DNA from: an uncultured Lachnospiraceae bacterium
Lineage (GTDB): Bacteria; Bacillota; Clostridia; Lachnospirales; Lachnospiraceae
Direction of reading: 5' to 3'
Length of the DNA stretch: 64,000 nucleotides
NCBI GenBank assembly: GCA_947565425.1
Contig: CANOFW010000007.1
Location: forward strand, 57,649-121,648
This document shows, in pieces, positions 1 through 64,000 of this stretch. A program made the translations under genes and the position numbers. How positions within the stretch are numbered: position 1 is the stretch's first letter; each line of letters begins with the position of its first letter. The notes under the pieces are model-generated. The model worked only from the letters and a program-made list of their open reading frames with translations. It was not told the DNA's origin and did no database searches.

Positions 1-286
1 CTGGAATCGTCTTAAAATAACGGTACAGGAACGGTTTGCGCCGTTCTTCCTCGGTGGGAATATCCATAGTCGCGACTTTGAAAAACCTAGGATCAATATT
101 CGTAATTATCTTGCCAAGCGTGCTTCCCTTTCCCGCTGTACCCCAGCCCTCGAACAACACCAGTACAGGAAGCTTGCGATCCTTAATCTGCATTTGCAAG
201 ACGTTCAGCTTCTCTTTCGCCGCTTCCAGCCGTGCATCCAACTCTTCTGATTCCGGCTTCTCCAACTTATTCCAATTCTTCAGCAT
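1..286 (-). CDS. PPK2-family polyphosphate phosphotransferase, N-terminal part
   Basis: Only the first 95 residues are in the window; the gene runs off the left edge. Residues 42-55 contain a Walker A-like loop (LVLFEGWGTAGKGS) followed by TLGKIITNIDPRFF and a stretch with MDIPTEEERRKPFLYRY, the pattern of PPK2 enzymes, which move phosphate between inorganic polyphosphate and nucleotides. The ATG at 286 follows an AAGGAGGAGAAGGA ribosome binding site. The family subtype (AMP, ADP or NMP acceptor) cannot be decided from this fragment. Cytosolic enzyme by family knowledge; the gene stands apart from its neighbour by about 200 bp. Confidence 0.85.
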   Translation of the reverse strand, partial: MLKNWNKLEKPESEELDARLEAAKEKLNVLQMQIKDRKLPVLVLFEGWGTAGKGSTLGKIITNIDPRFFKVATMDIPTEEERRKPFLYRYFKTIP

Positions 287-484
287 TCCTTCTCCTCCTT
301 TGGTTTGAAACCACACCCCGCATATTGTACAATACCCATAACCTATAGCTATTATTATTTCGTCCCGAATACTTCACTTTCTAAATATTCTAGCATATTC
401 TATGAAACATTTCAATTTATTCATGCGTTTTATTCCAGAAAAAAGCGGTCGAACTCTCGCCCCACCGCTTTTTGCCATAATTGC

Positions 485-742
485 CTACCTCACTAACAAT
501 TTATAGATTAAAAATGAAATAATAATTCCGATAATGCTTGCAATATTAATTTTAATTGTCAACCCCAGTGTCAAAACGAACACGCCCAAATCCAGAACCA
601 ACGGGGTGGTAATGCCAAATACTTGTCCATAATCCAACCAGCTTAACGCGGAAATCCCGCTACAATAGCTGCCGATAACCGTCCCAATGACAAGGCCAAT
701 CAGCATCACAATGATAATAATCCATGAACTTTTACTCCTCAA
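485..742 (-). CDS. DUF4321 family small membrane protein
   Basis: An 85-residue protein with two predicted membrane segments: an N-terminal one (WIIIIVMLIGLVIGTVIGSY) and a C-terminal one (NIASIIGIIISFLIYKLL). The middle WLDYGQVFG...PLVLDLGVFVLTLG matches the DUF4321 family of Firmicutes, whose function is unknown. I chose the TTG start at 742 because a perfect AGGAGG (750-755) lies 7 nt upstream, overlapping the stop codon of the preceding metallopeptidase gene; an in-frame ATG farther upstream at 790 has no such site and would sit inside that gene. It is probably the last gene of the BlaI/BlaR1-like operon, although DUF4321 genes are not usually linked to that pair. Confidence 0.75.
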   Translation of the reverse strand: MRSKSSWIIIIVMLIGLVIGTVIGSYCSGISALSWLDYGQVFGITTPLVLDLGVFVLTLGLTIKINIASIIGIIISFLIYKLLVR

Positions 743-753
743 TCCGCTTCCTC

Positions 754-1836
754 CTATTGAAAATAAACATAATATGTGCCATCCTTGCATTTTATACGAT
801 AGGAATTACCGACATCAGACTCCGGTATTTCTGAACTCGTCGCACCGCCATCCAGCGGAACCTCAAAATCCGGCCGGATCACAAATGAATAGGAAGCAAA
901 AACAAGCATACTAAATACCGCAAACCAGCAACCTGTAAACAGAATATTCTTTCTCTTATTCCCACGGCTTGCCGATACAATTTTGAACCGTTCAATAATT
1001 TCTGATTCATAATTCTTTGTAACAAGCGCTGTTGTCCCATAAAACATTTTTGTCTGTCTTTTTTCTTCCGCATACTTGAGCATGGAAACAATGGTCGTTA
1101 AATATTCTGCCTTCCTACCATTTCTCATCTGCTCTGTCACATCTAAATCACATTTTATCTCCAATACTTGTGCCAGATCTCTTTTTAACAGATAGATGGC
1201 GGGATTCCACCAGAAAATACACCAGTAAATATGTATGAATGCTTTGACAATCAAATCCCTGTTCTGAAAATGTGTATATTCATGCCGCAGAATGTAGTAC
1301 AGCTCTGAATCACTGTATTCCTCATCCGGCAAAATGATAGACTTGCAAAAAATCCCTGCACCCATAGGAATATTGACATGTTCACTGCGCCGAATAGCAA
1401 TTTTCATCTGCTTTGTGCTGGCATTTAAAACACGATTGAATACCCGCTGACATTGCTCGTCCTCGCGTATGCTATAGGTTGAAATTTCTGACATTGCTCT
1501 CATATATTGCCAGAAAAAACGTATCACCAATATCACTGACACAAGCGTCCACACCGCTACAAATATAGATAAAAGGGATATTGGAGATGTCCCTAGTTTA
1601 TTTACATAAGCATCGCGGCAAATGCCGCTGAAAACCTCGCTGGAAGGAATCTTCCTAGTAAATGAAAACTCATAGGGCACCAACATTCGTATAACGGAAA
1701 ACAAGTACAAAAACAACAAATTAGTAACTCCAAGCTGCCGAATGAAAAAATGCTTTTTACGGCAGAAATAATTAAATGCTGCCAGTACGCTGCTCCATAT
1801 CACAGACATCAATAATGAAAAAAGCGTAATCTGCAT
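754..1836 (-). CDS. BlaR1-like M56 family membrane metallopeptidase
   Basis: A 360-residue membrane protein with the M56 zinc-protease signature HEYTH at about residue 187, followed by FQNRDLIVKAF and then a membrane segment (IYWCIFWWNPAIYLL). There are further hydrophobic segments at the N-terminus and one at about 305-325, then a short C-terminal extracytoplasmic tail ending in KCKDGTYYVYFQ. In this family the protease senses a cell-envelope signal and removes the partner BlaI repressor. The C-terminus lacks the penicillin-binding sensor domain of true BlaR1, so the inducer need not be a beta-lactam. It begins 2 nt after the blaI-like stop, so the two are cotranscribed. Confidence 0.85.
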   Translation of the reverse strand: MQITLFSLLMSVIWSSVLAAFNYFCRKKHFFIRQLGVTNLLFLYLFSVIRMLVPYEFSFTRKIPSSEVFSGICRDAYVNKLGTSPISLLSIFVAVWTLVSVILVIRFFWQYMRAMSEISTYSIREDEQCQRVFNRVLNASTKQMKIAIRRSEHVNIPMGAGIFCKSIILPDEEYSDSELYYILRHEYTHFQNRDLIVKAFIHIYWCIFWWNPAIYLLKRDLAQVLEIKCDLDVTEQMRNGRKAEYLTTIVSMLKYAEEKRQTKMFYGTTALVTKNYESEIIERFKIVSASRGNKRKNILFTGCWFAVFSMLVFASYSFVIRPDFEVPLDGGATSSEIPESDVGNSYRIKCKDGTYYVYFQ

Positions 1837-1838
1837 AC

Positions 1839-2249
1839 TTATAGCTCCTTTGATTCTGTATTCTTCAGCTCTTCAATAATTTCCTCCAACTGTTTCACCA
1901 ACCCCTTACTATCCGCCTTGCCTGTCTCATTCACCATCGCCACTGTAACCGCTGCAATGGAATTACTCCCGATACCCTTAGACACCACAAGCTTCGCTGC
2001 GTACTGCTCCCTGGTAACGGCGGGGATAAACTGCCGTGCATACTGCGTCCCACACTGTACTGTACCGCAGACTTTAATCATACCCTTTTTCAGCAATGAA
2101 CGCAACATGATATGTACATAGTTGCCATTCCAGGAACGGTCAGCAGAAATATTCATAATTTCAACACTCGTCAGAGGCTCTTCACTTTCCCAAAACATCT
2201 CCATTAAATCTTCTTCACTGCTTGTCAAGTGCTTTTCTTTTTTTGCCAT
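1839..2249 (-). CDS. BlaI/MecI/CopY family transcriptional repressor
   Basis: A protein of about 136 residues with the winged-helix layout of penicillinase repressors: LTSSEEDLMEMFWESEEPLT, SWNGNYVHIMLRSLLKKGMI, then a short C-terminal dimerisation helix. The Trp-Asn/Thr-x-x-Thr/Tyr-Val recognition-helix pattern is typical of the family. I prefer the ATG at 2249 (MAKKEKHL) with GGAAG about 8 nt upstream over the ATG at 2264. It is the first gene of the blaI-blaR1-DUF4321 operon and likely represses its own promoter (2359-2387) until the downstream M56 protease inactivates it. Confidence 0.88.
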   Translation of the reverse strand: MAKKEKHLTSSEEDLMEMFWESEEPLTSVEIMNISADRSWNGNYVHIMLRSLLKKGMIKVCGTVQCGTQYARQFIPAVTREQYAAKLVVSKGIGSNSIAAVTVAMVNETGKADSKGLVKQLEEIIEELKNTESKEL

Positions 2250-2296
2250 AATCATTACTTCCATTTCTTCTTAAATCTGTTATTTGTGAAAAAACA

Positions 2297-2310
2297 GTAA
2301 CTATTCAGCC
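2297..2310. repeat. Single copy of a 14-bp motif also found at 62186-62249
   Basis: The motif GTAACTATTCAGCC occurs here once, in the leader of the BlaI-like gene. It occurs twice more as a perfect inverted pair at 62186-62249. It could be the end of a small dispersed palindromic element; nothing around this copy shows a second arm. Confidence 0.4.
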
Positions 2311-2319
2311 CCGGAATCA

Positions 2320-2387
2320 CTAATTTGACAATTAGAAAGGTTCTGGATAGCTATAATTAGTATATCTTTACTAACACTTCAAGTCAA
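2320..2387 (-). promoter_or_regulatory. Sigma-A promoter of the blaI operon with adjacent palindrome
   Basis: On the minus strand TTGACT (2382-2387) and TATACT (2359-2364) are separated by exactly 17 bp. Just downstream at 2320-2335 lies the near-perfect palindrome CTAATTTGACAATTAG, and the half-site CTAATT recurs overlapping the -10 box. BlaI-family repressors bind dyads near the transcription start, so the palindrome is a plausible autoregulatory operator, although it is not the classic TACA/TGTA box. The promoter reading is firm; the operator is inference. Confidence 0.7.
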
Positions 2388-2401
2388 TATCAATTTGAGT
2401 T

Positions 2402-2435
2402 CCCCCTTTTGTATATGCATAGTACCAAAAGGGGG
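2402..2435. terminator. Hairpin between the FtsX triplet and the blaI promoter
   Basis: Arms CCCCCTTTTG (2402-2411) and CAAAAGGGGG (2426-2435) are perfectly complementary around a 14-nt loop. It follows the stop of the last FtsX-like gene (2453) and could end that transcript, but no clear T tract follows on the minus strand, so the terminator role is uncertain. Confidence 0.45.
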
Positions 2436-2452
2436 ATATCACACGAATCTAT

Positions 2453-5400
2453 TTACTCTTTCACCTGTAAAAGCTCCAAAACCTTCTGTCTGGTCACTCC
2501 TACTGACGCCACGAATGCTCCGCAGACACAGCCCAGGAAATACAACATCCAGCAAAATGCAAGTGTGTCAATACTTCTCATAAAGAGTCCTGGACGAAAT
2601 AGCAGCAACACCCCAGTAACAAGAAGCATGCCGACAATACACAAAATCAACTGTTCAAATACCAGCATACACCTGGCACGTTTCTTCGTCACGCCAAGGA
2701 TACGTAAGAAAGCCGCTTCCTGCACCGACTGAAGGATCACAAGCCCAGGCCCAAACAAACCAATCAGCACAGCCGCCGCCACCGCAATAGGGAACAGCGA
2801 TTCCAACAAATTGCGCACGCGTTTCGTGTTTTCAAACAAATCTGTGTCAACATGATACGTCGCCTGCGGCGAGTACTCTATGCCTTTGCTTTTCATTTCC
2901 TCTAATACGCTGTTTAGCTCCTTAATCTTTTCATTGTCCGCCAGTGTAAATTCACAATAGTCCACCGGGAAAGGCTGACTGTATAGATTCTCTGCCGCCT
3001 CATTAATATTTGCGAAAATACCGGCGTTTACATCCGCATTCTCAGACTCCAGAATCCCCGCCACTTTATAAGGCTTTCCTGCCCGCTCAATGGCAAACTC
3101 AAGATCTTCCTCTGCATACACCTGTGGCATAAAAGAATACAAATCCTCTGACATTAACGTTATCTCATCCCCAGCTTTAACACCTAGTTCTTCTGCCAAC
3201 GTCTTTCCCACCAAACATACCGGACCTGTACCTTCAAAAACGGAACTGTCATATCCATCGCCATAAGCAATCGTATATGCATCGGTCAGATAACGATCAA
3301 AATCATTCGTAAACGCTATGGGACTTAATACCCCGACGCCATTCACGCGCACGCTGAATTTATTATAATAATAGATATCCTCAAGCAAATCAGATTTTGA
3401 CAAATCCATAACATAAGAGGATGTAAACATCATTGCCCGGCCTTTCACGTCAAGATCTCGGTAAGCCTCCTGATAAGAAAGCCTTGCCAACACAAACATG
3501 CCGATGCCGGCAGCCAACACAACCGTGAGAATAAGTGAAACCGCTGTTTTACCAATTCCCCGCTGCATATGGCGCAAGATATAGGAAATCACTTGTCGCA
3601 ACGCACTGTATTTCCCATGCGCCGCTCTTTGATGAGAATCATCTTCAAGTTCTAAAACAGACAGTCTTGCTATGTCCAATCCCCTGGGAACCGGCGCTGT
3701 GTCCACAATTTCCGGCGCATGTTTGTTGACGCCAAAATGTACTTGTAAAATCCCTGCCTTTTTTGCCGCATCTGTCTCTCGCGCACCCTCCTGCAATAAT
3801 TCCAGCGGAGATGTCTTCTTCATCTTCTGTAAAAAGAGCAGCGTCACCAGAGCGATAAATAACAATTCGCCAGATAAACAAAGAATTACCACACTAATTG
3901 GAAGCGCCGCGCTAAGAACATAAGAATAACCGTCCGGGGCGCTGCTATCCGACATACCGGCAAGCGTTTTTGCCGCCGTATAGGAGGCATAATAGAGCCC
4001 TGCCAGGCCGCCAACGGACATTGCAATCATCGACAGGATGCCAAACGGCAGTGTCAGCGTTCTTCCCGCCTTCCCGCCGGGCACGCCCAATGTGCGCATA
4101 ATTGCATAGGATTTCTTGTTTCTGCCAATATAGAGGTACACGGCAAGAATCAAGGCAAGCGCCGCCCCAAGCACATACAACACGGTAGTCAGAAATGACG
4201 CCAGAGAACCCGCCTCAAAATTGTCTTTCATGCCCGACCAGCCTCCGTCTGAGAAACGCAAACCCAGACTCATATCTGCTACCAGCGGTTCCGCCGCCTG
4301 CCGAAACGCCTGTATATCATGGGGGTCTTCAATAAAGACGCTGAAATCTCCCATCCGTAGCTCATGGTCTTGGGGGACTTCCACCGGCAAGAGCGAAGAC
4401 GGCACAAAGACAGACGCCGGGCCATAACTCCAATCCGTTTCATTTCTGCGTTCATCCCACTCGTTGGTAAACCGGTAAGCGCCAATGATTTCAAGATCTA
4501 CATACTCAATAATTTTCGAGATTTCCTCCGGAATCCGAAACCTTGAACCTGACATTCCCTGTCCCGCCAATAGTTTATCGCCAAGCCCTATGTGAAGTTT
4601 GTCGCCCAAAGACAACCCGTATGCCTGCAAAAGATCCTCGCTGACGACGCAGACGTCAGAGTCCCCCGCTGTCAGCGGGCGCCCCTCTGTAACAATCATC
4701 TTACGCTCATTGACATAGGGAATCGCGCGCATGTCCGAAGTATATACAATATCGTATGCCGACGTGCTTTGATTTCTCGCGTCTATCATATCTTTATACC
4801 AGGCAAACTCCTCGGTATCAAGATAATCTTCCCCCAATCCGTCTATCACACGCAAAAACTCGACATCCTGAGCCGAGTACAGATATGTGAACGAACCAAG
4901 TTCTAAAGAGGTTCCCGACCGCTCGCTGTAAGTACCCAAAACAAGGCATCTGCTTCCCTTTTTTATTTCATCAAAGTACGTCCAATCATATTCATGTCTG
5001 CGCCACTCATCGCTTCCGGCAGATATTTTCAATGGCTGGTCAGGATCAAACTGAAGTTCTCCGGCATGAACCTTGACGTCCGTAAATGTTAAATATAGAT
5101 TTCCAGAACTGTAATCTTCACTGCCCGCATAAGTGCCCTCCAGTATAAATTCTCCTTCTTCCAAGGAGCCCTCCTGGTCTATGACACGTTTATAATCCTC
5201 AATAAACCCATCCGTCGTATACCTTGTATCTGCCAGCGTAACGCCCGGCAAAGATGCAAACTTATTGATCTGCTCCTCTGACGGCCAAGGCTTTGGATCC
5301 AGTGTATAATAGCCCATCGGCGGCGTACTGTTGTCCAAAGCGGCCACGCCGTAATAGAAACTCTCCGCCTTCGCTGATTCACGCGTGGTAACTGCATAAT

Positions 5401-5509
5401 CTGTGACTCTGGAAAACAAAGCAAACGATGATGCCGCTATCAAAAGGAATGTCAGCAGCGTCTTTGCCGGAGAACGTAAGAGTGTTTTTAAAACTGTAGA
5501 TCTTCTCAT
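2453..5509 (-). CDS. FtsX-type ABC permease, paralog 1 of 3
   Basis: A 1018-residue permease with the duplicated FtsX/MacB layout: an N-terminal membrane segment (TLLTFLLIAASSFALFS), a long extracellular domain, three membrane segments at about 435-565, a further segment at about 660 (TVVLAAGIGMFVLARL), a second extracellular domain with MacB-core features (GPVCLVGKTLAEELGVKAGD), and three C-terminal segments with FLRILGVTKKRARCMLV. Such permeases normally pair with a MacB/LolD-type ATPase and move peptides or lipids, or sense antibiotics. No ATPase is encoded nearby. It is last in a tandem triplet, 34 bp after paralog 2, and shares long identical stretches with it. Confidence 0.85.
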   Translation of the reverse strand: MRRSTVLKTLLRSPAKTLLTFLLIAASSFALFSRVTDYAVTTRESAKAESFYYGVAALDNSTPPMGYYTLDPKPWPSEEQINKFASLPGVTLADTRYTTDGFIEDYKRVIDQEGSLEEGEFILEGTYAGSEDYSSGNLYLTFTDVKVHAGELQFDPDQPLKISAGSDEWRRHEYDWTYFDEIKKGSRCLVLGTYSERSGTSLELGSFTYLYSAQDVEFLRVIDGLGEDYLDTEEFAWYKDMIDARNQSTSAYDIVYTSDMRAIPYVNERKMIVTEGRPLTAGDSDVCVVSEDLLQAYGLSLGDKLHIGLGDKLLAGQGMSGSRFRIPEEISKIIEYVDLEIIGAYRFTNEWDERRNETDWSYGPASVFVPSSLLPVEVPQDHELRMGDFSVFIEDPHDIQAFRQAAEPLVADMSLGLRFSDGGWSGMKDNFEAGSLASFLTTVLYVLGAALALILAVYLYIGRNKKSYAIMRTLGVPGGKAGRTLTLPFGILSMIAMSVGGLAGLYYASYTAAKTLAGMSDSSAPDGYSYVLSAALPISVVILCLSGELLFIALVTLLFLQKMKKTSPLELLQEGARETDAAKKAGILQVHFGVNKHAPEIVDTAPVPRGLDIARLSVLELEDDSHQRAAHGKYSALRQVISYILRHMQRGIGKTAVSLILTVVLAAGIGMFVLARLSYQEAYRDLDVKGRAMMFTSSYVMDLSKSDLLEDIYYYNKFSVRVNGVGVLSPIAFTNDFDRYLTDAYTIAYGDGYDSSVFEGTGPVCLVGKTLAEELGVKAGDEITLMSEDLYSFMPQVYAEEDLEFAIERAGKPYKVAGILESENADVNAGIFANINEAAENLYSQPFPVDYCEFTLADNEKIKELNSVLEEMKSKGIEYSPQATYHVDTDLFENTKRVRNLLESLFPIAVAAAVLIGLFGPGLVILQSVQEAAFLRILGVTKKRARCMLVFEQLILCIVGMLLVTGVLLLFRPGLFMRSIDTLAFCWMLYFLGCVCGAFVASVGVTRQKVLELLQVKE

Positions 5510-5543
5510 AACGATACCTCTCTTTACTATCTGAAATCATATT

Positions 5544-8500
5544 CTACTCTTTCACTTGCAACAATTCTAAAACCTTATACCTGGTTACCTGCACCGCTGC
5601 CGCAAGCGCTCCGCTGATACAGCCTAGGAAATACAAGCTCCAACAAAAGGCAAGTGTCTCTGTACTTCTTACAAATAATCCCGGTTGAATCAAAGCAAGA
5701 CTCCCAGCAACAAGGACAATGCCGGCTATGCTAAGAATAATCTGTTCCAACACCAGCATACATCTGGCGCGTTTCTTTGTAACGCCCAAGATGCGCAGGA
5801 ACGCCGCTTCCTGTGCTGACTGTAAAATGACAAGCCCCGGTCCGAACACACCAATCATCACCGCCGCAGCCACGGCAATAGGGAATAGCGACTCCAACAG
5901 TTCTCGCATTCGTCTCGCGTTCTCAAGCGGTTCCGCGTCGACATGGTATGAGCTCAGCGGTGAATATCTCATGCCCACATTTTTCTTTTCTTCTAACAGA
6001 TTGTTCAGCTCCTTGAGCTTTCCATTATCTGCCAATGTAAATTCACAGTAATCGACAGTAAACGGCTGACTGTAGAGATTCTCCGAAGCCTGATTAATGG
6101 CTCCGAAAATACCTGCATTGACATCTTTATCCCGCGAATTAAGGATACCAACCACCTTGTATGGTTTTCCTGCCCGACCAATGGCAAACTCCAGCTCCTC
6201 CTCTTCATATACCTCCGGCATGAAAGAATACAAATCCTCCGAGATCAGCGTTAGCTCATCGCCCAATTTAACGCCTAGCTTCTCGGCAAGTGTCTGCCCC
6301 ACCAGACACACCGGGCCTGTGCCTTCAAAGACGGAAACATCATATCCCTCCAGATAATCAACCGTGTAATCATCTATCAGATAACGGTCAAAGTCATTGG
6401 TAAACGTAATCGGGCTTAATACGCCAACGCCGTTTACGCGCACGCTGAAGCTGCTGTAATAATAAATATCTTTCAGCAAATCCGAGTTCGACAATTCTAC
6501 GATATGAGTGGATGCAAAATTCATCGCTCTACCCTTCACATCAACCTCACGAACCGTATCCTGATAGGATAACTTCATCAGCACGAACATACCAATTCCG
6601 GCAGCCAGCACAACGGTAAGGATAAGGGAAACTGCGGTTTTGCCGTTGCCCCGTCTCATATGGCGCAAAATATAGGCGCCTACCTGCCGCGCTGCACTGT
6701 ATTTCCTATAAGCTATATATTCTGTCCCTGCTTTCGCGCCAGGTACGTCTGCTTGCTCTAAGACACCTGCTAGCCTTGCCATGTCCAGTCTGCCAGGAAG
6801 CGGCGCTGTGTCCGCAATTTCCAGCATATGCCTGTCAGTTGCCAAGGGATTTCGCAAAATTCCTGCTCTTTTTGAGGAATCTGCCCCCGTCTGCAACAAT
6901 TCCAACGGAGACGTTTTATGCATCTTCTGTACGAACACCAGCATCACAAGGGAGATAAACAACAATTCACATCCCAGACAAAATAGAACTACCCCCGGCG
7001 GAATCGCTGCATTCAATACATAAGTATATCCTTCCGGAGCCGTACTGTCCGACATGCCCGCAAGCGTTTTTGCCGCCGTGTAAGAGGCATAAAACAGGCC
7101 CACCATGCCGCCGATTGCTATTGCAGCTGCTGATAAGACACCAAATGGCAGTATAAGTAGACTTCCTGCCTTGCCTCTAGGAACCCCCAGCGTACGCATT
7201 ATTGCATAAGATTTTTTACTCCTGCCAATGTAGAGGTACACGGCAAGCAATAAAGCCAGCGCCGAGCCAAGCACATAAAAGACAGTCGTTAAAAATGACG
7301 CCAGAGAGCTCGTCTCAAAATTATCCTTCATGTTCGACCAGCCTCCGTCTGAGAAACGCAAACCTACACTCATATTTGCTGTCAACGGCTCCGCGGCTTC
7401 ACGAAAAGCTTGTATCTCATGCGGATCTTCAATAAGCACGCTGAAATCACCCATCTGTATCTCATAGTCCTTTGGCACTTCTGTCGGCAAAAGCGAAGAC
7501 GGCACAAATACGGTTGCCGGACTATAAGACCATTCTACTTCATTAAAATACCGTTCCTCTCCATCGTTGGTAAAGCGATATGCACCAATAATTTCCAGTT
7601 CGGCACCTGTAAACGAATCCGGCAATTTCTCTTTCTCCATGATCCGTGTTCCGCCTCTTCCATAATTATGACTCCGCAGTTTATCACCAAGTTCGATGTG
7701 CAATTTGTCGCCTATGGACAGGCCATACGTCTCCAAAAAAATCTCGCTTACAACACAGGCATTCGCATCTTTTGCAAGCAAAGGGCGCCCCTCAGCGATT
7801 ATCAGCTTATGTTCGTTCACATAGGGAATCGCGCGCATGTCCGAGGTATACACCATGTCATACGTCATAAAACTTTGTTTCAATGACGCAATCTTATCTT
7901 TATACCAGGAGAATTCTTCTGTTTCCAGATAATCATCTCCCAAGCCATCTATCACACGCAAACACTCCTCTGGCGTATGTTCGTAAAAATAAAGTTCAAA
8001 AGCCATACCCGTATTTTCACTGTAAACGCCTAGAACCAGAAATCTGCTTCCAACCTCTAGTTTGTCAAAAAACGATTTGGAAAACGGCTGTTTATAGTAA
8101 GCCATGGATTCTTCCCGAAAGCTTGCCGATACTTGCAGCGGATGGCGGGGATCAACCTTAATCTCTCCGGCAAGTACTTTTATATCGTTAAAATTTAAGT
8201 ATCTCTTGATATAAGGCACATCCCCAAATTCGTAGTCCTTATATCCCTCATATGTGCCCTCCAGCACAAATTCCGCCGTCTTATAATGGCTGTCCGGATC
8301 TCTGATACGCTTATAATTCTCAATAAGGCCATCTGTCATATACCTTGTATCTGCCAGCGTAACGCCAGGTAAAGACTTAAATTCTTCTATCTGTTCCTCC
8401 GACGGCCAGGGCTTAGGAGACGGATTGTATTCGCCCATAAACGGCGTACTGTTGTCCAGAGCGCCAACGCCATAATAAAAGCTTTCCGCCTTCGCTGACT

Positions 8501-8630
8501 CCCGCGTAGTTACCGCATAATCTGTGATGCGGGAAAACAATGCAAACGATGCTGCCGCTATTAACAGGAAGGTCAATAACATTTTTACCGGAGAACGCAA
8601 AAGTGTTTTTAGGGCGGTAGATTTCCTCAT
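5544..8630 (-). CDS. FtsX-type ABC permease, paralog 2 of 3
   Basis: 1028 residues with the same architecture as its two neighbours. The N-terminal block DYAVTTRESAKAESFYYGV is shared by all three copies, as is the C-terminal FLRILGVTKKRARCML. The most variable parts are the first extracellular domain (about residues 110-240) and the cytoplasmic linker after the third membrane segment (about 590-650), suggesting divergence in ligand recognition while the membrane core is conserved. It lies 27 bp downstream of paralog 3 and 34 bp upstream of paralog 1, so all three are probably one transcript. It arose by tandem gene duplication; no frameshift is visible. Confidence 0.85.
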   Translation of the reverse strand: MRKSTALKTLLRSPVKMLLTFLLIAAASFALFSRITDYAVTTRESAKAESFYYGVGALDNSTPFMGEYNPSPKPWPSEEQIEEFKSLPGVTLADTRYMTDGLIENYKRIRDPDSHYKTAEFVLEGTYEGYKDYEFGDVPYIKRYLNFNDIKVLAGEIKVDPRHPLQVSASFREESMAYYKQPFSKSFFDKLEVGSRFLVLGVYSENTGMAFELYFYEHTPEECLRVIDGLGDDYLETEEFSWYKDKIASLKQSFMTYDMVYTSDMRAIPYVNEHKLIIAEGRPLLAKDANACVVSEIFLETYGLSIGDKLHIELGDKLRSHNYGRGGTRIMEKEKLPDSFTGAELEIIGAYRFTNDGEERYFNEVEWSYSPATVFVPSSLLPTEVPKDYEIQMGDFSVLIEDPHEIQAFREAAEPLTANMSVGLRFSDGGWSNMKDNFETSSLASFLTTVFYVLGSALALLLAVYLYIGRSKKSYAIMRTLGVPRGKAGSLLILPFGVLSAAAIAIGGMVGLFYASYTAAKTLAGMSDSTAPEGYTYVLNAAIPPGVVLFCLGCELLFISLVMLVFVQKMHKTSPLELLQTGADSSKRAGILRNPLATDRHMLEIADTAPLPGRLDMARLAGVLEQADVPGAKAGTEYIAYRKYSAARQVGAYILRHMRRGNGKTAVSLILTVVLAAGIGMFVLMKLSYQDTVREVDVKGRAMNFASTHIVELSNSDLLKDIYYYSSFSVRVNGVGVLSPITFTNDFDRYLIDDYTVDYLEGYDVSVFEGTGPVCLVGQTLAEKLGVKLGDELTLISEDLYSFMPEVYEEEELEFAIGRAGKPYKVVGILNSRDKDVNAGIFGAINQASENLYSQPFTVDYCEFTLADNGKLKELNNLLEEKKNVGMRYSPLSSYHVDAEPLENARRMRELLESLFPIAVAAAVMIGVFGPGLVILQSAQEAAFLRILGVTKKRARCMLVLEQIILSIAGIVLVAGSLALIQPGLFVRSTETLAFCWSLYFLGCISGALAAAVQVTRYKVLELLQVKE

Positions 8631-8657
8631 AAAATATACCTCTCTACTTTTTAAATT

Positions 8658-11600
8658 CTACTCTTTCACCTGTAACAATTCTAAAACCTTATGCCTGGTT
8701 ACCTGCACCGCAGCCGCAAGCGCTCCGCAGACACAGCCCAGGAAATACAACATCCAACAAAAGGCAAGCGTCTCTGTACTTCTTACAAACAGCCCAGGAC
8801 GAAATACGGCAAGTGCCGCAGCAACAAGGACAATGCCGGCTATACTGAGGATAATCTGTTCCAACATCAGCATACACCTGGCACGTTTCTTTGTGACGCC
8901 CAAGATGCGCAGAAACGCCGCCTCCTGTGCCGACTGTAAAATGACAAGCCCCGGTCCGAACACACCAATCATCACCGCCGCGGCCACGGCAATGGGGAAT
9001 AACGACTCCAACAGGTCCCTGATACGTCTCGCGTTCTCAAGCGCTTCCGCGTCGACATGGTATGACGCCAACGGCGAATACTGTATGCTTTTATTTCTCC
9101 GTTCTTCTAAAAAGCTGTTCAACTCCTTGAGCTTTCCATTGTCCGCCAGCGTAAATTCACAGTAATCGACAGCGAACGGCTGGCTGTAGAGATTTTCCGA
9201 AGCCTGATTAATGGCTCCGTAAATACCTGCGTTGACATCTTTATCCCGCGATTTGAGGATGCCAACCACCTTATATGCTTTTCCTGCCCGCTCAATGGCA
9301 AACTCCAGCTCCTCCTCTTCATATATCTCCGGCATGAAAGAATACAAATCTTCCGAAATCATCGTTATCTCTTCACCCAATTTAACATCAAGCTTCTCGG
9401 CAAGTGTCTGCCCCACCAAACACACCGGGCCTGTACCTTCAAAAACGGAAACATCATATCCTTCCAGATAATCAACCGTGTAATCATCTATCAGATAACG
9501 GTCAAAGTCATTGGTAAACGTAATCGGGCTCAATACGCCAACGCCGTTTACACGCACACTAAACTTACTGTAATAATAAATATCCTTCAGCAAACCCGAA
9601 TTCGACAGTTCTACGATTTTATCGGAAGTAAACTGCATCGCCCTACCCTTCACGTCTGTCTCGCGCGCTGTCTCCTGATAGGAAAGCCGCGCTAAGACAA
9701 ACATACCAATTCCAGCAGCCAATACAACGGTTAGGACAAGAGACACTGCTGTTTTACCGAAGCCCCGCTTCATATGGCGCACAACGTAGGCTCCCACTTG
9801 CCGCAATGCACTGTATTTCTTAGGCACTGTATGTTCTGCCCCTGCTTGCGCACCAGGTACGTCTGATGCCCTCAAGACGTCCGAAAGTTTCTCCATGTCC
9901 ACTCCTGCAAAAGCCTGCGCCGTACCCACACGCTCCGACATATGCCAGTCGGCTGCCAAAGAGTCCTGCAATACCGCTGTTTTTTTTGTCGATCCTTCTT
10001 GTAGCAATTCCAGTGGAGATATATTCTTCATCTTTTGTAAAAAGAGCGCTGTCACCAGAGAAATAAATGCGAGCTCACAAATCAGACAAAGAACGACAAC
10101 ATCCACGGGAAGCGCAGCATCCAAAACATAGGAATATCCTTCTGGAGCAGTGCTGTCCGACATACTTGCAAGCGTCTTTGCCGCCGTGTAGGAAGCATAA
10201 TAAAGACCTGTCAAGCCACCGACTACCATAGCGACTACCGACAACATGCCAAACGGCAGTGTCAGTGAAGCTCCCGCCTTCCTGCCCGGTACGCCCAATG
10301 TACGCATAATGGCATATGATTTCTTATTCCTGCCAATATAGAGATACACGGCAAGCAGCAAAGCCAGCGCAGACCCAAGCACATACAACACAGTCGTTAA
10401 AAATGACGCCAGCGAGCCAGTCTTGAAATTATCTTTCATATCCGACCAGCCTCCGTCCGAAAAGCGCAAGCCCATACTCATATCTGCCGCCAACGGCTCC
10501 GCTGCTTCCCGAAACGCTTCTATATCATGCGGGTCCTCAATAAAGACACTATACTCATTCATCTGTAGTTCTACGTCCTCTGGAAGCTCACATGGCAACA
10601 ATGATTGCGACACAAAAACCGACGCCGGACCAAAAGACCATCCCCACTCATTCATATACCGTTCCGTTCCGTCATTCGTAAAGCGGTACGCGCCAATAAT
10701 TTCCAGTTCAACTGGCGTAAAATGTTGTTGCAAAGCGTCTACACCGACAGAACGTGTGCCTCCGATTCCTGCAATCCCTCGTAATTGATCGCCAAGTTGT
10801 ATGTGTAGTTTGTCTCCTACAGACAAGCCATAGGTCTCCAAGAAAAGCTCACTCACGACGCAGCCTTCTGAGTCGCCTGCTGTAAGAGGACGTCCCTCAG
10901 CGATTACCAGTTTGTGTTCATTCACATAAGGGATCGCACGCATGTCCGAGGTATACACCATATCGTAAGTCTGAATGCTTTGATTGATCTCCGCAATCTT
11001 GTCTTTATAGAAGGAAAACTCCTCCGTTTGCAGATAGTTGTCCCCCAACCCGTCTATCGCGCGCAGAGATTCCTCCGGGGTATAATCGTATAAATACAGT
11101 TCCAGAGCCGCCCCCGTACCTTCACTGTACATGCCAAAAACGAGATATCTGCTTCCTTCCTCCAGATTGTCAAAAAACGTCGGAGAACATGGTTGCTTGT
11201 AATAGTTATTTATGCCTTCTTCCGAAAGGTCTACCATAACCTGAAGCGGATGGCGGGGATCAAGCTTGATCTGGCCTGCATGTACTTTAACATCCTGAAA
11301 GTTTAAATGCCTCCTGAGATAAGGAGCCTCGTCGTATTCCTTATATCCCTCATACGTGCCCTCCAGTACAAAGTTGAATATATTGTTACGTTCGTCCGGG
11401 TCTAAAATACGCTTATAATCCTCTATCATACCGTCTGTACTACACCTTTTATCCGCCAGCGTAACGCCAGGCAGCGAAGAAAATTCTTCAATCTGTTCAG
11501 CAGAAGGCCAGGGCTTGGGATCTGGATAATAGTAACCGATAGGCGGCGTACTGTTGTCCAGGGCGGCAACGCCGTAATAAAAGCTTTCCGCCTTCGCTGA

Positions 11601-11732
11601 CTCCCGTGTAGTAACCGCATAGTCCGTAACACGGGAAAACAAAGCAAAAGAAGCCGCCGCTATCAGCAAAAACGTCAGTAACGTCTTTACCGGAGAACGA
11701 AATAGTGTTTTTAGTGCAGTTGTTTTTCTCAT
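8658..11732 (-). CDS. FtsX-type ABC permease, paralog 3 of 3
   Basis: 1024 residues, first gene of the FtsX triplet. The start ATG at 11732 follows a GGGAGG site and a well-formed promoter about 85 bp upstream. The N-terminal segment (TLLTFLLIAAASFALFS) anchors a large extracellular domain; central membrane segments contain LYIGRNKKSYAIMRTLGVPG, a cytoplasmic coupling-helix-like motif of FtsX permeases. That motif normally contacts an ATPase, so a partner ATPase encoded elsewhere is likely. Substrate cannot be inferred. It probably works with the adaptor and MacB-core-like protein encoded just upstream, but the intervening terminator means the two sets can be expressed separately. Confidence 0.85.
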   Translation of the reverse strand: MRKTTALKTLFRSPVKTLLTFLLIAAASFALFSRVTDYAVTTRESAKAESFYYGVAALDNSTPPIGYYYPDPKPWPSAEQIEEFSSLPGVTLADKRCSTDGMIEDYKRILDPDERNNIFNFVLEGTYEGYKEYDEAPYLRRHLNFQDVKVHAGQIKLDPRHPLQVMVDLSEEGINNYYKQPCSPTFFDNLEEGSRYLVFGMYSEGTGAALELYLYDYTPEESLRAIDGLGDNYLQTEEFSFYKDKIAEINQSIQTYDMVYTSDMRAIPYVNEHKLVIAEGRPLTAGDSEGCVVSELFLETYGLSVGDKLHIQLGDQLRGIAGIGGTRSVGVDALQQHFTPVELEIIGAYRFTNDGTERYMNEWGWSFGPASVFVSQSLLPCELPEDVELQMNEYSVFIEDPHDIEAFREAAEPLAADMSMGLRFSDGGWSDMKDNFKTGSLASFLTTVLYVLGSALALLLAVYLYIGRNKKSYAIMRTLGVPGRKAGASLTLPFGMLSVVAMVVGGLTGLYYASYTAAKTLASMSDSTAPEGYSYVLDAALPVDVVVLCLICELAFISLVTALFLQKMKNISPLELLQEGSTKKTAVLQDSLAADWHMSERVGTAQAFAGVDMEKLSDVLRASDVPGAQAGAEHTVPKKYSALRQVGAYVVRHMKRGFGKTAVSLVLTVVLAAGIGMFVLARLSYQETARETDVKGRAMQFTSDKIVELSNSGLLKDIYYYSKFSVRVNGVGVLSPITFTNDFDRYLIDDYTVDYLEGYDVSVFEGTGPVCLVGQTLAEKLDVKLGEEITMISEDLYSFMPEIYEEEELEFAIERAGKAYKVVGILKSRDKDVNAGIYGAINQASENLYSQPFAVDYCEFTLADNGKLKELNSFLEERRNKSIQYSPLASYHVDAEALENARRIRDLLESLFPIAVAAAVMIGVFGPGLVILQSAQEAAFLRILGVTKKRARCMLMLEQIILSIAGIVLVAAALAVFRPGLFVRSTETLAFCWMLYFLGCVCGALAAAVQVTRHKVLELLQVKE

Positions 11733-11815
11733 AATGTGTACCTCCCAAATTATTTTTTAGATTTATTGCTTTATGTTTTTATTTGCTACTAATATTTTTT
11801 ATTATTGTTAGATAT

Positions 11816-11844
11816 ATTGTAAACCAATAATCCTCAATCGTCAA
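11816..11844 (-). promoter_or_regulatory. Sigma-A promoter of the FtsX triplet
   Basis: On the minus strand TTGACG (11839-11844) and TACAAT (11816-11821) are separated by exactly 17 bp, near the sigma-A consensus. It sits between the terminator of the upstream gene and the first FtsX start, so the triplet has its own promoter. The four-box element found upstream of the lipoprotein genes is absent here. Confidence 0.75.
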
Positions 11845-11887
11845 TAAAAATTATACTATATCTCAAATATTTTGTTTTATAAGGAAC

Positions 11888-11939
11888 AAAAAATCCTTTC
11901 GGGAAACGCTATCTTAATTACATGTTTCCCAAAAGGATT
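11888..11939 (-). terminator. Rho-independent terminator after the MacB-core-like gene
   Basis: On the minus strand, arms AATCCTTTTGGGAAAC and GTTTCCCGAAAGGATT pair with one mismatch and are followed by a run of T residues (11888-11893). It lies about 35 bp past the stop at 11975 and separates the importer/adaptor operon from the FtsX triplet. Confidence 0.8.
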
Positions 11940-11974
11940 GCCATTTTCACAGCATGAACTTCACAATCATATTT

Positions 11975-13054
11975 TTATTTTCGTTGTACCAATTTGCTGA
12001 GCAGGTATACGCCTAACCAGAGAAAGAATGCCATTTCCGCAAGAACCCCATATGCCAGTGTCCGTGCAAACGCCTGAATCCAACCAGCATCCAAATCCGT
12101 CTTGGGCATCTGCACAAGCATCCTTAGCGCCTCCCGTTTCTGTTCCCACAACAGCGTCCAGAACGAAAAATCCGACCAGCGCGTGGGAATGTAATCATCA
12201 GGAATCCGCACATAACTTTGGAAAAGCACAAACAAACAGAAGATAATTGCCAATATGAACGCTGCTAAGACTATTTTTAAAGCAAGTTTTTTCTGCTGTC
12301 TCCATTCGTGGAACAAATAGCACAAAAAACAAATGCATAACGTTATAGGCAACGGCAGTACACAGAACCCGCCAATGCCTCTGAGAAGCTCCACATCCAA
12401 AACCGTGACCTCCATGCCATAACGGTTCCCCCAAGCCGCAGAGAGGTCAACAATAGATTGGTCCTCCGGTTTTTGCATGGTGATGCGGTTCAGGCTGTTA
12501 GATTCCTCCGTCTGCTCCTGCGTACTTTTCGCCGCCTTGCTTACCTGAAAAGCAAATATCATATTCTCTCCGGCAATAACATTTCTTACCACATATGATT
12601 TTCCATCATAGGAAATTTCTTTACCCACTACCTGCGTACTCCCAAATAATTCCCAAGCCACCGCCTCATCAATCAGACACCCTTGACTGTCCTTCCTTGC
12701 TGGCAGGCGGCAATCCTCAAACAATACTTCCGGGTTGCCGCAAAGCAGGATTGCATTTGCCTGCGCTTCCCGAAAAAGATTTTTATTGGTAAGCGTCACT
12801 GCATCCTTCTGGCCCCAGATACAGAATTCCGGCATCGTCTCCGTCCCATCCCCCTCGCTGTCCGTCTGTTTTTCCTCCTCACTCTTCCTGACTGTCTCTT
12901 CGGCGTCCTGCACGCTGAGAGGCTGCTCCAAAAAAAACATTGCCTTGTCTTTTGTCGAAAGCAGCTGTCCCCAGGAGACAGCGGACAGGTAGAACAGAAA
13001 AACCCCCAGCCCTGCCACTGCTGCGGCAATTACATACTTAACATATGCTTTCAT
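11975..13054 (-). CDS. MacB-core-like membrane protein of unknown role
   Basis: A 359-residue protein with an N-terminal membrane segment (YVIAAAVAGLGVFLFYLSAV), an extracellular domain of about 200 residues, and three C-terminal segments at about 228-248, 258-280 and 332-352. The stretch GCLIDEAVAWELFGSTQVVGKEI then YDGKSYVVRNVI resembles the MacB periplasmic core domain found in FtsX-type permeases. The layout is that of a minimal MacB-like permease half. It begins 2 nt after the adaptor stop, so the two are surely cotranscribed and likely interact. Function beyond that cannot be stated. Confidence 0.6.
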   Translation of the reverse strand: MKAYVKYVIAAAVAGLGVFLFYLSAVSWGQLLSTKDKAMFFLEQPLSVQDAEETVRKSEEEKQTDSEGDGTETMPEFCIWGQKDAVTLTNKNLFREAQANAILLCGNPEVLFEDCRLPARKDSQGCLIDEAVAWELFGSTQVVGKEISYDGKSYVVRNVIAGENMIFAFQVSKAAKSTQEQTEESNSLNRITMQKPEDQSIVDLSAAWGNRYGMEVTVLDVELLRGIGGFCVLPLPITLCICFLCYLFHEWRQQKKLALKIVLAAFILAIIFCLFVLFQSYVRIPDDYIPTRWSDFSFWTLLWEQKREALRMLVQMPKTDLDAGWIQAFARTLAYGVLAEMAFFLWLGVYLLSKLVQRK

Positions 13055-13056
13055 CT

Positions 13057-14628
13057 TTATTCCTCTATCTTCCTGACCCTGCTGCCATCCTGAATCATCC
13101 TGGTGGAACTGCTGACAATGTCCTGATCCCTTGTCAGTAAGCCTTCCTCCAACGCCGCATTCGTCTCATTTTTGTCCATAACCTCCACGTTCACGCGTCT
13201 CACTACCAGCTCCAATCCCAATACCCCCTGTTCTTCCTGCACTACCAGCACATAATAATCGTTTTGCTCCTCATGCAATGCCTGTAATGGGACAATCGAA
13301 GAATAATTTTCCGACTTGGGAACAATCTCGGCATCTACCATAATCCCAGGTTCCAAAACACCCTTGGGCAAATCAATGGTTAAATCCAGCATATTACTGT
13401 CCTGCTCATTCACTGTCACATTAGAAATTGTGTAATCGCTGATTTCATCTTTGCTGCCGAAAGCTTTTAGTTTCACCGGGCTTCCCTTGCTGACATATTT
13501 CTCGTTAGATTTATCCACTGACAGTACGATCCTGGCGCCTTTGGAGGTATCCTCAATCCTCATGGCTGCGCCATCTGAAGTAAAATCTCCCGTGCTCACT
13601 AAAATCTGTGTAATGACGCCGCTGACCGTTGCTTTTACCTCTCCCTGTGCGCTCTGCAATGCGAGCAGTTTATTTAATGCCAAATCCTGCTGCTGCCTTG
13701 TAATCTCATTTTGTTTCTGCGTACTGTCTTCTGCACTCTGCGGCCTTGCTGCATCTTCTAACGCCCTCACCGCTGAGCGCACGCTATCTGTCCTCGAAGA
13801 GAGGGCCGCCTCATACGCGGCCTTCGCTTCCGCTGCCGCCTGTTCAAGAGCCTGCTTTTCGGCTTCTCTGTCTGCCGCTTTGTCCCCTGATGTCCCTGAA
13901 TTCCCCTGTTCCGATGAGCCGTCTGTTCCCGGCTTAGACGCCCCCCCATCTGCTGAGGTATCTTCTCCCTGTTTGGACGAACCGTCCACGGTCGGCTCCT
14001 CTTGCCCCTGCTTCTCCTCTGCGCCCTTGGCATTGTCTTTTTCAGACTCTTGCCCTCCCAGTTCTTGCTCTCCTCCCAGGTTCCCGGTTGCTGCGCCGCC
14101 ATCACCTGACGCTGGACTGCTGTTGATAAAATTTTGCAACGCCTGTTCTGCTTCGTCCCAGACTCTCTTCGCTTCCGCTACCGCTGAATCACCCTGAGAT
14201 ACCGCCTGGTTGTAATCCTCCTGCGCACGCTTCCTTGCCGTCTGGCGATTACTCTGTTCAAAAGCCTTGGCATTTGCCACATCCTGGTTTTGCAGCTTTG
14301 TCTTCTCTAACTCCTGTTGGGCCACGAGAATTTGTTCCTCCAGCTCTTCCATGTCTAACCGGAACAATACGTCCCCTGCTTCCACAGACTGCCCCTCACG
14401 CACACAGATTTCTTTCACCCGCTGACCGCTCTGCGTATATATGGCAGCCTCCTGCCCTGCCTCTACCCTGCCGCTTGCCTCTACTTTGTGCTCAATCGTC
14501 CCCGTTGTTATTTTTACGGTCTGAACACGCGCCATGGAAGCTCCGCTCACCGCCCTCGACAAAATTGTAAAGATAAGCATTACCGCCAGAAAACCGCCGA
14601 ATAGTTTGATTACTTTCTTCCTGTCCAT
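13057..14628 (-). CDS. MacA/HlyD-like adaptor (membrane fusion) protein
   Basis: About 523 residues. An N-terminal membrane segment (LFGGFLAVMLIFTILSRAV) is followed by a lipoyl-like half (TIEHKVEASGRVEAGQEAAI, VREGQSVEAGDVLFRLD), a coiled-coil helix, a low-complexity Gly/Ser/Glu/Lys insert of about 85 residues at 175-260, a return helix, the second lipoyl half (GEVKATVSGVITQILVSTGD) and beta-barrel domains (VPLQALHEEQNDYYVLVV). Such proteins link MacB/FtsX-type exporters to the outside. The ATG at 14628 has AAAGGAA 6 nt upstream. The gene follows the MalG-like gene by about 45 bp, an odd partnership. The insert splits the hairpin and is unusual. Confidence 0.8.
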   Translation of the reverse strand: MDRKKVIKLFGGFLAVMLIFTILSRAVSGASMARVQTVKITTGTIEHKVEASGRVEAGQEAAIYTQSGQRVKEICVREGQSVEAGDVLFRLDMEELEEQILVAQQELEKTKLQNQDVANAKAFEQSNRQTARKRAQEDYNQAVSQGDSAVAEAKRVWDEAEQALQNFINSSPASGDGGAATGNLGGEQELGGQESEKDNAKGAEEKQGQEEPTVDGSSKQGEDTSADGGASKPGTDGSSEQGNSGTSGDKAADREAEKQALEQAAAEAKAAYEAALSSRTDSVRSAVRALEDAARPQSAEDSTQKQNEITRQQQDLALNKLLALQSAQGEVKATVSGVITQILVSTGDFTSDGAAMRIEDTSKGARIVLSVDKSNEKYVSKGSPVKLKAFGSKDEISDYTISNVTVNEQDSNMLDLTIDLPKGVLEPGIMVDAEIVPKSENYSSIVPLQALHEEQNDYYVLVVQEEQGVLGLELVVRRVNVEVMDKNETNAALEEGLLTRDQDIVSSSTRMIQDGSRVRKIEE

Positions 14629-14674
14629 ATGCAATTCCTTTCTATTACGGAAATCAATTTTCAGAATATCCTTT

Positions 14675-15586
14675 CTATTCTTTTACCGCACCCGCCATAA
14701 TTCCCTGCTCCAGATAATCCTGTCCTCCCAGAAACACCAATACTGCCGGAAGAAATGTCACCACAGACGCCGCAAACGCCATACCGGATTTTTCCACGCT
14801 TGTGATATCCGGCAAGAAAATCGACAAGGGGAACAAACTCTTATCTTTGAGAAATGTCATTGGCTGTTCAATCAGGCTCCAGTATTCTAAAAATCCCAAT
14901 ACCATACAGGCAATAATCCCGGAAGAGCCGATCGGCAGCGCAAGGTACAAAAAAAGCTGCCAATCTTTGGCCCCATCCAGTTTGGCCGATTCAATCAAGC
15001 TGTCTGGAATGTCCTTAAAAAAACGGTACATGATGAACACCGGAAATGTGGAAAATACACCCGGAAGTATGATACCCCACAAGCTGTCCGTGAGACCGAA
15101 AAAATCCAACACAAGATAATCCGAAAGCATCAATACCTGGAAGGGCAGCAGCATCAAGATCATATAGAGTAAGAAAAATCCCTTTTTCCAGGGAAAATCA
15201 TATTTGGCAAATCCCCACGCCGCCATCGTTCCCACAAGAAACTGTCCAATGAGCACGCCAAATGTAATCTTGACGGAATTCCAGAACATTACAAAAAACT
15301 CTGGAGAATCCAAAAACAATTCCACATAATGTTGCAGCGTGGGATACATCGGCAGAGGCGGAAATTCTGCATAACCCTCTTTCCCCAAAAATACCGCGCC
15401 CAGATAACTTGCCAATTCATCATTCCCCATCAGTGAACCTGAAATCAGAAATACAATGGGGTACAGTACGATTACGGCAAGCGCTGCCAAAGACAGCCAC
15501 AATACCATACGCCCTGGATAAAAGGCCATTTGTCTGCCTCTCATTTTTAATCTATGTTGTTTGAAATATCCCTTCATATCTGACAT
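14675..15586 (-). CDS. MalG-like sugar ABC importer permease
   Basis: About 303 residues with six membrane segments and the type I importer EAA loop (LIESAKLDGAKDWQLFLYLA) in the second half, the site where the ATPase docks. The family imports oligosaccharides or other solutes with a MalF-like partner and a lipoprotein binder. It overlaps the MalF-like stop. The start is uncertain: a TTG at 15604, ATG at 15586 or ATG at 15577 are all in frame; AAAGG lies at 15591-15595. No ATPase gene follows, so a shared MsmK-type ATPase would be needed. Confidence 0.85.
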   Translation of the reverse strand: MSDMKGYFKQHRLKMRGRQMAFYPGRMVLWLSLAALAVIVLYPIVFLISGSLMGNDELASYLGAVFLGKEGYAEFPPLPMYPTLQHYVELFLDSPEFFVMFWNSVKITFGVLIGQFLVGTMAAWGFAKYDFPWKKGFFLLYMILMLLPFQVLMLSDYLVLDFFGLTDSLWGIILPGVFSTFPVFIMYRFFKDIPDSLIESAKLDGAKDWQLFLYLALPIGSSGIIACMVLGFLEYWSLIEQPMTFLKDKSLFPLSIFLPDITSVEKSGMAFAASVVTFLPAVLVFLGGQDYLEQGIMAGAVKE

Positions 15587-15600
15587 GTTCCTTTCTTTAT

Positions 15601-16488
15601 TCAATCCTTACTGTCCCATGCCTTCTGCAAAAGCATAATCAATGCCAGCAATACCACGCTTTCCATCACTGCCGCCGCCGCCATCTTATCAAAGGAAAAG
15701 GCGCGGAACCAGTTATTGAACAGATGCTGCATCATATAGATACTCTCGTGCGGATAATCGCCGGCAACCAGGTACGCTTCCCGAAACACCTTAAAAGAAT
15801 TGAGAAAGGACAAAACCGTGATTGTATAGAGCGATGATTTGAGGTTCGGCAGCGTAATATAGAAAAAACACTGCATTTCTCCCGCGCCGTCCACCCTGGC
15901 CGCCTCGTAGATGTTCGAGGATATGCCGGCAAGCCCCGCCATCCAAAGAACAATATCATAGCCAAGATTTTTCCAGAGATAGCTGATAAATAAAATCCAA
16001 AATGCACTTCCAGAATTCATCCAGTCATTTCCGGCAATGTTCATATCACTGAGCCAATGGTTCAAAAGGCCCTGCGAATGAAAGAGCAGCCGCCATACCA
16101 ATGCTACCGACACCGCCGGCAGCGCCATCGGCATCAAAAAAGCGCTTTTAATAATGCCACCATACTTACTCTTATACAATGTTACCGCACAAAAAAGCGC
16201 AACAACAATTAATACCGGAATGCAAAGCAGCGTAAACAGAAATGTATTCTTCACGGCAAGCTGAAACGCCGTGTTCCCCAACACTGTTTTGTAATTCTCA
16301 ATCCCTACAAAGTGGTTGTCAACCGCCCCTAAAAAGGAGCGGCGGACAACGTCTGCATAGGGCAGGAGATAGAATACCATGACTCCCAGGAAACTTGGCA
16401 ATATCCACAGAAATCCCCGCATATTTTTATGGCTTCTCTTTTTTCGGTTTTTACTTTTTGGTGAAAATATAATGCTCAACCTCTGCAT
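15601..16488 (-). CDS. MalF-like sugar ABC importer permease
   Basis: 295 residues with a basic N-terminus, about six membrane segments and the EAA loop (IYEAARVDGAGEMQCFFYIT). This is the canonical first permease of a carbohydrate uptake ABC system. The start ATG at 16488 follows GGGTAGGAT, and the gene begins about 60 bp after the last solute-binding lipoprotein stop. Its neighbours supply three candidate binding proteins for one permease pair, so the copies may widen ligand range or sense different ligands. Confidence 0.88.
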   Translation of the reverse strand: MQRLSIIFSPKSKNRKKRSHKNMRGFLWILPSFLGVMVFYLLPYADVVRRSFLGAVDNHFVGIENYKTVLGNTAFQLAVKNTFLFTLLCIPVLIVVALFCAVTLYKSKYGGIIKSAFLMPMALPAVSVALVWRLLFHSQGLLNHWLSDMNIAGNDWMNSGSAFWILFISYLWKNLGYDIVLWMAGLAGISSNIYEAARVDGAGEMQCFFYITLPNLKSSLYTITVLSFLNSFKVFREAYLVAGDYPHESIYMMQHLFNNWFRAFSFDKMAAAAVMESVVLLALIMLLQKAWDSKD

Positions 16489-16550
16489 ATCCTACCCATT
16501 CTTTCCCTGAAATTTAGAACGATTCAAAACCCTTCTTGGTAGCCTTCCAT

Positions 16551-18875
16551 TTATTCGGCAAGATAAAGATTTACCTTCTGCATAATTGCCGCCGCGCCCG
16601 CCTCAGGGCTCTGTTCTCCTTTTAATACTTTTTCTCCCTGTTCCACAACCGTCTCCTTAATGACGTCATCCTGTAAGCATGGGGTCGTCAGCGATTCTAC
16701 AAGTTCCGTCAGCTTTGTAATTTCCTCTTCCGGCGTAGGCACCGTATCATACTCAAATATTTCACCTTCAAAAGTAATGGTGGCGCCACCGTCCTTGCCC
16801 TCATACTGATGCCCGTCTATCATCCCGCAAAACGATTCTTTCTCCACCGGAAAACCTCCGAATTGCTTAATCTTCTGCGCCTCCCCGGAAAACAGATATT
16901 TGACAAACTCCTCTGCCATTTCCGGCTGCGCGCTCTTACTGCTGATGCCCATCACCTGCGCAGGTATAAATACATGGTCCGCCTGTCCCGGCATCAGATC
17001 CAGATTGCCATTTTCCAGTTTTTCATTTACCGCTTTGTGTAATCCATACTCCATCTCTTTGTATAATCCGAAATTCGTGTTCCATGTTCCACTTGCCAAA
17101 TACATATTTCCCATGGAAAAGTCTACGTCGCTTACCAATTCCGTACCTTCTCCCTTAGTTGCGAAGGCAAAAAAAGTTTTATTATTTTCCACATCACTGT
17201 CATATTCGCCATATGCATGTTTCAACTTTGTCAGAAATTCAGTAATCTTTGATTGGTCCAGGGTCTTATCTTCCTTCTGCCATGCTGCGCCGCAAGTATA
17301 CCAAAACTTTTCCACTACCTCCCTCGGCGGCATATTTACCATAGTATCTTTGCGCTCCATAAAAGTATTAAAATCTTCACCTGGAGAAAAATACTTGCTT
17401 CCAGCCTGCATCATAGGTATCTTAAACCTTGCCGGCACTGCGTACCTTTGCCCATCCTCCCCCTGATAGGCATTGAGAATATTCTCAAAATAACTGCCGC
17501 CGCTCTCTATTGACAGTGCACTCAAGTCTTTCAGCACGCCTTTCTCTATATAGGTCTCCACGGGCATACCATCTAAAAGCAGCACATCCGGCCCATTACC
17601 TACCATAATTTCCGTTGTCAGCGTCTTTAACGCATCAGAAATGGTCACTCCATTTTCTTCAGAAAGCGCTACCTGATAATTAATATACAAATCCGGATGC
17701 TCTTTCTGGAAACGGTTGATGCACTGGCGTATCGCCGTATTTTCATAGAGAGAATACAATTTCAATTCCTTCTCAGGTTTCACCGGCGTGTCCGCAGAAT
17801 ACGTGTACTTTACCACACAGACCCCGGTTCCAGAGGATGCATTTATATCCTCGGCTGCTACCAACAGATTCTGCTCATCTATCATCGTCAACGCAATGGG
17901 GAAAAATGCCGGCGCTCCCAGAGAATTTATGCTCCCATCTATGATATGCTCCATCACGTTACCGCCAAATTTATAATGGTACAGACCTCCTTGGAAAAGG
18001 ATGTAAACACTTTCTCCGCCATCCAGCGTGTCGATTGCACGGAAAGAGTCATTTTCCACAAAGCTTTGGCTCAAAATCTCCTCAGATGGTTTCTGCTCTC
18101 CCGTCTGCAAATCGTAACAGAGCGCCTGTGCTGCATCCTGTACAATCAGCGTATTCCCCACAGCGCACAGCGGGGCCCCGAGCATATCTGAATTCAGCTC
18201 ATAGGTATATTTTACGCTGCTGTCTGAGACATTTATCTGATAGACTGTCCCTGTGCCGTCTTGCAGCACAACCCATTCATTACCCGGAAAGTACAACTTT
18301 GAAATGTAGTTCATTCGCGCTGCTTGCTGCTCTCCTTCTTCCGTTTCCGGCTGCTCTGCGTCGCCCGCCGGTTCTTCGGGATTCTCTTGTGGAAGCTCAA
18401 AGGACATCTTATTTGCTTTCCCCTCCTTATCCACAAGATAAAGAACCGGGCGGGTACCGCTGCCTCCAGAAACAATTTCACAGATTGCGCATACAATTTG
18501 CCCTCCGGGGGATAACGCAGCATAATCCAGCCAGGAAATTCCACGATCTTGTACTTCTGCAGGCAAATTATATACGCTTTTCCAGGTTTCCCCAGCGTCC
18601 ATCGACTCCCAGACGCCAGATTCCCCACTATCTTCTTCGGTACCGACAATGCGCAGGCTTCCATCCTCCAGTTTTTTCATATCAAAAATATTCTTAAATT
18701 TAACCCCTGTGTCCACTTCCTCTTCCAGAAATCGTCCCATTGCCTGTTCCCCGGTAGACTGTGCATCATTCTCCTTACTGCCTGCGCCGCCTTTGCTGCA
18801 TCCGGCAAGACTTGTGCAGATTAATGATACTGCCACAAGCGTCCCTATCACCCGTCTCCATTTTCCACACTTCAT
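16551..18875 (-). CDS. Lipoprotein: propeller-like domain plus solute-binding domain, copy 1
   Basis: 774 residues. Signal peptide with lipobox LAGC (Cys about 26). Residues ~45-340 have repeats typical of a beta-propeller, including a BNR/Asp-box-like ESMDAGETWKSVY, SPGGQIVCA, DGTGTVYQINVSDSSVKYTY and DGGESVYILFQGGLYHYKFG. Residues ~360-770 are a type I importer solute-binding domain (IRQCINRFQKEHPDLYINYQ, MVGNGPDVLLLDG, EMAEEFVKYLFSGEAQ). Copy 1 directly precedes the MalF gene and has a strong AAGGAGGAGACATC-ATG start. The fusion suggests binding of a polymeric or glycan ligand; the ligand is unknown. Confidence 0.82.
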   Translation of the reverse strand: MKCGKWRRVIGTLVAVSLICTSLAGCSKGGAGSKENDAQSTGEQAMGRFLEEEVDTGVKFKNIFDMKKLEDGSLRIVGTEEDSGESGVWESMDAGETWKSVYNLPAEVQDRGISWLDYAALSPGGQIVCAICEIVSGGSGTRPVLYLVDKEGKANKMSFELPQENPEEPAGDAEQPETEEGEQQAARMNYISKLYFPGNEWVVLQDGTGTVYQINVSDSSVKYTYELNSDMLGAPLCAVGNTLIVQDAAQALCYDLQTGEQKPSEEILSQSFVENDSFRAIDTLDGGESVYILFQGGLYHYKFGGNVMEHIIDGSINSLGAPAFFPIALTMIDEQNLLVAAEDINASSGTGVCVVKYTYSADTPVKPEKELKLYSLYENTAIRQCINRFQKEHPDLYINYQVALSEENGVTISDALKTLTTEIMVGNGPDVLLLDGMPVETYIEKGVLKDLSALSIESGGSYFENILNAYQGEDGQRYAVPARFKIPMMQAGSKYFSPGEDFNTFMERKDTMVNMPPREVVEKFWYTCGAAWQKEDKTLDQSKITEFLTKLKHAYGEYDSDVENNKTFFAFATKGEGTELVSDVDFSMGNMYLASGTWNTNFGLYKEMEYGLHKAVNEKLENGNLDLMPGQADHVFIPAQVMGISSKSAQPEMAEEFVKYLFSGEAQKIKQFGGFPVEKESFCGMIDGHQYEGKDGGATITFEGEIFEYDTVPTPEEEITKLTELVESLTTPCLQDDVIKETVVEQGEKVLKGEQSPEAGAAAIMQKVNLYLAE

Positions 18876-18901
18876 GATGTCTCCTCCTTCATAGTGTGCG
18901 G

Positions 18902-21352
18902 TTACTCCGCCAGATAAAGATTTACCTTCTGCATGATGGCCGCCGCACCCGCCTCTGGGCTCTGTTCTCCTTTCAGTACCTTCTCGCCCTGTTCTACAAC
19001 CGTCTCCTTAATGACATCATCCTGTAAGCATGGGGTCGTCAACGATTCCACAAGCTCTATCATCTTCGTAATCTCTTCTTCAGGAGTTGGCTCCATGGAA
19101 TAACTAAGAGTTTCATCCAAACTAACGCCACCAATAGAGACAAGATTTTCCTTCCCCTCATACTGATGCCCATCTATCACGCTGCGAAACGCTTCTTTCT
19201 CCACCGGAAGTCCACCAGACTGTGAAATTTTCTGCGCCTCCTGGGAGAACAGGTATTTCACAAACTCCTCTGCCATTTCCGGCTGTGTACTTTTGCTGCT
19301 AATACCCACCACCATGGAAGGCACAAATACATGGTCCGCCTGCCCCGGCATAAGATCCATATTACCATCTTTTAGTTTCTTATTTATCGCCTGCTGCATT
19401 CCATAATCCATATCTCTGTATAATCCGAAATTTGTGTTGCATCTTCCGTATGCCAAATCAAAATTTCCTTTGGAAAAGTCTGCACCATTTAACACTTCCG
19501 TACCGGCTCCCTCCTGCGTAATACTCATACTTATACCGTTATCTTCCACGTCGCTGTCATATTCGCCGTAGGCATTTTTCAGCTTGCTCAAAAATTCTGT
19601 AACCTTTGATTCGTCCAGAGTCCTATCTTCCTTCTGCCAGGCTACGCCGCAGGTATACCAAAACTTTTCCACTACTGTCTTCGGCAGCATATTCATCATG
19701 GTGTCTTTGCGTTCCATAAATGTGTCAAAGTCTTCCCCCGGTGTAAAATATGCGCTGCCGGCTTGAATCATCGGTATCTTAAATCTTGCCGGAGCTGCAC
19801 ACATCTGCCCCTGCGCATCCTGATATGCATTGAGGATATTTTCAAAATAGCTTTCTCCACTTTCTTTTAACAACGGAGACAAATCTTTCAACACACCTTT
19901 CTCAATATAGTTTTCCACCGGCATTCCATCCAAGAGCAGCACGTCGGGTCCGTTACCAGCCATAATCTCCGTTGTCAACACCTTTAAAGCATCGGAAACT
20001 GTCATACCGCTTTCCTCGGAGAGCGCCGCCTGATAATTGACATAGACATCTGTATGTTCTTTCTGAAAACGGGTGATGGACTGACGAAGTTCCTTATTAT
20101 CATAGAGCGAATACATTTTCAATTCTTTATCCGGTCTCGCCGGAATGTCCGCAGAATACACATACTTTAACAAGCAAACCCCGGTTACAGAGGATGAATT
20201 CATATCATTTGCCGCTACCAGAAGGTTCTGCTCGTCTACCATCGCCAAAGCAATCGGATAGAACGCCGGCGCACCTAGAGAATTCATCGCCCCGTCAATC
20301 AACTGTTCCATCACGCTCCCACCAAATTTATAATGGTACAGACCGCCTCTGGAAAGACTGTAGATGCTCTCCCCGCCGTCCAATGTATCAACTGCACTGA
20401 AAAGGCCGTTTTCTGTACCGCTTTTGCTCAACGCTTCCACCGAAGATTTCTGCTCTCCAGTCTGCAAATCGTAACAGAGCACCTGTGTCTCATCCTGTGC
20501 AATCAGGGTATTTCCCACGCTATATATCTGAAGCATGCTCGTGGTCGAATCAAGCTCATACATATACTTCACACTGCCATCTGAGACATTTACCTGATAA
20601 ACGGTTCCATCGCCGTCCTGCACCAAAACCCAATCATTGCCAGGAAATAGCAACTTTGTAATAATATTGGACAACATTCCATTATCCGACTGTTCTTCTT
20701 CTGGCTGGCCTTCCCCTGATTGTGGATGTTCTTCTTCTGGCTGGCCTTCTCCTGCTTCCAGTTGCTGGGCATCGTCCACAGGCACTTCAACAGCCTTGCT
20801 AACCGTTGAACCGCCTTTTCCTTCCTCTTTCGGAAGTTCAAAGGACATCTTATTTGCTTTTCCCTCCTTATCTACAAGATAAAGAACCGGACGGATACCG
20901 CCGCCGCCAGATACAAGTTCATTGAATGCGCATACGATCTGCCCGCCCGGAGATATCGCAGCATAATCCATCCAGCCGTTATCTTGTTCCTGTACTTCTG
21001 CCGGCAAATCATAGACACTCTTCCAGGTCTCCCCACCGTCTGTCGACTCCCAGACGCCGGAACGACCGTTATCCCCATTTGAACCGACAATGCGCAGGCT
21101 CCCATCCTCCAACTTTTTCATATCATAAATATTGCCGAATACAACCCCGGTGTCCACTTCCTCTTCCAGAAAACGCCCCATCGCCTGTTCGCCGGCGGAC
21201 TGTGCGTCATTTCCTGAACCACCTGCTTCACCTTCATTACCAGTTCCGCCTCCATTGCCAGAGCCGCCTTTGCTGCATCCAACAAGACTCGCACAGAGTA
21301 AAGATGCTGCTACAAACGTCCCTATCACTCGTCTCCATTTTCTATTCTTCAT
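18902..21352 (-). CDS. Lipoprotein: propeller-like domain plus solute-binding domain, copy 2
   Basis: 816 residues, the longest copy. Lipobox LVGC at about 26. It has the same two-part layout as copy 1, with an Asp-box-like WESTDGGETWKSVY, then an extra acidic linker (about 185-220) rich in GEGQPEEE that is encoded by a 36-bp imperfect tandem repeat at about 20691-20757. The solute-binding half carries VTRFQKEHTDVY-like and MAGNGPDVLLLDGMPVENY blocks, nearly identical to the other copies. The region upstream (21353-21512) has its own copy of the four-box regulatory element, so copy 2, copy 1 and the permeases can be driven from here. Confidence 0.82.
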   Translation of the reverse strand: MKNRKWRRVIGTFVAASLLCASLVGCSKGGSGNGGGTGNEGEAGGSGNDAQSAGEQAMGRFLEEEVDTGVVFGNIYDMKKLEDGSLRIVGSNGDNGRSGVWESTDGGETWKSVYDLPAEVQEQDNGWMDYAAISPGGQIVCAFNELVSGGGGIRPVLYLVDKEGKANKMSFELPKEEGKGGSTVSKAVEVPVDDAQQLEAGEGQPEEEHPQSGEGQPEEEQSDNGMLSNIITKLLFPGNDWVLVQDGDGTVYQVNVSDGSVKYMYELDSTTSMLQIYSVGNTLIAQDETQVLCYDLQTGEQKSSVEALSKSGTENGLFSAVDTLDGGESIYSLSRGGLYHYKFGGSVMEQLIDGAMNSLGAPAFYPIALAMVDEQNLLVAANDMNSSSVTGVCLLKYVYSADIPARPDKELKMYSLYDNKELRQSITRFQKEHTDVYVNYQAALSEESGMTVSDALKVLTTEIMAGNGPDVLLLDGMPVENYIEKGVLKDLSPLLKESGESYFENILNAYQDAQGQMCAAPARFKIPMIQAGSAYFTPGEDFDTFMERKDTMMNMLPKTVVEKFWYTCGVAWQKEDRTLDESKVTEFLSKLKNAYGEYDSDVEDNGISMSITQEGAGTEVLNGADFSKGNFDLAYGRCNTNFGLYRDMDYGMQQAINKKLKDGNMDLMPGQADHVFVPSMVVGISSKSTQPEMAEEFVKYLFSQEAQKISQSGGLPVEKEAFRSVIDGHQYEGKENLVSIGGVSLDETLSYSMEPTPEEEITKMIELVESLTTPCLQDDVIKETVVEQGEKVLKGEQSPEAGAAAIMQKVNLYLAE

Positions 21353-21402
21353 AATGTGTCCTCCTTGATTATTTGTAGGCTAAAGATACGATAACACAAG
21401 TT

Positions 21403-21453
21403 TCTCTAACCCTTCTCTAATATCAGGTTAAGTTTTTAGAGATTAAATAGAGA
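21403..21453 (-). promoter_or_regulatory. Four-box element upstream of lipoprotein copy 2
   Basis: Two TCTCTAA boxes (21403-21409, 21414-21420) with 11-bp periodicity are followed after 15 bp by TTAGAGA (21436-21442) and ATAGAGA (21447-21453), again 11 bp apart and inverted to the first pair. Direct repeats one helical turn apart are typical of OmpR/PhoB-type regulator sites. The same arrangement is found at 23831-23880. Confidence 0.72.
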
Positions 21454-21512
21454 CAGCTCTGGCAGCATCTACTGGTGCAAACGTTCCATACTCATTGGCA
21501 CTAACTATGTCT

Positions 21513-23771
21513 TTACTCCGCCAGATAAATATTTACCTTCTGCATGATGGCCGCCGCGCCCTCCTCCGGGCTCAGTTGGCCTTTCAGTACTTTTACCCCC
21601 TGTTCGACTACAACCTCCTTAATTACATCATCCTGTAAAGCTGGGGTCGTCAGCGATTCCACAAGCTCGGTCATCTTCGTAATCTCCTCTTGCGGCGTGG
21701 GCGCCTGGGTATATTGTACAGCATCCCCATTGTGGAGATGAGAGGTAATATCATTTTCATTTTCTTCGTACTCGTGCCCGTCTATCGCACGGCAAAACGA
21801 CTCTTTTTCCACCGGAAAACCACTCTGATAGGTAAATATACCCTGCGCAGCGTCAGACCGGAGCAGGTATTTGACAAATTCCTCCGCTGCCTCAGTCTGC
21901 GAACTCTTGCTGCTGATCCCCAGAACCATATAGGGAAAAAATACATGCTCCGCCTGCCCCGGCATAAGGTCTACGCATCCGTCTCCCAATCTCTCATTGA
22001 TCGCCTCTTCAAATCCAAAATCCCTATGTCCGCACAAACCGAAACTTGTATTCCAATTCCCATTTAACAACTCATAATCTCCTTCCGCCAGGTACAATAG
22101 ATTGTTTATTCCCTCCTGCTCGTAATCTTCTATACTGCTGTCATATTCGCCGTAGCCAGTTTTCAGCTTCACCAGGAATTCTGTAACCTTGGCCTCATCC
22201 AACGTCCCGTCTTCTTTCTGCCATGCCGCGCCGCAGGTATACCAGAACTTTGCTACTACGTTTGCCGGGCGCATATTCGCCATAATATCCTCGCGCTCCA
22301 TAAAATCGTTAAAATCTTCCCCCGGCGTATAGTACTTGCTGCCCGCCTGAATCATAGGGATCAGAAACCTTGAGGGAACTGCGCACAACCGCCCCTGTTT
22401 ATCCTGATAGGCATTAATGATATTCTCAAAGTAACTGCCCCCGGCGTCTTTTAACAACGGACTTAAATCTTTGAGCACTCCCTTCTCAATATACGTCTGC
22501 ACCGGCATACCGTCTAACAACAGCACGTCTGGTCCATTGCCCGCCATAATTTCCGTCGTCAATGTCTTTAAGACATCGGAAACCGTCATTCCATTATCTT
22601 GTGAAAGCGCCACCTGATAATTTACATACAACTCAGAATGCTCTTTGCGAAAACGATTGATGGCGTCGCGAATCACTTCATTTTCATAGAGAGAATACAT
22701 TTTCAGTTCCTTATCCGGTTTTGCCGGAGCATCCGCAGAATAAACGTACTTGTAAATTATAAGCTCTCCTGTACCGGAAACTCCAGAAGAAGCTACCAGA
22801 AGATTCTGCTCATCGAGCATCGTCATTGCCATCGGATAGAAATCTGGCGTTCCCAGAGAATTCATGTTTCCATCAATCAACTGTTCCATGACGCTGCCGC
22901 CAAATTTATAATGGTACAATCCCCCTTTGGAAAGGCAGTACACGCTCTCTCCGCCATCCAGCGTATCCATCCCTGTGTAATTACCATCTTTCGAGCCTCT
23001 GTCACTCAAAGTTTCCTCCGCTTTTTTCTGCTCGCCGGTCTTCATATCGTAGAGAAGCATCTGCTCCCACGATTGCACAATCAAGGTATCTCCCATCGCA
23101 AACATCTCAAAAGGCATCAGAAGCGAACCTATCTCATACTTGTATTTCACGCTGCCATCCGCTGTATTTAACTGATAAACGATTCCGTTTCTATCCTGCA
23201 CCATGATCCAGTCGTCTACCGGAAATTGCAAATCCTCCACCCGATTAGACGTTTCTTCAAACTCTTCTGCCAAATCTTTCTCTAATTCTGGAAGTTCAAA
23301 AGGTATCTTATTTGCCTTACCCTCCGCGTCAATAAGAGAAAGTACGGTATGACTGCTATCTGCTTCATATTCCTCAAATGCACATACAATCTGCCCATCC
23401 GGGGATAACGCAGCGCAACTGATATTTCCATTTGCAGACGCCCACATTTCTTCTGGAAAATCATATACTTTATCGAGCGTTTTACCACCATCTAACAGCT
23501 CCCAGACCGCATTACTCACACCGGACGAAACAACCAGACGCACACTCCCGTCTTCCATTCCCCTCATATCGTGAATATAGTCAAACTTCCCCTCTGTGCT
23601 CAACTCTTCTTCCAGAAAACGCCCCATCGCCTGATCCTCATTCCCTGATTCACCTTTGCTATCGTCCCCATTTCCTCCTGCGCCGCTTTTGCTGCATCCA
23701 ACAAGGCTTGCACAAATTAATACCGCTGCCAACAACATCCCCAGCGCCCTTTTCCACTTCCTGCATTTCAT
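21513..23771 (-). CDS. Lipoprotein: propeller-like domain plus solute-binding domain, copy 3
   Basis: About 752 residues. I chose ATG 23771 (MKCRKWKRALGM), matching the start of copy 1 and lying 9 nt after AAAGGAGG; the ATG at 23780 abuts the ribosome site. Lipobox LVGC. The propeller-like half lacks a clean Asp-box (VWELLDGGKTLDKVYDFPEE) but keeps DGGESVYCLSKGGLYHYKFG and ALSPDGQIVCAF. The solute-binding half retains FRKEHSELYVNYQVALSQ, MAGNGPDVLLLDGMPVQTY and a KVNIYLAE C-terminus. It is the most diverged copy and lies nearest the divergent two-component system, whose shared regulatory region drives it. Confidence 0.82.
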   Translation of the reverse strand: MKCRKWKRALGMLLAAVLICASLVGCSKSGAGGNGDDSKGESGNEDQAMGRFLEEELSTEGKFDYIHDMRGMEDGSVRLVVSSGVSNAVWELLDGGKTLDKVYDFPEEMWASANGNISCAALSPDGQIVCAFEEYEADSSHTVLSLIDAEGKANKIPFELPELEKDLAEEFEETSNRVEDLQFPVDDWIMVQDRNGIVYQLNTADGSVKYKYEIGSLLMPFEMFAMGDTLIVQSWEQMLLYDMKTGEQKKAEETLSDRGSKDGNYTGMDTLDGGESVYCLSKGGLYHYKFGGSVMEQLIDGNMNSLGTPDFYPMAMTMLDEQNLLVASSGVSGTGELIIYKYVYSADAPAKPDKELKMYSLYENEVIRDAINRFRKEHSELYVNYQVALSQDNGMTVSDVLKTLTTEIMAGNGPDVLLLDGMPVQTYIEKGVLKDLSPLLKDAGGSYFENIINAYQDKQGRLCAVPSRFLIPMIQAGSKYYTPGEDFNDFMEREDIMANMRPANVVAKFWYTCGAAWQKEDGTLDEAKVTEFLVKLKTGYGEYDSSIEDYEQEGINNLLYLAEGDYELLNGNWNTSFGLCGHRDFGFEEAINERLGDGCVDLMPGQAEHVFFPYMVLGISSKSSQTEAAEEFVKYLLRSDAAQGIFTYQSGFPVEKESFCRAIDGHEYEENENDITSHLHNGDAVQYTQAPTPQEEITKMTELVESLTTPALQDDVIKEVVVEQGVKVLKGQLSPEEGAAAIMQKVNIYLAE

Positions 23772-23830
23772 GATTTTCATCCTCCTTTATCCTCCCAGAT
23801 ATAACTCACAATAATAGCATACCATAAGTA

Positions 23831-23880
23831 TCTCTAACCTATCTCTAAATAACTGAGAATCTTTAGAGATTAATTAGAGA
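23831..23880. promoter_or_regulatory. Four-box element in the divergent regulator/lipoprotein promoter region
   Basis: TCTCTAA boxes at 23831-23837 and 23842-23848 (11-bp period) are followed after 14 bp by TTAGAGA boxes at 23863-23869 and 23874-23880 (11-bp period), inverted to the first pair. The arrangement almost exactly matches 21403-21453. It lies between the lipoprotein copy 3 and the response regulator genes, so it can control both directions. Downstream on the plus strand come two hairpin-forming stretches (23888-23912 and about 23935-23960) in the leader of the regulator gene. Confidence 0.75.
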
Positions 23881-24016
23881 TATATATGGTAAAATATCGT
23901 TAGATATTTTACGCGCCGCAGTGCGCATACACTACCATGTCATTGCGTAGCAATTCATGGTAAAATATAATTATTATTTTGACCGTTTAAATTACAGAGA
24001 AAGGCTCGTTAAAACT

Positions 24017-24697
24017 ATGCGAATATTAGTGATTGAAGACGATAAATCCCTTGCCGAGACACTCCGCTTCCAATTAGAACGCAGCGGCTTTGAGACAGAT
24101 GTATGCCACGATGGGGAAGAGGGGCTGCACTTCATCGAACAGCAGGCGCACGATTTAATTCTGCTTGACCGCATGCTCCCCATACTGGACGGTATTTCTG
24201 TCCTTAAAATTACCCGCGAGAAAAATATTCCTACGCCCATTATTTTTGTCACTGCCCTTGGCGCTTTGAACGATAAAGTTACCGGGCTTGACTGCGGCGC
24301 AGATGATTATCTGGTAAAACCGTTTGACTATGAGGAATTACTTGCCAGAATCCGCTGCATCTTACGGAGGCCACCCAAATGGGAAGGCGCCAAACCTTTA
24401 GAATATGGAGATCTCACTTTCGATATCGAACAAAAGAAACTATATTGCAAAGACCTCTCCTGCTCTCTCTCTGCACGGGAGGGTGATTTGCTGGAATTCT
24501 TTCTGCGCAATCCAAATCAAACGATTCCCCGTCTTTCTCTACTCTCAAAAGTCTGGGGACCGGACGCCGACGTTGAGGAGGGCAATCTGGATAATTATAT
24601 TTATTTCCTGCGCCGGCGTCTCAAAAGTGTAGGAAGCGCAGTATCATTAAAAACTGTGCGGGGCGTAGGGTATCAATTGGAGGTTGGACATGTTTAA
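24017..24697 (+). CDS. OmpR/PhoB-family response regulator
   Basis: 226 residues from ATG 24017 (MRILVIEDDKSLAETLRF). The receiver domain has the acidic pocket (EDD), phospho-acceptor Asp51 (LILLDRMLP), Thr/Ala at 79-80 and Lys101. The C-terminal winged helix contains LSKVWGPDADVEEGNLDNYI and RRRLKS...LKTVRGVGYQL, typical of OmpR-type DNA-binding domains. I chose the internal ATG over an upstream in-frame start at 23957 because family members begin MRILVIED. It overlaps its kinase by 8 nt. By position it should control the lipoprotein/permease cluster through the 11-bp-spaced boxes. Confidence 0.92.
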   Translation: MRILVIEDDKSLAETLRFQLERSGFETDVCHDGEEGLHFIEQQAHDLILLDRMLPILDGISVLKITREKNIPTPIIFVTALGALNDKVTGLDCGADDYLVKPFDYEELLARIRCILRRPPKWEGAKPLEYGDLTFDIEQKKLYCKDLSCSLSAREGDLLEFFLRNPNQTIPRLSLLSKVWGPDADVEEGNLDNYIYFLRRRLKSVGSAVSLKTVRGVGYQLEVGHV

Positions 24698-25973
24698 AAA
24701 GCTTCATATCAGGCTCACGCTTCTATGCACGGTCGTGAGCAGTTTCATTCTCGTTTTCATGTCCTTTGCCTGTCTCTCCTTTCAGGAAGCGGAATCGAGA
24801 GAGCGCTATTTTTCTGATTTTCAGGTGAATGTCAATATGCTCATCAATTATCTGGAAAGCCAGTCTGTCATTTCCCATAACTGGCTCTCACAGTTCCATA
24901 CGGACACCCGCTTTGAGATGGATATTCTGGATAACGGCAACCGGCTGGCATTCGGGAACCTCAAACCGCTCCGTTCTAAGGAACCTATCTTTGAATTGAT
25001 ACGAGAAACGGCTGAGAAGGAATATCTGGTCTATGAGAAATCCATAACACCCCAGTCCATACTTTCCACACATGTGGAATTTGAAATTACCGCAGAAGAT
25101 ATACCTTATTATGCCGCCGTGATTATGCTGCCCAAAAATAAAGGTGTGTTAAACATTGCGATCCTCCATGCTCAAGAAGACTTACAAAAGACAATTACCA
25201 CCCAGCGGCTGTATTTTGCCGTCGCGGATATCGCCGGAATTCTGCTTCTCGCCATCTTTTTTTGGTTCTTTACCTGGCGTATGATTCTGCCTTTGATAGA
25301 AAACCGCAAAAAGCAGACGGAATTTATCGCTTCCGCCTCCCACGAGCTGCGTTCTCCGCTGACCGTCATGCTCTCCGCCCTCTCCGCCATGAAACATGCC
25401 TCTCCGACGGACGCCGAACGCTTCTCCCAGACGATTGCCCTGGAAGGGAAACGCATGAGTCGCCTGATCGACGATATGCTGGCTCTTTCAAGCGCTGACA
25501 GCGCGCATTTCACCGTGCGCAAATCCGCTGTGGAACTCGACACTCTGCTGCTGTCCGCTTATGAGAAATTTGAAGCCCTGGCGAAAGATAAAAATATTTC
25601 ACTGAAGATTAATCTACCAGATGAATCCGTTCCCCCCTGTCAGTGTGACAAAGAACGCATCGAACAGGTGCTATCCATTTTACTGGATAACGCTTTGAGC
25701 TACACGCCCATAGGCGGCGCCATCCGTCTGTCGCTGCAAGCATCTACGGACAAGTTTACCCTCCGGGTTGCAGATAATGGCATTGGTATTCCTGACACCG
25801 AAAAAAAAGCAATATTCGACCGCTTTTACAGATGCGACAAATCGCACAAGGACAAGGAACACTTTGGGCTCGGCCTGTGCATCGCCTGGGAAATCGTGCA
25901 CATGCATAAGGGAAAATTATGGGTGGAAGATACTCCCGGGGGAGGAGCGACGTTTGTGATGGTATTGAGATAA
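24690..25973 (+). CDS. Two-component sensor histidine kinase
   Basis: About 427 residues from ATG 24690, with GGAGG 6 nt upstream. An N-terminal membrane segment (about 8-30) is followed by an extracellular sensor of about 130 residues, a second segment (about 168-190, ILLLAIFFWFFTWRMIL), a HisKA domain with the phospho-acceptor His in FIASASHELRSPLTVML (about residue 218), and a HATPase domain with N box (LDNALSYTP), DNGIGIPDTEK, FGLGLCIA and GGGATF. The family phosphorylates the partner regulator after sensing an extracellular signal. It is translationally coupled to the regulator gene and diverges from the lipoprotein cluster. Confidence 0.92.
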   Translation: MFKKLHIRLTLLCTVVSSFILVFMSFACLSFQEAESRERYFSDFQVNVNMLINYLESQSVISHNWLSQFHTDTRFEMDILDNGNRLAFGNLKPLRSKEPIFELIRETAEKEYLVYEKSITPQSILSTHVEFEITAEDIPYYAAVIMLPKNKGVLNIAILHAQEDLQKTITTQRLYFAVADIAGILLLAIFFWFFTWRMILPLIENRKKQTEFIASASHELRSPLTVMLSALSAMKHASPTDAERFSQTIALEGKRMSRLIDDMLALSSADSAHFTVRKSAVELDTLLLSAYEKFEALAKDKNISLKINLPDESVPPCQCDKERIEQVLSILLDNALSYTPIGGAIRLSLQASTDKFTLRVADNGIGIPDTEKKAIFDRFYRCDKSHKDKEHFGLGLCIAWEIVHMHKGKLWVEDTPGGGATFVMVLR

Positions 25974-26072
25974 AAATAATTTTTTCTACCGACATTTATT
26001 TGTCCGCATGAAGAGGTGATAAACTGATGAATAAAGAAACATATATAAGACAAGGAAGGAAGAGTGCGCAAA

Positions 26073-26504
26073 ATGACAGAAGTAAAATTTTATGACAATG
26101 TGGACGATGAACTGCTGAAATTTGCTGTAATAATAGCGAAAGCTCAGAATCAATATGTTTTTTGTAAACACAAACATAGAGAGACATGGGAAATTCCCGG
26201 AGGCCATCGGGAGCATGGGGAAAATATTGTAGACACCGCAAAACGTGAACTGTATGAGGAAACAGGGGCTTTGGAATTTGATATACAGCCTGTCTGTATA
26301 TATTCTGTTACGGAACCAGATAAGTTAGAGGGCAACAGGGAATCCTTTGGAATGTTATTTTTTGCCGATGTAAAATGTTTTGAAACAGAGCTACATAGCG
26401 AAATTGAAAAAATCACCATCATAGAGGAGTTGCCGGAAAAATGGACATATCCCAATATTCAACCCCATTTGATAGAAGAAGCAAAGAATCGAGGATATTT
26501 ATAA
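26073..26504 (+). CDS. NUDIX hydrolase
   Basis: 143 residues with a complete Nudix box: G..E..REL.EE.GA in GHREHGENIVDTAKREL and YEETGALE. Family members hydrolyse nucleoside diphosphates linked to another moiety with Mg2+ held by the Glu residues of the box. I chose ATG 26073 (MTEVKFYDN) since relatives begin there; a GTG at 26064 is in frame and closer to the GGAAGG site. Just upstream a 22-codon reading frame (ATG at about 26026) with an AGAGGTGAT site overlaps the start and might be a leader peptide. The natural substrate cannot be predicted. Confidence 0.88.
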   Translation: MTEVKFYDNVDDELLKFAVIIAKAQNQYVFCKHKHRETWEIPGGHREHGENIVDTAKRELYEETGALEFDIQPVCIYSVTEPDKLEGNRESFGMLFFADVKCFETELHSEIEKITIIEELPEKWTYPNIQPHLIEEAKNRGYL

Positions 26505-26532
26505 AATCAAAGGATTTTACTTATGGGATAAC

Positions 26533-29517
26533 TCAAGGTTGTCCCAGCAGTTCCAACATCTCCTCCCGTGTAAACTTTACGCCTTCAAATCCTTCGCTTC
26601 CCAAAAGCTGCTCGGCAAGCCGGCTTTTTTTCTCCTGCAATTTGAGAATATTTTCCTCAATCGTTCCCTTCGCAATCAGTTTATAGACGGTCACGGCGTT
26701 CTTTTGCCCAATGCGGTGCGCCCGGTCTGTCGCCTGGTTTTGCACGGCCACATTCCACCAGGGATCATAATGAATGACAATATCTGCCGCTGTCAGATTC
26801 AGACCTGTTCCCCCGGCCTTTAAAGAAATACAAAACACCGGAATTTCGCCTTTCTGAAATTCTTCCACCAACGCGACACGACGTTCCTTGCCGGTCGCTC
26901 CAGTAAGGCTCAAAAAAGGAATCCCCGCTTCCTCTAACTGTTCCTGTATTTTTGAAAGCATGGATGTAAACTGGGAAAATAAGAGGATTTTGTGCCCGCC
27001 TTCCATTGCATTTTGGATCAATTCCATACACATAATAAGCTTCGCCGATTCTGCGTGGTAGTCCTCATACACCAGAGCCGGATCACAGCAGAGTTGCCGA
27101 AGACGCAGCAGTTCAGAAAGAATCTGAATCTTCTGTGTCGCAAACTCCTGCTCAGATTGGCCCTCTAACGTCAACCGTAACCGCTGCACATGCGCGCGGT
27201 ATAGTCGTTCCTGCTCACCCTCCATTTTACCAAAAACCGCTTCTTCCATTTTAGCCGGCAAATCCTTTAATACATCTCTTTTCAATCTGCGCAGCACAAA
27301 CGGACGAACCATTTTTTGCAACCGTTCCATTTCCTCCTCTTTATGATTGACAACGATGGGAATTTCCAGCTCTTCCCGAAATCTGTTATAGGGGAAAAGG
27401 AATCCCGGCATCAGATAATCAAAAATACTCCACAATTCACTCAGCCGGTTCTCTATCGGCGTTCCAGTCAGCGCCGCCTTAAAATCCGCCCGTATTTCCT
27501 TCACTGCCTTTGCCGCCTTCGTGATATGATTTTTAATATACTGCGCCTCATCAATGATCTCATAACTAAAATGGCATTCTTTGTACCAGGCAAGATCGCG
27601 GCGCAGCAAATCATATGAGGTAATAAGAATCTCTCCCGCTCCCGCATTTTGAATAATTTCTCCTCGTTCCTCCGCTGTCCCTGTGACAGTGACAGCCGTA
27701 AGCATTGGCGCAAAACGTTCCATCTCACTTTGCCAGTTGTAAACAAGCGAAGCCGGGCAAATGATTAATGCAAACTGCGGCGTATTTATGCCCTCCTCCC
27801 ATTCTGATAATAAAAATGCAATTACCTGTAAAGTTTTTCCAAGCCCCATATCGTCCGCCAATATTCCACCGAAACTGTTGGTTTTCAATGTCTTTAACCA
27901 GAGAAAACCTTGTTTTTGATATTCCCGCATAACTCTGTCCAGGGACGCCGGAACCTCAAAATCATTATCCTCCACGGTCTTCATATTGCGAATCAACGCA
28001 CGGAAATCTTTGCTTTTCGCCGCATGAAAACTGTGCTGCTCATGCAGTTGTCCATCGAGATACAGCGCGCGATATTTGGGAAGCATAACCTTGCCGCTCA
28101 CCAGACTTTGCGCAGAGATACCGGCGCCTTGCTGAACCCGTGAGAGCACGGCAATACCGCCCTCTTCCAAACTGAGAAAATCACCATTTTTGAGTCGGAA
28201 AAACTTGCGTTTGCGCCGATAAGCTGACAATACCTCCATCAGCTCCGACAATGGCATTTCCGGGCTGTCCAAGGTCAATTCCAACAACTCCTCTTTCAAA
28301 GAAACACCCACGGAAATCGCCGGCGTTTCCTTGATACGGATGCCTGCCAATTCGTCGCTGATATATAAAACACCGATCTGCGACATAGCTTCCACGCCCT
28401 CCGCAAGAAGCTGGAACATTTTCTCTTCATCCCCGGCAATGAGCATCTGTTTTTTCTGAGGGTCTGTATGAGAAAACCATCGCTGCACCTTCTGTCTGGC
28501 TTTTAGTTCATCTAACTCGTCACGGTTGTCCAGCGTTCTTTGCCTATCACAGACATTATATTTTTTATCCCCATATACAGCAAACATTTCACACGTTACC
28601 GTCTGTGCATCAGGCGCATCAAGATATAGTTCATAGTCTGGTTTCGGCGGCAGAAACTCCCGCTCCTCAAACTCTTGCCGCTGCACTTGATAATGACGTT
28701 CCAATACAGGAAGCAGTTCTTTGCAAAATGATGGCAGCTCTGACTTGCCCACAAAAAATTCTTCGTATTTGAAATTGCGAAGATGTTCCCAGAAAGGCAT
28801 GATTTCCTGCGCTATCTCTAAATGCATACGAAACACACATCCATTTTTCCACAAATAAGCATACTTTCTTCCATATACGTAAAACAAGGATTCTGTCTCG
28901 ATCGTCACGCCGTCTTGCTGTCCACGCACAGTCAGATGCGGCAAATATTCCTCATGAATGACACGCCACATTCTTTTTGCGTCATAATCCATCTCCACCG
29001 CAAACTCCATGCTTCCGACCGCTTCAAAAAAATTGTCTATATTTCCATTGTCAATCTCCACAAAACGGCCTTTCTTCCCATAATATTCCCAGCTTGCCTT
29101 CGCATTGCTTCGCGTTTCTGCTTCCTGTATGAGAAACTCCGCCAGCGGCCGGCTTTCTTTTGTAAATGCCTCCAGCGTATGATAAAATTCCAGCTCTTTC
29201 CCATATTTTACAAACTCCCTGCGTCTCAGCGAGTCTGCAAATGCCTGCGTATTTTTGAGCACATATTTCCTTTTGCCGCCAATTTTAAATTCCACAAAAA
29301 TTTTTCGGAAGGTGATTTGCATCTGCGGCGTTAGCTCTATTGTCCCGTTCAGCTTATCCTGCTCAAATGCCAGCCGCTCTTTCTCTTTATAGCCTTGAAT
29401 CAGACGGCTCACACCAAGACTGCTACTGCGCTGCGGCTGTATCGCGCGGCTTGCCGAGGAGCCTCCCGGCTGGAATCTTTCGTTTCTAATGCGGTTGTCT
29501 TTGTGTGGTTGATTCAC
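26533..29517 (-). CDS. SNF2-family DEAD/DEAH helicase
   Basis: About 994 residues. The N-terminal half (to ~540) matches the helicase-associated part of bacterial SNF2 proteins. The ATPase core has motif I GILADDMGLGKTLQVIA, DEAQ (IIDEAQYIKNH), motif III ALTGTPIENRLSELW, and the C-terminal lobe with LLFSQFTSMLSKIQEQLEE and SLKAGGTGLNLTAADIVIHY, then DRAHRIGQ. I chose the GTG at 29517 because AGGAGG lies 7 nt upstream (29525-29530), although an in-frame ATG exists at 29544. These proteins remodel or translocate on DNA and often sit beside restriction or defence genes, as here. Confidence 0.9.
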   Translation of the reverse strand: MNQPHKDNRIRNERFQPGGSSASRAIQPQRSSSLGVSRLIQGYKEKERLAFEQDKLNGTIELTPQMQITFRKIFVEFKIGGKRKYVLKNTQAFADSLRRREFVKYGKELEFYHTLEAFTKESRPLAEFLIQEAETRSNAKASWEYYGKKGRFVEIDNGNIDNFFEAVGSMEFAVEMDYDAKRMWRVIHEEYLPHLTVRGQQDGVTIETESLFYVYGRKYAYLWKNGCVFRMHLEIAQEIMPFWEHLRNFKYEEFFVGKSELPSFCKELLPVLERHYQVQRQEFEEREFLPPKPDYELYLDAPDAQTVTCEMFAVYGDKKYNVCDRQRTLDNRDELDELKARQKVQRWFSHTDPQKKQMLIAGDEEKMFQLLAEGVEAMSQIGVLYISDELAGIRIKETPAISVGVSLKEELLELTLDSPEMPLSELMEVLSAYRRKRKFFRLKNGDFLSLEEGGIAVLSRVQQGAGISAQSLVSGKVMLPKYRALYLDGQLHEQHSFHAAKSKDFRALIRNMKTVEDNDFEVPASLDRVMREYQKQGFLWLKTLKTNSFGGILADDMGLGKTLQVIAFLLSEWEEGINTPQFALIICPASLVYNWQSEMERFAPMLTAVTVTGTAEERGEIIQNAGAGEILITSYDLLRRDLAWYKECHFSYEIIDEAQYIKNHITKAAKAVKEIRADFKAALTGTPIENRLSELWSIFDYLMPGFLFPYNRFREELEIPIVVNHKEEEMERLQKMVRPFVLRRLKRDVLKDLPAKMEEAVFGKMEGEQERLYRAHVQRLRLTLEGQSEQEFATQKIQILSELLRLRQLCCDPALVYEDYHAESAKLIMCMELIQNAMEGGHKILLFSQFTSMLSKIQEQLEEAGIPFLSLTGATGKERRVALVEEFQKGEIPVFCISLKAGGTGLNLTAADIVIHYDPWWNVAVQNQATDRAHRIGQKNAVTVYKLIAKGTIEENILKLQEKKSRLAEQLLGSEGFEGVKFTREEMLELLGQP

Positions 29518-29584
29518 TGATAAACCTCCTAAAACCTCAAACACTCACCAACTTTTTGCTGAAGGAGTTCTTCTGTCATTCATT

Positions 29585-29686
29585 TTACTTCTTATTTACG
29601 TTCCAATGTTTTATTAAAACACGATACGGCACTTCATTATGGTGATTTAATACCTTATCCTTCCCTATCCAATCAAGTATTGGCAT
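29585..29686 (-). pseudogene. N-terminal remnant of a type III-like DNA methyltransferase
   Basis: A 33-codon frame begins MPILDWIGKDKVLNHHNEVP behind a GGAGG site. That N-terminus is characteristic of a site-specific DNA methyltransferase family annotated as type III Mod/adenine methylase. The frame ends with IKHWNVNKK and TAA after about 24 family-like residues, so at least 90% of the gene is gone. A second short frame with ATG at about 29583 follows (MTEELLQQKVGEC) and is unassigned. The rest of the 300-bp gap before the next gene shows nothing else. Confidence 0.65.
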
Positions 29687-29848
29687 TTAATTTTCCTCCA
29701 TTACTAAAAACGTATAAATCATTCTTTTAATAATAAACGATTCCAACCAAAAACACAATAAACTTTCCAGTATACAAATGGCCTTAAATAGGATAAAATA
29801 AATATACTACCAATTTAGCCACAAAATATATTATAAAGGATAAAAACC

Positions 29849-30814
29849 ATGCCCGGATTCACGACACATTATTTATTTGGAGTAGACGCCTACAAACACT
29901 TTGATAATCTTTTATTAAAGCAAACCATCCGCAGTAATCAGACTGCCTTCGGCTTGGGACTACAGGGGCCGGATATTTTCTTCTATTTCCTGCCCTCTTA
30001 CACAATCCACCACAATAACATTGGCGCCGTGGCGCACACAGACAAAACCGGCGCATTCCTCAGACATTTATTGAACAGCCGCAAGCTGTTTGGCAGTGAC
30101 AAAGAGCGCAAGATAGCAGAAGCCTATATTGCCGGATTCCTGGGACACTATACCCTGGACACTCACTGCCATCCATACATTTATTGGAAAACAGATTTTC
30201 GGGAAAAAAACGGCCGTTACCATAGCTGCCATATGAGCCTGGAAACAGATATCGACACCGAACTGCTGCAATTTTATAAACACTGCCTGCCGTCCGCTTT
30301 CCGACAGGACGCCACAATACGGCTGACGCCTCTGCAATACAGCACAATTGCTACCGTCCTGCACTATGTATACAAAAAAACTTACCCGGAACTTAACATC
30401 CAATACATTACCATGCGCGCCGCCATCCGTTCCATGCAATTGGGTACAAAATGGTTACACGACCCTTCGGGAAAGAAAAAAGCCATCGGCGGCAAGTTGG
30501 AAACGCTGGCGCTCGGCTATCCGCTACTCACTACACTGATTCCCAGTGATACTTTAACCGTCCATATAGACCCGCTGAACATTCTGCGCCAACCATGGGA
30601 AAATCCCTGGGATAGATCCCGGCTTTCCACAGATTCTTTCTTTGATTTAATGGAAAAAGCACAGGAAAATTACTTGCAAACGCTCGCGGATTTAAACCGG
30701 CTGTTTGCCATCCCTTTCCACACCCGGACAGCGCAGTTGCATACGAGCGCGCTGCTGCAAAAACTGGGCAATAAATCTTATCACAGCGGACTTGACAGCA
30801 CAATACCAAGTTAA
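29849..30814 (+). CDS. Zinc-dependent phospholipase C family protein
   Basis: 321 residues. N-terminus MPGFTTHYLFGVDAYKHF, then GLGLQGPDIFFYFLPS and AGFLGHYTLDTHCHPYIYWK: His and Asp residues spaced as in the Zn-dependent phospholipase C/S1-P1 nuclease-like fold (PF00882). The family includes secreted clostridial alpha-toxin, but this protein has no signal peptide, so it is probably a cytosolic or membrane-associated relative; many such Lachnospiraceae proteins are uncharacterised. Substrate unknown. It is the only plus-strand gene here and looks intact amid decayed neighbours. Confidence 0.75.
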   Translation: MPGFTTHYLFGVDAYKHFDNLLLKQTIRSNQTAFGLGLQGPDIFFYFLPSYTIHHNNIGAVAHTDKTGAFLRHLLNSRKLFGSDKERKIAEAYIAGFLGHYTLDTHCHPYIYWKTDFREKNGRYHSCHMSLETDIDTELLQFYKHCLPSAFRQDATIRLTPLQYSTIATVLHYVYKKTYPELNIQYITMRAAIRSMQLGTKWLHDPSGKKKAIGGKLETLALGYPLLTTLIPSDTLTVHIDPLNILRQPWENPWDRSRLSTDSFFDLMEKAQENYLQTLADLNRLFAIPFHTRTAQLHTSALLQKLGNKSYHSGLDSTIPS

Positions 30815-30893
30815 AATTTTTATACCGGCAGTTTGTTACCTGGCTTTTATTCGACAAACGGGCGGCAAGCCATCAGGCTCCGCCCCCTCCATT

Positions 30894-31848
30894 TTACTTC
30901 TTTATGATCCATCGTCCGCTCCGATTAGAGCCCTCTCTTACAATCTCACCATCTTCTTGTAATTCCTTTATCGTCTTTTGTACCTGTTTTCTGCTCAAAT
31001 TCAATTCAGCCATAAGCATTGTCTGTGTCATGGTAGGATTCTCCGCCAAAATTTCTAAGATTTTGTTTGTTCTATCGGCGCCTTTTTTGGCTCCTTTTCG
31101 GCTCCTTTTCGGCTCCTTTTTGGCTCCTTTTTGGCTCCTCTTTTAAAAATGCTTCATGAACAAACAGTCTTGATATAAAATAACTATGGTCGTCATCTGT
31201 CTCAAATTCGGGCTTTGGAGAACCATTTTCTTCCAATGCATCTAAAATCTTTTTAAATTCGGTATTCCTACCTTCTGTCAGATGCAGTTCTTTCAAGAAA
31301 TCACCGATTCGTTTGTTCCTATATCTACGATTTGACACACGATATTTCTTCAATCCCTCCTGCGTTACAGAGCGATCTGGTCCCGGAAAACTTACAATCT
31401 CTATTCTATCGTGCTCTATACGCACCTCAATAGGCTCTCGCACATCATATGCACGGTGATATACTGCATTTGATAGCGCTTCTTCCACTGCCGCATACGG
31501 ATAGTTAAAAAAACGGTCTGCTTCCGCCCTATCTGGATATTTTACTACTTTTTGCGTGATAATCGTATTTTTTATAAATTGAAGAGCTTCTCTAAGCTGC
31601 TGATGAATTGGACCCTTAAATGTATTTTCGATAATATTATCACCACCCAGACCATCCGGGAACTGTACGATATCTATTTGCGTATAAGGAAAGAACTTAT
31701 CCGGCTCCATACTGAAAAACATAAGTCCCACATTTTTCGGCTTCACATACTCCGGAAGATTACTAATAATATTCATATCACTGCACACTTCTACAAAATC
31801 TCCCGTTTTTACCTTTTCATACAGCGAACTTTTAATTTCTTTTAAATA
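30894..31848 (-). pseudogene. 5'-truncated AlbA/RecG-like ATP-binding regulator with frame-shifting repeat
   Basis: The frame opens right after the HsdR stop with YLKEIKSSLYEKVKTGDF, lacking the N-terminal AlbA_2 domain. It keeps the central part (PKNVGLMFF, YPDRAEADRFFNYPYAA, EEALSNAVYHRAYDVREPI, EIVSFPGPDRSV) characteristic of ATP-binding HATPase_c_4 proteins. An 11-bp repeat (31086-31140) then puts the frame into EPKRSQK repeats and a stop at 31072. A C-terminal winged helix (ILAENPTMTQTMLMAELNLS, to a stop at 30894) is intact but one frame off. The first available start is a GTG at 31788. Confidence 0.75.
31086..31140 (-). repeat. Five 11-bp tandem repeats inside a coding region
   Basis: On the minus strand five units of 11 bp (AAGGAGCCRAA; the first GAGGAGCCAAA) lie between the ATP-binding and winged-helix parts. 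Eleven is not a multiple of three, so each change in copy number shifts the frame. With five units the C-terminal domain is out of frame; six or three units would restore it. Confidence 0.9.
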
Positions 31849-32996
31849 TTACCTAATGGTTTTCCCATATTTTACCGAATCTTCGGCCACCATCAACACA
31901 CCATTTATTTCCTGTTCATATGTATATCCATTTTTCCTAAAATCCACAATTTGCTGCTCCCGTTCCATATCATTATTGTCTGTCCAAAGTTCACATTGTG
32001 CCATAACAGTCTGTACTGCATCCTGCATACCTTCCGGCGGATATTTATGTTTTTTAAGAAGCTTTTTAATCATCATACGCATTTTAGCTCTTGCTGAATC
32101 ACGTTTTTGCCAATCAATAGAACGATTCCTGCGAAGTGTATCTGTAAGCTCCTTTGTAATTGCTATCAGTTCTTCATTCTCATAGAAATCTTTGATAGCC
32201 TGCGGTTTCGTAAGTGCATCATAAAATGCTAATTCATTCGCTGTAAGTCCCAGCTTGTCGCCTTCCTGTTTTGCTTCTGCAATCTGTTTAGCCAAATTGA
32301 GAAGTTCTTCTATTACCTGTTCATTTGTAAGCATTCCATTTAAGTAACGATTCATTGCTTCCTGTATTATTTCACTAAATTTTTCTGATTTTACAACATT
32401 AGTTCTTCTGTATATCTGTACTTGTTCTGCTATTAGTCTCTTTAACAATTCAACTGCCAGATTCTTTTCTTTCATCTTCGATATTTCTTCAAGAAACTTC
32501 GGAACAAAAAGAGAGAAATTCTGTGATACATCTGAAAACAGGTTAATAACACCATCACTTTTAATGCTTGCTTTTAATAATTCATTTATTCTGGCATTCA
32601 TCTCCGGCAGTGATATCTTTTTCCCTTGTCCCTGATTCATCAGTCGCATTACAAACACTCTGACAGCTTTTCCAAAATTTTAGGATAAGCAACCTTCGCA
32701 ACATCGGTATCCCCATAATTTTTCTTATCACGAGAAGTATAATCATTCATTGCCTCTTTTAAGGCAGACGCAATATCTACATAATCAACAACAATAGCAA
32801 TTTTAAATGGGTCGTTATTATCTTTGAATTTCTTTGCCATTTCTTCCTTATAACGTTTATTCCCAATAATCTCTTTCCATTCCTCCGGGTCTTTATTACT
32901 ATCTGTCATTATAACGCCAACTTTTTCTGTCCACGCTGGGCGCAATTCCAAAATTTTTCTATATATTTTCATAGCAATTGCACGAGAATATGCAAC
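31849..32996 (-). pseudogene. hsdR: Type I restriction subunit HsdR, multiply deleted
   Basis: Two pieces remain. The first (32649-32996) reads VAYSRAIAMKIYRKILELRP then WKEIIGNKRYKEEMAKKFKD and IAIVVD, which jumps directly to YVDIASALKEAMNDYTSRDK; the intervening helicase motif (MWLTGFDVP and the following ~45 residues) is missing. The second piece (31849-32658) is the C-terminal domain (ISLPEMNARINELLK, RRTNVVKSEKFSEI, ALTKPQAIKDFYENEELIAI), joined after a second, frame-shifting deletion at LEKL/VRVFVMRLMN. The nuclease and motor domains upstream are absent. The restriction enzyme is non-functional. Confidence 0.88.
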
Positions 32997-32999
32997 TAT

Positions 33000-33376
33000 C
33001 TCTCAGCAATTCCAACGCTTCATCGGAAAAAGTTTCTTTAATGTTAGTGCATTTGTTTTATGATAATTTGTAAGATATACTCGAATATCTTCGGTAACAA
33101 TATACTTAACCTCCTTGCCAAGAGTGGTAAGCATTGAAACAATCGTTGACTTATAATATTTAAGTGATTTCTCCGCCCCCCCTCGATACGCTTAGCCGAT
33201 AAGAAAAGTTCAACAAAATCTTTCTCAAATTCTTTCTCTTTTCCTGTATTTTCTATTACCTCATAGTTTACAAGTGTAAATTGCAACACTTCTTGTAATC
33301 GCTTGCTCTGTGCATTGTTCAAATAAGGTAACATCCCTTGAATAACATCCGTAATCAAATTTTGTTTCAAAGTCAA
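33000..33376 (-). pseudogene. Tyrosine recombinase, frameshifted and truncated
   Basis: The frame begins MTLKQNLITDVIQGMLPYLN and LQEVLQFTLVNYEVIEN, typical of integrases of the hsdS-shufflon type, up to LFLSAKRIEG. A run of seven G (33176-33182) then shifts the frame; read one base over, it continues KSLKYYKSTIVSMLTTLG, then EVKYIVTEDIRVYLTNYHKT. A further deletion joins this to ETFSDEALELLRDSC, directly abutting the HsdR fragment. The catalytic domain with Arg, His and Tyr is gone. Type I loci of this kind often carry such a recombinase to shuffle hsdS. Confidence 0.8.
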
Positions 33377-33456
33377 TTCTCCTTTTAAATAATTTTAGAG
33401 AACGACTTGCAACGGCAGTTCTTTTATTGTCTCCTGCCGTTGGTAGGAGTATTCTT

Positions 33457-34062
33457 TTATAAATCTTCTGCTTTATATATTGCATAACCTTCATAATAAT
33501 AACTATAATCTATACCCTTCATATACACTTCTCTGTCATCGACCTTATTAGTCAAAGCCTGTTTCAAGATATGTTTTATTTCAATATCTTTAATTGGGCT
33601 TCTTTCCATTGCAAGTAAATAATCTTCCTTATCAACTATACTCCAATCAATGACCATATTTAACTCTTTTTTCAAAATTAAATCAAGCCATATTCTTGTA
33701 CTTCGTCCATTACCTTCACGAAATGGATGTGCAATATTCATCTCCACATACTTTTCAACAATTTCATCAAATGTTGACTGTGGCATCCTCTCAATATTCT
33801 CAATAGCTGCCTGCAAATACATCACCGGTGCAAATCTAAATATACCTTTTGCAATATTTACAGTTCGTACTTTTCCAGCAAAATCATATATCTCCTCAAA
33901 TAGAAATCTATGAATTGCTGCAAGCATCTGAAATGTCCCCGCTTCATAATTATTTAAATATCCATTTTCAAATAATTCAACAGCTTTTTTCTTACTTATC
34001 TTTTCTTCCATTCTAACCAGTTCTGTAGAATCTGTAATATTAAGTTTATTCTCTAAAACCAT
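33457..34062 (-). CDS. Fic family protein (probable protein AMPylase)
   Basis: 201 residues with a complete Fic motif, HPFREGNGRSTRIW (about residues 120-133), which binds the phosphates of ATP and supplies the catalytic His. The N-terminal flap is LLFEEIYDFAGKVRTVNIAK-like. No inhibitory (S/T)xxxE(G/N) motif is visible at the N-terminus, so control may come from a separate antitoxin. The ATG at 34062 has AGAGAGGG 6-8 nt upstream. Fic genes of this size commonly lie inside type I restriction operons next to hsdS, as here. It seems the only intact gene of this decayed locus. Targets unknown. Confidence 0.85.
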   Translation of the reverse strand: MVLENKLNITDSTELVRMEEKISKKKAVELFENGYLNNYEAGTFQMLAAIHRFLFEEIYDFAGKVRTVNIAKGIFRFAPVMYLQAAIENIERMPQSTFDEIVEKYVEMNIAHPFREGNGRSTRIWLDLILKKELNMVIDWSIVDKEDYLLAMERSPIKDIEIKHILKQALTNKVDDREVYMKGIDYSYYYEGYAIYKAEDL

Positions 34063-34138
34063 ATTTTTCCCTCTCTAAATGCGCTTTGTCTTATCTTATT
34101 TTTGAATAAATAAACAATAATTTCTTCGAGTTTATATT

Positions 34139-34648
34139 TCATACCCATTCCGCAAACCGCGCAATACAATATTCATATGTTCTTCCAAGTAAATCTTCAT
34201 TTGCTTCTGTATTTGCCATGTCAATACTGTTTGTAAAAATATCAACTACATCACCCAAAACCCTTTTATCCAAATCAGGACTTGTGTAATTTTTCGGAAG
34301 CACATCTTTCAAACTTTTATTGCCTGCCTCTATTGCTTTCATTGCGTTATCAATCACAATACCAATTTCCGGTGTATGAGCAGCCTTAGCTATTGTTGAC
34401 CATCTGGCTTCTTCCGGCACAAAAAAGACATTTTCCATGGTATATGCATCAATATCATCTTCAAATCCTTCGCCTTCATCTTCTAATTCTTTGTGCCTTT
34501 TCTCAAAAGCTGCGGAAATATATCTCAAGAATATAAGCCCCACAATAACCTTTCTATATTCTGCTGCCGGAATATGTCCCCATAGCACACATGCCGCATC
34601 CCATATCTCTTTTTCAAACCCGATATTTGCATTATTCTTTTCAGCCAC
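34139..34648 (-). pseudogene. hsdM: Truncated type I methyltransferase subunit HsdM
   Basis: 169 residues equal to the N-terminal helical domain of HsdM (IGFEKEIWDAACVLWGHIPA, YRKVIVGLIFLRYISAAFEK, LLGRTYEYCIARFAEWV). It stops just where the S-adenosylmethionine-binding domain (GGEFYTP) should start, so it cannot methylate DNA. Family members are about 500 residues. The tail overlaps a second frame reading MKYKLEEI, which resembles the start of HsdS and could be its scar. The start MAEKNNANIGF is a plausible native start. A truncated N-terminal domain might still bind the other subunits, but that is conjecture. Confidence 0.85.
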
Positions 34649-34689
34649 AGTTATTCCTCACTTTTATCCGCTTATCGTCTATAACATGG

Positions 34690-34797
34690 TTATAAATAAA
34701 ATATACTCATTGCAATCTGTGTTCTTTTTCCTAATCCAATTTTCGTCATATCCCTATCAATCAACAATTTCCATAGAGGCTTATTGGTAATTTTCAC
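34690..34797 (-). pseudogene. XRE-type regulator remnant
   Basis: A 35-residue frame (GTG start at 34797) begins VKITNKPLWKLLIDRDMTK, the N-terminus of small XRE-type helix-turn-helix proteins, then departs from the family (IGLGKRTQIAMSIFYL) and stops. The helix-turn-helix region appears deleted. It lies upstream of hsdM. Confidence 0.5.
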
Positions 34798-34937
34798 TTG
34801 ATTTTCTGACGTGTTTTTTCTCCGATTTACCACAACAAATTGCTTTTTATACAAGAAATTATAACATTCATCTTTTATTTTAACAATCGCAACTTATGGC
34901 TTCTCGACATTTCTGATAAAGAAAAAAGACAGAAGAA

Positions 34938-35048
34938 TCAACTTCCTCTGCCCCAGTCATCATCTCGGGAGTTTGACACATTGAAATTCAAAAAGTACTG
35001 TAAAGCCTTGAAATAGGCTTCAGACTGTAGAAAAATCGCCTGTTTGTA
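34938..35048 (-). other. Orphan C-terminal coding remnant
   Basis: Immediately after a stop codon, 36 codons read YKQAIFLQSEAYFKALQYFL and then NFNVSNSRDDDWGRGS with a stop, which has the look of a genuine protein C-terminus without a start. The family is not recognised. Besides this and the terminator at 35072-35100, the 34798-35146 gap shows no other gene. A motif CTACAGTCTGAA near 35030 recurs inverted at about 35107. Confidence 0.3.
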
Positions 35049-35071
35049 TTATTTATAACGTTTTTTGTACG

Positions 35072-35100
35072 AAAGCCCGAGGCGGTTCGCCTCAGGCTTT
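35072..35100 (-). terminator. Hairpin after the HicB remnant
   Basis: The arms AAAGCC.GAGGCG and CGCCTC.GGCTTT pair around a short GTT loop. On the minus strand the hairpin follows the hicB stop at 35147 and is followed by CGTACAAAAAACG, a weak T tract, so it plausibly ends that transcript. Confidence 0.6.
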
Positions 35101-35146
35101 GTCCACAGTCTGAACTACCCTATAAAGGGCAGCTCCCTATATCTAT

Positions 35147-35356
35147 TTATTTTGCTTGTGCCATTGAAAATAAAGCCTCTTGTAAAAGTTTAGAGAAATT
35201 GATATTATTTTTTTCAGCAAAAGTATTCAGCATTTCAATAGCTTGCTCTAAGTTTTTACCTTCTGTTACACAACCGGGCAAGTCCGGAAATTCTACTACG
35301 TATCCCCCACTTTGATCTGTAAAATGCTTAAATACAGCCGGATAGATTAATTTCAA
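35147..35356 (-). pseudogene. hicB: HicB antitoxin with internal deletion
   Basis: 69 residues. The N-terminus MKLIYPAVFKHF, then GGYVVEFPDLPGCVTEG is the HicB partial RNase-H fold, and the C-terminus YAEKNNINFSK-like (NTFAEKNNINFSKLLQEALF) is the C-terminal helix of longer HicB proteins. The usual 130-140 residues are reduced because about 60 central residues are absent; reading continues in frame over the join near EMLNTF. The start is a TTG at 35356 with AAAGGGAGG upstream. It probably cannot neutralise a toxin, and the HicA partner is gone too. Confidence 0.75.
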
Positions 35357-35371
35357 TATATTCGCCTCCCT

Positions 35372-35473
35372 TTATAAAGATTGAGCAAATGGGTCTTTAA
35401 GCCCCGCTTGCTTCATAATTGATTTAACTGTATCGGGGTTCAAATCCCCAAAAGATGAAATGTCCTTTGGCAT
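35372..35473 (-). pseudogene. hicA: HicA toxin C-terminal remnant
   Basis: A 33-codon frame from ATG 35473 reads MPKDISSFGDLNPDTVKSIM then KQAGLKDPFAQSL. The part DLNPDTVKSIMKQAGLK matches the C-terminus of HicA mRNA interferases; the double-stranded RNA-binding fold with the catalytic His is missing. It lies 15 bp before the hicB start, the normal HicAB order. Confidence 0.65.
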
Positions 35474-35478
35474 ATAGG

Positions 35479-35520
35479 TTATTCAATTTCATCAAATAAA
35501 TGATTGTTTTCCAAAGCCAT
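35479..35520 (-). other. 13-codon frame with strong ribosome site
   Basis: GAGGAGAAAAAT precedes an ATG at 35520 that reads MALENNHLFDEIE and stops. The sequence looks like the first residues of a longer protein rather than random sequence, so it may be another 5' stub of a deleted gene, or a leader. The family is not identifiable. Confidence 0.35.
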
Positions 35521-35532
35521 ATTTTTCTCCTC

Positions 35533-36459
35533 TTACCCCTCTTTCTTTGCAGGATTCACATGCACCATAATATGTTTCACCTTGGGAAAATTCTGTTCAA
35601 TTTCATTGTGCACCGTTTCCGCTATATCGTGCGCTTCCCTCAAAGTGCACGATTCGTCCGCCAAAATTTCCACATCTACATAAATCTTATTGCCAAACAC
35701 GCGCGTTTGCAGCAAATCTATCCCCAGTACATACTCGTTATTCATAACAGAATCATAAATACACTTCTCTGTCTCTTCATCACAAGAATGGTCCACCATC
35801 TTATCTATAGCATCTTTAAAGATATCGAAGGCGGCTTTTGCAATAAATACAAAAATTACCAGGCTGGCAATGGAATCCATGACAGGAAAACCCAGCATGG
35901 CCCCTCCAATTCCGATCAAGGCTCCCACGGAGGAAAACGCATCCGAACGATGATGCCAGGCGTCTGCCATCAGCGCGCCGGAGTCTATCCTTTTGGCATG
36001 ATATCTCGTGTACCAATACATTGCTTCTTTACTGACAATTGACACGACTGCCGCTATAAGCGCCAAAATTCCCGGCACTTGCAGCTCGCTGTAATTACCG
36101 CTGATAATATTTTGAAACGCTTCCATGCCAATCCCAAGCCCTGTGATGAAGAGAACCATTGCCAGAATAATTGCCGCCACACATTCCAGGCGTTCATGCC
36201 CGTAGGGGTGCTCTTTGTCCGGCTCCTTTGACGCTAACTTAACGCCGATAATAACAACGACCGTGCTGAACACATCCGATGCGGAATGCACAGCGTCGCT
36301 AATCATTGCATTGGAATGGGCAATCATTCCTGCCAACAGCTTGATTACAGATAACGCCACATTTCCCAAAATTGTAATCAGAGATACCTTATTCACAACT
36401 TTCTGAAATTCCAGTTCTGCCGCATAATTTTTTTGTTCCATACTTCTGTTTTCTTCCAT
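35533..36459 (-). CDS. Cation diffusion facilitator (CDF) metal exporter
   Basis: 308 residues with six membrane segments and paired metal-site motifs: AMISDAVHSASDVFSTVVV in helix 2 and ALMADAWHHRSDAFSSVGA in helix 5 (HxxxD/DxxxD type), plus a C-terminal cytoplasmic domain (HDIAETVHNEIEQNFPKVKH) typical of the family. Such exporters use the proton gradient to expel Zn, Co, Ni, Fe or Mn. I chose ATG 36459 since GGAGG lies 8 nt upstream; the upstream frame start is a TTG inside the same site. The probable NiCo riboswitch upstream suggests cobalt/nickel export. Confidence 0.9.
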   Translation of the reverse strand: MEENRSMEQKNYAAELEFQKVVNKVSLITILGNVALSVIKLLAGMIAHSNAMISDAVHSASDVFSTVVVIIGVKLASKEPDKEHPYGHERLECVAAIILAMVLFITGLGIGMEAFQNIISGNYSELQVPGILALIAAVVSIVSKEAMYWYTRYHAKRIDSGALMADAWHHRSDAFSSVGALIGIGGAMLGFPVMDSIASLVIFVFIAKAAFDIFKDAIDKMVDHSCDEETEKCIYDSVMNNEYVLGIDLLQTRVFGNKIYVDVEILADESCTLREAHDIAETVHNEIEQNFPKVKHIMVHVNPAKKEG

Positions 36460-36612
36460 ATCAGTTACCTCCAAAATTTAAGATAGCTCTATGGCACTAT
36501 ACATGTGGGCTTGGGAAAAACCGCTCTCAGCAAAAAAATATACGTTATCCACATTTCTCATAAAAGCATTGTATACTTCGCACTTTAGCGCGACAAAGTC
36601 TTTCCTATAAGA

Positions 36613-36735
36613 TAAAAAAACACCCACGAAATCAGTATTAGCAACTACTGTCCCGTGGATGTAATATTCCACTGTCACTCCTGTGACCCGACCCCATGGC
36701 GTTCTGCCACGGTCTGCTCAGTTTGTACTGTAGAT
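36613..36735 (-). promoter_or_regulatory. Probable NiCo (czcD) riboswitch with overlapping terminator
   Basis: The minus-strand leader of the CDF gene contains CTGAGCAG (36714-36721), TCACAGGAGTGACAG and ACATCCACGGGACAG, in the order I remember for the nickel/cobalt-sensing czcD motif. It ends in a hairpin whose arms CCACGGGACAGT and ACTGATTTCGTGG (36622-36658) enclose a loop, followed by seven T, a terminator that overlaps the last motif helix. The motif match is from memory and not by model; the position directly before a CDF exporter supports it. Confidence 0.6.
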
Positions 36736-36776
36736 TTATATGCAGTGCAAAGAGTTCTTATAGGTTAGCATATGAA

Positions 36777-37721
36777 TCAAGGTTTGTCAAGGTCAAAAAA
36801 TTCTTTTATCTGCCCCAGAATAATCTCCATCAGCCGCGTGCGCGCCTCCAAGCTGGCCCAGGCAATATGCGGCGTAATGAGAAGCCTGTCGCTGTCCTTG
36901 ATGCGCCTTAGTGGATTCTCGCGGCTCATCGGCTCTTCGCACAGCACGTCCAGCCCTGCGGCACGGATTTCTCCCGCTTCCAAGGCATCCGCCAACGCCT
37001 GCTCTGAGACAATGGGACCCCTGCCCAGATTGAGGAAAATGGCAGACTTTTTCATCCGCAAAAACGCTACTCGGTCCATGAGATTTTCCGTCTCCGCAGT
37101 CAACGGCGCATGTACAGAGACTATATCCGCTTGTTCCAGCAAATCCTCAAACGATACGCGCTCATACCCCGGCTGGTTATTCTTGCCAGTAGTAGAATAA
37201 TAGACAACCTGGCAGCCAAAGAGTTTCGCCAATTCAGCCACGCGCCTGCCAATCGCTCCCATACCGATGATTCCCCATGTCATGCCGTAAATTTCGGAAA
37301 ACTTGCGGTCAAAGTGCGTAAACATCCGGTCTTCCACATATTTCTCCGTCTTCACATACGCGTCATAGTAGGGAAGATGTTCCAACAAATAAAACAACAT
37401 CGCAAATGTATGCTGCGCCACAGATTCCGTTGAGTAGCCCGCCACATTACGCCAGGCAATGCCGCGGCTGTCGAGATACTCTTTATGCAGATTATTTGTC
37501 CCCGTTGCCGTGACACAGACTAACTTCAGATTCTTTGCCTTGCCTATCGTCTCTTGATTGACGGGCACTTTATTGAGCACAATCACGTCGGCGTCCACGA
37601 CCCGTTCGCTTGCCTCCTGCGGCGTAGAAAAATCATACTTTACCACTTCTCCCAGCGCTTCATAGCCGGATAAATCAATATCTTCACCAATTGACTTCGC
37701 ATCTAAAAAAACAATCTTCAT
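36777..37721 (-). CDS. D-2-hydroxyacid dehydrogenase
   Basis: 314 residues with a Rossmann domain: GIIGMGAIGRRVAELAKLFG (the GxGxxG motif), HAPLTAETENLMDRVAFLRM, ILNLGRGPIV-like NLGRGPIVSEQALADALEAG, and the catalytic His in LITPHIAWAS. The Arg and Glu of the catalytic triad are in NLGRGP and in the LDVLCEEP region. It reduces 2-keto acids to D-2-hydroxy acids with NADH or NADPH; hydroxypyruvate/glyoxylate reductase-like relatives exist, but the substrate cannot be told. The start MKIVFLDAKSIG at 37721 has GGAGG 8 nt upstream. The gene stands alone. Confidence 0.88.
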   Translation of the reverse strand: MKIVFLDAKSIGEDIDLSGYEALGEVVKYDFSTPQEASERVVDADVIVLNKVPVNQETIGKAKNLKLVCVTATGTNNLHKEYLDSRGIAWRNVAGYSTESVAQHTFAMLFYLLEHLPYYDAYVKTEKYVEDRMFTHFDRKFSEIYGMTWGIIGMGAIGRRVAELAKLFGCQVVYYSTTGKNNQPGYERVSFEDLLEQADIVSVHAPLTAETENLMDRVAFLRMKKSAIFLNLGRGPIVSEQALADALEAGEIRAAGLDVLCEEPMSRENPLRRIKDSDRLLITPHIAWASLEARTRLMEIILGQIKEFFDLDKP

Positions 37722-37798
37722 TCCAGCATCCTCCTTATGGCAAAAAGCCACTCTATAAATCGTCGTTCTCACGAATGTGTCACATAACTTCCTTCTTA

Positions 37799-40624
37799 TC
37801 AGCTATCTGTCACCCAGCGGGCATGGCTGCCTCTGTCGTTTTTGCTGATAACCAGTTTTTGATCCATCTGTTCTTTTAATTCTGTCACATGCGATATAAT
37901 CCCCACCAGCCGCGTATCGCCTGCCAGCTCGTTGAGAATAAGAATTGCCCGCTGCCTCGCTTCCTCATCAAGCGCGCCAAATCCCTCGTCAATGAACATC
38001 GTATCCAGATGGATTCTGCCCGCACTCTCTGTTATCACATCCGCCATGCCAAGCGCCATAGAAAGCGCCGCCAAAAAAGATTCCCCGCCGGATAAGGTCT
38101 TCACATCCCGCACCTTGTCCGTCACCAAATCATAGACGTCCAGATCCAGCCCCACTTCCCCCTGTTTGCTCAGGTTTTCCACGTCCCGGCATTGCAGCAT
38201 AAATTGTTGGCCATTCATTTTTACCAACCTGCGGTTGGCCTCCCCGATAATGTGCCGAAAATATCTGCGTTGCACATACGTCTGCAAATCCATCTTCGCC
38301 TGCCCCGAAAGATTGCCGTTTGCCGTGCGGTCTAAATTTCCCACCAGCTCATACTCTGCCTTCAACTGTTCCCGCTCCCGATACAAGGCGGCAAGATTCT
38401 GTTTCGCCATACGGTTTGCTTCCACCATGCTGACCGTTGTACGCTTTTCCCGCTCTAATATTTGCATCTGCTGCTTTAACAGAGATGCCTGTTCTGTCAG
38501 CTCTGCCGTCTCTATCTGCTGTTTCCCCTCCATTTGCTGCTCCAGAAGCTGGCGGTTCTCTTGTCGCTGCTCTAACGCTGCCTGTTTCGCTGCCAGCTCT
38601 TCCCGCAATCTCTGTAAATCCTGTTCCGCCCTCATTTTTTTCTTTTCCAGTCCCTGCTGTTCCTTTTGCAGAGCCACAAGCTGTTCCTGCACCTGTTCTT
38701 CTCTCTCAAATGGCAGCTCTGCTTGCAAATCCTGGCGCGCCTGCTCTACTTTCTCAAACACAAGCGTGCTATGAAACTGCTGCTCTTTTAATTGCTCGGA
38801 TTGTTCTCGCAGTGCAACCGCTTTCTGCTCATTCTCTTCCAATCTCTTTTGTTGTGCCTCTAATTCTTCTGCCTTGCGCCGACATTCTTTTAACCTCTTA
38901 CCAAATTCCTCCCGCTCTTTCTTAGCTGCACGAACCGCCGGCTTTATCATCCCCGGCTCAAAACCATCCCCAAACATACGCTGTCCATCCCGCAATAGCA
39001 AGGCTTTTTGCTGTTCGCATTGCTCCTGGATTTTCTGAAACTGCTGCTGATATTCCTGCGAACGCTTATACGCTTCCTCCCTTTCCTGTTTTGCCCGCTC
39101 CACCTGCTGCTTCGTGACTGCCTGCCCGGAACAAACTGCCTTTTGCGGATGCTCGCGCGAGCCGCAGACTGGACATGGTTCTCCCTCATGAAGTTCCTGT
39201 GCCAAAAACCCTGCCTGTCCTTCGATAAACATCTGATATTTGCTGTCGTGTTCTCGGCTTTTTTGCTGATAATCCTCCAACAACGCTACCAGCTTGTCCT
39301 GTCCTTCTTTTCGCTTTGTTTCGTACGCTTGCCATTGCTCCTGTGTTCGCATCATCTCTTCCAACAATGATTGTCTGTGCGCAAGTTCTTTTTCCTGCTG
39401 CGCAAGCTCCGGCAATTTTGCCGCCTCTGTTTCCAATTCCTGATGGGACTGCTGCAATCGTTGTATTTCGCTTTCGGTGTCGGCAAGAAGCTTTGTCTGT
39501 TGTTTTAATCTGCGCTCCGCAGCCTGTCTCTGTCTGTTTGCCTGCTCCGCTTCCTGCTGCCGCTCTTTCAAGCGGGCACATTTGGGCAGTAAGCTTTTTA
39601 ACTCCGCCGCTTTCTCCGTCAAAACTGGCACACGCTTACGATAATATTCGGCAACGTCCGCAGACAATTTTTCACTCTCCGCCTGCTTCTTTTGCAGTTC
39701 TCTTATCTTCTCCTTACTGCTTTTTATCTCCTCATCTGCTTTCTTCGCCTGTGCAAAAAGACGATTGATTTCTTGTGCCTGGCGCAGCTTATAATTCAAC
39801 TCCTCCTGCTGTCCTGCTAACGCTAGTTCCCGCTCTTTTTGCTTTTTCTCCTGCGCCTCTTGTTCACGAATAATTTTCGCTAAAACTTCCTGAATCTGTG
39901 GGGCGTCAGTTTCTAACCGCTGCCGACTCTCTTGCCACGCTTCCCACCATGTGCTTTCCGTGGCGCACTGTACGCCCTGAATCTCGTGCACGCACAGTTT
40001 ACGGTTGTCTTCTAATTTCCCATACAAAGACTTACTCTTCTCACGCAAATATTTCTGAATCCGCTCATAAACGCCGGTATCAAATAGCTTCGCGAAAATC
40101 TCTTTGCGCTCTCTGGAAGATGCATGGAGCAGACGGATAAATTCCCCCTGGGCAATCATGGCAACCTGTGTAAACTGCTCCCGTCCCACTCCTAAAATCT
40201 CAATAATCTTCTCATTGATTTCCCGTGCTCTCCCCGGAAATTCTTTTCCATCCGGCATCGTCAGAGAAACAGACGCCGCTTCCATGGTAAGCGTCCGCTG
40301 CCCCTCCTTGTTTTTCCGTCTGCTCGGACGCTCATAGCTGGGATTCCTGCGCACCTTGTAACAATTTCCGCGATAGGAAAACGTAAGCTCCACGAAGGTC
40401 GGCACATCCGGGCTGGCATACTGGCTGCGCATCATCGCCCCCTCGCGCTTTCCGCCGCTGGTCTGATCATAAAGAGCATACGTTATGGCGTCGAAAATCG
40501 TCGTCTTTCCAGCTCCTGTGTCCCCGGTAATCAGAAAGACCCCTCCGTCCATCTGTGAAAAGTCGATCGTTTCCTCTCCTGCATAGGAGCCAAACGCCGA
40601 CATTGTCAATGTTATGGGCTTCAC
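37799..40624 (-). CDS. sbcC: Exonuclease SbcC subunit
   Basis: About 941 residues. The Walker A motif (LITGDTGAGKTTIFDAI) lies near residue 35, the ABC signature LSGGESFLAALSMALGMADV and Walker B/D-loop TMFIDEGFGALDEE near the C-terminus, with a long coiled coil between them and the zinc hook CPVCGSREHP in the middle. With SbcD it forms the Rad50/Mre11-like nuclease that opens DNA hairpins and palindromes. I chose the GTG at 40624 (VKPITLTMSAFG), overlapping the SbcD stop by 3 nt with GGAGGGAAG upstream; an ATG 15 nt earlier is in frame. Confidence 0.93.
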   Translation of the reverse strand: MKPITLTMSAFGSYAGEETIDFSQMDGGVFLITGDTGAGKTTIFDAITYALYDQTSGGKREGAMMRSQYASPDVPTFVELTFSYRGNCYKVRRNPSYERPSRRKNKEGQRTLTMEAASVSLTMPDGKEFPGRAREINEKIIEILGVGREQFTQVAMIAQGEFIRLLHASSRERKEIFAKLFDTGVYERIQKYLREKSKSLYGKLEDNRKLCVHEIQGVQCATESTWWEAWQESRQRLETDAPQIQEVLAKIIREQEAQEKKQKERELALAGQQEELNYKLRQAQEINRLFAQAKKADEEIKSSKEKIRELQKKQAESEKLSADVAEYYRKRVPVLTEKAAELKSLLPKCARLKERQQEAEQANRQRQAAERRLKQQTKLLADTESEIQRLQQSHQELETEAAKLPELAQQEKELAHRQSLLEEMMRTQEQWQAYETKRKEGQDKLVALLEDYQQKSREHDSKYQMFIEGQAGFLAQELHEGEPCPVCGSREHPQKAVCSGQAVTKQQVERAKQEREEAYKRSQEYQQQFQKIQEQCEQQKALLLRDGQRMFGDGFEPGMIKPAVRAAKKEREEFGKRLKECRRKAEELEAQQKRLEENEQKAVALREQSEQLKEQQFHSTLVFEKVEQARQDLQAELPFEREEQVQEQLVALQKEQQGLEKKKMRAEQDLQRLREELAAKQAALEQRQENRQLLEQQMEGKQQIETAELTEQASLLKQQMQILEREKRTTVSMVEANRMAKQNLAALYREREQLKAEYELVGNLDRTANGNLSGQAKMDLQTYVQRRYFRHIIGEANRRLVKMNGQQFMLQCRDVENLSKQGEVGLDLDVYDLVTDKVRDVKTLSGGESFLAALSMALGMADVITESAGRIHLDTMFIDEGFGALDEEARQRAILILNELAGDTRLVGIISHVTELKEQMDQKLVISKNDRGSHARWVTDS

Positions 40625-41784
40625 ATTTCTTCCCTCCATTCATCCACAATCTCTTCTACCAACGCTTCCTCCTGTGCGGTCAACGACTGCCCCTGCATTT
40701 CCTGATAAAACGACCGAAACATCTCCAGCGGCTGCACACAGAATGTCTCCCCCTGCGCTTCCTCGATACGGTTCCTCGTCCTGGTGTTGTCTATCCGCAC
40801 CTCCAAGATAGAATCGTACACCTCCTCGAGCTGTTCCTTGGGATGGTAAGGCTCCTTTTCATCCGTCAAAGTAACACTGAGGAAATCATGGCGGTTTTCG
40901 TCTGTGGCCTTCTCTATCACTTCTCGCAGCAGTCCGCGCACTTTACGCACATCTTGAAACGGCGTCAGGGGAATCGTTTCTATGAGCGCTTGCGCTCCTT
41001 TCTCCTCCAGGGTCACCATGGTAATGGATTTCTTGTGGCGTTCCTCACTGACCGAATATTTGAGCGGCGTCCCGCAATAACGGATATGGGGAAACTTTAC
41101 CATCTGCGCGCCGTGAATATGCCCTAAGGCCACATAGTCAAATTTCTCAACCACAGACGCATCCACATTTTCCAAGCCGCCAAGGGAAATTACAAGCTGC
41201 TCCGATTCACACCGCTCAGGGGCTTGTCCGCCGTTCGTATAAAATTGATGGGACAGCAGCACATTGCGCTTCCCATAATCAATCTCTTCCCGCCGCAAAA
41301 TTTCACGGACTGCGCTCTCATAATCGTGGACTACCCCTTCCGCAAAAAGCTGCCGCACATACCCCGGTTTTAAAAACGGCAGCAGATAAAAATGCACTTC
41401 CCCGTGCATGTCATGCAGCACAACCTTTTTCAAATGTTCTTCCTGCTGTGCAGGCGCCGATACCGACAGATAAATCTGATGTTTTTCCAGAAAGGAAGAG
41501 GCATAATCCAAACGCTGGGCATTGTCATGGTTTCCGGCGATGATTAGTACCGGAATCGCCGGCGTAATGGAGGATAACTCCTGTAAGAATTTATCAAAAA
41601 CTGTATACGCTTCTCCCGAAGGCACTGCGCGGTCAAAAATATCGCCGCAGATTAGAATTGCATCCGGGCGGTATTCTCGTGCCTTGTCTGCAATCTGTGA
41701 CAGTACCGCCTGTTGATTTTCCTTGAGGTTGTAAGCATGAAGCTGCTTACCAATGTGAAGATCAGAGAGATGAAAAAACCTCAT
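40621..41784 (-). CDS. sbcD: Exonuclease SbcD subunit
   Basis: 387 residues beginning MRFFHLSDLHIGKQLHAYNL. Calcineurin-type nuclease motifs are in order: LSDLHIG (Asp/His), AILICGDIFDRAVPSG, LIIAGNHDNAQRL, HQFYTNGG and VALGHIHG, which bind two Mn ions. It is the Mre11-like partner of SbcC, cutting DNA hairpins. Its stop overlaps the SbcC GTG start, so translation is coupled. Its start follows the patatin-like gene by only a few bases on the far side, but the two families are not functionally linked. Confidence 0.93.
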   Translation of the reverse strand: MRFFHLSDLHIGKQLHAYNLKENQQAVLSQIADKAREYRPDAILICGDIFDRAVPSGEAYTVFDKFLQELSSITPAIPVLIIAGNHDNAQRLDYASSFLEKHQIYLSVSAPAQQEEHLKKVVLHDMHGEVHFYLLPFLKPGYVRQLFAEGVVHDYESAVREILRREEIDYGKRNVLLSHQFYTNGGQAPERCESEQLVISLGGLENVDASVVEKFDYVALGHIHGAQMVKFPHIRYCGTPLKYSVSEERHKKSITMVTLEEKGAQALIETIPLTPFQDVRKVRGLLREVIEKATDENRHDFLSVTLTDEKEPYHPKEQLEEVYDSILEVRIDNTRTRNRIEEAQGETFCVQPLEMFRSFYQEMQGQSLTAQEEALVEEIVDEWREEM

Positions 41785-41787
41785 GCA

Positions 41788-42636
41788 CTACTCCCTTCCT
41801 AAATACCGTTTCAGATCTGCCATCTGCCGTTTTGCCTGTCGATAGCCCTCTTTGTAGAGCTTTGTCAACTTGTCAGGATTAGACTCTGTCCTGCTGATGC
41901 CATAGGTTGTTTCCGGCGCAATCACAAATACTTCACCCGCTTTTTCTCTTTCTAAAAGTTCTTCCATACAAGCGTTATACCGCTGCGGACGCGTCTTTAA
42001 ATCCTCTGCAATATGGGGATATTTCTTATACAATTTAATTGAGACATTGCCCGCGCGCTCCGATTTTTTGACATAGTCGCGCTCCCTGGTAAGGATGACA
42101 ATATTCTTATCGCATCCCTGCTCGATGGCGCGCTTATAGGGAACGGAATCAGACACGCCGCCGTCCAGATAATAATGTTTGCCTACCTTCACCGGCTGAA
42201 AAAGAATCGGCAGCGCACAGCTTGCCACTAACACCTGAAATTTATCATCCCGCCTGGGCACTTCCAAATATTCGGCCTTCCCGGTATGAATGTTGGTGAC
42301 GCACGCCTCCACCTTCCCCGGAAATGATTCAAACGCCTCAAAATCAAAGGCTTCCAACTTATTTGGTATCTCTTCAAACACGAAAGGAATGTTATAGAAA
42401 TTCCTGCTCTTTAACAAATGACGCACACCCATATACCGTTTATCATTCATGTACTTCTGGATAATCGTCAGGTTCCTGCCTTTCTGCTTAGAGAGGTAAG
42501 ACACCCCATAGGCAATCCCCGCCGACACACCGATAAAATAATCCGGCATAATCCCTTCCTCTAAAAATGCATCTGCCACGCCGCAGCTAAATACTGTGCG
42601 GCTTGCTCCGCCTTCCATGGTTATTCCTAATTTCAT
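41788..42636 (-). CDS. Patatin-like phospholipase
   Basis: About 282 residues. The patatin oxyanion loop MEGGASRTVFSCGVADAFL and the nucleophile elbow GVSAG (YFIGVSAGIAYGV) are present, with the catalytic Asp in YYLDGGVSDSVPYKRA. The family cleaves acyl chains from glycerophospholipids. I chose ATG 42636 (MKLGITMEGG) with AAAGGGATGAG upstream over earlier in-frame TTG/ATG at 42675/42669. No signal peptide. It ends 3 nt before sbcD and may share its transcript. Natural lipid substrate unknown. Confidence 0.85.
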   Translation of the reverse strand: MKLGITMEGGASRTVFSCGVADAFLEEGIMPDYFIGVSAGIAYGVSYLSKQKGRNLTIIQKYMNDKRYMGVRHLLKSRNFYNIPFVFEEIPNKLEAFDFEAFESFPGKVEACVTNIHTGKAEYLEVPRRDDKFQVLVASCALPILFQPVKVGKHYYLDGGVSDSVPYKRAIEQGCDKNIVILTRERDYVKKSERAGNVSIKLYKKYPHIAEDLKTRPQRYNACMEELLEREKAGEVFVIAPETTYGISRTESNPDKLTKLYKEGYRQAKRQMADLKRYLGRE

Positions 42637-42750
42637 GTACTGCTCATCCCTTTCTATTTTTATACTCATGGCCAATAAAATCTGCCATGAGTTGGCGCCA
42701 GCCGCAGCCGCAAAGCGGCATAATTCCTTATGTGGCTGTGCGCATCAGGT

Positions 42751-42786
42751 TATACCGAGTGGCAGATTTATCTGACACTCAGTATA
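42751..42786. repeat. Near-perfect palindrome in the gap before the RelE-type pair
   Basis: Arms TATACCGAGTGGCAGA and TCTGACACTCAGTATA match at 14 of 16 positions around a 4-nt loop. It is a potential stem-loop with no T tract, so it could be an operator or a vestige of a small repeat element. The rest of the 300-bp gap (42676-42979) shows only this and the promoter at 42909-42937. Confidence 0.55.
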
Positions 42787-42908
42787 ACTTATCACCCATT
42801 ATATTCTGATATAGGAAGAGTTTCAAGCATGGAATTTTTTATCTTAGAGGTATTAGTCGCTAATGCGACTGCACTCGGCGCGTCAAAGTGTGCAAGCCCA
42901 CTTTGTTC

Positions 42909-42937
42909 TTTACACAACAGCAAAAATTCGCTATACT
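42909..42937 (+). promoter_or_regulatory. Sigma-A promoter of the RelE-type pair
   Basis: TTTACA (42909-42914) and TATACT (42932-42937) are separated by 17 bp, about 40 bp before the antitoxin start, which has AAAGGAGAAG 6 nt upstream. Confidence 0.65.
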
Positions 42938-42979
42938 TGATTTATGTTCACATAGCTTGTAAAAGAAAAGGAGAAGATT

Positions 42980-43195
42980 ATGAGTAATAAAGAAAAAGTC
43001 ATCCAACTATTAGATAATGTTCCAGGTTATAAAATGGGCTATGTATTAGCATATATACAGGGTATTACTGCTGACGAAGAAACAGATGACATCTTTTGTC
43101 AAAATATGATTGAAAATTATGAAAATGATACAGACCCGGATAAAGATAAGGAATTCACCTTGGATGAATGTAAAAAGGAATGGGGGCTTGATTAA
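42980..43195 (+). CDS. Small antitoxin of a type II toxin-antitoxin pair
   Basis: 71 residues, acidic, N-terminus MSNKEKVIQLLDNVPGYKMG with an Ala/Tyr-rich helix and a C-terminal acidic DECKKEWGLD. The first half resembles the small partners of RelE toxins. It overlaps the toxin start by one base (TAATG), the usual arrangement, and has a strong ribosome site AAAGGAGAAGATT. The pairing is inferred mainly from position; it should neutralise the RelE-type toxin next to it. The DNA-binding fold cannot be read out. Confidence 0.7.
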   Translation: MSNKEKVIQLLDNVPGYKMGYVLAYIQGITADEETDDIFCQNMIENYENDTDPDKDKEFTLDECKKEWGLD

Positions 43196-43446
43196 TGTTT
43201 CAAATCGTCCTCAAAAAACGGGCAAAAAAATTTATAGACCGGCTTCCTGTAAATGAACGCAAACGGATAGTAAACGCAATTGAACAATTGCCAAACGGAG
43301 AAGATATAAAAAAATTAAAAGGGCACGATACTCTGCTGCGGTTGCGAATAGGAAATTATCGAATAATTTACAGTATTGATAATGGAAAATGTATTATCTA
43401 TGTTATTGATATTGGAAACCGCGGAGAAATATATCACAGATATTAA
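43195..43446 (+). CDS. RelE/ParE-family toxin
   Basis: 83 residues starting MFQIVLKKRAKKFIDRLPVN, with ERKRIVNAIEQLPNG, KLKGHDTLLRLRIGNYRIIY and a C-terminal IYVIDIGNRGEIYHRY: the compact beta-sheet with basic residues and Tyr at the end typical of RelE mRNA interferases. It would inhibit translation by cutting mRNA in the ribosome. It overlaps its antitoxin by one base and is followed at once by a strong terminator (43459-43499), so the pair is one transcript. Looks intact. Confidence 0.85.
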   Translation: MFQIVLKKRAKKFIDRLPVNERKRIVNAIEQLPNGEDIKKLKGHDTLLRLRIGNYRIIYSIDNGKCIIYVIDIGNRGEIYHRY

Positions 43447-43458
43447 TCACCCAAAATC

Positions 43459-43499
43459 ACAGGAGAGCGAAACCTCATGGCTTCGCTCTCCTGTTTTTC
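43459..43499 (+). terminator. Rho-independent terminator of the RelE-type pair
   Basis: Perfect arms ACAGGAGAGCGAA (43459-43471) and TTCGCTCTCCTGT (43482-43494) are followed by TTTTTCT. It also lies near the 3' end of the converging CotH-type gene and could serve both directions. Confidence 0.9.
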
Positions 43500-43510
43500 T
43501 CTTGCATTTC

Positions 43511-46500
43511 TTATTTCTTCACGCGTATCTTTTTCGTAACTTTTTTCTTTCCACAGGTGATTGTCAGTTTTGCCGTCCCTGTATTCTTCTTAGCGGTCAG
43601 CTTCACTTTATTTCCTTTCGACCTGTTCATCTTGAGCAGTTTCTTGCCTTTGGCGTCTAATTTCCACTTGACCGTACCCTTCAAGCCATACGGTTTTGCC
43701 GTCAAGGTGATGGATTTCTTCAGCTTAACCGTTGTTTTGCCGCTCACTTTGAGTACGGGCTTTAACACCGTGACAGTATACGTCGTTTTCACATTACTTC
43801 CATCTGTAGCTTTCACCGTAATCTTTACTTTGCCCGGCGATTTTGCTGTTACTTTTCCGCTCTTAGAAACAGTAGCGACAGACTTCTTGTCAACGGTATA
43901 AGAAACGTTCTGGGATGCCCCTTGGGGCTTAACCGTTGCTTTTAACTGCAACGTCTGGTAAGCATACATTTTCTTACTCTTGGCCGACACAGAAATACTT
44001 GTCGCCTTAATCGGTTTTGCCGCTACGCGGCCCGCATAAGTTCCACTAATCTTTCCCGTCTCTACAGAACTTGTAACCTCCACCGTCAGCTTCTTGCCAA
44101 TCTGCTGGGTAGTCAGCACATACGTCGCTTTCGTCGCCCCTGTAATCTTTACCCCATTTGCAAACCACTGATAGTCCAGTGTTCCCGTATTATTATCCTG
44201 TGCAACTTTTACAGTCAGCACATCTCCAGGATAAGAAACGCTGCCCGTTCTGCTAGAAGACACAGCAACCGTTCCCGTCAGTTCAGCCGGATCGTCCGGT
44301 CCGGGTCCTGGTCCCGGTTCCGCAACAATTGTACCTGCATATTCCCCTTGAATCTGCCCGGTCTCTACTGTGCTTGCCACCTTAACACTTACAGATTTGC
44401 CAATTTCCGACTCTGTCAGCATATAGGACGACTTGGTTGCTCCGGCTATCGCCGTCTCGCCTGCAAACCACTGATAATTTAATGTTCCTGTATTATTGGT
44501 ATCATCGCCTACATTTGCCGTCAGCGTATCTCCCGGATAAGACACATCTCCTTCCCGGCTTGACGTTACAGTAACTGTTCCAGTCAATTTCTGAGGAAGT
44601 TTCTCGGGATCCTGGTTTACCGTCCCTTTGTATTTTCCCTGAATCGTCTGCGTCTGTACCGTGCTTGCAACTCTAACACTTATAGATTTGCCGATTTCGG
44701 ATTCTGTCAACACATACGATGATTTTGTTGCTCCTGTTATCTTAGTGCTGCCTGCATACCACTGGTAACTGAGTGTTCCCGTGTTATTAGTGTCATCGCT
44801 GACTTTCGCCGTCAGCGTATCTCCCGGATAAGATACATCTCCTTCCCGGCTTGACGTTACGGTGACCGTCCCGGTCAATACTTCCGGCACTTCAACATTG
44901 GTAGTTACAATATTCGTAAAGTTCATTGCTCCCGTTACATAAGCATTCCCCCGAAGTCCCAGAACCTCAATGGTATTCATTGCTCCTTCCGTAGCCTCTA
45001 ACAACCTGTCGTCCACCGTAATGCTTGCCTCTCCATTCGTAAGCGGGACAACAGTGCTGCCACTCACTTCTGCCTTCTTGCCATTTACCAAGAAAGTCAC
45101 TGCATTTACATTGGCGTCCGTCACTTTTACGGTAGCTGTCACTGTGCCGTCAGCGCTATTCTCTTTTGCCGTCACGCTAATCTTAGAAGATACCTGATTA
45201 CCCAAAGAGCGATACAAGCCCTGCACATCCGTAAATTGCGCGTCCATCCACTGCATACGCTTCTCGATAAATGTTTTTAAAGATTCCACTGCCGCATCAT
45301 ACGTCTGGCTCGTTGTGTGCACTTGCTGGCCATTTACAAACGCATACCCGCTGCATCTATCATAAGAGTACGCCCATTTGTCATCATTTGCCAGAGAAGC
45401 CGAACTATATTTCTTCTGCAAAGTATCTATCGTGCCACCGTTTTTCATGATATCCTCTATGACAGTAGGACGATATTTCTTATAAAATTCAAATGCCTTT
45501 GTCACGAAATAAGGATCTTTCACCAGATAACGGTTCCATTGTTCTTTCTGATAGCCCTGTTCTGCAAATCCTCCCTGGAATGTGTCCATTCCGCAAAGCG
45601 TCGTATGCCAATTATCATACACAAAAGGCCCCGTCATGCTGTACATGTTGATATTGCCCCATGCCCAGTCATAATCCCACGCCGGTCCCATCTTTGCCTT
45701 GCCTTCGATATCTTTATAGAGATAGGTGCTGTTCTTCATGGAATCCCAATTATTCACATACTCACAAAGTAGCCAGTACTGCAACAGCGAATCCAGATCA
45801 AACAAGTCCGTATAATGCACATTTTCCCCATTATATTCCGTTGTGAAATCCGGACTGCGCAACGAAGCTTCATAAGCGTCCAGATAACCCTGGGCAAACG
45901 CCATCATCACGTCACTTGTTTTTGCATATTCTGGCGAACGGAAAAACATGGGAATGTTTCCATACCTTGTGGAAAATGTCGAGATATATTTATACTGATC
46001 TGACTTGCTCCTGAAATCCATATCCAGCAAGAATCCGCCGGTAACTTCCGGGATTTCTTCAGTATAATAATCGGCAATCTTATAAGTTGTTCCCTTAAAC
46101 GTAACCTCTTTGGTTGTCACCCAACTATAATCCTGTTCCATGACATCTTCCAGATCCGACTGTTTCAATGCAGGATTTTGCAAACAGATTGCCTCGGCAA
46201 TGTCATCGGCAAGTCCTTCCCAATCATGTACATTGACACGCGCGGATCCTACCCGCACATGCTCTGCCAGCTCATAAATCCCCTGATACTGCCCATTGAG
46301 AATCAACACCACATTGGTCGTGCCCATAGACACTTCCATACCGATATCTCTGGAAAAATTATATGCCAGCTCATTACGCATGTTGGTGTGATCTATCATA
46401 TTTGCCAGTAGCGTCCAATGCTTATTGGTATTCTTGCTTTCTTTTTTATTATTCTTGCCAAGACCATACAAATTTGCTTTTTTATCCAGTTTTAACTTAT

Positions 46501-48253
46501 AGGGCTTTTTCACATTCCACGCCACCGCCTGGCTCCAGGTAGAATTCCCTCTGCCCTTAATGGTCGTCTTGCCATTATACCAGTAAGACGGGTCGTTAAA
46601 TTCATCATTTCCCTGCATCTTCATAACCGCGTCTTTTGCCACCGTATTACTGTTGATCCCCTGTCCGTCATTGGTATCAATATAGATGACCGGCAATTCG
46701 CTGCAATACGTAGACAGATTCCAGCTCACACTGCCATCCGCCGTTGTAATGGCAACGGAAATGAATTTTTCCAGATCATTTTTTGTCGGCGTATAACTAT
46801 TGCCGGAGTTGGTAATTGCCTTACCGCCCACACTCCAGCGATAATTCAGCCTGGTCCCCTCCGGTAAATTTGATACAGATACCGTAAGGGCCGTTCCCAC
46901 CTTAGCGTAAGGCTGATCAAAAGCTGCTACCTGCGCATTGTCTGACAATACCACAATCTTAAAGCTGCGGCTGTAGCCTTTATCCGACCTTGCCGTCAGC
47001 ATCACCGTCGTGTCCATACCAATCTCCGTCGGATGCGCCACCGCCTTATCACCTTCAATAGTTAGAGCCGTCTCCTCACTGCTGCTCCAAGTGATTGCAT
47101 CACCGCCCGCTGTCTGCGGAAGCACAATCTCTGTTCTCACACTAGACGCTGTCTCCTCCTCTGCAAATACAAGCGAAAGGCCCGAAAGGTAAATTCTGCC
47201 TGCCGCGCTAGACGTTAAGCAAAACTTAGGAACTGGATAACAGCCCACCTCTGCCTGCCAGGTATCTGCGGACAAATTGCCGACAAGCGTACCGCTCAAT
47301 AAATTCTTGTCCTTGACTGCCGTTACCCCTCCCAAAATCTGCTGTTCCAAGGAAGAAGGAATATAACAGTCGGTAAGTGTATTCAAAAAACCTGCGTTTC
47401 CATTCTGTGCCGTAGCAATCCCAAAAGCGTCATAACCTGCATACTGAACAATCCCGGTATTAACACACTGAGAAATTGTTTTACAACCAGACTGTGCAAC
47501 GCGTCCAATGATCCCAGCTGCATAAACTAAATCAGCGCGAGAACCGTCTGCAAAAACGTCCGCCCCATTATAACAGTCCGTTACGGAAATAAAATTGTTC
47601 ATAATGGAAGAATCCGCTGTGCGACATTCGCCGATAATCCCACCAGCGCCTACCGTATCACAAACTCCTGAAGGATTAACCATTAAGTTTCCATCAACAA
47701 CGACAATGCCGGAGATATTAGCATATCCATTGACTTCTCCCGCCAGCGTACCCACTGCCGCAAACCCATCTGGAAAATCCGTACGGATATCAACATCCGT
47801 GAAAATTAAGTTTTTCACTTCCGCATAATCGTTTGCATTATTGGAACCAATCACACTGAAAAGTCCGACCTGCCCATATTGGTTTGTCTGATTAATGGAA
47901 TCGTTCAGATTAATAGTCAGCCCGGAAATCACATGCCCCTGCCCGTCAAACGTACCGGAAAACACATTCGCCTCCGCAGGGTTACAGGTTCCCTTGTTCC
48001 CCAAATGCCCGCCCATCGGCTCCCAATTGCTGCCAGACAAGTCAATGTCTGCCGTCAGTTTATAATCCCCATTCATTGGGTAGGCGCTGTCCGTACCAAT
48101 CTTGCGTAAATCCGCCGCCGTCCCAATAGAAATTGCATCCCCTTCTGCCGCCTGGACAAACAATGGTGTCTCCAGACTGGTAAATAAAAGCGCCGCCGTT
48201 AAAATGACTGACAACAGCCTCCCCCACGACACATTCCTAAAGTTTTGTTTCAT
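43511..48253 (-). CDS. Secreted CotH-kinase protein with Ig-like repeats
   Basis: About 1580 residues. Signal peptide (VILTAALLFTSLETPLFVQA). Residues ~30-350 are GLUG/filamentous-type repeats, ~370-500 Ig-like domains, ~525-1020 a CotH domain: GRGNSTW, YGLGKNNKKES, KHWTLLANMIDHTNMRNELA, GIYELAEHVRVG and AWDYDWAWGN. Residues ~1124-1410 hold three ~97-residue Ig-like repeats (VTVTSSREGDVSYPGDTLTA, TNNTGTLSYQWYAG), then a Big2 domain (~1415-1500) and a Lys-rich tail. CotH proteins phosphorylate proteins or display surface structures. The start is ATG 48253 with GGAGG 5 nt upstream. No sortase motif. The near-identical repeats at 44531 and 44821 suggest recombination. Confidence 0.8.
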   Translation of the reverse strand: MKQNFRNVSWGRLLSVILTAALLFTSLETPLFVQAAEGDAISIGTAADLRKIGTDSAYPMNGDYKLTADIDLSGSNWEPMGGHLGNKGTCNPAEANVFSGTFDGQGHVISGLTINLNDSINQTNQYGQVGLFSVIGSNNANDYAEVKNLIFTDVDIRTDFPDGFAAVGTLAGEVNGYANISGIVVVDGNLMVNPSGVCDTVGAGGIIGECRTADSSIMNNFISVTDCYNGADVFADGSRADLVYAAGIIGRVAQSGCKTISQCVNTGIVQYAGYDAFGIATAQNGNAGFLNTLTDCYIPSSLEQQILGGVTAVKDKNLLSGTLVGNLSADTWQAEVGCYPVPKFCLTSSAAGRIYLSGLSLVFAEEETASSVRTEIVLPQTAGGDAITWSSSEETALTIEGDKAVAHPTEIGMDTTVMLTARSDKGYSRSFKIVVLSDNAQVAAFDQPYAKVGTALTVSVSNLPEGTRLNYRWSVGGKAITNSGNSYTPTKNDLEKFISVAITTADGSVSWNLSTYCSELPVIYIDTNDGQGINSNTVAKDAVMKMQGNDEFNDPSYWYNGKTTIKGRGNSTWSQAVAWNVKKPYKLKLDKKANLYGLGKNNKKESKNTNKHWTLLANMIDHTNMRNELAYNFSRDIGMEVSMGTTNVVLILNGQYQGIYELAEHVRVGSARVNVHDWEGLADDIAEAICLQNPALKQSDLEDVMEQDYSWVTTKEVTFKGTTYKIADYYTEEIPEVTGGFLLDMDFRSKSDQYKYISTFSTRYGNIPMFFRSPEYAKTSDVMMAFAQGYLDAYEASLRSPDFTTEYNGENVHYTDLFDLDSLLQYWLLCEYVNNWDSMKNSTYLYKDIEGKAKMGPAWDYDWAWGNINMYSMTGPFVYDNWHTTLCGMDTFQGGFAEQGYQKEQWNRYLVKDPYFVTKAFEFYKKYRPTVIEDIMKNGGTIDTLQKKYSSASLANDDKWAYSYDRCSGYAFVNGQQVHTTSQTYDAAVESLKTFIEKRMQWMDAQFTDVQGLYRSLGNQVSSKISVTAKENSADGTVTATVKVTDANVNAVTFLVNGKKAEVSGSTVVPLTNGEASITVDDRLLEATEGAMNTIEVLGLRGNAYVTGAMNFTNIVTTNVEVPEVLTGTVTVTSSREGDVSYPGDTLTAKVSDDTNNTGTLSYQWYAGSTKITGATKSSYVLTESEIGKSISVRVASTVQTQTIQGKYKGTVNQDPEKLPQKLTGTVTVTSSREGDVSYPGDTLTANVGDDTNNTGTLNYQWFAGETAIAGATKSSYMLTESEIGKSVSVKVASTVETGQIQGEYAGTIVAEPGPGPGPDDPAELTGTVAVSSSRTGSVSYPGDVLTVKVAQDNNTGTLDYQWFANGVKITGATKATYVLTTQQIGKKLTVEVTSSVETGKISGTYAGRVAAKPIKATSISVSAKSKKMYAYQTLQLKATVKPQGASQNVSYTVDKKSVATVSKSGKVTAKSPGKVKITVKATDGSNVKTTYTVTVLKPVLKVSGKTTVKLKKSITLTAKPYGLKGTVKWKLDAKGKKLLKMNRSKGNKVKLTAKKNTGTAKLTITCGKKKVTKKIRVKK

Positions 48254-48359
48254 AAATACCTCCTTCTCCTGCGCTGTGTATAAATATACCAACGTATCAT
48301 AGTTAGTATTATTCTATCATATAACAGCATATAAAAAAAAATCATTTTTGAAAATATCC

Positions 48360-48389
48360 TTGTTTTTCTTTCTAAAAATACGTTATAAT
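48360..48389 (+). promoter_or_regulatory. Likely promoter of the small protein at 48434
   Basis: TATAAT at 48384-48389 is preceded at 18 bp by TTGTTT (48360-48365), 45 bp before the gene start, whose ribosome site is AAAGGGGGCG. The -10 box is consensus, the -35 weaker. Confidence 0.6.
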
Positions 48390-48433
48390 TTGGGTTAGAT
48401 AAATTAGAAATCCTGCTTAAAGGGGGCGTTCCC

Positions 48434-48691
48434 ATGAAACAGTCAGAAGAAATCCGCATGACGTATTCCGGCGTCATCACCAAAAACAATCAAAAAATCG
48501 TTCATGTAACTTTTGAACGAGGGAAAGATTTTGCAGAATACATCCTCCCTTCGGGAAAGATGGAGAAATCTTCCGGGTTTACTGCCGAAGAAACACAGCA
48601 ATTAAGCGAATATCTGCTGCACAACGCAGATGACATTATGAAAAAAGCGCAGAAGGTCAACCCGCTGCGCAATTGGATGGGGAAAGACTGA
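48434..48691 (+). CDS. Small uncharacterised cytosolic protein
   Basis: 85 residues, no signal or membrane segment: MKQSEEIRMTYSGVITKNNQ, then HVTFERGKDFAEYILPSGKM and a helical tail HNADDIMKKAQKVNPLRNW. I do not recognise a family. The strong ribosome site AAAGGGGGCG and -10 box support that it is expressed. It converges with the 909-residue gene at 48728 and shares a 36-bp gap with it; role unknown. Confidence 0.7.
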   Translation: MKQSEEIRMTYSGVITKNNQKIVHVTFERGKDFAEYILPSGKMEKSSGFTAEETQQLSEYLLHNADDIMKKAQKVNPLRNWMGKD

Positions 48692-48727
48692 GTGCATTTG
48701 CCTCATCTTTCCCATGGTTATTTTCAA

Positions 48728-51457
48728 CTATTTGTTTGCCTGATTTCCACATTTGGGGCAGACATTTCCCTCTCGATATGTATACCCGCAGCGGTAACAG
48801 CACTTCACCTCATGCTTTTCTTTGGCCAGATAAGAAATACTCCTTGATTCCGGCTTTTCCTGTAGATAAGAAACAAACGCATCCAACACCTGTGCAAACA
48901 CATCCAGTTCTTTTGCCGGAATTCCCCCCGGTATTTTTGTCTTTGCACCGTTGCCCCGCTTCAAATAGATTCCGCGATTCAAAAGCCCAGTATTGCCCTC
49001 TATACCATAGATTGCACGCACGGGGATTTTCTCACTGTTAAACGTACTGTTATAGAAAATATGATCTGGCGTCAACAAAAATCCTTCTCTTCCATTCTTC
49101 TTAGCTGAAGAATCGCAAATCAAAATTGGATACTCATAACGACTTCTGTCCGCGGCATATGTATTCAGCGCCTTTGCCGCCAGCTTTGCCTCCTGCTCCT
49201 CCCATTCCCCACGCATCACCTTGCGCACCTCATAGAAATGAAGCCGTTGCATGTCTTTGATTTTACCTTGCAAATCCTCACGCAGTTTATCTACCAGCAG
49301 CGCGCATTCATCCATTTTAATCTTGGTAAGGCGTTTATCTATCATTTCCAGTGTATTTGTCTTTAATTCTGGCAAAAACGGTCCGCCCTCTATCTTCTCA
49401 TACGCCTCCGCAGCCTCGTGAAACGTCATTGTAAGGATATTGGGGCAAATCTTATCTATTGCAGCCTCGTCTATCTTGCGCAGACGCTCCTCAATCTTTG
49501 CCTGTACCTCAGCCGCATCTTTTCCCAAAAATCCCTCTTTTAGCTGCTCTAACATCTTGAGAAGCCCTTTGCGCTCACTTTTGTCAATCCGCCGCAGCAT
49601 AACGTCAAGCTCCGCCTTCTGCGCCTGCCTGCCCCGCTCCTCTAACTGGGCTTCAAAAGGCGTGAAATCTACATCCTGATACTGCGCCAACTTTTCGCGG
49701 AATGCATGATACTGGCTGCGCGTCATATTAGCCGGCATAGACGCCACCATCTGCTCTGCCTCCTGCTGCCCGCGCGCACGTTTCATCTCCCCAATTTCAG
49801 ACAATGCTTCTGTCTTCACCGCTTCTGCTGCCTGTGATTTCTTGATTTCCGCCTCAATACGCGCCATTACATGATAAGGTTTCCCCACACAGTCTTTGAC
49901 CTTCTGCCGCAAGTTTTCTTCTTCCCGCCGCGCCAAAGCTTCTTCTATCCGACTGTTAATGTCCTTTTTCTGGTCATGCGCCAATCCCTTCTCAGACTGA
50001 ACCTGCTGACGCAATTCCCCTATTTGACGCAGAGACATACGGTCTAATACCTTCATCCGCGCCTGATATTTCTCAAAAATCTCATCTCCTGAATTGTCGC
50101 TCCCTGTGCCTACATGGTTTTGATTGCTTTTGCTGTTTTCCGCACGCTCTATACCGCTGGTACTATCTTTATTTCCCACCTGAGATTCTCCATGATTGAC
50201 ACTCCTGTCTCCCAGACGGCTTTGCCTGGAATCATCCCATTGACTGCCATTGCTAGTAGGCAAAATATGGGAATCCTCCTGACTACCGCTTGCACCCTTT
50301 ACTTCCTTAGAGGCCCTCTTTCCATCCTCTCCACTTTTCTCTGAAAACTTCTCTGTCTGCTCCTTCTCCCTTTTCATTTTTCGCAGTAGTTCCTGAATTC
50401 GCTTCTGGTATGGTTTCGCCCTCTCCGGAGGATAAAAGCCCTCCTGTAACTTCCCATCTAATTCCAGGAGTTCTTCTTGCGTCATATCCTCTAGATCGGC
50501 GCAGGCTTCCTCAATCGTCTCGGGCTCTCTCATCTTGCCACGCTCCCACTCATATTCATTAAAATGATAATTCGTAGTGCGCCGCCCATTCCTGCCCAAA
50601 AGCTCCCGGTAATCCTCATAAGCATCTCTGTCTCTGCCAAAAGACAGCGTATAGACATCGCCCTCCTGCAAAAGTTTCCCCGGACGCGGCGTATAGAAAG
50701 CATTACATTGGTTACAAGTGTAGCTCCTGGCAAGATATACTTTCCCCTCCTCCGTCTCTACCGGAAGTTCCTCACCCTCCGGGTAGACCGCCTGAAACAT
50801 CTTTTGCGCACATTTGGCACAGCATATCCCGGTACGATAAAAGTTATTGCCCAAACGAGAAGCATGTTTTTCATAGGCAGTAAGCTCACTTTTCCCAAAT
50901 TGGCACTGCTCTACACTCCAACAAATTTTATGCCATAGCCCTAGACCTTCCTCCGTTTGCTTTGTTTCTTCCTCTTCCTTTATATCCTGTGCTTTTCGCT
51001 TCCCTTCTAAGATAGCCGCTTCTACGACTTCCTCGTACGTCATCTGGATTTCATTCTTGTAAAAACGAAAATAATCGTCCCGAAACCCCGGCTTGATTTT
51101 CATATCCTTTAAAATAGCCTGAAAAAGATTATTGAGCTGGTTATAATCCTGGTCTACTTTTAGCCCTTTGATTGTGCCCCATTTTCCAAAAGCATACAGC
51201 GTCATATTTAGCACATTGGTCAGGATATCATTGCCCTCCACCGGCTCCGCATCCTCGTCGCGGTCCGGTAGTTCAATCACATTCGTGTTTACCTTGCGGT
51301 TGTCAAAATTAAAAATCAGTGAGCGCACATTTCCCGACAGAATCAGGAAATTATTCAGCACTACAAACTTCCCTGTCCATGTTACATTTACACCCATAGT
51401 CTTAATCATACGTGCAAACACTGATTTAAGCTCCCCATTTGCTTTTAACAAAATCAT
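48728..51457 (-). CDS. Large uncharacterised protein with zinc motifs and PH-like C-terminus
   Basis: 909 residues, no signal peptide. Residues ~1-140 are a folded region. CCAKCAQKMF and YTCNQCNAFYTP (residues ~225-260) look like a two-part zinc site. A coiled, Lys/Glu-rich stretch with a Ser/Gly-rich linker (~370-440) and long helices follow. Near the C-terminus (~775-870) FLLTPDHIFYNSTFNSEKIP and IYLKRGNGAKTKIPGGIPAK resemble a bacterial PH-like domain, then a zinc ribbon CCYRCGYTYREGNVCPKCG. The ATG at 51457 opens the reading frame. I cannot name a family or function; it could be a cytosolic sensor or envelope-stress protein. Confidence 0.75.
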   Translation of the reverse strand: MILLKANGELKSVFARMIKTMGVNVTWTGKFVVLNNFLILSGNVRSLIFNFDNRKVNTNVIELPDRDEDAEPVEGNDILTNVLNMTLYAFGKWGTIKGLKVDQDYNQLNNLFQAILKDMKIKPGFRDDYFRFYKNEIQMTYEEVVEAAILEGKRKAQDIKEEEETKQTEEGLGLWHKICWSVEQCQFGKSELTAYEKHASRLGNNFYRTGICCAKCAQKMFQAVYPEGEELPVETEEGKVYLARSYTCNQCNAFYTPRPGKLLQEGDVYTLSFGRDRDAYEDYRELLGRNGRRTTNYHFNEYEWERGKMREPETIEEACADLEDMTQEELLELDGKLQEGFYPPERAKPYQKRIQELLRKMKREKEQTEKFSEKSGEDGKRASKEVKGASGSQEDSHILPTSNGSQWDDSRQSRLGDRSVNHGESQVGNKDSTSGIERAENSKSNQNHVGTGSDNSGDEIFEKYQARMKVLDRMSLRQIGELRQQVQSEKGLAHDQKKDINSRIEEALARREEENLRQKVKDCVGKPYHVMARIEAEIKKSQAAEAVKTEALSEIGEMKRARGQQEAEQMVASMPANMTRSQYHAFREKLAQYQDVDFTPFEAQLEERGRQAQKAELDVMLRRIDKSERKGLLKMLEQLKEGFLGKDAAEVQAKIEERLRKIDEAAIDKICPNILTMTFHEAAEAYEKIEGGPFLPELKTNTLEMIDKRLTKIKMDECALLVDKLREDLQGKIKDMQRLHFYEVRKVMRGEWEEQEAKLAAKALNTYAADRSRYEYPILICDSSAKKNGREGFLLTPDHIFYNSTFNSEKIPVRAIYGIEGNTGLLNRGIYLKRGNGAKTKIPGGIPAKELDVFAQVLDAFVSYLQEKPESRSISYLAKEKHEVKCCYRCGYTYREGNVCPKCGNQANK

Positions 51458-51520
51458 GGTAAATCCTCACTATCCTTCCATCACTTTAAAGCCGCCATAT
51501 CATAGATAATTACAGCCCTT

Positions 51521-53551
51521 TCATTCACTCTCTGCCCATTTGAGAATCGCCACACCCTTGGCTGCAAGCTCTAACTGCTCTTGCTCCTGATATGATTTAC
51601 CGGACAGCAAATCGTTACACGCTACCGGCACAGAAATCTTTTCTACTCCTTCCTTGTGATTGAGCACAAACAAGTAATGTTCTTTGTCTCGAATACGCTC
51701 CACTGCCTCAACACCAAGCGGCGTCTCTGCCGGCGGACAAATCTGCTGCTTTTGGCAAATCTCTTCTATCAGCCTTCCATAAAAGCTTTCTTCTGGGCGT
51801 GTGCCCACATAATATGCCTGCCCCTGTCCAAAAGAATTACAAGTAATGACCGGCGTCCCTGCATAGAAATCTTCCTGGTATTCCGCCAACGATCTTGCGC
51901 CCTCCAGATGCATAATATCACAGAGCATACCAGCACGATATGTTTGTCCGCCATAGACAAAACTGTTCTCTTTCGTCTCTGGCAGCGCGTCTATCTCTTC
52001 CACCCAAATGCCCAAAATATCCCGAAGCTTCCCCGGGTAACCGCCAATCACTACCAAATCATTCTCATCCACATATCCACTGAAAAACGTCGTCACAAAA
52101 GTTCCGCCTGTTCGCACAAATTCGCGTATACGCTCGTCCACACCAGGTTTCGTCATATATAATACCGGAGCAATCACCACTTTATAAGCGGACAAATCAT
52201 CCTCCTCACCAACAACATCTACCGCAATATTCTGCCGGTGCAGCGCCGTATAATAATTCAATATTTCATCCAAATACTTTAAATATTTGCTGGGACCTGC
52301 CGAATACTCAATTGCCCACCAGTTCTCCCAGTCGAACATCAAGGCCACCTCTGCCGGTTTGGACGCGCCAAGAATCTCTCCTCCAAGCTTCGCAAGCTCC
52401 TCTCCAAGCTGCGCCACTTCCCGGAATACACGCGTATGCTCATGACCAGCATGGTCAATGACTGCCCCATGATATTTCTCACAAGAACCAATACTGCGCT
52501 TTAATTGGAAGAAAAGCACGGCGTCTGCTCCATGCGCTACCGCCTGATAACTCCACAGCCTCATCACGCCTGGACGCTTCAATGCATTGACAGGCTGCCA
52601 GTTCTGAGCGCTCGGCGTCTGCTCCATCAGCACAAAGGGCTTGCCATCCCCCAGGCTGTGCATCAAATTATGGCTAAACGCTATCTTACTGAAGGAATCC
52701 GCGTTCGAGGGGTAGTTGTCCCAAGAAATGAAGTCCATGTATTTTCCCCATTTCCTGTAATCCAATCCCTTGTAAGCGCCCTCCATCAAATTCGTTGTCA
52801 CCGGAATATCTGGTGTATATTTCTTGACCGCCTCGTATTCCAAACGAAAACAATCGAGAATACTGTCGGAATTGAACCTTTTGTAATCCAAACTGATGGT
52901 CTGCGCCATCGTCTCGTTTTCACTGAAATGTTCCGTACGACGGTCCGGCAGCACAATCTCCTGCCAATCATAGAAAGTATGTCCCCAGAATGCTGTATTC
53001 CAGACGCGATTTAGCTCCTCAAGCGTTCCATAGCGTTTTTTTAACCACACACGAAACGCTTTCTCACAATTCTCACAGTAACACTCACCGCCAAATTCAT
53101 TCGATATATGCCAACCGATAATATTATCGTACTTCTGATACCGTTCTGCTAATTTTTCCGCCAGACGGACAGAATATTTACGGTAAATCGGACTATTGGG
53201 ACAGGAGTTATGTCTCGCGCCAAACTTACGTTTAATACCAGTAAAATCCGTACGCAAAACTTCCGGGTATTTGCGCGCCATCCACGCCGGATGTGCACCT
53301 GTGCTGGTAGCAAGACAAACGTTCATTTGATGGCTTTTCGCCATCTCCATAATCTTGTCTAATTTTTCAAAACGATATTCATCCTCGGAAGGCTGCAACA
53401 TCGCCCATGAAAATACATTTAAGGTCAGTGTATCTATATGCGCTAGTTTCAACAGGCGCATATCTTCCTCCCACGTATCCTCCGGCCACTGCTCGGGGTT
53501 ATAATCTCCGCCGTATGCAATCTTGTCTGTTTTCCATATTTTTTCCCACAT
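51521..53551 (-). CDS. GH42 beta-galactosidase
   Basis: 676 residues starting MWEKIWKTDKIAYGGDYNPE. The GH42 fingerprints are present: GGDYNPEQWPEDTWEEDMRL, LATSTGAHPAWMARKYPEVL, the acid/base Glu in HISNEFGGECYC (about residue 150; the Cys cluster CYCENCEKAF binds zinc) and the nucleophile Glu in VLMEQTPSAQNW (about 310). It hydrolyses terminal beta-galactosides, probably intracellularly as there is no signal peptide. It lies alone, separated by about 60 bp from the gene upstream of it in transcription; no transport genes are adjacent. The length is typical. Confidence 0.93.
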   Translation of the reverse strand: MWEKIWKTDKIAYGGDYNPEQWPEDTWEEDMRLLKLAHIDTLTLNVFSWAMLQPSEDEYRFEKLDKIMEMAKSHQMNVCLATSTGAHPAWMARKYPEVLRTDFTGIKRKFGARHNSCPNSPIYRKYSVRLAEKLAERYQKYDNIIGWHISNEFGGECYCENCEKAFRVWLKKRYGTLEELNRVWNTAFWGHTFYDWQEIVLPDRRTEHFSENETMAQTISLDYKRFNSDSILDCFRLEYEAVKKYTPDIPVTTNLMEGAYKGLDYRKWGKYMDFISWDNYPSNADSFSKIAFSHNLMHSLGDGKPFVLMEQTPSAQNWQPVNALKRPGVMRLWSYQAVAHGADAVLFFQLKRSIGSCEKYHGAVIDHAGHEHTRVFREVAQLGEELAKLGGEILGASKPAEVALMFDWENWWAIEYSAGPSKYLKYLDEILNYYTALHRQNIAVDVVGEEDDLSAYKVVIAPVLYMTKPGVDERIREFVRTGGTFVTTFFSGYVDENDLVVIGGYPGKLRDILGIWVEEIDALPETKENSFVYGGQTYRAGMLCDIMHLEGARSLAEYQEDFYAGTPVITCNSFGQGQAYYVGTRPEESFYGRLIEEICQKQQICPPAETPLGVEAVERIRDKEHYLFVLNHKEGVEKISVPVACNDLLSGKSYQEQEQLELAAKGVAILKWAESE

Positions 53552-53715
53552 AATTCTTCTCCGTTCTTAGACTTATAATAAGCATAGCGCAACCTATCTC
53601 TCCCATATTTTAGCACACTCTCTCACAAATGAAAATCACAAAACACAAGCGATTCTATAGAAATCACAAAAAATTTATGATATAATCCGACATGAAAAGA
53701 CGAAAGGAGCTTACT

Positions 53716-54387
53716 ATGCCATCCACAAATACCATCATCTTTGATTTAGACGGAACCCTGTTAGATACCCTTGCCGACCTTGCCGGCAGCGTAAATTATG
53801 TTATGAAAAAATATAACTTACCTGACCATTCTATGGACAGCGTACGCCAAATGGTAGGAAATGGCGTAACCGTTTTGATGGAACGCGCCATACCTGGCGG
53901 CCGTTCCTTTGCAGCATTTGATAACTGCCTGAAAGACTTTAAAGAACACTATGAGATTCACAAAAAAGATCTTACTAAGCCGTTTCCAGGAATTCTGGAA
54001 TTCCTAAAAGAATCATATGAATCCGGCTATAAAATGGCAGTAGTTTCTAACAAATTTGACCTCGCTGTCAAAGGGCTGTGTAAAGATTTTTTCTCACCGT
54101 ATATCACCACAGCTATCGGAGAATCTGCCCAGACTGCTCCTAAGCCTGCTCCAGATACGGTATTTAAAGCTATGCAAGAATTACAAGTTACTCCTGAACA
54201 GTGCGTCTATGTGGGTGATTCCGACGTCGACATCGTAACAGCAAAAAATGCAGGAATTCCCTGCATCAGTGTAAGTTGGGGCTTTCGCACCCGACAATTT
54301 CTTGCGGAACATGGCGCCGTTACCATTGCTGACACTATAGAAGAATTCCGCCATCTAATCAAAAAGAATTTTTTCTCTATTCTTTGA
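53716..54387 (+). CDS. HAD-family hydrolase (phosphoglycolate phosphatase-like)
   Basis: 223 residues with HAD motifs: IIFDLDGTLLDTL (nucleophile and acid Asp), VSNKF (motif II), KPAPDTVF (motif III Lys) and VGDSDVDIVTAKNAG (motif IV). A helical cap lies between motifs I and II. It is closest to phosphoglycolate phosphatases, which remove phosphate from small metabolites. I chose ATG 53716 with AAAGGAG 6 nt upstream; an in-frame ATG at 53692 lies before the ribosome site. It ends in a hydrophobic KNFFSIL. The exact substrate is unknown. Confidence 0.9.
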   Translation: MPSTNTIIFDLDGTLLDTLADLAGSVNYVMKKYNLPDHSMDSVRQMVGNGVTVLMERAIPGGRSFAAFDNCLKDFKEHYEIHKKDLTKPFPGILEFLKESYESGYKMAVVSNKFDLAVKGLCKDFFSPYITTAIGESAQTAPKPAPDTVFKAMQELQVTPEQCVYVGDSDVDIVTAKNAGIPCISVSWGFRTRQFLAEHGAVTIADTIEEFRHLIKKNFFSIL

Positions 54388-54536
54388 ATTTCTTCGTAAA
54401 TACTCTCCCCATGGACAACAATTAAAAAAGAACACGGGTGCATTTGTGAAATATAACCACCAAAAGGAGACGCAAATGAATAAGCTGATTGAAGACTTAA
54501 TTTAAGAAAGGCATGGGGAACTTCATGGACCGAAGT
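54388..54536 (+). other. Spacer with a 9-codon frame and ribosome site
   Basis: Between the HAD gene and the hairpin at 54537 lies AAAAGGAGACGCAA-ATG at 54476, reading MNKLIEDLI and stopping. This has a strong ribosome site but is too short for a known product; it may be a stub of a lost gene or a leader. Confidence 0.3.
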
Positions 54537-54580
54537 ACAAAAATTATCTTGGGAAGCTAGCTTCCTAAGATAATTTTTGT
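54537..54580. terminator. Strong hairpin terminator, possibly bidirectional
   Basis: Arms ACAAAAATTATCTTGGGAAGC and TTCCTAAGATAATTTTTGT pair over about 20 bp, with one G-T wobble, around a 4-nt loop. It is A/T-rich at both bases, so it can end transcripts from the HAD gene (plus) and from the opposite side. Confidence 0.85.
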
Positions 54581-54681
54581 GCATTCTGTCTTTGCCGCAT
54601 AAGCGGCAAGCCCTTTTGATTGAGTAAATATATCAGTGCGATAGTCCCTTCTGTATAAAGCGTTCATATCACTCTCTATGT

Positions 54682-55929
54682 CTACTCTGCCAGGTTTTCT
54701 AATACCTCGCTGTCTTCTCCGTCTCCTAAATCCACTTCCAAACCTTCGCTGTCTTCCACGTCATCTCCCTCTTCCAATTCCTCGCCTTCATCTTCCCATT
54801 CCGATTCAACTTGTGCCTGGTATTCATCATAGGGAATCTCATTCAGCTTGGCTGCATCATACAATATCTCCACAACTCTCTCTCTTGCAATCTGCGTCTT
54901 AACATAGATTACGCCATAGTCCTCCTCATACTCTTCGAGCGTTTCATAATCATTTTCCTTCGCCATTTTCTCAGCCAGTTCCTTGTACTCGCTATCGCTA
55001 ATCAGCTTACCTTCTTTCTCCAGAATTGCCCGGACAAAAAGATATTCATTAACCTGCTCGTCCACTATACTGTTAATCTCTTCCTCACTCATGTAGCTTT
55101 CCAGAAATTCTTCATAATCCATGCCCATAAATTCCGCATAATTCTTATAGCCGCTTACCGTATCCTCATAAAAGAAATCATAAAGCTTCTGCGGATATCC
55201 TTCTATTGTGGCATTCTCCATAGCAAGTTTGAGTGCATTTTCCTGTGCCTCCATCACGGATGAATCTTTCGCATCCTGCTCCAACTGTTCCCTGACGGAA
55301 GCCTCATAGTCGGCAATCGTCTCAAATTCAGACACAGATTTCACAAACTCTTCATTGTATTCCGGAACGACAGCCTCACTGACAGAATTGATAGTAACCG
55401 TAAATTCTGCTTCTTTTCCTCCCAATTCTTCATCATAATCCTCCGGGAAAGTCAATGGAAACGTTACCGTCTCCCCTGCTTTCTTGCCTGTCAGATTGCT
55501 TTCAAATTCCTCTAAAAATTCTCCTGCTCCAAGCTCCACCTCATAATCACTCGCTGAGCCGCCTTCAAATTCTTTGCCATCAACCGTACCATTAAAGTCC
55601 ATATTTACAATATCGCCTTCTTGTGCACCACGGTCTTTCACATCATTGTACGCGACATTTTCTTCCAGATTATACTGGATCTGTTCTTCGACATCTTCAT
55701 CCGTCACTTCAAGAACAGAAGGGTAAGTTACCTCCAGTCCCTTATACTCTCCAAGCTTAACATAATCTTCCACTTTAAAATCTAATACATCATCGGATGC
55801 CTCTGCCGATTCATTTGTATCCGCATTTTCCGTGTTCCCAGAACTTTCCTGCTTCTTATCTTTGCAGCCCGCAAACATCATCACTGCCGCCAACGCCGCG
55901 ACTAAACATATGTAACTTCTTTTCTTCAT
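54682..55929 (-). CDS. Lipoprotein related to trigger factor (FKBP-like peptidyl-prolyl isomerase)
   Basis: About 415 residues. Signal peptide with lipobox MFAGC, then DKKQESSGNTE. The FKBP-like domain is visible as GDIVNMDFNGTVDGKEFEGG and ELGAGEFLEEFESNLTGKKA, with TFPEDYDEELGGKEAEFTV; the remainder (~190-370) is the helical C-terminal arms of trigger factor. It keeps VEDYVKLGEYKGLEV at its N-terminus, but the ribosome-binding FRK loop is missing. The tail after ~375 is highly acidic (DEGEELEEGDDVEDSEGLEV). It is likely an extracellular chaperone for secreted proteins. The ATG at 55929 follows AGGAGG. Confidence 0.85.
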   Translation of the reverse strand: MKKRSYICLVAALAAVMMFAGCKDKKQESSGNTENADTNESAEASDDVLDFKVEDYVKLGEYKGLEVTYPSVLEVTDEDVEEQIQYNLEENVAYNDVKDRGAQEGDIVNMDFNGTVDGKEFEGGSASDYEVELGAGEFLEEFESNLTGKKAGETVTFPLTFPEDYDEELGGKEAEFTVTINSVSEAVVPEYNEEFVKSVSEFETIADYEASVREQLEQDAKDSSVMEAQENALKLAMENATIEGYPQKLYDFFYEDTVSGYKNYAEFMGMDYEEFLESYMSEEEINSIVDEQVNEYLFVRAILEKEGKLISDSEYKELAEKMAKENDYETLEEYEEDYGVIYVKTQIARERVVEILYDAAKLNEIPYDEYQAQVESEWEDEGEELEEGDDVEDSEGLEVDLGDGEDSEVLENLAE

Positions 55930-56190
55930 ATACTTACCTCCTGAAAATACTTCATGTGTGTTCCATTTAAGAAAAATAGTTTGTCCATATTTCTTCAATT
56001 ATTTGTTTACATACAGATAACTCTATTGTTACAAATAATTATGAGGAAAAATTGTTGAATCTGTGAAATAACTATGAACCTGTAACGATTCAGACCCCCA
56101 TGAAAGTACACTTCTACTCCTTCCCAATCTATTTTGAAAAGAATAAAGCCTATTCTCATGGGGGTAATTATCTTTTCTACTGCAATACCA

Positions 56191-56796
56191 TTAACGATTG
56201 CCGCAATATGGCGCCAGCTCCATACGGATAAACCAGCCCTGCTCATGATCACAAACTGGACATTTTGCAGGAGCTTCCAGCCCTTCATGCACATGTCCGC
56301 AATTTAAGCACATCCACTTTGTCTCGACCTTAGACACAAAGAGCTGATTCGCTTCTAACATCTGTGCAAAAGTACCGAAGCGATCTCCATGAATCTTCTC
56401 AATCTCTGCAATCATGCGAAACTTTGCCGCCGCTTTACCAAATCCTTCCTCCTGCGCCTTCTGTGCAAAATGAAGGTAGACGTCGTCATGTTCCTGATAC
56501 TCATTATGCTGCGCCATCTTTAAGAGCTCTGAAATATTGGGGTTTATATCAACTGGATAGCTGCCGTCAGCCTCAATATTTTCTCCTGCCAGTTCTTTTA
56601 ACTGATCATAAAATACCTGTGCATGCTCCTGCTCCTGGTCTGCCGTAAACTTGAATATATGTTCAATCACATAGAGCCCTTGCTTATTTGCCTGGGCAGC
56701 GGCAAACGTATAGCGATTTCTTGCCTGACTCTCACCAGCAAAAGCACGCATCAAATTTGTCTTCGTCTCACTCTGCTTAAAATCCATTGCTATCAT
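56191..56796 (-). CDS. Rubrerythrin
   Basis: 201 residues. The ferritin-like domain has the di-iron ligands in FAGESQARNRYTFAAAQA and DQEQEHAQVFYDQL, and AEIEKIHGDRFGTFA. The C-terminal rubredoxin-type domain has CLNCGHVHEGLEAP and CPVCDHEQGWF, binding one iron with four Cys. Rubrerythrin reduces hydrogen peroxide in anaerobes with electrons from NADH-linked reductases. The start is probably ATG 56796 with AAAGG 8 nt upstream, although MDFKQSETKTN at 56787 is the common family start. Likely induced by oxidative stress. Confidence 0.93.
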   Translation of the reverse strand: MIAMDFKQSETKTNLMRAFAGESQARNRYTFAAAQANKQGLYVIEHIFKFTADQEQEHAQVFYDQLKELAGENIEADGSYPVDINPNISELLKMAQHNEYQEHDDVYLHFAQKAQEEGFGKAAAKFRMIAEIEKIHGDRFGTFAQMLEANQLFVSKVETKWMCLNCGHVHEGLEAPAKCPVCDHEQGWFIRMELAPYCGNR

Positions 56797-56877
56797 AGTC
56801 CCTGCCTTTCCTCATAGATATGAGTATTATGTACGGACAGCAATATTTTATACAGCAATATCAATATTTTCTAAAAA

Positions 56878-57231
56878 TCAACACAGCTTAATCCTACAAT
56901 TGCCCCGCATTTTCAAGGGGCACTCATACACATTATCTGTGCCATTTTTGCCAATATAGGAAATCGGACATTTCCGGCAATTCCCAGTAGTAAAATCTGA
57001 GGCAACTTCAAACTCAAGCACCGCTTTGCGTCTGCCTCCTTCTGATGCCTCTGCCTGCTGAATATTCTTCCAACTCAAAGCTTGATTACAGATGCATTTA
57101 TCCATACCCAAAGTAACTGCCCGTGAGCAGGTTGGACAGGCATAATACGACTCATTCTGCCTATCTCGCAATTCCACTACTTCTGCCGGAAACGCACGAA
57201 TTAATTCTGCCCTCAAATCGTTATTGTCCAT
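56878..57231 (-). CDS. Small Cys-rich protein
   Basis: 117 residues: MDNNDLRAELIRAFPAEVVE, then CPTCSRAVTLGMDKCICNQA and a C-terminal half with NCRKCPISYIGKNGTDNVYE and CPLKMRGNCRIKLC. Four CxxC/CxC-type pairs suggest one or two zinc or iron sites. No signal peptide or membrane segment. I do not recognise the family; rubrerythrin upstream suggests, weakly, a role in redox or metal handling. The start ATG at 57231 has a ribosome site GGAGGATAG. Confidence 0.6.
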   Translation of the reverse strand: MDNNDLRAELIRAFPAEVVELRDRQNESYYACPTCSRAVTLGMDKCICNQALSWKNIQQAEASEGGRRKAVLEFEVASDFTTGNCRKCPISYIGKNGTDNVYECPLKMRGNCRIKLC

Positions 57232-57352
57232 GTTCTATCCTCCAATTTTTGATACCAATTCGTACAACCGCAGGAATCTTTTTAAAACGTCCCTCGGCGC
57301 ACATCAAACAAGTGCAATTTCAGTAGCCATTATAGCATATTTTCCAGGTATT

Positions 57353-58453
57353 TCAAACACTTATTTTGCTCGGCCTGACAAGTATATCACTATTAAATAA
57401 GACTTTGCTCAAGCTAAGCATCAATTGTGTTTGCTTTTTAATGCCCATCTCTCGGAACGTCCGATGCATGGAAAGAAAAGACTTGATTTTTGCCTTATCA
57501 ATGTCATCAATCGTCTTGGCATTGGAGGAAACTAGAATATCGTACACATTCTCCACCAATTCCTCCCGCTCCTTGGCGCTCATAGAAAGAATCCATGTAT
57601 TGATGGCTTTTTCAAATCTCCGACCTGAAAAACTCCTAGCGTCATCATAGACAAAATGGGTGCCTAAGACAATCCAGGAAAAAGGATCGTGCTGCAAAAC
57701 CAAAGGATTGGAACTGCGAATTGTCTTATACTCGTCATGCTCCATCAGTACGCCCACTATCGAAGATTCCGGAACAAAGGAACGTATTTTACTGCGAATG
57801 TTGCGATACATCTCACACTTTATAAATTTTTCACTAAATCCCGGGCCATCATTATTATAAACAGACAGGATACGCTCCTGCTGCTCGGACGTTAAATGCG
57901 TAGCCGCCCAGATAGCAAGATTTCCGCCCTTGGAATGTCCGCCCAACCGCAGCGGCATAGAGATATCCTTCGCCACAGAAGATGCATATTTTGCCGCCTC
58001 AATCTGAGAAGGGATTTCATCTGTAAAACACATATTAAAATCTTCTTTCCAGCCAACCAATGTGTTATCCGTTCCCCGAAATGAGAGAAACGCCGTCTTA
58101 TCAGGAAGCAAAAATGTAACTGCTGCAAACTGAATTTCTTTCTCCTCATCCGTCATACCCAGGAAACGGAATACCCCCATATCCTTAAACCTTGGCAGCA
58201 AAGCCGCCGCATTTGCCAATTCCACCACCGAACGCATAATAATACTGGGACCGTTCAATTTACACTCGTCCGGCAAATCATTGATGCGGTCCACCACATC
58301 GCTAAATGATGGCGCCTCATTTTCTTTGACAGACGAATAATCTAAATATGCTAAAATTGATAAAATCAGAGCGTCAATCTCATTAAACGCACTTTGTTCT
58401 AATGTCAAATCCCCTCGCCATTTCAAATAATCAAACACATCTGCTTTTTTCAT
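57353..58453 (-). CDS. Mbeg1-like (DUF2974) alpha/beta hydrolase
   Basis: 366 residues. N-terminal cap MKKADVFDYLKWRGDLTLEQ, then AVTFLLPDKTAFLSFRGTDN and the nucleophile elbow GGHSKGGNLAIWAATH (Ser in GxSxG), followed by the Asp/His of the triad further on (IVGVLMEHDE, GTHFVYDD). It matches the Mbeg1-like DUF2974 family, lipase-like proteins of Clostridia with unknown substrates. No signal peptide. The neighbouring patatin gene also encodes a lipid-acting enzyme, but whether the two work together is unknown. Confidence 0.85.
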   Translation of the reverse strand: MKKADVFDYLKWRGDLTLEQSAFNEIDALILSILAYLDYSSVKENEAPSFSDVVDRINDLPDECKLNGPSIIMRSVVELANAAALLPRFKDMGVFRFLGMTDEEKEIQFAAVTFLLPDKTAFLSFRGTDNTLVGWKEDFNMCFTDEIPSQIEAAKYASSVAKDISMPLRLGGHSKGGNLAIWAATHLTSEQQERILSVYNNDGPGFSEKFIKCEMYRNIRSKIRSFVPESSIVGVLMEHDEYKTIRSSNPLVLQHDPFSWIVLGTHFVYDDARSFSGRRFEKAINTWILSMSAKEREELVENVYDILVSSNAKTIDDIDKAKIKSFLSMHRTFREMGIKKQTQLMLSLSKVLFNSDILVRPSKISV

Positions 58454-58499
58454 AATGAACCGACTCCTTTCTGTATATTTTCACCAAATATTCTGCCGA

Positions 58500-59396
58500 T
58501 CATACCTTCTGCCGATCATTTTGTGCGCACGCTGCGCCGCCATCCATAATCTTCTGGCTGCGCACTACTTTCTTCGCCAGCTTATTCATATTTGTCACAA
58601 TCACATCGCCGGTAATGCGCACCATTTTCTTATAATCTTCTCCATTTTGCCTCTCAATCCCTGCATAAACATTCTGTAAGTTGTCTGTCCCATCTGCAAA
58701 AATATCCGATAAAACCGCCTTCGTTCTGCGATAACCTTCCTCTAACATGTTCATAATTGATTCATGACTGATACGCACAGAATTAGAAATCCGTTTATGA
58801 TCAGGGAATGTCAGCTTAATAATCTTATCATCATAAGAGTAGTCTTCAAACACATAGTTATAATCGTCAAAGTATATGCAAATTACATAATCTAATTCAT
58901 TTTTCAGCACGGGATAAATCGGTATATTATCAACAACTGCTCCGTCATATAGTGTCTTATCGTCTATTTTGATGCCTTTATTATAAAACGGCATGGCGAT
59001 GCTTGCACGAAGATAAGGATCAATGTTTCCCGATGGTATTTGAGAAAAATTATAATAGTCTAATTCCTTATTCTGCAAATCGAGTAAAGGTACATAAAAT
59101 GCCCCCGGTATTGCCGCGTCCGTTATAATATCGGTAATGATATCCTGTAAAAACGAGCTGCGCAGTACCGAGGTGATAAACCGCCTGTCTCCCTGAAGGT
59201 TGACAGACGCCCATATATCGTAAGCTTTCTGTAAATTGCCAGTCAAATATGCGTATGTGTTAAGTACCCCCACGGACGCCGCGCTTATAAATTCAAAATC
59301 AGAAGGCTTGAGAAATTCATTCAACGCCGTAAGCGCGCCAATTTGATAGGCTCCTTTTCCCATTCCTCCTGACAGAACTAATCCGATATGTTTCAT
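58500..59396 (-). CDS. Patatin-like phospholipase, second copy
   Basis: 298 residues. The oxyanion loop is GLVLSGGMGKGAYQIGALTA and the elbow is SAASVGVLNTY, where the family has GxSxG; here the first Gly is Ala (A-x-S-x-G is still a working nucleophile in some members). The catalytic Asp lies in LYDGAVVDNIPI. It differs strongly from the patatin at 41788. Located about 45 bp upstream of the Mbeg1-like gene and in the same direction, so cotranscription is likely. Substrate unknown. Confidence 0.82.
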   Translation of the reverse strand: MKHIGLVLSGGMGKGAYQIGALTALNEFLKPSDFEFISAASVGVLNTYAYLTGNLQKAYDIWASVNLQGDRRFITSVLRSSFLQDIITDIITDAAIPGAFYVPLLDLQNKELDYYNFSQIPSGNIDPYLRASIAMPFYNKGIKIDDKTLYDGAVVDNIPIYPVLKNELDYVICIYFDDYNYVFEDYSYDDKIIKLTFPDHKRISNSVRISHESIMNMLEEGYRRTKAVLSDIFADGTDNLQNVYAGIERQNGEDYKKMVRITGDVIVTNMNKLAKKVVRSQKIMDGGAACAQNDRQKV

Positions 59397-59526
59397 TCTT
59401 ATTCCTCACAAACTTGCTGTGTATTTATCTATTTCCCTCGCATAATCATTTCATGCTCCATGATCGTATTTATCATATACAATGTTACATTGTTTGTCAA
59501 TGTGCGACATCAAATAATTGCAACAC

Positions 59527-60270
59527 TCAACTTTTTCGCCTTGTGATGTTGGGTATGCCATTGCCTTCCGTCAACGCCGCCTTTGCCAACTTGTCCGCCT
59601 CTTCATTATATTTATCCCCAGTATGGGCGGCAATCTTGCGGTATGTAATACGAATTCTTTTGCCATTTTCTCTCATAAACGCCGCATATTTCTGCGTCAG
59701 GTCATTCTTTGCTTTCCAGCCACCGGTTGCCCACATTTCGATTCCCTTATAGTCATAACATATTTCCACCGCAGAATAACCGTTCACTGCGCTCCATTTC
59801 ACGGCAAACATGGCGCCTAACATCTCTCCGGTAACATTGCGCAGCGCGAGTGACTGCGGGTTATCTCCATTGCCGGATTCACGGACAATTTCGCCCTCAG
59901 GCGTAAGCATCACGCAGCCAAAAGAATATTTGCCGATTTTCACATCAAAACTTCCGTCTACATAAGCTACCACCTGTCCCGGCAAACATCTGACTTTGCT
60001 CTCATTCGCCTCTTCTGCCGCGCAACCCTGTGCATCCTCCAAAGACGTATATGCTCCTGCTTCATCACTCCCTGCGTCAGACAAAAATTCCTGTGTTCCT
60101 GCTTCACCATTGCCTGCGCCAGACAAATACGCCTGTGCCTCGCTCTTTGTGGCAAAGCCCCGGTATTGTGCTCCCGCATAGCCGTCAACGGAATCTTTAC
60201 ATTCATTCCAGGTATAAAAAATTCCTGTTCTTTTGCCTTTTTTTACCGCGTAATAATTTTTTTTAGCCAT
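59527..60270 (-). CDS. Ribonuclease H with viroplasmin domain
   Basis: 247 residues. The N-terminal caulimovirus viroplasmin-like domain (YYAVKKGKRTGIFYTWNECK, GYAGAQYRGFATKSEAQAYL) precedes a linker and an RNase HI domain with VAYVDGSFD (Asp), ALRNVTGEMLGAMFAV (Glu), EICYDYKGIEMWATGGWK (Asp) and KIAAHTGDKYNEEADKLAK (His and Asp). It degrades RNA in RNA-DNA hybrids. The linker is encoded by two imperfect 42-bp tandem copies (60053-60136), reading SGAGNGEAG and SDAGSDEAG. The viroplasmin domain is thought to bind hybrids. Confidence 0.92.
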   Translation of the reverse strand: MAKKNYYAVKKGKRTGIFYTWNECKDSVDGYAGAQYRGFATKSEAQAYLSGAGNGEAGTQEFLSDAGSDEAGAYTSLEDAQGCAAEEANESKVRCLPGQVVAYVDGSFDVKIGKYSFGCVMLTPEGEIVRESGNGDNPQSLALRNVTGEMLGAMFAVKWSAVNGYSAVEICYDYKGIEMWATGGWKAKNDLTQKYAAFMRENGKRIRITYRKIAAHTGDKYNEEADKLAKAALTEGNGIPNITRRKS

Positions 60271-60276
60271 AATCGT

Positions 60277-60453
60277 TTAATGTCGTATTATAATTTTTTG
60301 AGCATGAGCAGATATAGCAAACATTTCATTATACGCCTGCTTTTTCCAATCCGGCCATTCATTGGTGATCGTCCTATTTACCTCATTATACGCAGCTAAT
60401 GGATCCCAACTCTTTTCTAATGATTCAGGCTTTGTCGTTTTTTTCAGACTCAT
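60277..60453 (-). CDS. Small protein downstream of the dCTP-deaminase-like gene
   Basis: 58 residues from ATG 60453 (MSLKKTTKPESLEKSWDPLA; a second ATG lies 6 nt upstream), with GGAAAGGAAG upstream. Its start lies inside the end of the deaminase-like gene, so translation is coupled. It contains AYNEVNRTITNEWPDWKKQA and no membrane or metal motif. Not a recognised family. By position it may belong to the same system as the deaminase; the RNase H gene begins 6 nt further on. Confidence 0.6.
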   Translation of the reverse strand: MSLKKTTKPESLEKSWDPLAAYNEVNRTITNEWPDWKKQAYNEMFAISAHAQKIIIRH

Positions 60454-61924
60454 CTTCATCTTCCTTTCCTATACCAGTAATTTCCTCGGCATATTGGTTA
60501 TATGCGCTCTTTTCCATATCAATATAATTGAGTAGCGCCATGGGATTGCGCAAGTGAGCAGTATTCCTTTTCCACTCCACAATATGTCCATCGTCCTGCT
60601 TTCTCGTGCGGGCATACCAGCGAATTGACTGCATGGAAAACAAATCGACAAAACGATGGGGCCCAACCCCCTTAAACGGGATAAAAACTACTTTTTTCCC
60701 AATATCTTTCCTGTCCTGCGAAATTTCTATCTTATAAAAATCGAGCGCTTTACTCTTGGGGTACGGCTCAATGTAAATAACTTTCTCAATGCCTGCTGCA
60801 ATAATATGTTTCGCACAATTGTGACATGGAAACGTAGTCATATACATAGAACAACCTTTTGTAGAAATACCATTTCTGGCACACATCATAAGGGCTTCCA
60901 TTTCTCCATGTACAACCCTGCCAAATTCTGTCAGCGAACCAATACCCGCTGATTTAATCTTTTTGGTATTTTCTTCGTTACACTCAAGCCCTAATTCTGT
61001 CAAAATACTGTCTATCATTTTTTTCTGTTCAATTTTGTTAGAATCATACCCTAACGTATAATCCCGTCCACTGGGTACATCAATAAACTTGCCATCTTCA
61101 AATGCAGACCAATATAAACCGCCAAATGCCCTGGGACAATCATTGACCCCCTCTGCAAGAATTTCATTATCTTTGGTGACGACAACGCCAATCTGCCGAG
61201 ACAAATCCGCTGACCGTAAAGATGAGACATACGCCCGAAACATTGCATATTCCTCAAAAGTTGGCGAGATAAATGGGTTTCCAAATAATAAATCTAGCAG
61301 TCGAAATACATTCTCTTGCGTCTCATCGGAACTATCTCCGGCATTGATAAAATAATCTGCCTGCTGATATGCATCTCTTGTATGCTGCCCATTTTTTTCT
61401 TTTTCATTATCATCTCTATTTAATATATCTATAGCTTGTTGTTCTGATAAATTCTTCCTATCCATCAAATATGATTTTCGCCGTTCATAATCATCTGAAA
61501 TACCAATCAAATGAAAGCCATCCCCATACGTGCGTCTCAAAAATTCAACTTCATCAGGATGTTTAATTGAGTCGATGATATAGGCCTTTCGTTGCTGTGG
61601 CCCTTCATTATTACCTAACCGGTATTTCCCATAAATAAAAGCGCACACACCTTTCATGAGAATAGCATCATCTCCTGTTTTCTTCCTGATTTCATTACCT
61701 TTATCCATGAAAAAGCTAATTCGCTCATGTTCATCTGTAAAATTGGGTAGAACAGATGCAAACGGTGATAAAATCTCCTTAGATACTTTTATAATCTCAC
61801 TATTATAATGGAATTTATGTAAACTATCTTTCATGCATTCCATAATTTCCAACGATACTGTTCCAATAGTATGGACAATGCCTATTACTAGCTCACTGTC
61901 CCTGTTCAAGTCTCCTCTTATCAT
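60425..61924 (-). CDS. Anti-phage dCTP-deaminase-like protein (AvcD/DCD type)
   Basis: 499 residues. The N-terminal ~180 are a P-loop-like domain (ELVIGIVHTIGTVSLE, DAILMKGVCAFIYGKYRL), and a deaminase domain follows. The zinc site is HGEMEALMMCARNG (His and catalytic Glu, about 335) and TTFPCHNCAKHIIAAGIEKV (PCxxC). This two-domain layout matches the anti-phage dCTP deaminase/AvcD family, which depletes dCTP by deamination to block phage replication; AvcI RNA antitoxins accompany some of them. ATG 61924 has no strong ribosome site. The Walker A motif is degenerate (GIVHTIGT). Role is inferred from family. Confidence 0.8.
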   Translation of the reverse strand: MIRGDLNRDSELVIGIVHTIGTVSLEIMECMKDSLHKFHYNSEIIKVSKEILSPFASVLPNFTDEHERISFFMDKGNEIRKKTGDDAILMKGVCAFIYGKYRLGNNEGPQQRKAYIIDSIKHPDEVEFLRRTYGDGFHLIGISDDYERRKSYLMDRKNLSEQQAIDILNRDDNEKEKNGQHTRDAYQQADYFINAGDSSDETQENVFRLLDLLFGNPFISPTFEEYAMFRAYVSSLRSADLSRQIGVVVTKDNEILAEGVNDCPRAFGGLYWSAFEDGKFIDVPSGRDYTLGYDSNKIEQKKMIDSILTELGLECNEENTKKIKSAGIGSLTEFGRVVHGEMEALMMCARNGISTKGCSMYMTTFPCHNCAKHIIAAGIEKVIYIEPYPKSKALDFYKIEISQDRKDIGKKVVFIPFKGVGPHRFVDLFSMQSIRWYARTRKQDDGHIVEWKRNTAHLRNPMALLNYIDMEKSAYNQYAEEITGIGKEDEDESEKNDKA

Positions 61925-62077
61925 ATGTTATTTATGGCATTTGATCCTCTTATTTGATTTACAAAGTTGCCATATCCGACTTCCCGGATTCCCTCCCCTG
62001 TTCTTATCGTTATCAATTTCATATATTATGAGAACATCTTTATTCCCACAAACAATGCCCCCACAAGGCACTTCGGA

Positions 62078-62127
62078 AAATATCCATGCAAAGCGCCCTG
62101 TGGGTATGCATGGATATTTGTTTTTTT
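62078..62127 (+). terminator. Plus-strand rho-independent terminator with no upstream protein gene
   Basis: Perfect 13-bp arms AAATATCCATGCA (62078-62090) and TGCATGGATATTT (62107-62119) are followed by GTTTTTTT. Transcription must come from the plus strand, where only the antisense of the deaminase gene lies. It implies a small or antisense RNA. Confidence 0.8.
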
Positions 62128-62185
62128 CATTTTATCATAAAACTCACTACAATAAAAGAGGGCATTTTCTTTTTACACGGAAGCT

Positions 62186-62249
62186 GTAACTATTCAGCCT
62201 TTATTTCTATGGAATAGGGCTGTACAGGAAATTAAGGCTGAATAGTTAC
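62186..62249. repeat. Inverted repeat with 15-bp arms
   Basis: GTAACTATTCAGCCT (62186-62200) and AGGCTGAATAGTTAC (62235-62249) are perfect inverted copies around a 34-bp centre. The first 14 bases also occur singly at 2297-2310. It may be a small palindromic repeat element of this genome. Confidence 0.6.
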
Positions 62250-62306
62250 CGGAAGCTAAGTCTTAAAACCAGTTTCAAACCATTTTCTGCCACTGCAAGC
62301 CCCTAT

Positions 62307-62714
62307 CTATATCTGCTTTTTAATACGCAAAATATTCTGCCCATCCTTATACTCATAGGAAATTTCATCCATACTTTTTTTCACCATATAGATGCCAAGC
62401 CCTCCGATTTTCCGCTCCTCCGCCGAGAGCGCCACGTCCGGGTCCTCTTTGGCAAGCGGGTCGTAGGCAACGCCATTGTCGATAAAGGTCACTACGACAG
62501 AAAGCGGTTCCTGTAAAACGTCCACGCGGACTGTCGCTGGACCCACCTCGGGATTGTAAGCGTAATGCGCGATGTTGCCAAAGAGCTCGTCTATCGCAAT
62601 GTCAATCTGCATCTGCGCTTTCAGCGGACATCCCAGGGCTTCCAATTGTTCGTCCACAAAAGCCGTCACCTTTTCTATATTTTCCACAGTCGCATCAATT
62701 GTCAATTCTTTCAT
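62307..62714 (-). CDS. RsbW/SpoIIAB-like anti-sigma factor kinase
   Basis: 135 residues of GHKL ATPase fold: N box in DIAIDELFGNIAHYAYN, G1 box FIDNGVAYDPLAKEDPD and G2 box GGLGIYMVKKSMDEI. It resembles serine-protein kinases of the RsbW/SpoIIAB type, which hold a sigma factor and are controlled by a PP2C phosphatase. It overlaps the SpoIIE-like gene by 20 nt at its start, so translation is coupled. The partner sigma factor and anti-anti-sigma factor are outside the window. Confidence 0.88.
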   Translation of the reverse strand: MKELTIDATVENIEKVTAFVDEQLEALGCPLKAQMQIDIAIDELFGNIAHYAYNPEVGPATVRVDVLQEPLSVVVTFIDNGVAYDPLAKEDPDVALSAEERKIGGLGIYMVKKSMDEISYEYKDGQNILRIKKQI

Positions 62715-64000
62715 CGCTCATCCTCTCCCTATATTCCAGACATAACATGGTGATATCGTCAAACTGCGGCGCATCCCCCACAAAAGTATCAATATCCTCT
62801 TTTATTTTCACCAACAGTTCCGTTGGCGGCAAGGCAGCATTCTGCGCAAGAGTTTCTCCCAGCCGTGCCATACCGTAGAGACCGCCGTCCTTATTCGTGG
62901 CTTCCGTCACACCATCAGTATATTGGAACAGCCGGTCACCTGGAGCTAACTGCATTGTTCCGCATTTATAACGCATACCCTCCATGCCGGCAAGCACGAA
63001 GCCCGCGCGAATTTTGTATGGTTCATAGCCGCCGTCCTTTTTACAGATAAAGGGAATCTCATGACCAGCATTGACAAATGTAAATTCACCGCTCACAAGA
63101 TCGAGCACGCCTTCAAACGCGGTAATAAACAGCCCTTCGCTGTTCGACTCGCATAAGAGGTCGTTGACTTCCGTAAACACCTCTCCCAAATCCCTGCCGG
63201 GCTGCGTGTGGTCTTTGATCAGCGTCTTGCCAATCACCATAAACAGCGCCGCCGGCACGCCTTTTCCTGAGACGTCCGCCATAACAATTGCCAGATGTCT
63301 CTCATCCACCATAAAGAAATCATAGAAATCGCCGCCGACCTCCTTCGCCGGATTCATGGTAGCATAAATATCAAATTCCGGCCGCTCCGGAAACGCCGGG
63401 AAAATACTGGGCAGCATATCCGCCTGTATCTGCGTGGCAATGGACAATTCTGCGCCAATCCGCTCCTTCTCCGCTGTGACCGCCGTAAGATTCTCCACAT
63501 ACGCTACGATATCCGTCTCCATCTTACCAACAGCCTTTGCCAACACGCCGATCTCATCATTCTTCTTAATTGCTGACAATTTATCGGACGGCGTATTGGA
63601 ATCCGCAAACCGCTTAGCCTCATCTGTAACCGCCAGAATCGGCAGCAGGATTTCCCGATATAAAAATGCGCTGTACACAAGCAAGAACAGACAGACTGCC
63701 GCCAAGACGCCCAGCAGAACATCCTTCACATAAGTATTGCGGGCGTTCTCCAGCCTCGTCATAGCCTTCTCCACCCCAAGAATCGCCACAATCTTTCCCT
63801 TTGAATCATATATGGCAATGCCAGCCGTCGTATGCGCCCCCGACTCTTCCGAATAAGAATAGAGGTACTCCGTGGCGCGCTCGCCTTTGGTAATGATATT
63901 GCGCACATTATTCACATATTTTTCATCGACGCCAATCGCCGTATATCCTAACGGATAACGGTCAAAGCCGCTGGCAGAATTTACGGAATCATAAATATAA
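62695..64000 (-). CDS. Membrane-bound SpoIIE-type PP2C phosphatase, C-terminal part
   Basis: The frame is open to the right window edge (GFDRYPLGYTAIGVDEKYVN continues before the GTG at 63915), so the N-terminus is missing. Visible parts: an extracellular sensor end (AGIAIYDSKGKIVAILGVEK, Cache-like), a membrane segment (LGVLAAVCLFLLVYSAFLY), a HAMP linker (PILAVTDEAKRFADS), a coiled coil, and the PP2C/SpoIIE domain with GGDFYDFF, ADVSGKGVPAALFM and FDDITMLCLEY. It would dephosphorylate an anti-anti-sigma protein on sensing a ligand, acting with the RsbW-like kinase beside it. Confidence 0.9.
   Translation of the reverse strand, partial: YIYDSVNSASGFDRYPLGYTAIGVDEKYVNNVRNIITKGERATEYLYSYSEESGAHTTAGIAIYDSKGKIVAILGVEKAMTRLENARNTYVKDVLLGVLAAVCLFLLVYSAFLYREILLPILAVTDEAKRFADSNTPSDKLSAIKKNDEIGVLAKAVGKMETDIVAYVENLTAVTAEKERIGAELSIATQIQADMLPSIFPAFPERPEFDIYATMNPAKEVGGDFYDFFMVDERHLAIVMADVSGKGVPAALFMVIGKTLIKDHTQPGRDLGEVFTEVNDLLCESNSEGLFITAFEGVLDLVSGEFTFVNAGHEIPFICKKDGGYEPYKIRAGFVLAGMEGMRYKCGTMQLAPGDRLFQYTDGVTEATNKDGGLYGMARLGETLAQNAALPPTELLVKIKEDIDTFVGDAPQFDDITMLCLEYRERMSDERIDN

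What the first reader, a model, noticed from the sequence alone, without database searches (positions are those of the whole stretch)
2453..25973. Composite locus: two-component system, three propeller-SBP lipoproteins, MalFG permeases, MacA-like adaptor and FtsX triplet, with no ATPase
Seen directly: a regulator pair diverges from three lipoproteins, two canonical importer permeases with EAA loops, a HlyD/MacA-like adaptor, a MacB-core-like protein, a terminator, a new promoter and three 1020-residue FtsX permeases. No gene in this 23-kb stretch encodes an ABC ATPase. Sugar importers and MacAB/FtsX exporters are normally separate systems. The layout suggests a single envelope function, such as sensing or processing an extracellular polymer, with borrowed ATPases. 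It is the best candidate here for an undescribed system.
Basis: partly seen in the sequence, partly recalled or inferred. Interest (0 to 1): 0.75.

Follow-up and report, generated by a model that had tools for sequence, protein, structure and literature searches.

The report
ATPase-less importer with MacA/MacB-like partners
This stretch joins two neighbouring gene sets: a widespread and apparently undescribed sugar-type importer that carries two efflux-pump-like partner proteins and probably borrows its motor from elsewhere in the genome, and beside it a separate array of giant membrane proteins that has no motor gene of its own here.

Summary
In detail: the listed genes are present and no ABC ATPase match lies in the window or within 12.7 kb before it. 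The single-composite reading holds only in part.

Unit A (SBP-malF-malG-macA-"mcore", divergent OmpR-type RR/HK) is a conserved module of Clostridia: of 80 named malF relatives, 76 carry malG and 76 macA. mcore folds like MacB/YknZ/LolE subunits but has no ATPase domain, FtsX-family match or coupling motif. Five relatives carry a MalK-type ATPase directly downstream; this genome has an unlinked MsmX-like ATPase. A TTAGAG-N5-TTAGAG repeat marks the RR/SBP promoters: 35 of 53 at up to 1 mismatch, 0.175 expected.

Unit B (ftsX x3 plus blaI-blaR, just outside the coordinates) is a genus-level family, often seen as blaI-blaR-ftsX-ABC. It was found behind unit A in 4 of 29 genus genomes, with its own promoter-like site and no ATPase gene.

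Best reading: a CUT1-type importer powered in trans, with a MacA-like adaptor and an ATPase-free MacB-like partner, beside a separate BlaRI-FtsX unit. Transport, ligand and the role of the adaptor pair are inferred.

The parts
24684..25973 (+). HK: sensor histidine kinase (HisKA + HATPase_c)
   Evidence: Pfam; found in 53 of 80 named loci
23957..24697 (+). RR: OmpR-type response regulator
   Evidence: Response_reg + Trans_reg_C; found in 53 of 80 named loci
23863..23879 (+). predicted operator TTAGAG-N5-TTAGAG facing RR, exact
   Evidence: motif enrichment
23832..23848 (-). predicted operator TTAGAG-N5-TTAGAG facing sbp1, exact
21513..23780 (-). sbp1: lipoprotein, N-terminal beta-rich (propeller-like) domain + CUT1-type SBP domain
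   Evidence: SBP_bac_1; alignment A3
21436..21452 (+). operator-like site, 1 mismatch, between sbp1 and sbp2
21404..21420 (-). predicted operator TTAGAG-N5-TTAGAG facing sbp2, exact
18902..21352 (-). sbp2: propeller-SBP lipoprotein
   Evidence: SBP_bac_1; 72.5% identical to sbp3
16551..18875 (-). sbp3: propeller-SBP lipoprotein; modelled
   Evidence: AlphaFold2 mean pLDDT 86.9; PDB matches to CUT1 SBPs and one to a Gbeta propeller
15601..16488 (-). malF-like permease with EAA loop
   Evidence: BPD_transp_1; family alignment A1
14675..15604 (-). malG-like permease with EAA loop
   Evidence: BPD_transp_1; NCBIfam UgpE 77.3 bits, below its cut-off
13057..14634 (-). MacA/HlyD-like adaptor with a low-complexity insert in the hairpin region
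   Evidence: RND_mfp over cut-off; profile matches MacA structures 5nik, 3fpp and 4dk0
11975..13054 (-). mcore: MacB-like membrane subunit without ATPase domain or coupling motif
   Evidence: AlphaFold2 mean pLDDT 91.5; Foldseek to MacB superfamily
11892..11939 (-). terminator hairpin between unit A and unit B
11816..11844 (-). promoter-like site of the FtsX array, TTGACG-17-TACAAT
8658..11732 (-). ftsX1 (unit B), 1024 aa, two halves each with the coupling motif
5544..8630 (-). ftsX2 (unit B), 1028 aa
2453..5509 (-). ftsX3 (unit B), 1018 aa
2359..2387 (-). promoter-like site of blaI, TTGACT-17-TATACT
1839..2264 (-). blaI-like repressor (unit B)
   Evidence: Penicillinase_R
754..1836 (-). BlaR1-like M56 membrane protein (unit B)
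   Evidence: Peptidase_M56

Best explanation
The locus is two adjacent systems. Unit A is an importer of the CUT1 (MalFG/UgpAE) type. Propeller-SBP lipoproteins catch an extracellular ligand, probably a glycan or glycoconjugate (inferred from fold), and hand it to MalF-MalG, which an unlinked MsmX/MsmK-type ATPase powers in trans (inferred; supported by a MalK-type ATPase gene linked to the module in five relatives). The MacA-like adaptor and the ATPase-free MacB-like protein form an outer-face assembly on or beside MalFG, most likely a scaffold or conduit in the wall zone that holds the propeller-SBPs or passes their loading state to the histidine kinase (inferred). An OmpR-type RR controls the operon and itself through 11-bp-period TTAGAG repeats (predicted from conservation, not tested). 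Unit B, blaI-blaR-ftsX, is a separate genus-level stress or efflux unit that lies behind unit A in one subclade and has no ATPase gene there (lost or never gained); it may use the ATPase of a paralogous unit.
For: Unit A kept together: macA beside malF in 29 of 31 fetched relative loci; malG and macA each in 76 of 80 named loci; no family of unlabelled neighbours in more than 6 loci. EAA loops: malF 97 of 109, malG 101 of 106 by a loose pattern. ATPase: in five loci an ABC gene starts at the end of the module, with TOBE_2 in 5 of 5 and OB_MalK in 4 of 5. This genome has a MalK-type ATPase without a permease beside it that matches MsmX 6yir at 477 bits. mcore: all 15 PDB matches at E <= 0.001 are MacB-superfamily; MacB_PCD in 21 of 47 members, FtsX in none; coupling motif in 0 of 47 against both halves of all three window FtsX proteins; in the window's model about 3 residues separate TM2 and TM3, where MacB has its major coupling helix (PMC5985334, passages seen). 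Operator: 35 of 53 promoter regions at up to 1 mismatch, Markov mean 0.175 and maximum 2, only at 11-bp spacing; held-out halves 15-20 of 27; four of the five exact sites in the genome lie in the two unit A copies. Unit B: of 18 chosen non-composite FtsX loci, 12 have an ABC gene next door and 13 blaI and/or blaR; of the 4 composite loci, 0 and 4.
Against: No transport, binding or expression data exist. The trans ATPase is unproven: 2 of 28 genomes with macA hits have no OB_MalK match (G001, 74% complete; G029, 93%), and genomes without the module were not compared. L151 also carries exporter-type ABC genes next door, one MacB-like. In 21 of 80 named loci macA is followed by no recognised mcore although the contig goes on, so mcore is not essential. 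The short TM2-TM3 linker is not general: several of the 47 members have long linkers and 6 have almost no residues aligned there; Foldseek TM-scores for mcore are low (0.30-0.46 by query). At up to 2 mismatches the repeat is not enriched in the window (8 found, 5.82 expected) or in the genome (95 and 91 sites against 306 and 278 for the backward control); only the near-exact sites stand out. The order A-then-B is kept in four species.
Confidence: 0.62

Rival explanations
1. One composite machine: importer, adaptor, MacB-like protein and FtsX triplet act together in sensing or processing an extracellular polymer.
For: The order sbp-malF-malG-macA-mcore-ftsX(2-3)-blaI-blaR recurs in L239, L240 and L241, each without the ABC gene that 12 of 18 other FtsX loci have.
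Against: Of 26 genus genomes with a close malF orthologue (74% or more), 13 have no FtsX match and 9 have it on other contigs (I did not fetch those 22 malF loci, and assemblies are fragmented). The FtsX array has its own promoter-like site in the window and similar sequences by eye in the three others, and no module operator.
Confidence: 0.12
2. Unit A is a sensor rather than a nutrient importer: MalFG with MacA/mcore works as a co-receptor that tells the histidine kinase about ligand-loaded SBP, with little net uptake, much as BceAB serves BceS (recalled).
For: The RR/HK pair travels with the module (53 of 80), near-exact operator sites are almost private to it, and no unlabelled neighbour family recurs beside it in more than 6 loci.
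Against: EAA loops are intact in most members and a MalK-type ATPase is linked in five loci, which points to active transport.
Confidence: 0.2
3. MacA and mcore form a MacAB-like exporter driven by a YknY/LolD-type ATPase in trans, with the importer as a separate partner in one operon.
For: The mcore fold and the MacA profile are those of MacAB-type systems; L151 has a MacB-like ABC gene two genes after its module.
Against: mcore lacks the coupling motif (0 of 47) and in the window's model the TM2-TM3 linker is about 3 residues. macA stands without a recognised mcore in 21 of 80 loci. In four of the five ATPase-linked loci only a MalK-type gene is adjacent.
Confidence: 0.1
4. An ordinary CUT1 sugar importer whose other neighbours are incidental.
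For: CUT1 importers that lack their own ATPase gene and use a shared one are known in Firmicutes (PMC7658222, passages seen).
Against: macA was found in 76 of 80 named malF loci from many genera.
Confidence: 0.05

Closest known systems
CUT1 ABC importers with a shared ATPase (MsmX/MsmK systems)
   Same: SBP_bac_1 lipoproteins, two BPD_transp_1 permeases with EAA loops, no local ATPase, an MsmX-like ATPase elsewhere in the genome
   Different: SBP fused to an N-terminal propeller-like domain; MacA-like and ATPase-free MacB-like partners; OmpR-type two-component genes
MacAB / YknXYZ / S. pneumoniae MacAB (type VII ABC with adaptor)
   Same: MacA-family adaptor next to a protein with the MacB membrane-plus-extracytoplasmic fold
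   Different: No ATPase domain or ATPase gene for the MacB-like protein here, no coupling motif, and MalFG-type permeases beside it
FtsX-family/ABC units with BlaI/BlaR-like genes (unit B)
   Same: FtsX-family permeases with blaI/blaR; cognate ABC gene in 12 of 18 other loci looked at
   Different: Three tandem permeases of about 1020 residues and no ATPase gene in the composite; matches only in this genus at E <= 1e-40

Membership tests
CUT1 (type I) ABC importer | SBP of the SBP_bac_1 family, lipid-anchored in a monoderm | tested here: met
   sbp1-3 over the Pfam cut-off; PDB fold matches to CbpC, YesO and MalE-type SBPs for sbp3; lipobox read directly
CUT1 (type I) ABC importer | Two BPD_transp_1 permeases with EAA loops | tested here: met
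CUT1 (type I) ABC importer | MalK-type ATPase | tested here: inconclusive
   Absent from this locus; linked in five relatives; unlinked candidate in the genome; interaction untested
CUT1 (type I) ABC importer | ATP-driven uptake of a carbohydrate | not testable with these tools
   Needs uptake or binding assays
MacAB-type (type VII) system | MacA-family adaptor | tested here: met
   RND_mfp over cut-off; profile hits MacA structures
MacAB-type (type VII) system | MacB membrane and extracytoplasmic fold | tested here: met
   15 of 15 PDB matches at E <= 0.001, with low TM-scores; MacB_PCD in 21 of 47 members, the window's own below cut-off
MacAB-type (type VII) system | Nucleotide-binding domain, fused or encoded next door | tested here: not met
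   None in mcore or in this locus; in four of five ATPase-linked relatives the adjacent gene is MalK-type only
MacAB-type (type VII) system | Coupling helix between TM2 and TM3 | tested here: not met
   Motif 0 of 47; about 3-residue linker in the window's model; location of the helix from PMC5985334 (passages). Some relatives have longer linkers
FtsX/ABC unit with BlaI/BlaR (unit B) | FtsX domains with coupling motif | tested here: met
   PF02687 over cut-off in all three; motif in both halves
FtsX/ABC unit with BlaI/BlaR (unit B) | Cognate ABC gene adjacent | tested here: not met
   0 of 4 composite loci, 12 of 18 other loci

The most novel reading that the evidence does not exclude
Unit A is a trans-wall uptake machine: a MacA-like ring, held by an ATPase-free relative of MacB, stands on a MalFG importer and guides polymer fragments caught by propeller-SBPs down to the permease. 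An efflux-pump adaptor would thus serve import, and a MacB-type subunit would be driven, if at all, by the importer's ATPase cycle.
Probability: 0.22. Interest if true: 0.85.

Novelty: new variant of a known kind. Interest (0 to 1): 0.6.

Why it matters
If it works as an importer, adaptor proteins serve uptake as well as export, and the question why monoderm bacteria keep MacA-like proteins gains a testable case. The repeat motif gives a handle on its regulon, and the five ATPase-linked relatives name the motor type to test.

Tried and rejected
FtsX as part of the same ancestral machine: rejected (no match at E <= 1e-40 in 149 other family genomes; composite found in 4 of 29 genus genomes). 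A hidden ATPase just outside: the nearest ABC match is 12.7 kb before the window and on the other strand. A shared regulon: no TTAGAG repeat at up to 1 mismatch at ftsX1 or at the unlinked ATPase. A BlaI operator: the dyad seen before the window's blaI was in 1 of 15 blaI and 0 of 32 ftsX upstream regions; a search for recurrent inverted repeats found none in more than 3 of 44 regions. Further recurrent neighbours of unit A: none in more than 6 loci. One clade for the linked ATPases: the tree puts them in two groups on long branches, and treekit warns that such joins may be false. A stricter EAA pattern matched only 4 of 109 malF and 57 of 106 malG; its spacing was badly set, so I used the looser one and the alignment. 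The C15 exact repeat was only looked at by eye and seems to lie at a gene end. Eight paper searches listed no paper describing the module, judged from titles and abstract starts; the library lacks most subscription journals, so this is weak evidence of novelty.

Rows dropped or doubled: one search left out four own-genome loci without the module (L079, L081, L082, L083), L076 and the window. The 18 regions were picked from the stronger FtsX places, not drawn at random; three of them are composites. The tree used 28 of the 30 MalK-type loci L181-L210 (L182 and L201 failed the motif filter). L075 has a MalK-type ATPase 1.4 kb upstream on the same strand and was not counted as linked.
Full report
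What is there. The window is G000:C7:57649-121648 of a 3.36-Mb genome in 65 contigs, 92.9% complete. On the minus strand, reading downstream: sbp1, sbp2, sbp3, malF, malG, macA, mcore, then a 242-nt gap, ftsX1, ftsX2, ftsX3, blaI and blaR; RR and HK diverge on the plus strand. Gaps inside the first seven genes are -4 to 160 nt; the 242-nt gap holds a terminator hairpin (z -4.6) and a promoter-like site (the scan's total, 20 against 17.4 in shuffles, is not above chance). The PF00005 search lists no ABC match on C7 beyond base 44919, so the 23-kb stretch has none.

Unit A is a conserved module. A MacA search hit 37 of 150 family genomes, own included, at E <= 1e-10. I fetched 31 loci from these relatives; malF lies beside macA in 29. 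The exceptions are L076 (a macA fragment without permeases) and L062 (contig end). Of these 80, malG was found in 76, macA in 76, an SBP in 72, RR in 53, HK in 53 and mcore in 52; some misses are contig ends or ORF-picking losses. Among unlabelled neighbours no family recurs in more than 6 loci. Pairwise distances of module proteins correlate (rho 0.46-0.77), which shared descent of the genomes alone could also give.

The ATPase. Of 111 module loci examined (three of them twice), 11 have an ABC gene in or within 1.5 kb of the block; of the 85 with complete flanks, 9. In five (L149 Sedimentibacter, L151 a MAG labelled Coriobacteriia, L160 a Firmicutes MAG, L166 Negativibacillus, L175 Hungatella hathewayi) a 366-387-residue ABC protein starts at the end of the module. 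All five have TOBE_2 and four have OB_MalK: the MalK type. L151 is a complication, since exporter-type ABC genes follow, one MacB-like. In L138 a 218-residue ABC gene sits inside the module. The window's genome has two OB_MalK ATPases. One lies with its own permeases beside genes that look like sucrose or fructan use (C16; my reading of the sequences). The other (C4:24775-25887) has no permease beside it, lies near genes that read as arginine synthesis (by eye), and matches B. subtilis MsmX (6yir) at 477 bits; its best PDB match is 7x0q at 533. Multitask ATPases that serve several importers are known in Firmicutes (PMC7658222, passages seen). OB_MalK ATPases occur in 26 of 28 genomes with macA hits; the exceptions are G001 (74% complete) and G029 (93%). 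I did not test genomes without the module, so this is only permissive. In the tree the linked ATPases fall in two groups (L151, L166, L175; and L149, L160) with long branches; the 28 other MalK-type rows from module genomes, whose context I did not check, form with the window genome's unlinked one a set with support 92/91.

mcore. The AlphaFold2 model has mean pLDDT 91.5. All 15 PDB matches at E <= 0.001 are MacB-superfamily: MacB, S. pneumoniae 5xu1, YknZ, LolE/LolCDE, YbbAP, BceB. TM-scores over the whole query are low (0.30-0.46), so the match is to domain folds rather than one rigid shape. Pfam MacB_PCD is found in 21 of 47 members at E <= 0.001 and FtsX in none. The [LIMV]RxLG motif, which by my knowledge marks the cytoplasmic coupling region of FtsX proteins, is in both halves of each window FtsX and in 0 of 47 mcore proteins. 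In the window's model about three residues join TM2 and TM3, where MacB has its major coupling helix (PMC5985334, passages seen). Not all relatives are alike: several have long linkers there and 6 of 47 (L103, L109, L126, L146, L161, L176) have almost no residues aligned in that region. In 21 of 80 loci macA is followed by no recognised mcore although the contig goes on, so macA with malFG is the core partnership.

The SBPs. sbp3 models at mean pLDDT 86.9: a beta-rich N-terminal domain of about 330 residues and a C-terminal SBP domain. Foldseek matches the latter to CUT1 SBPs (best CbpC, 7x0o) and also lists a Gbeta propeller (8iq4_B, E 2.9e-11). Asp-box-like motifs are visible in the sequences (motif name recalled).

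The regulator. Divergent RR-SBP promoter regions could be cut from 53 loci (one locus twice; own genome twice, for its two copies). They carry the direct repeat TTAGAG-N5-TTAGAG: exact in 25 of 53, within one mismatch in 35 (Markov control mean 0.175, maximum 2), within two in 48 (mean 2.95), and at one mismatch in 0-3 of 53 for the five other spacings tried. The motif was found on the same set; in five random splits the top motif from 26 regions was the same and hit 15-20 of the other 27. The window has one exact site facing RR, one facing sbp1 and one facing sbp2. The genome has five exact sites: these three, one at the second unit A copy on C28, and one at C15. At two mismatches the pattern is not enriched: 8 sites in the window against 5.82 expected, and fewer in the genome than its backward control. 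No site at up to one mismatch lies at ftsX1 or at the unlinked ATPase.

Unit B. Among 150 family genomes the 1020-residue FtsX family was matched at E <= 1e-40 only in the window's genome, and in 13 of 29 genus genomes. I looked at 18 FtsX loci outside the composite (L079, L083, L238, L242-L256; chosen, not random): 12 have an ABC gene next door and 13 have blaI and/or blaR nearby. On C46 of this genome the M56 domain and FtsX are one 1270-residue protein, followed by an ABC gene. The composite order recurs in G173, G168 and G167 (L239-L241), each without an ABC gene. malF is matched in 28 of 29 genus genomes, 26 of them with an orthologue of 74% identity or more; 13 of these 26 have no FtsX match and in 9 FtsX and that malF lie on different contigs, a weak test in fragmented assemblies. 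So the linkage is real in a subclade of four species and was not seen elsewhere.

How it probably works. Shown by sequence or model: gene linkage, folds, EAA loops, conservation of the repeat, the MalK type of the linked ATPases. Inferred: import of a glycan-like ligand, power from the unlinked ATPase, an outer-face MacA/mcore assembly, RR binding to the repeats. The sensor reading remains a serious rival at about 0.2.

Novelty. Eight paper searches listed nothing describing the module, in a library lacking most subscription journals. I rate it a new variant of a known kind: a CUT1-type importer with MacA-like and ATPase-free MacB-like partners.

Noticed in passing
L238:6253-10065 (own genome C46:9252-13064): One 1270-residue protein holds a BlaR1-type M56 domain and the FtsX permease, followed by an ABC ATPase gene. 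FtsX frames of about 1317 residues occur in G161, G165, G173 and G177, not checked for the fusion. It suggests a functional tie between BlaR-like sensing and this FtsX family.
   Followed up: partly
L078 (own genome C28:13000-32999): A second unit A copy (sbp-malF-malG-macA with RR/HK and an exact TTAGAG repeat) without a recognised mcore, with weakly matching blaR/blaI-like genes just past the HK gene.
   Followed up: partly
L138:9402-10058: A 218-residue ABC ATPase gene sits inside unit A between the SBP and malF genes; an M56/BlaR-like gene is also nearby.
   Followed up: no
L083 (own genome C12:1583-4755): A further copy of the giant FtsX gene that appears broken into two reading frames.
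   Followed up: no
13057-14634 and relatives: The MacA-like proteins vary widely in length (408 to 800 residues among 72 that passed a filter of more than 400); in the window a Gly/Ser/Glu-rich insert interrupts the hairpin region.
   Followed up: partly
L085, L086, L088, L093, L094, L096: A distant subset of module MalF proteins has EVA..E(G/S/A)A in place of EAA..DGA in the ATPase-contact loop.
   Followed up: no
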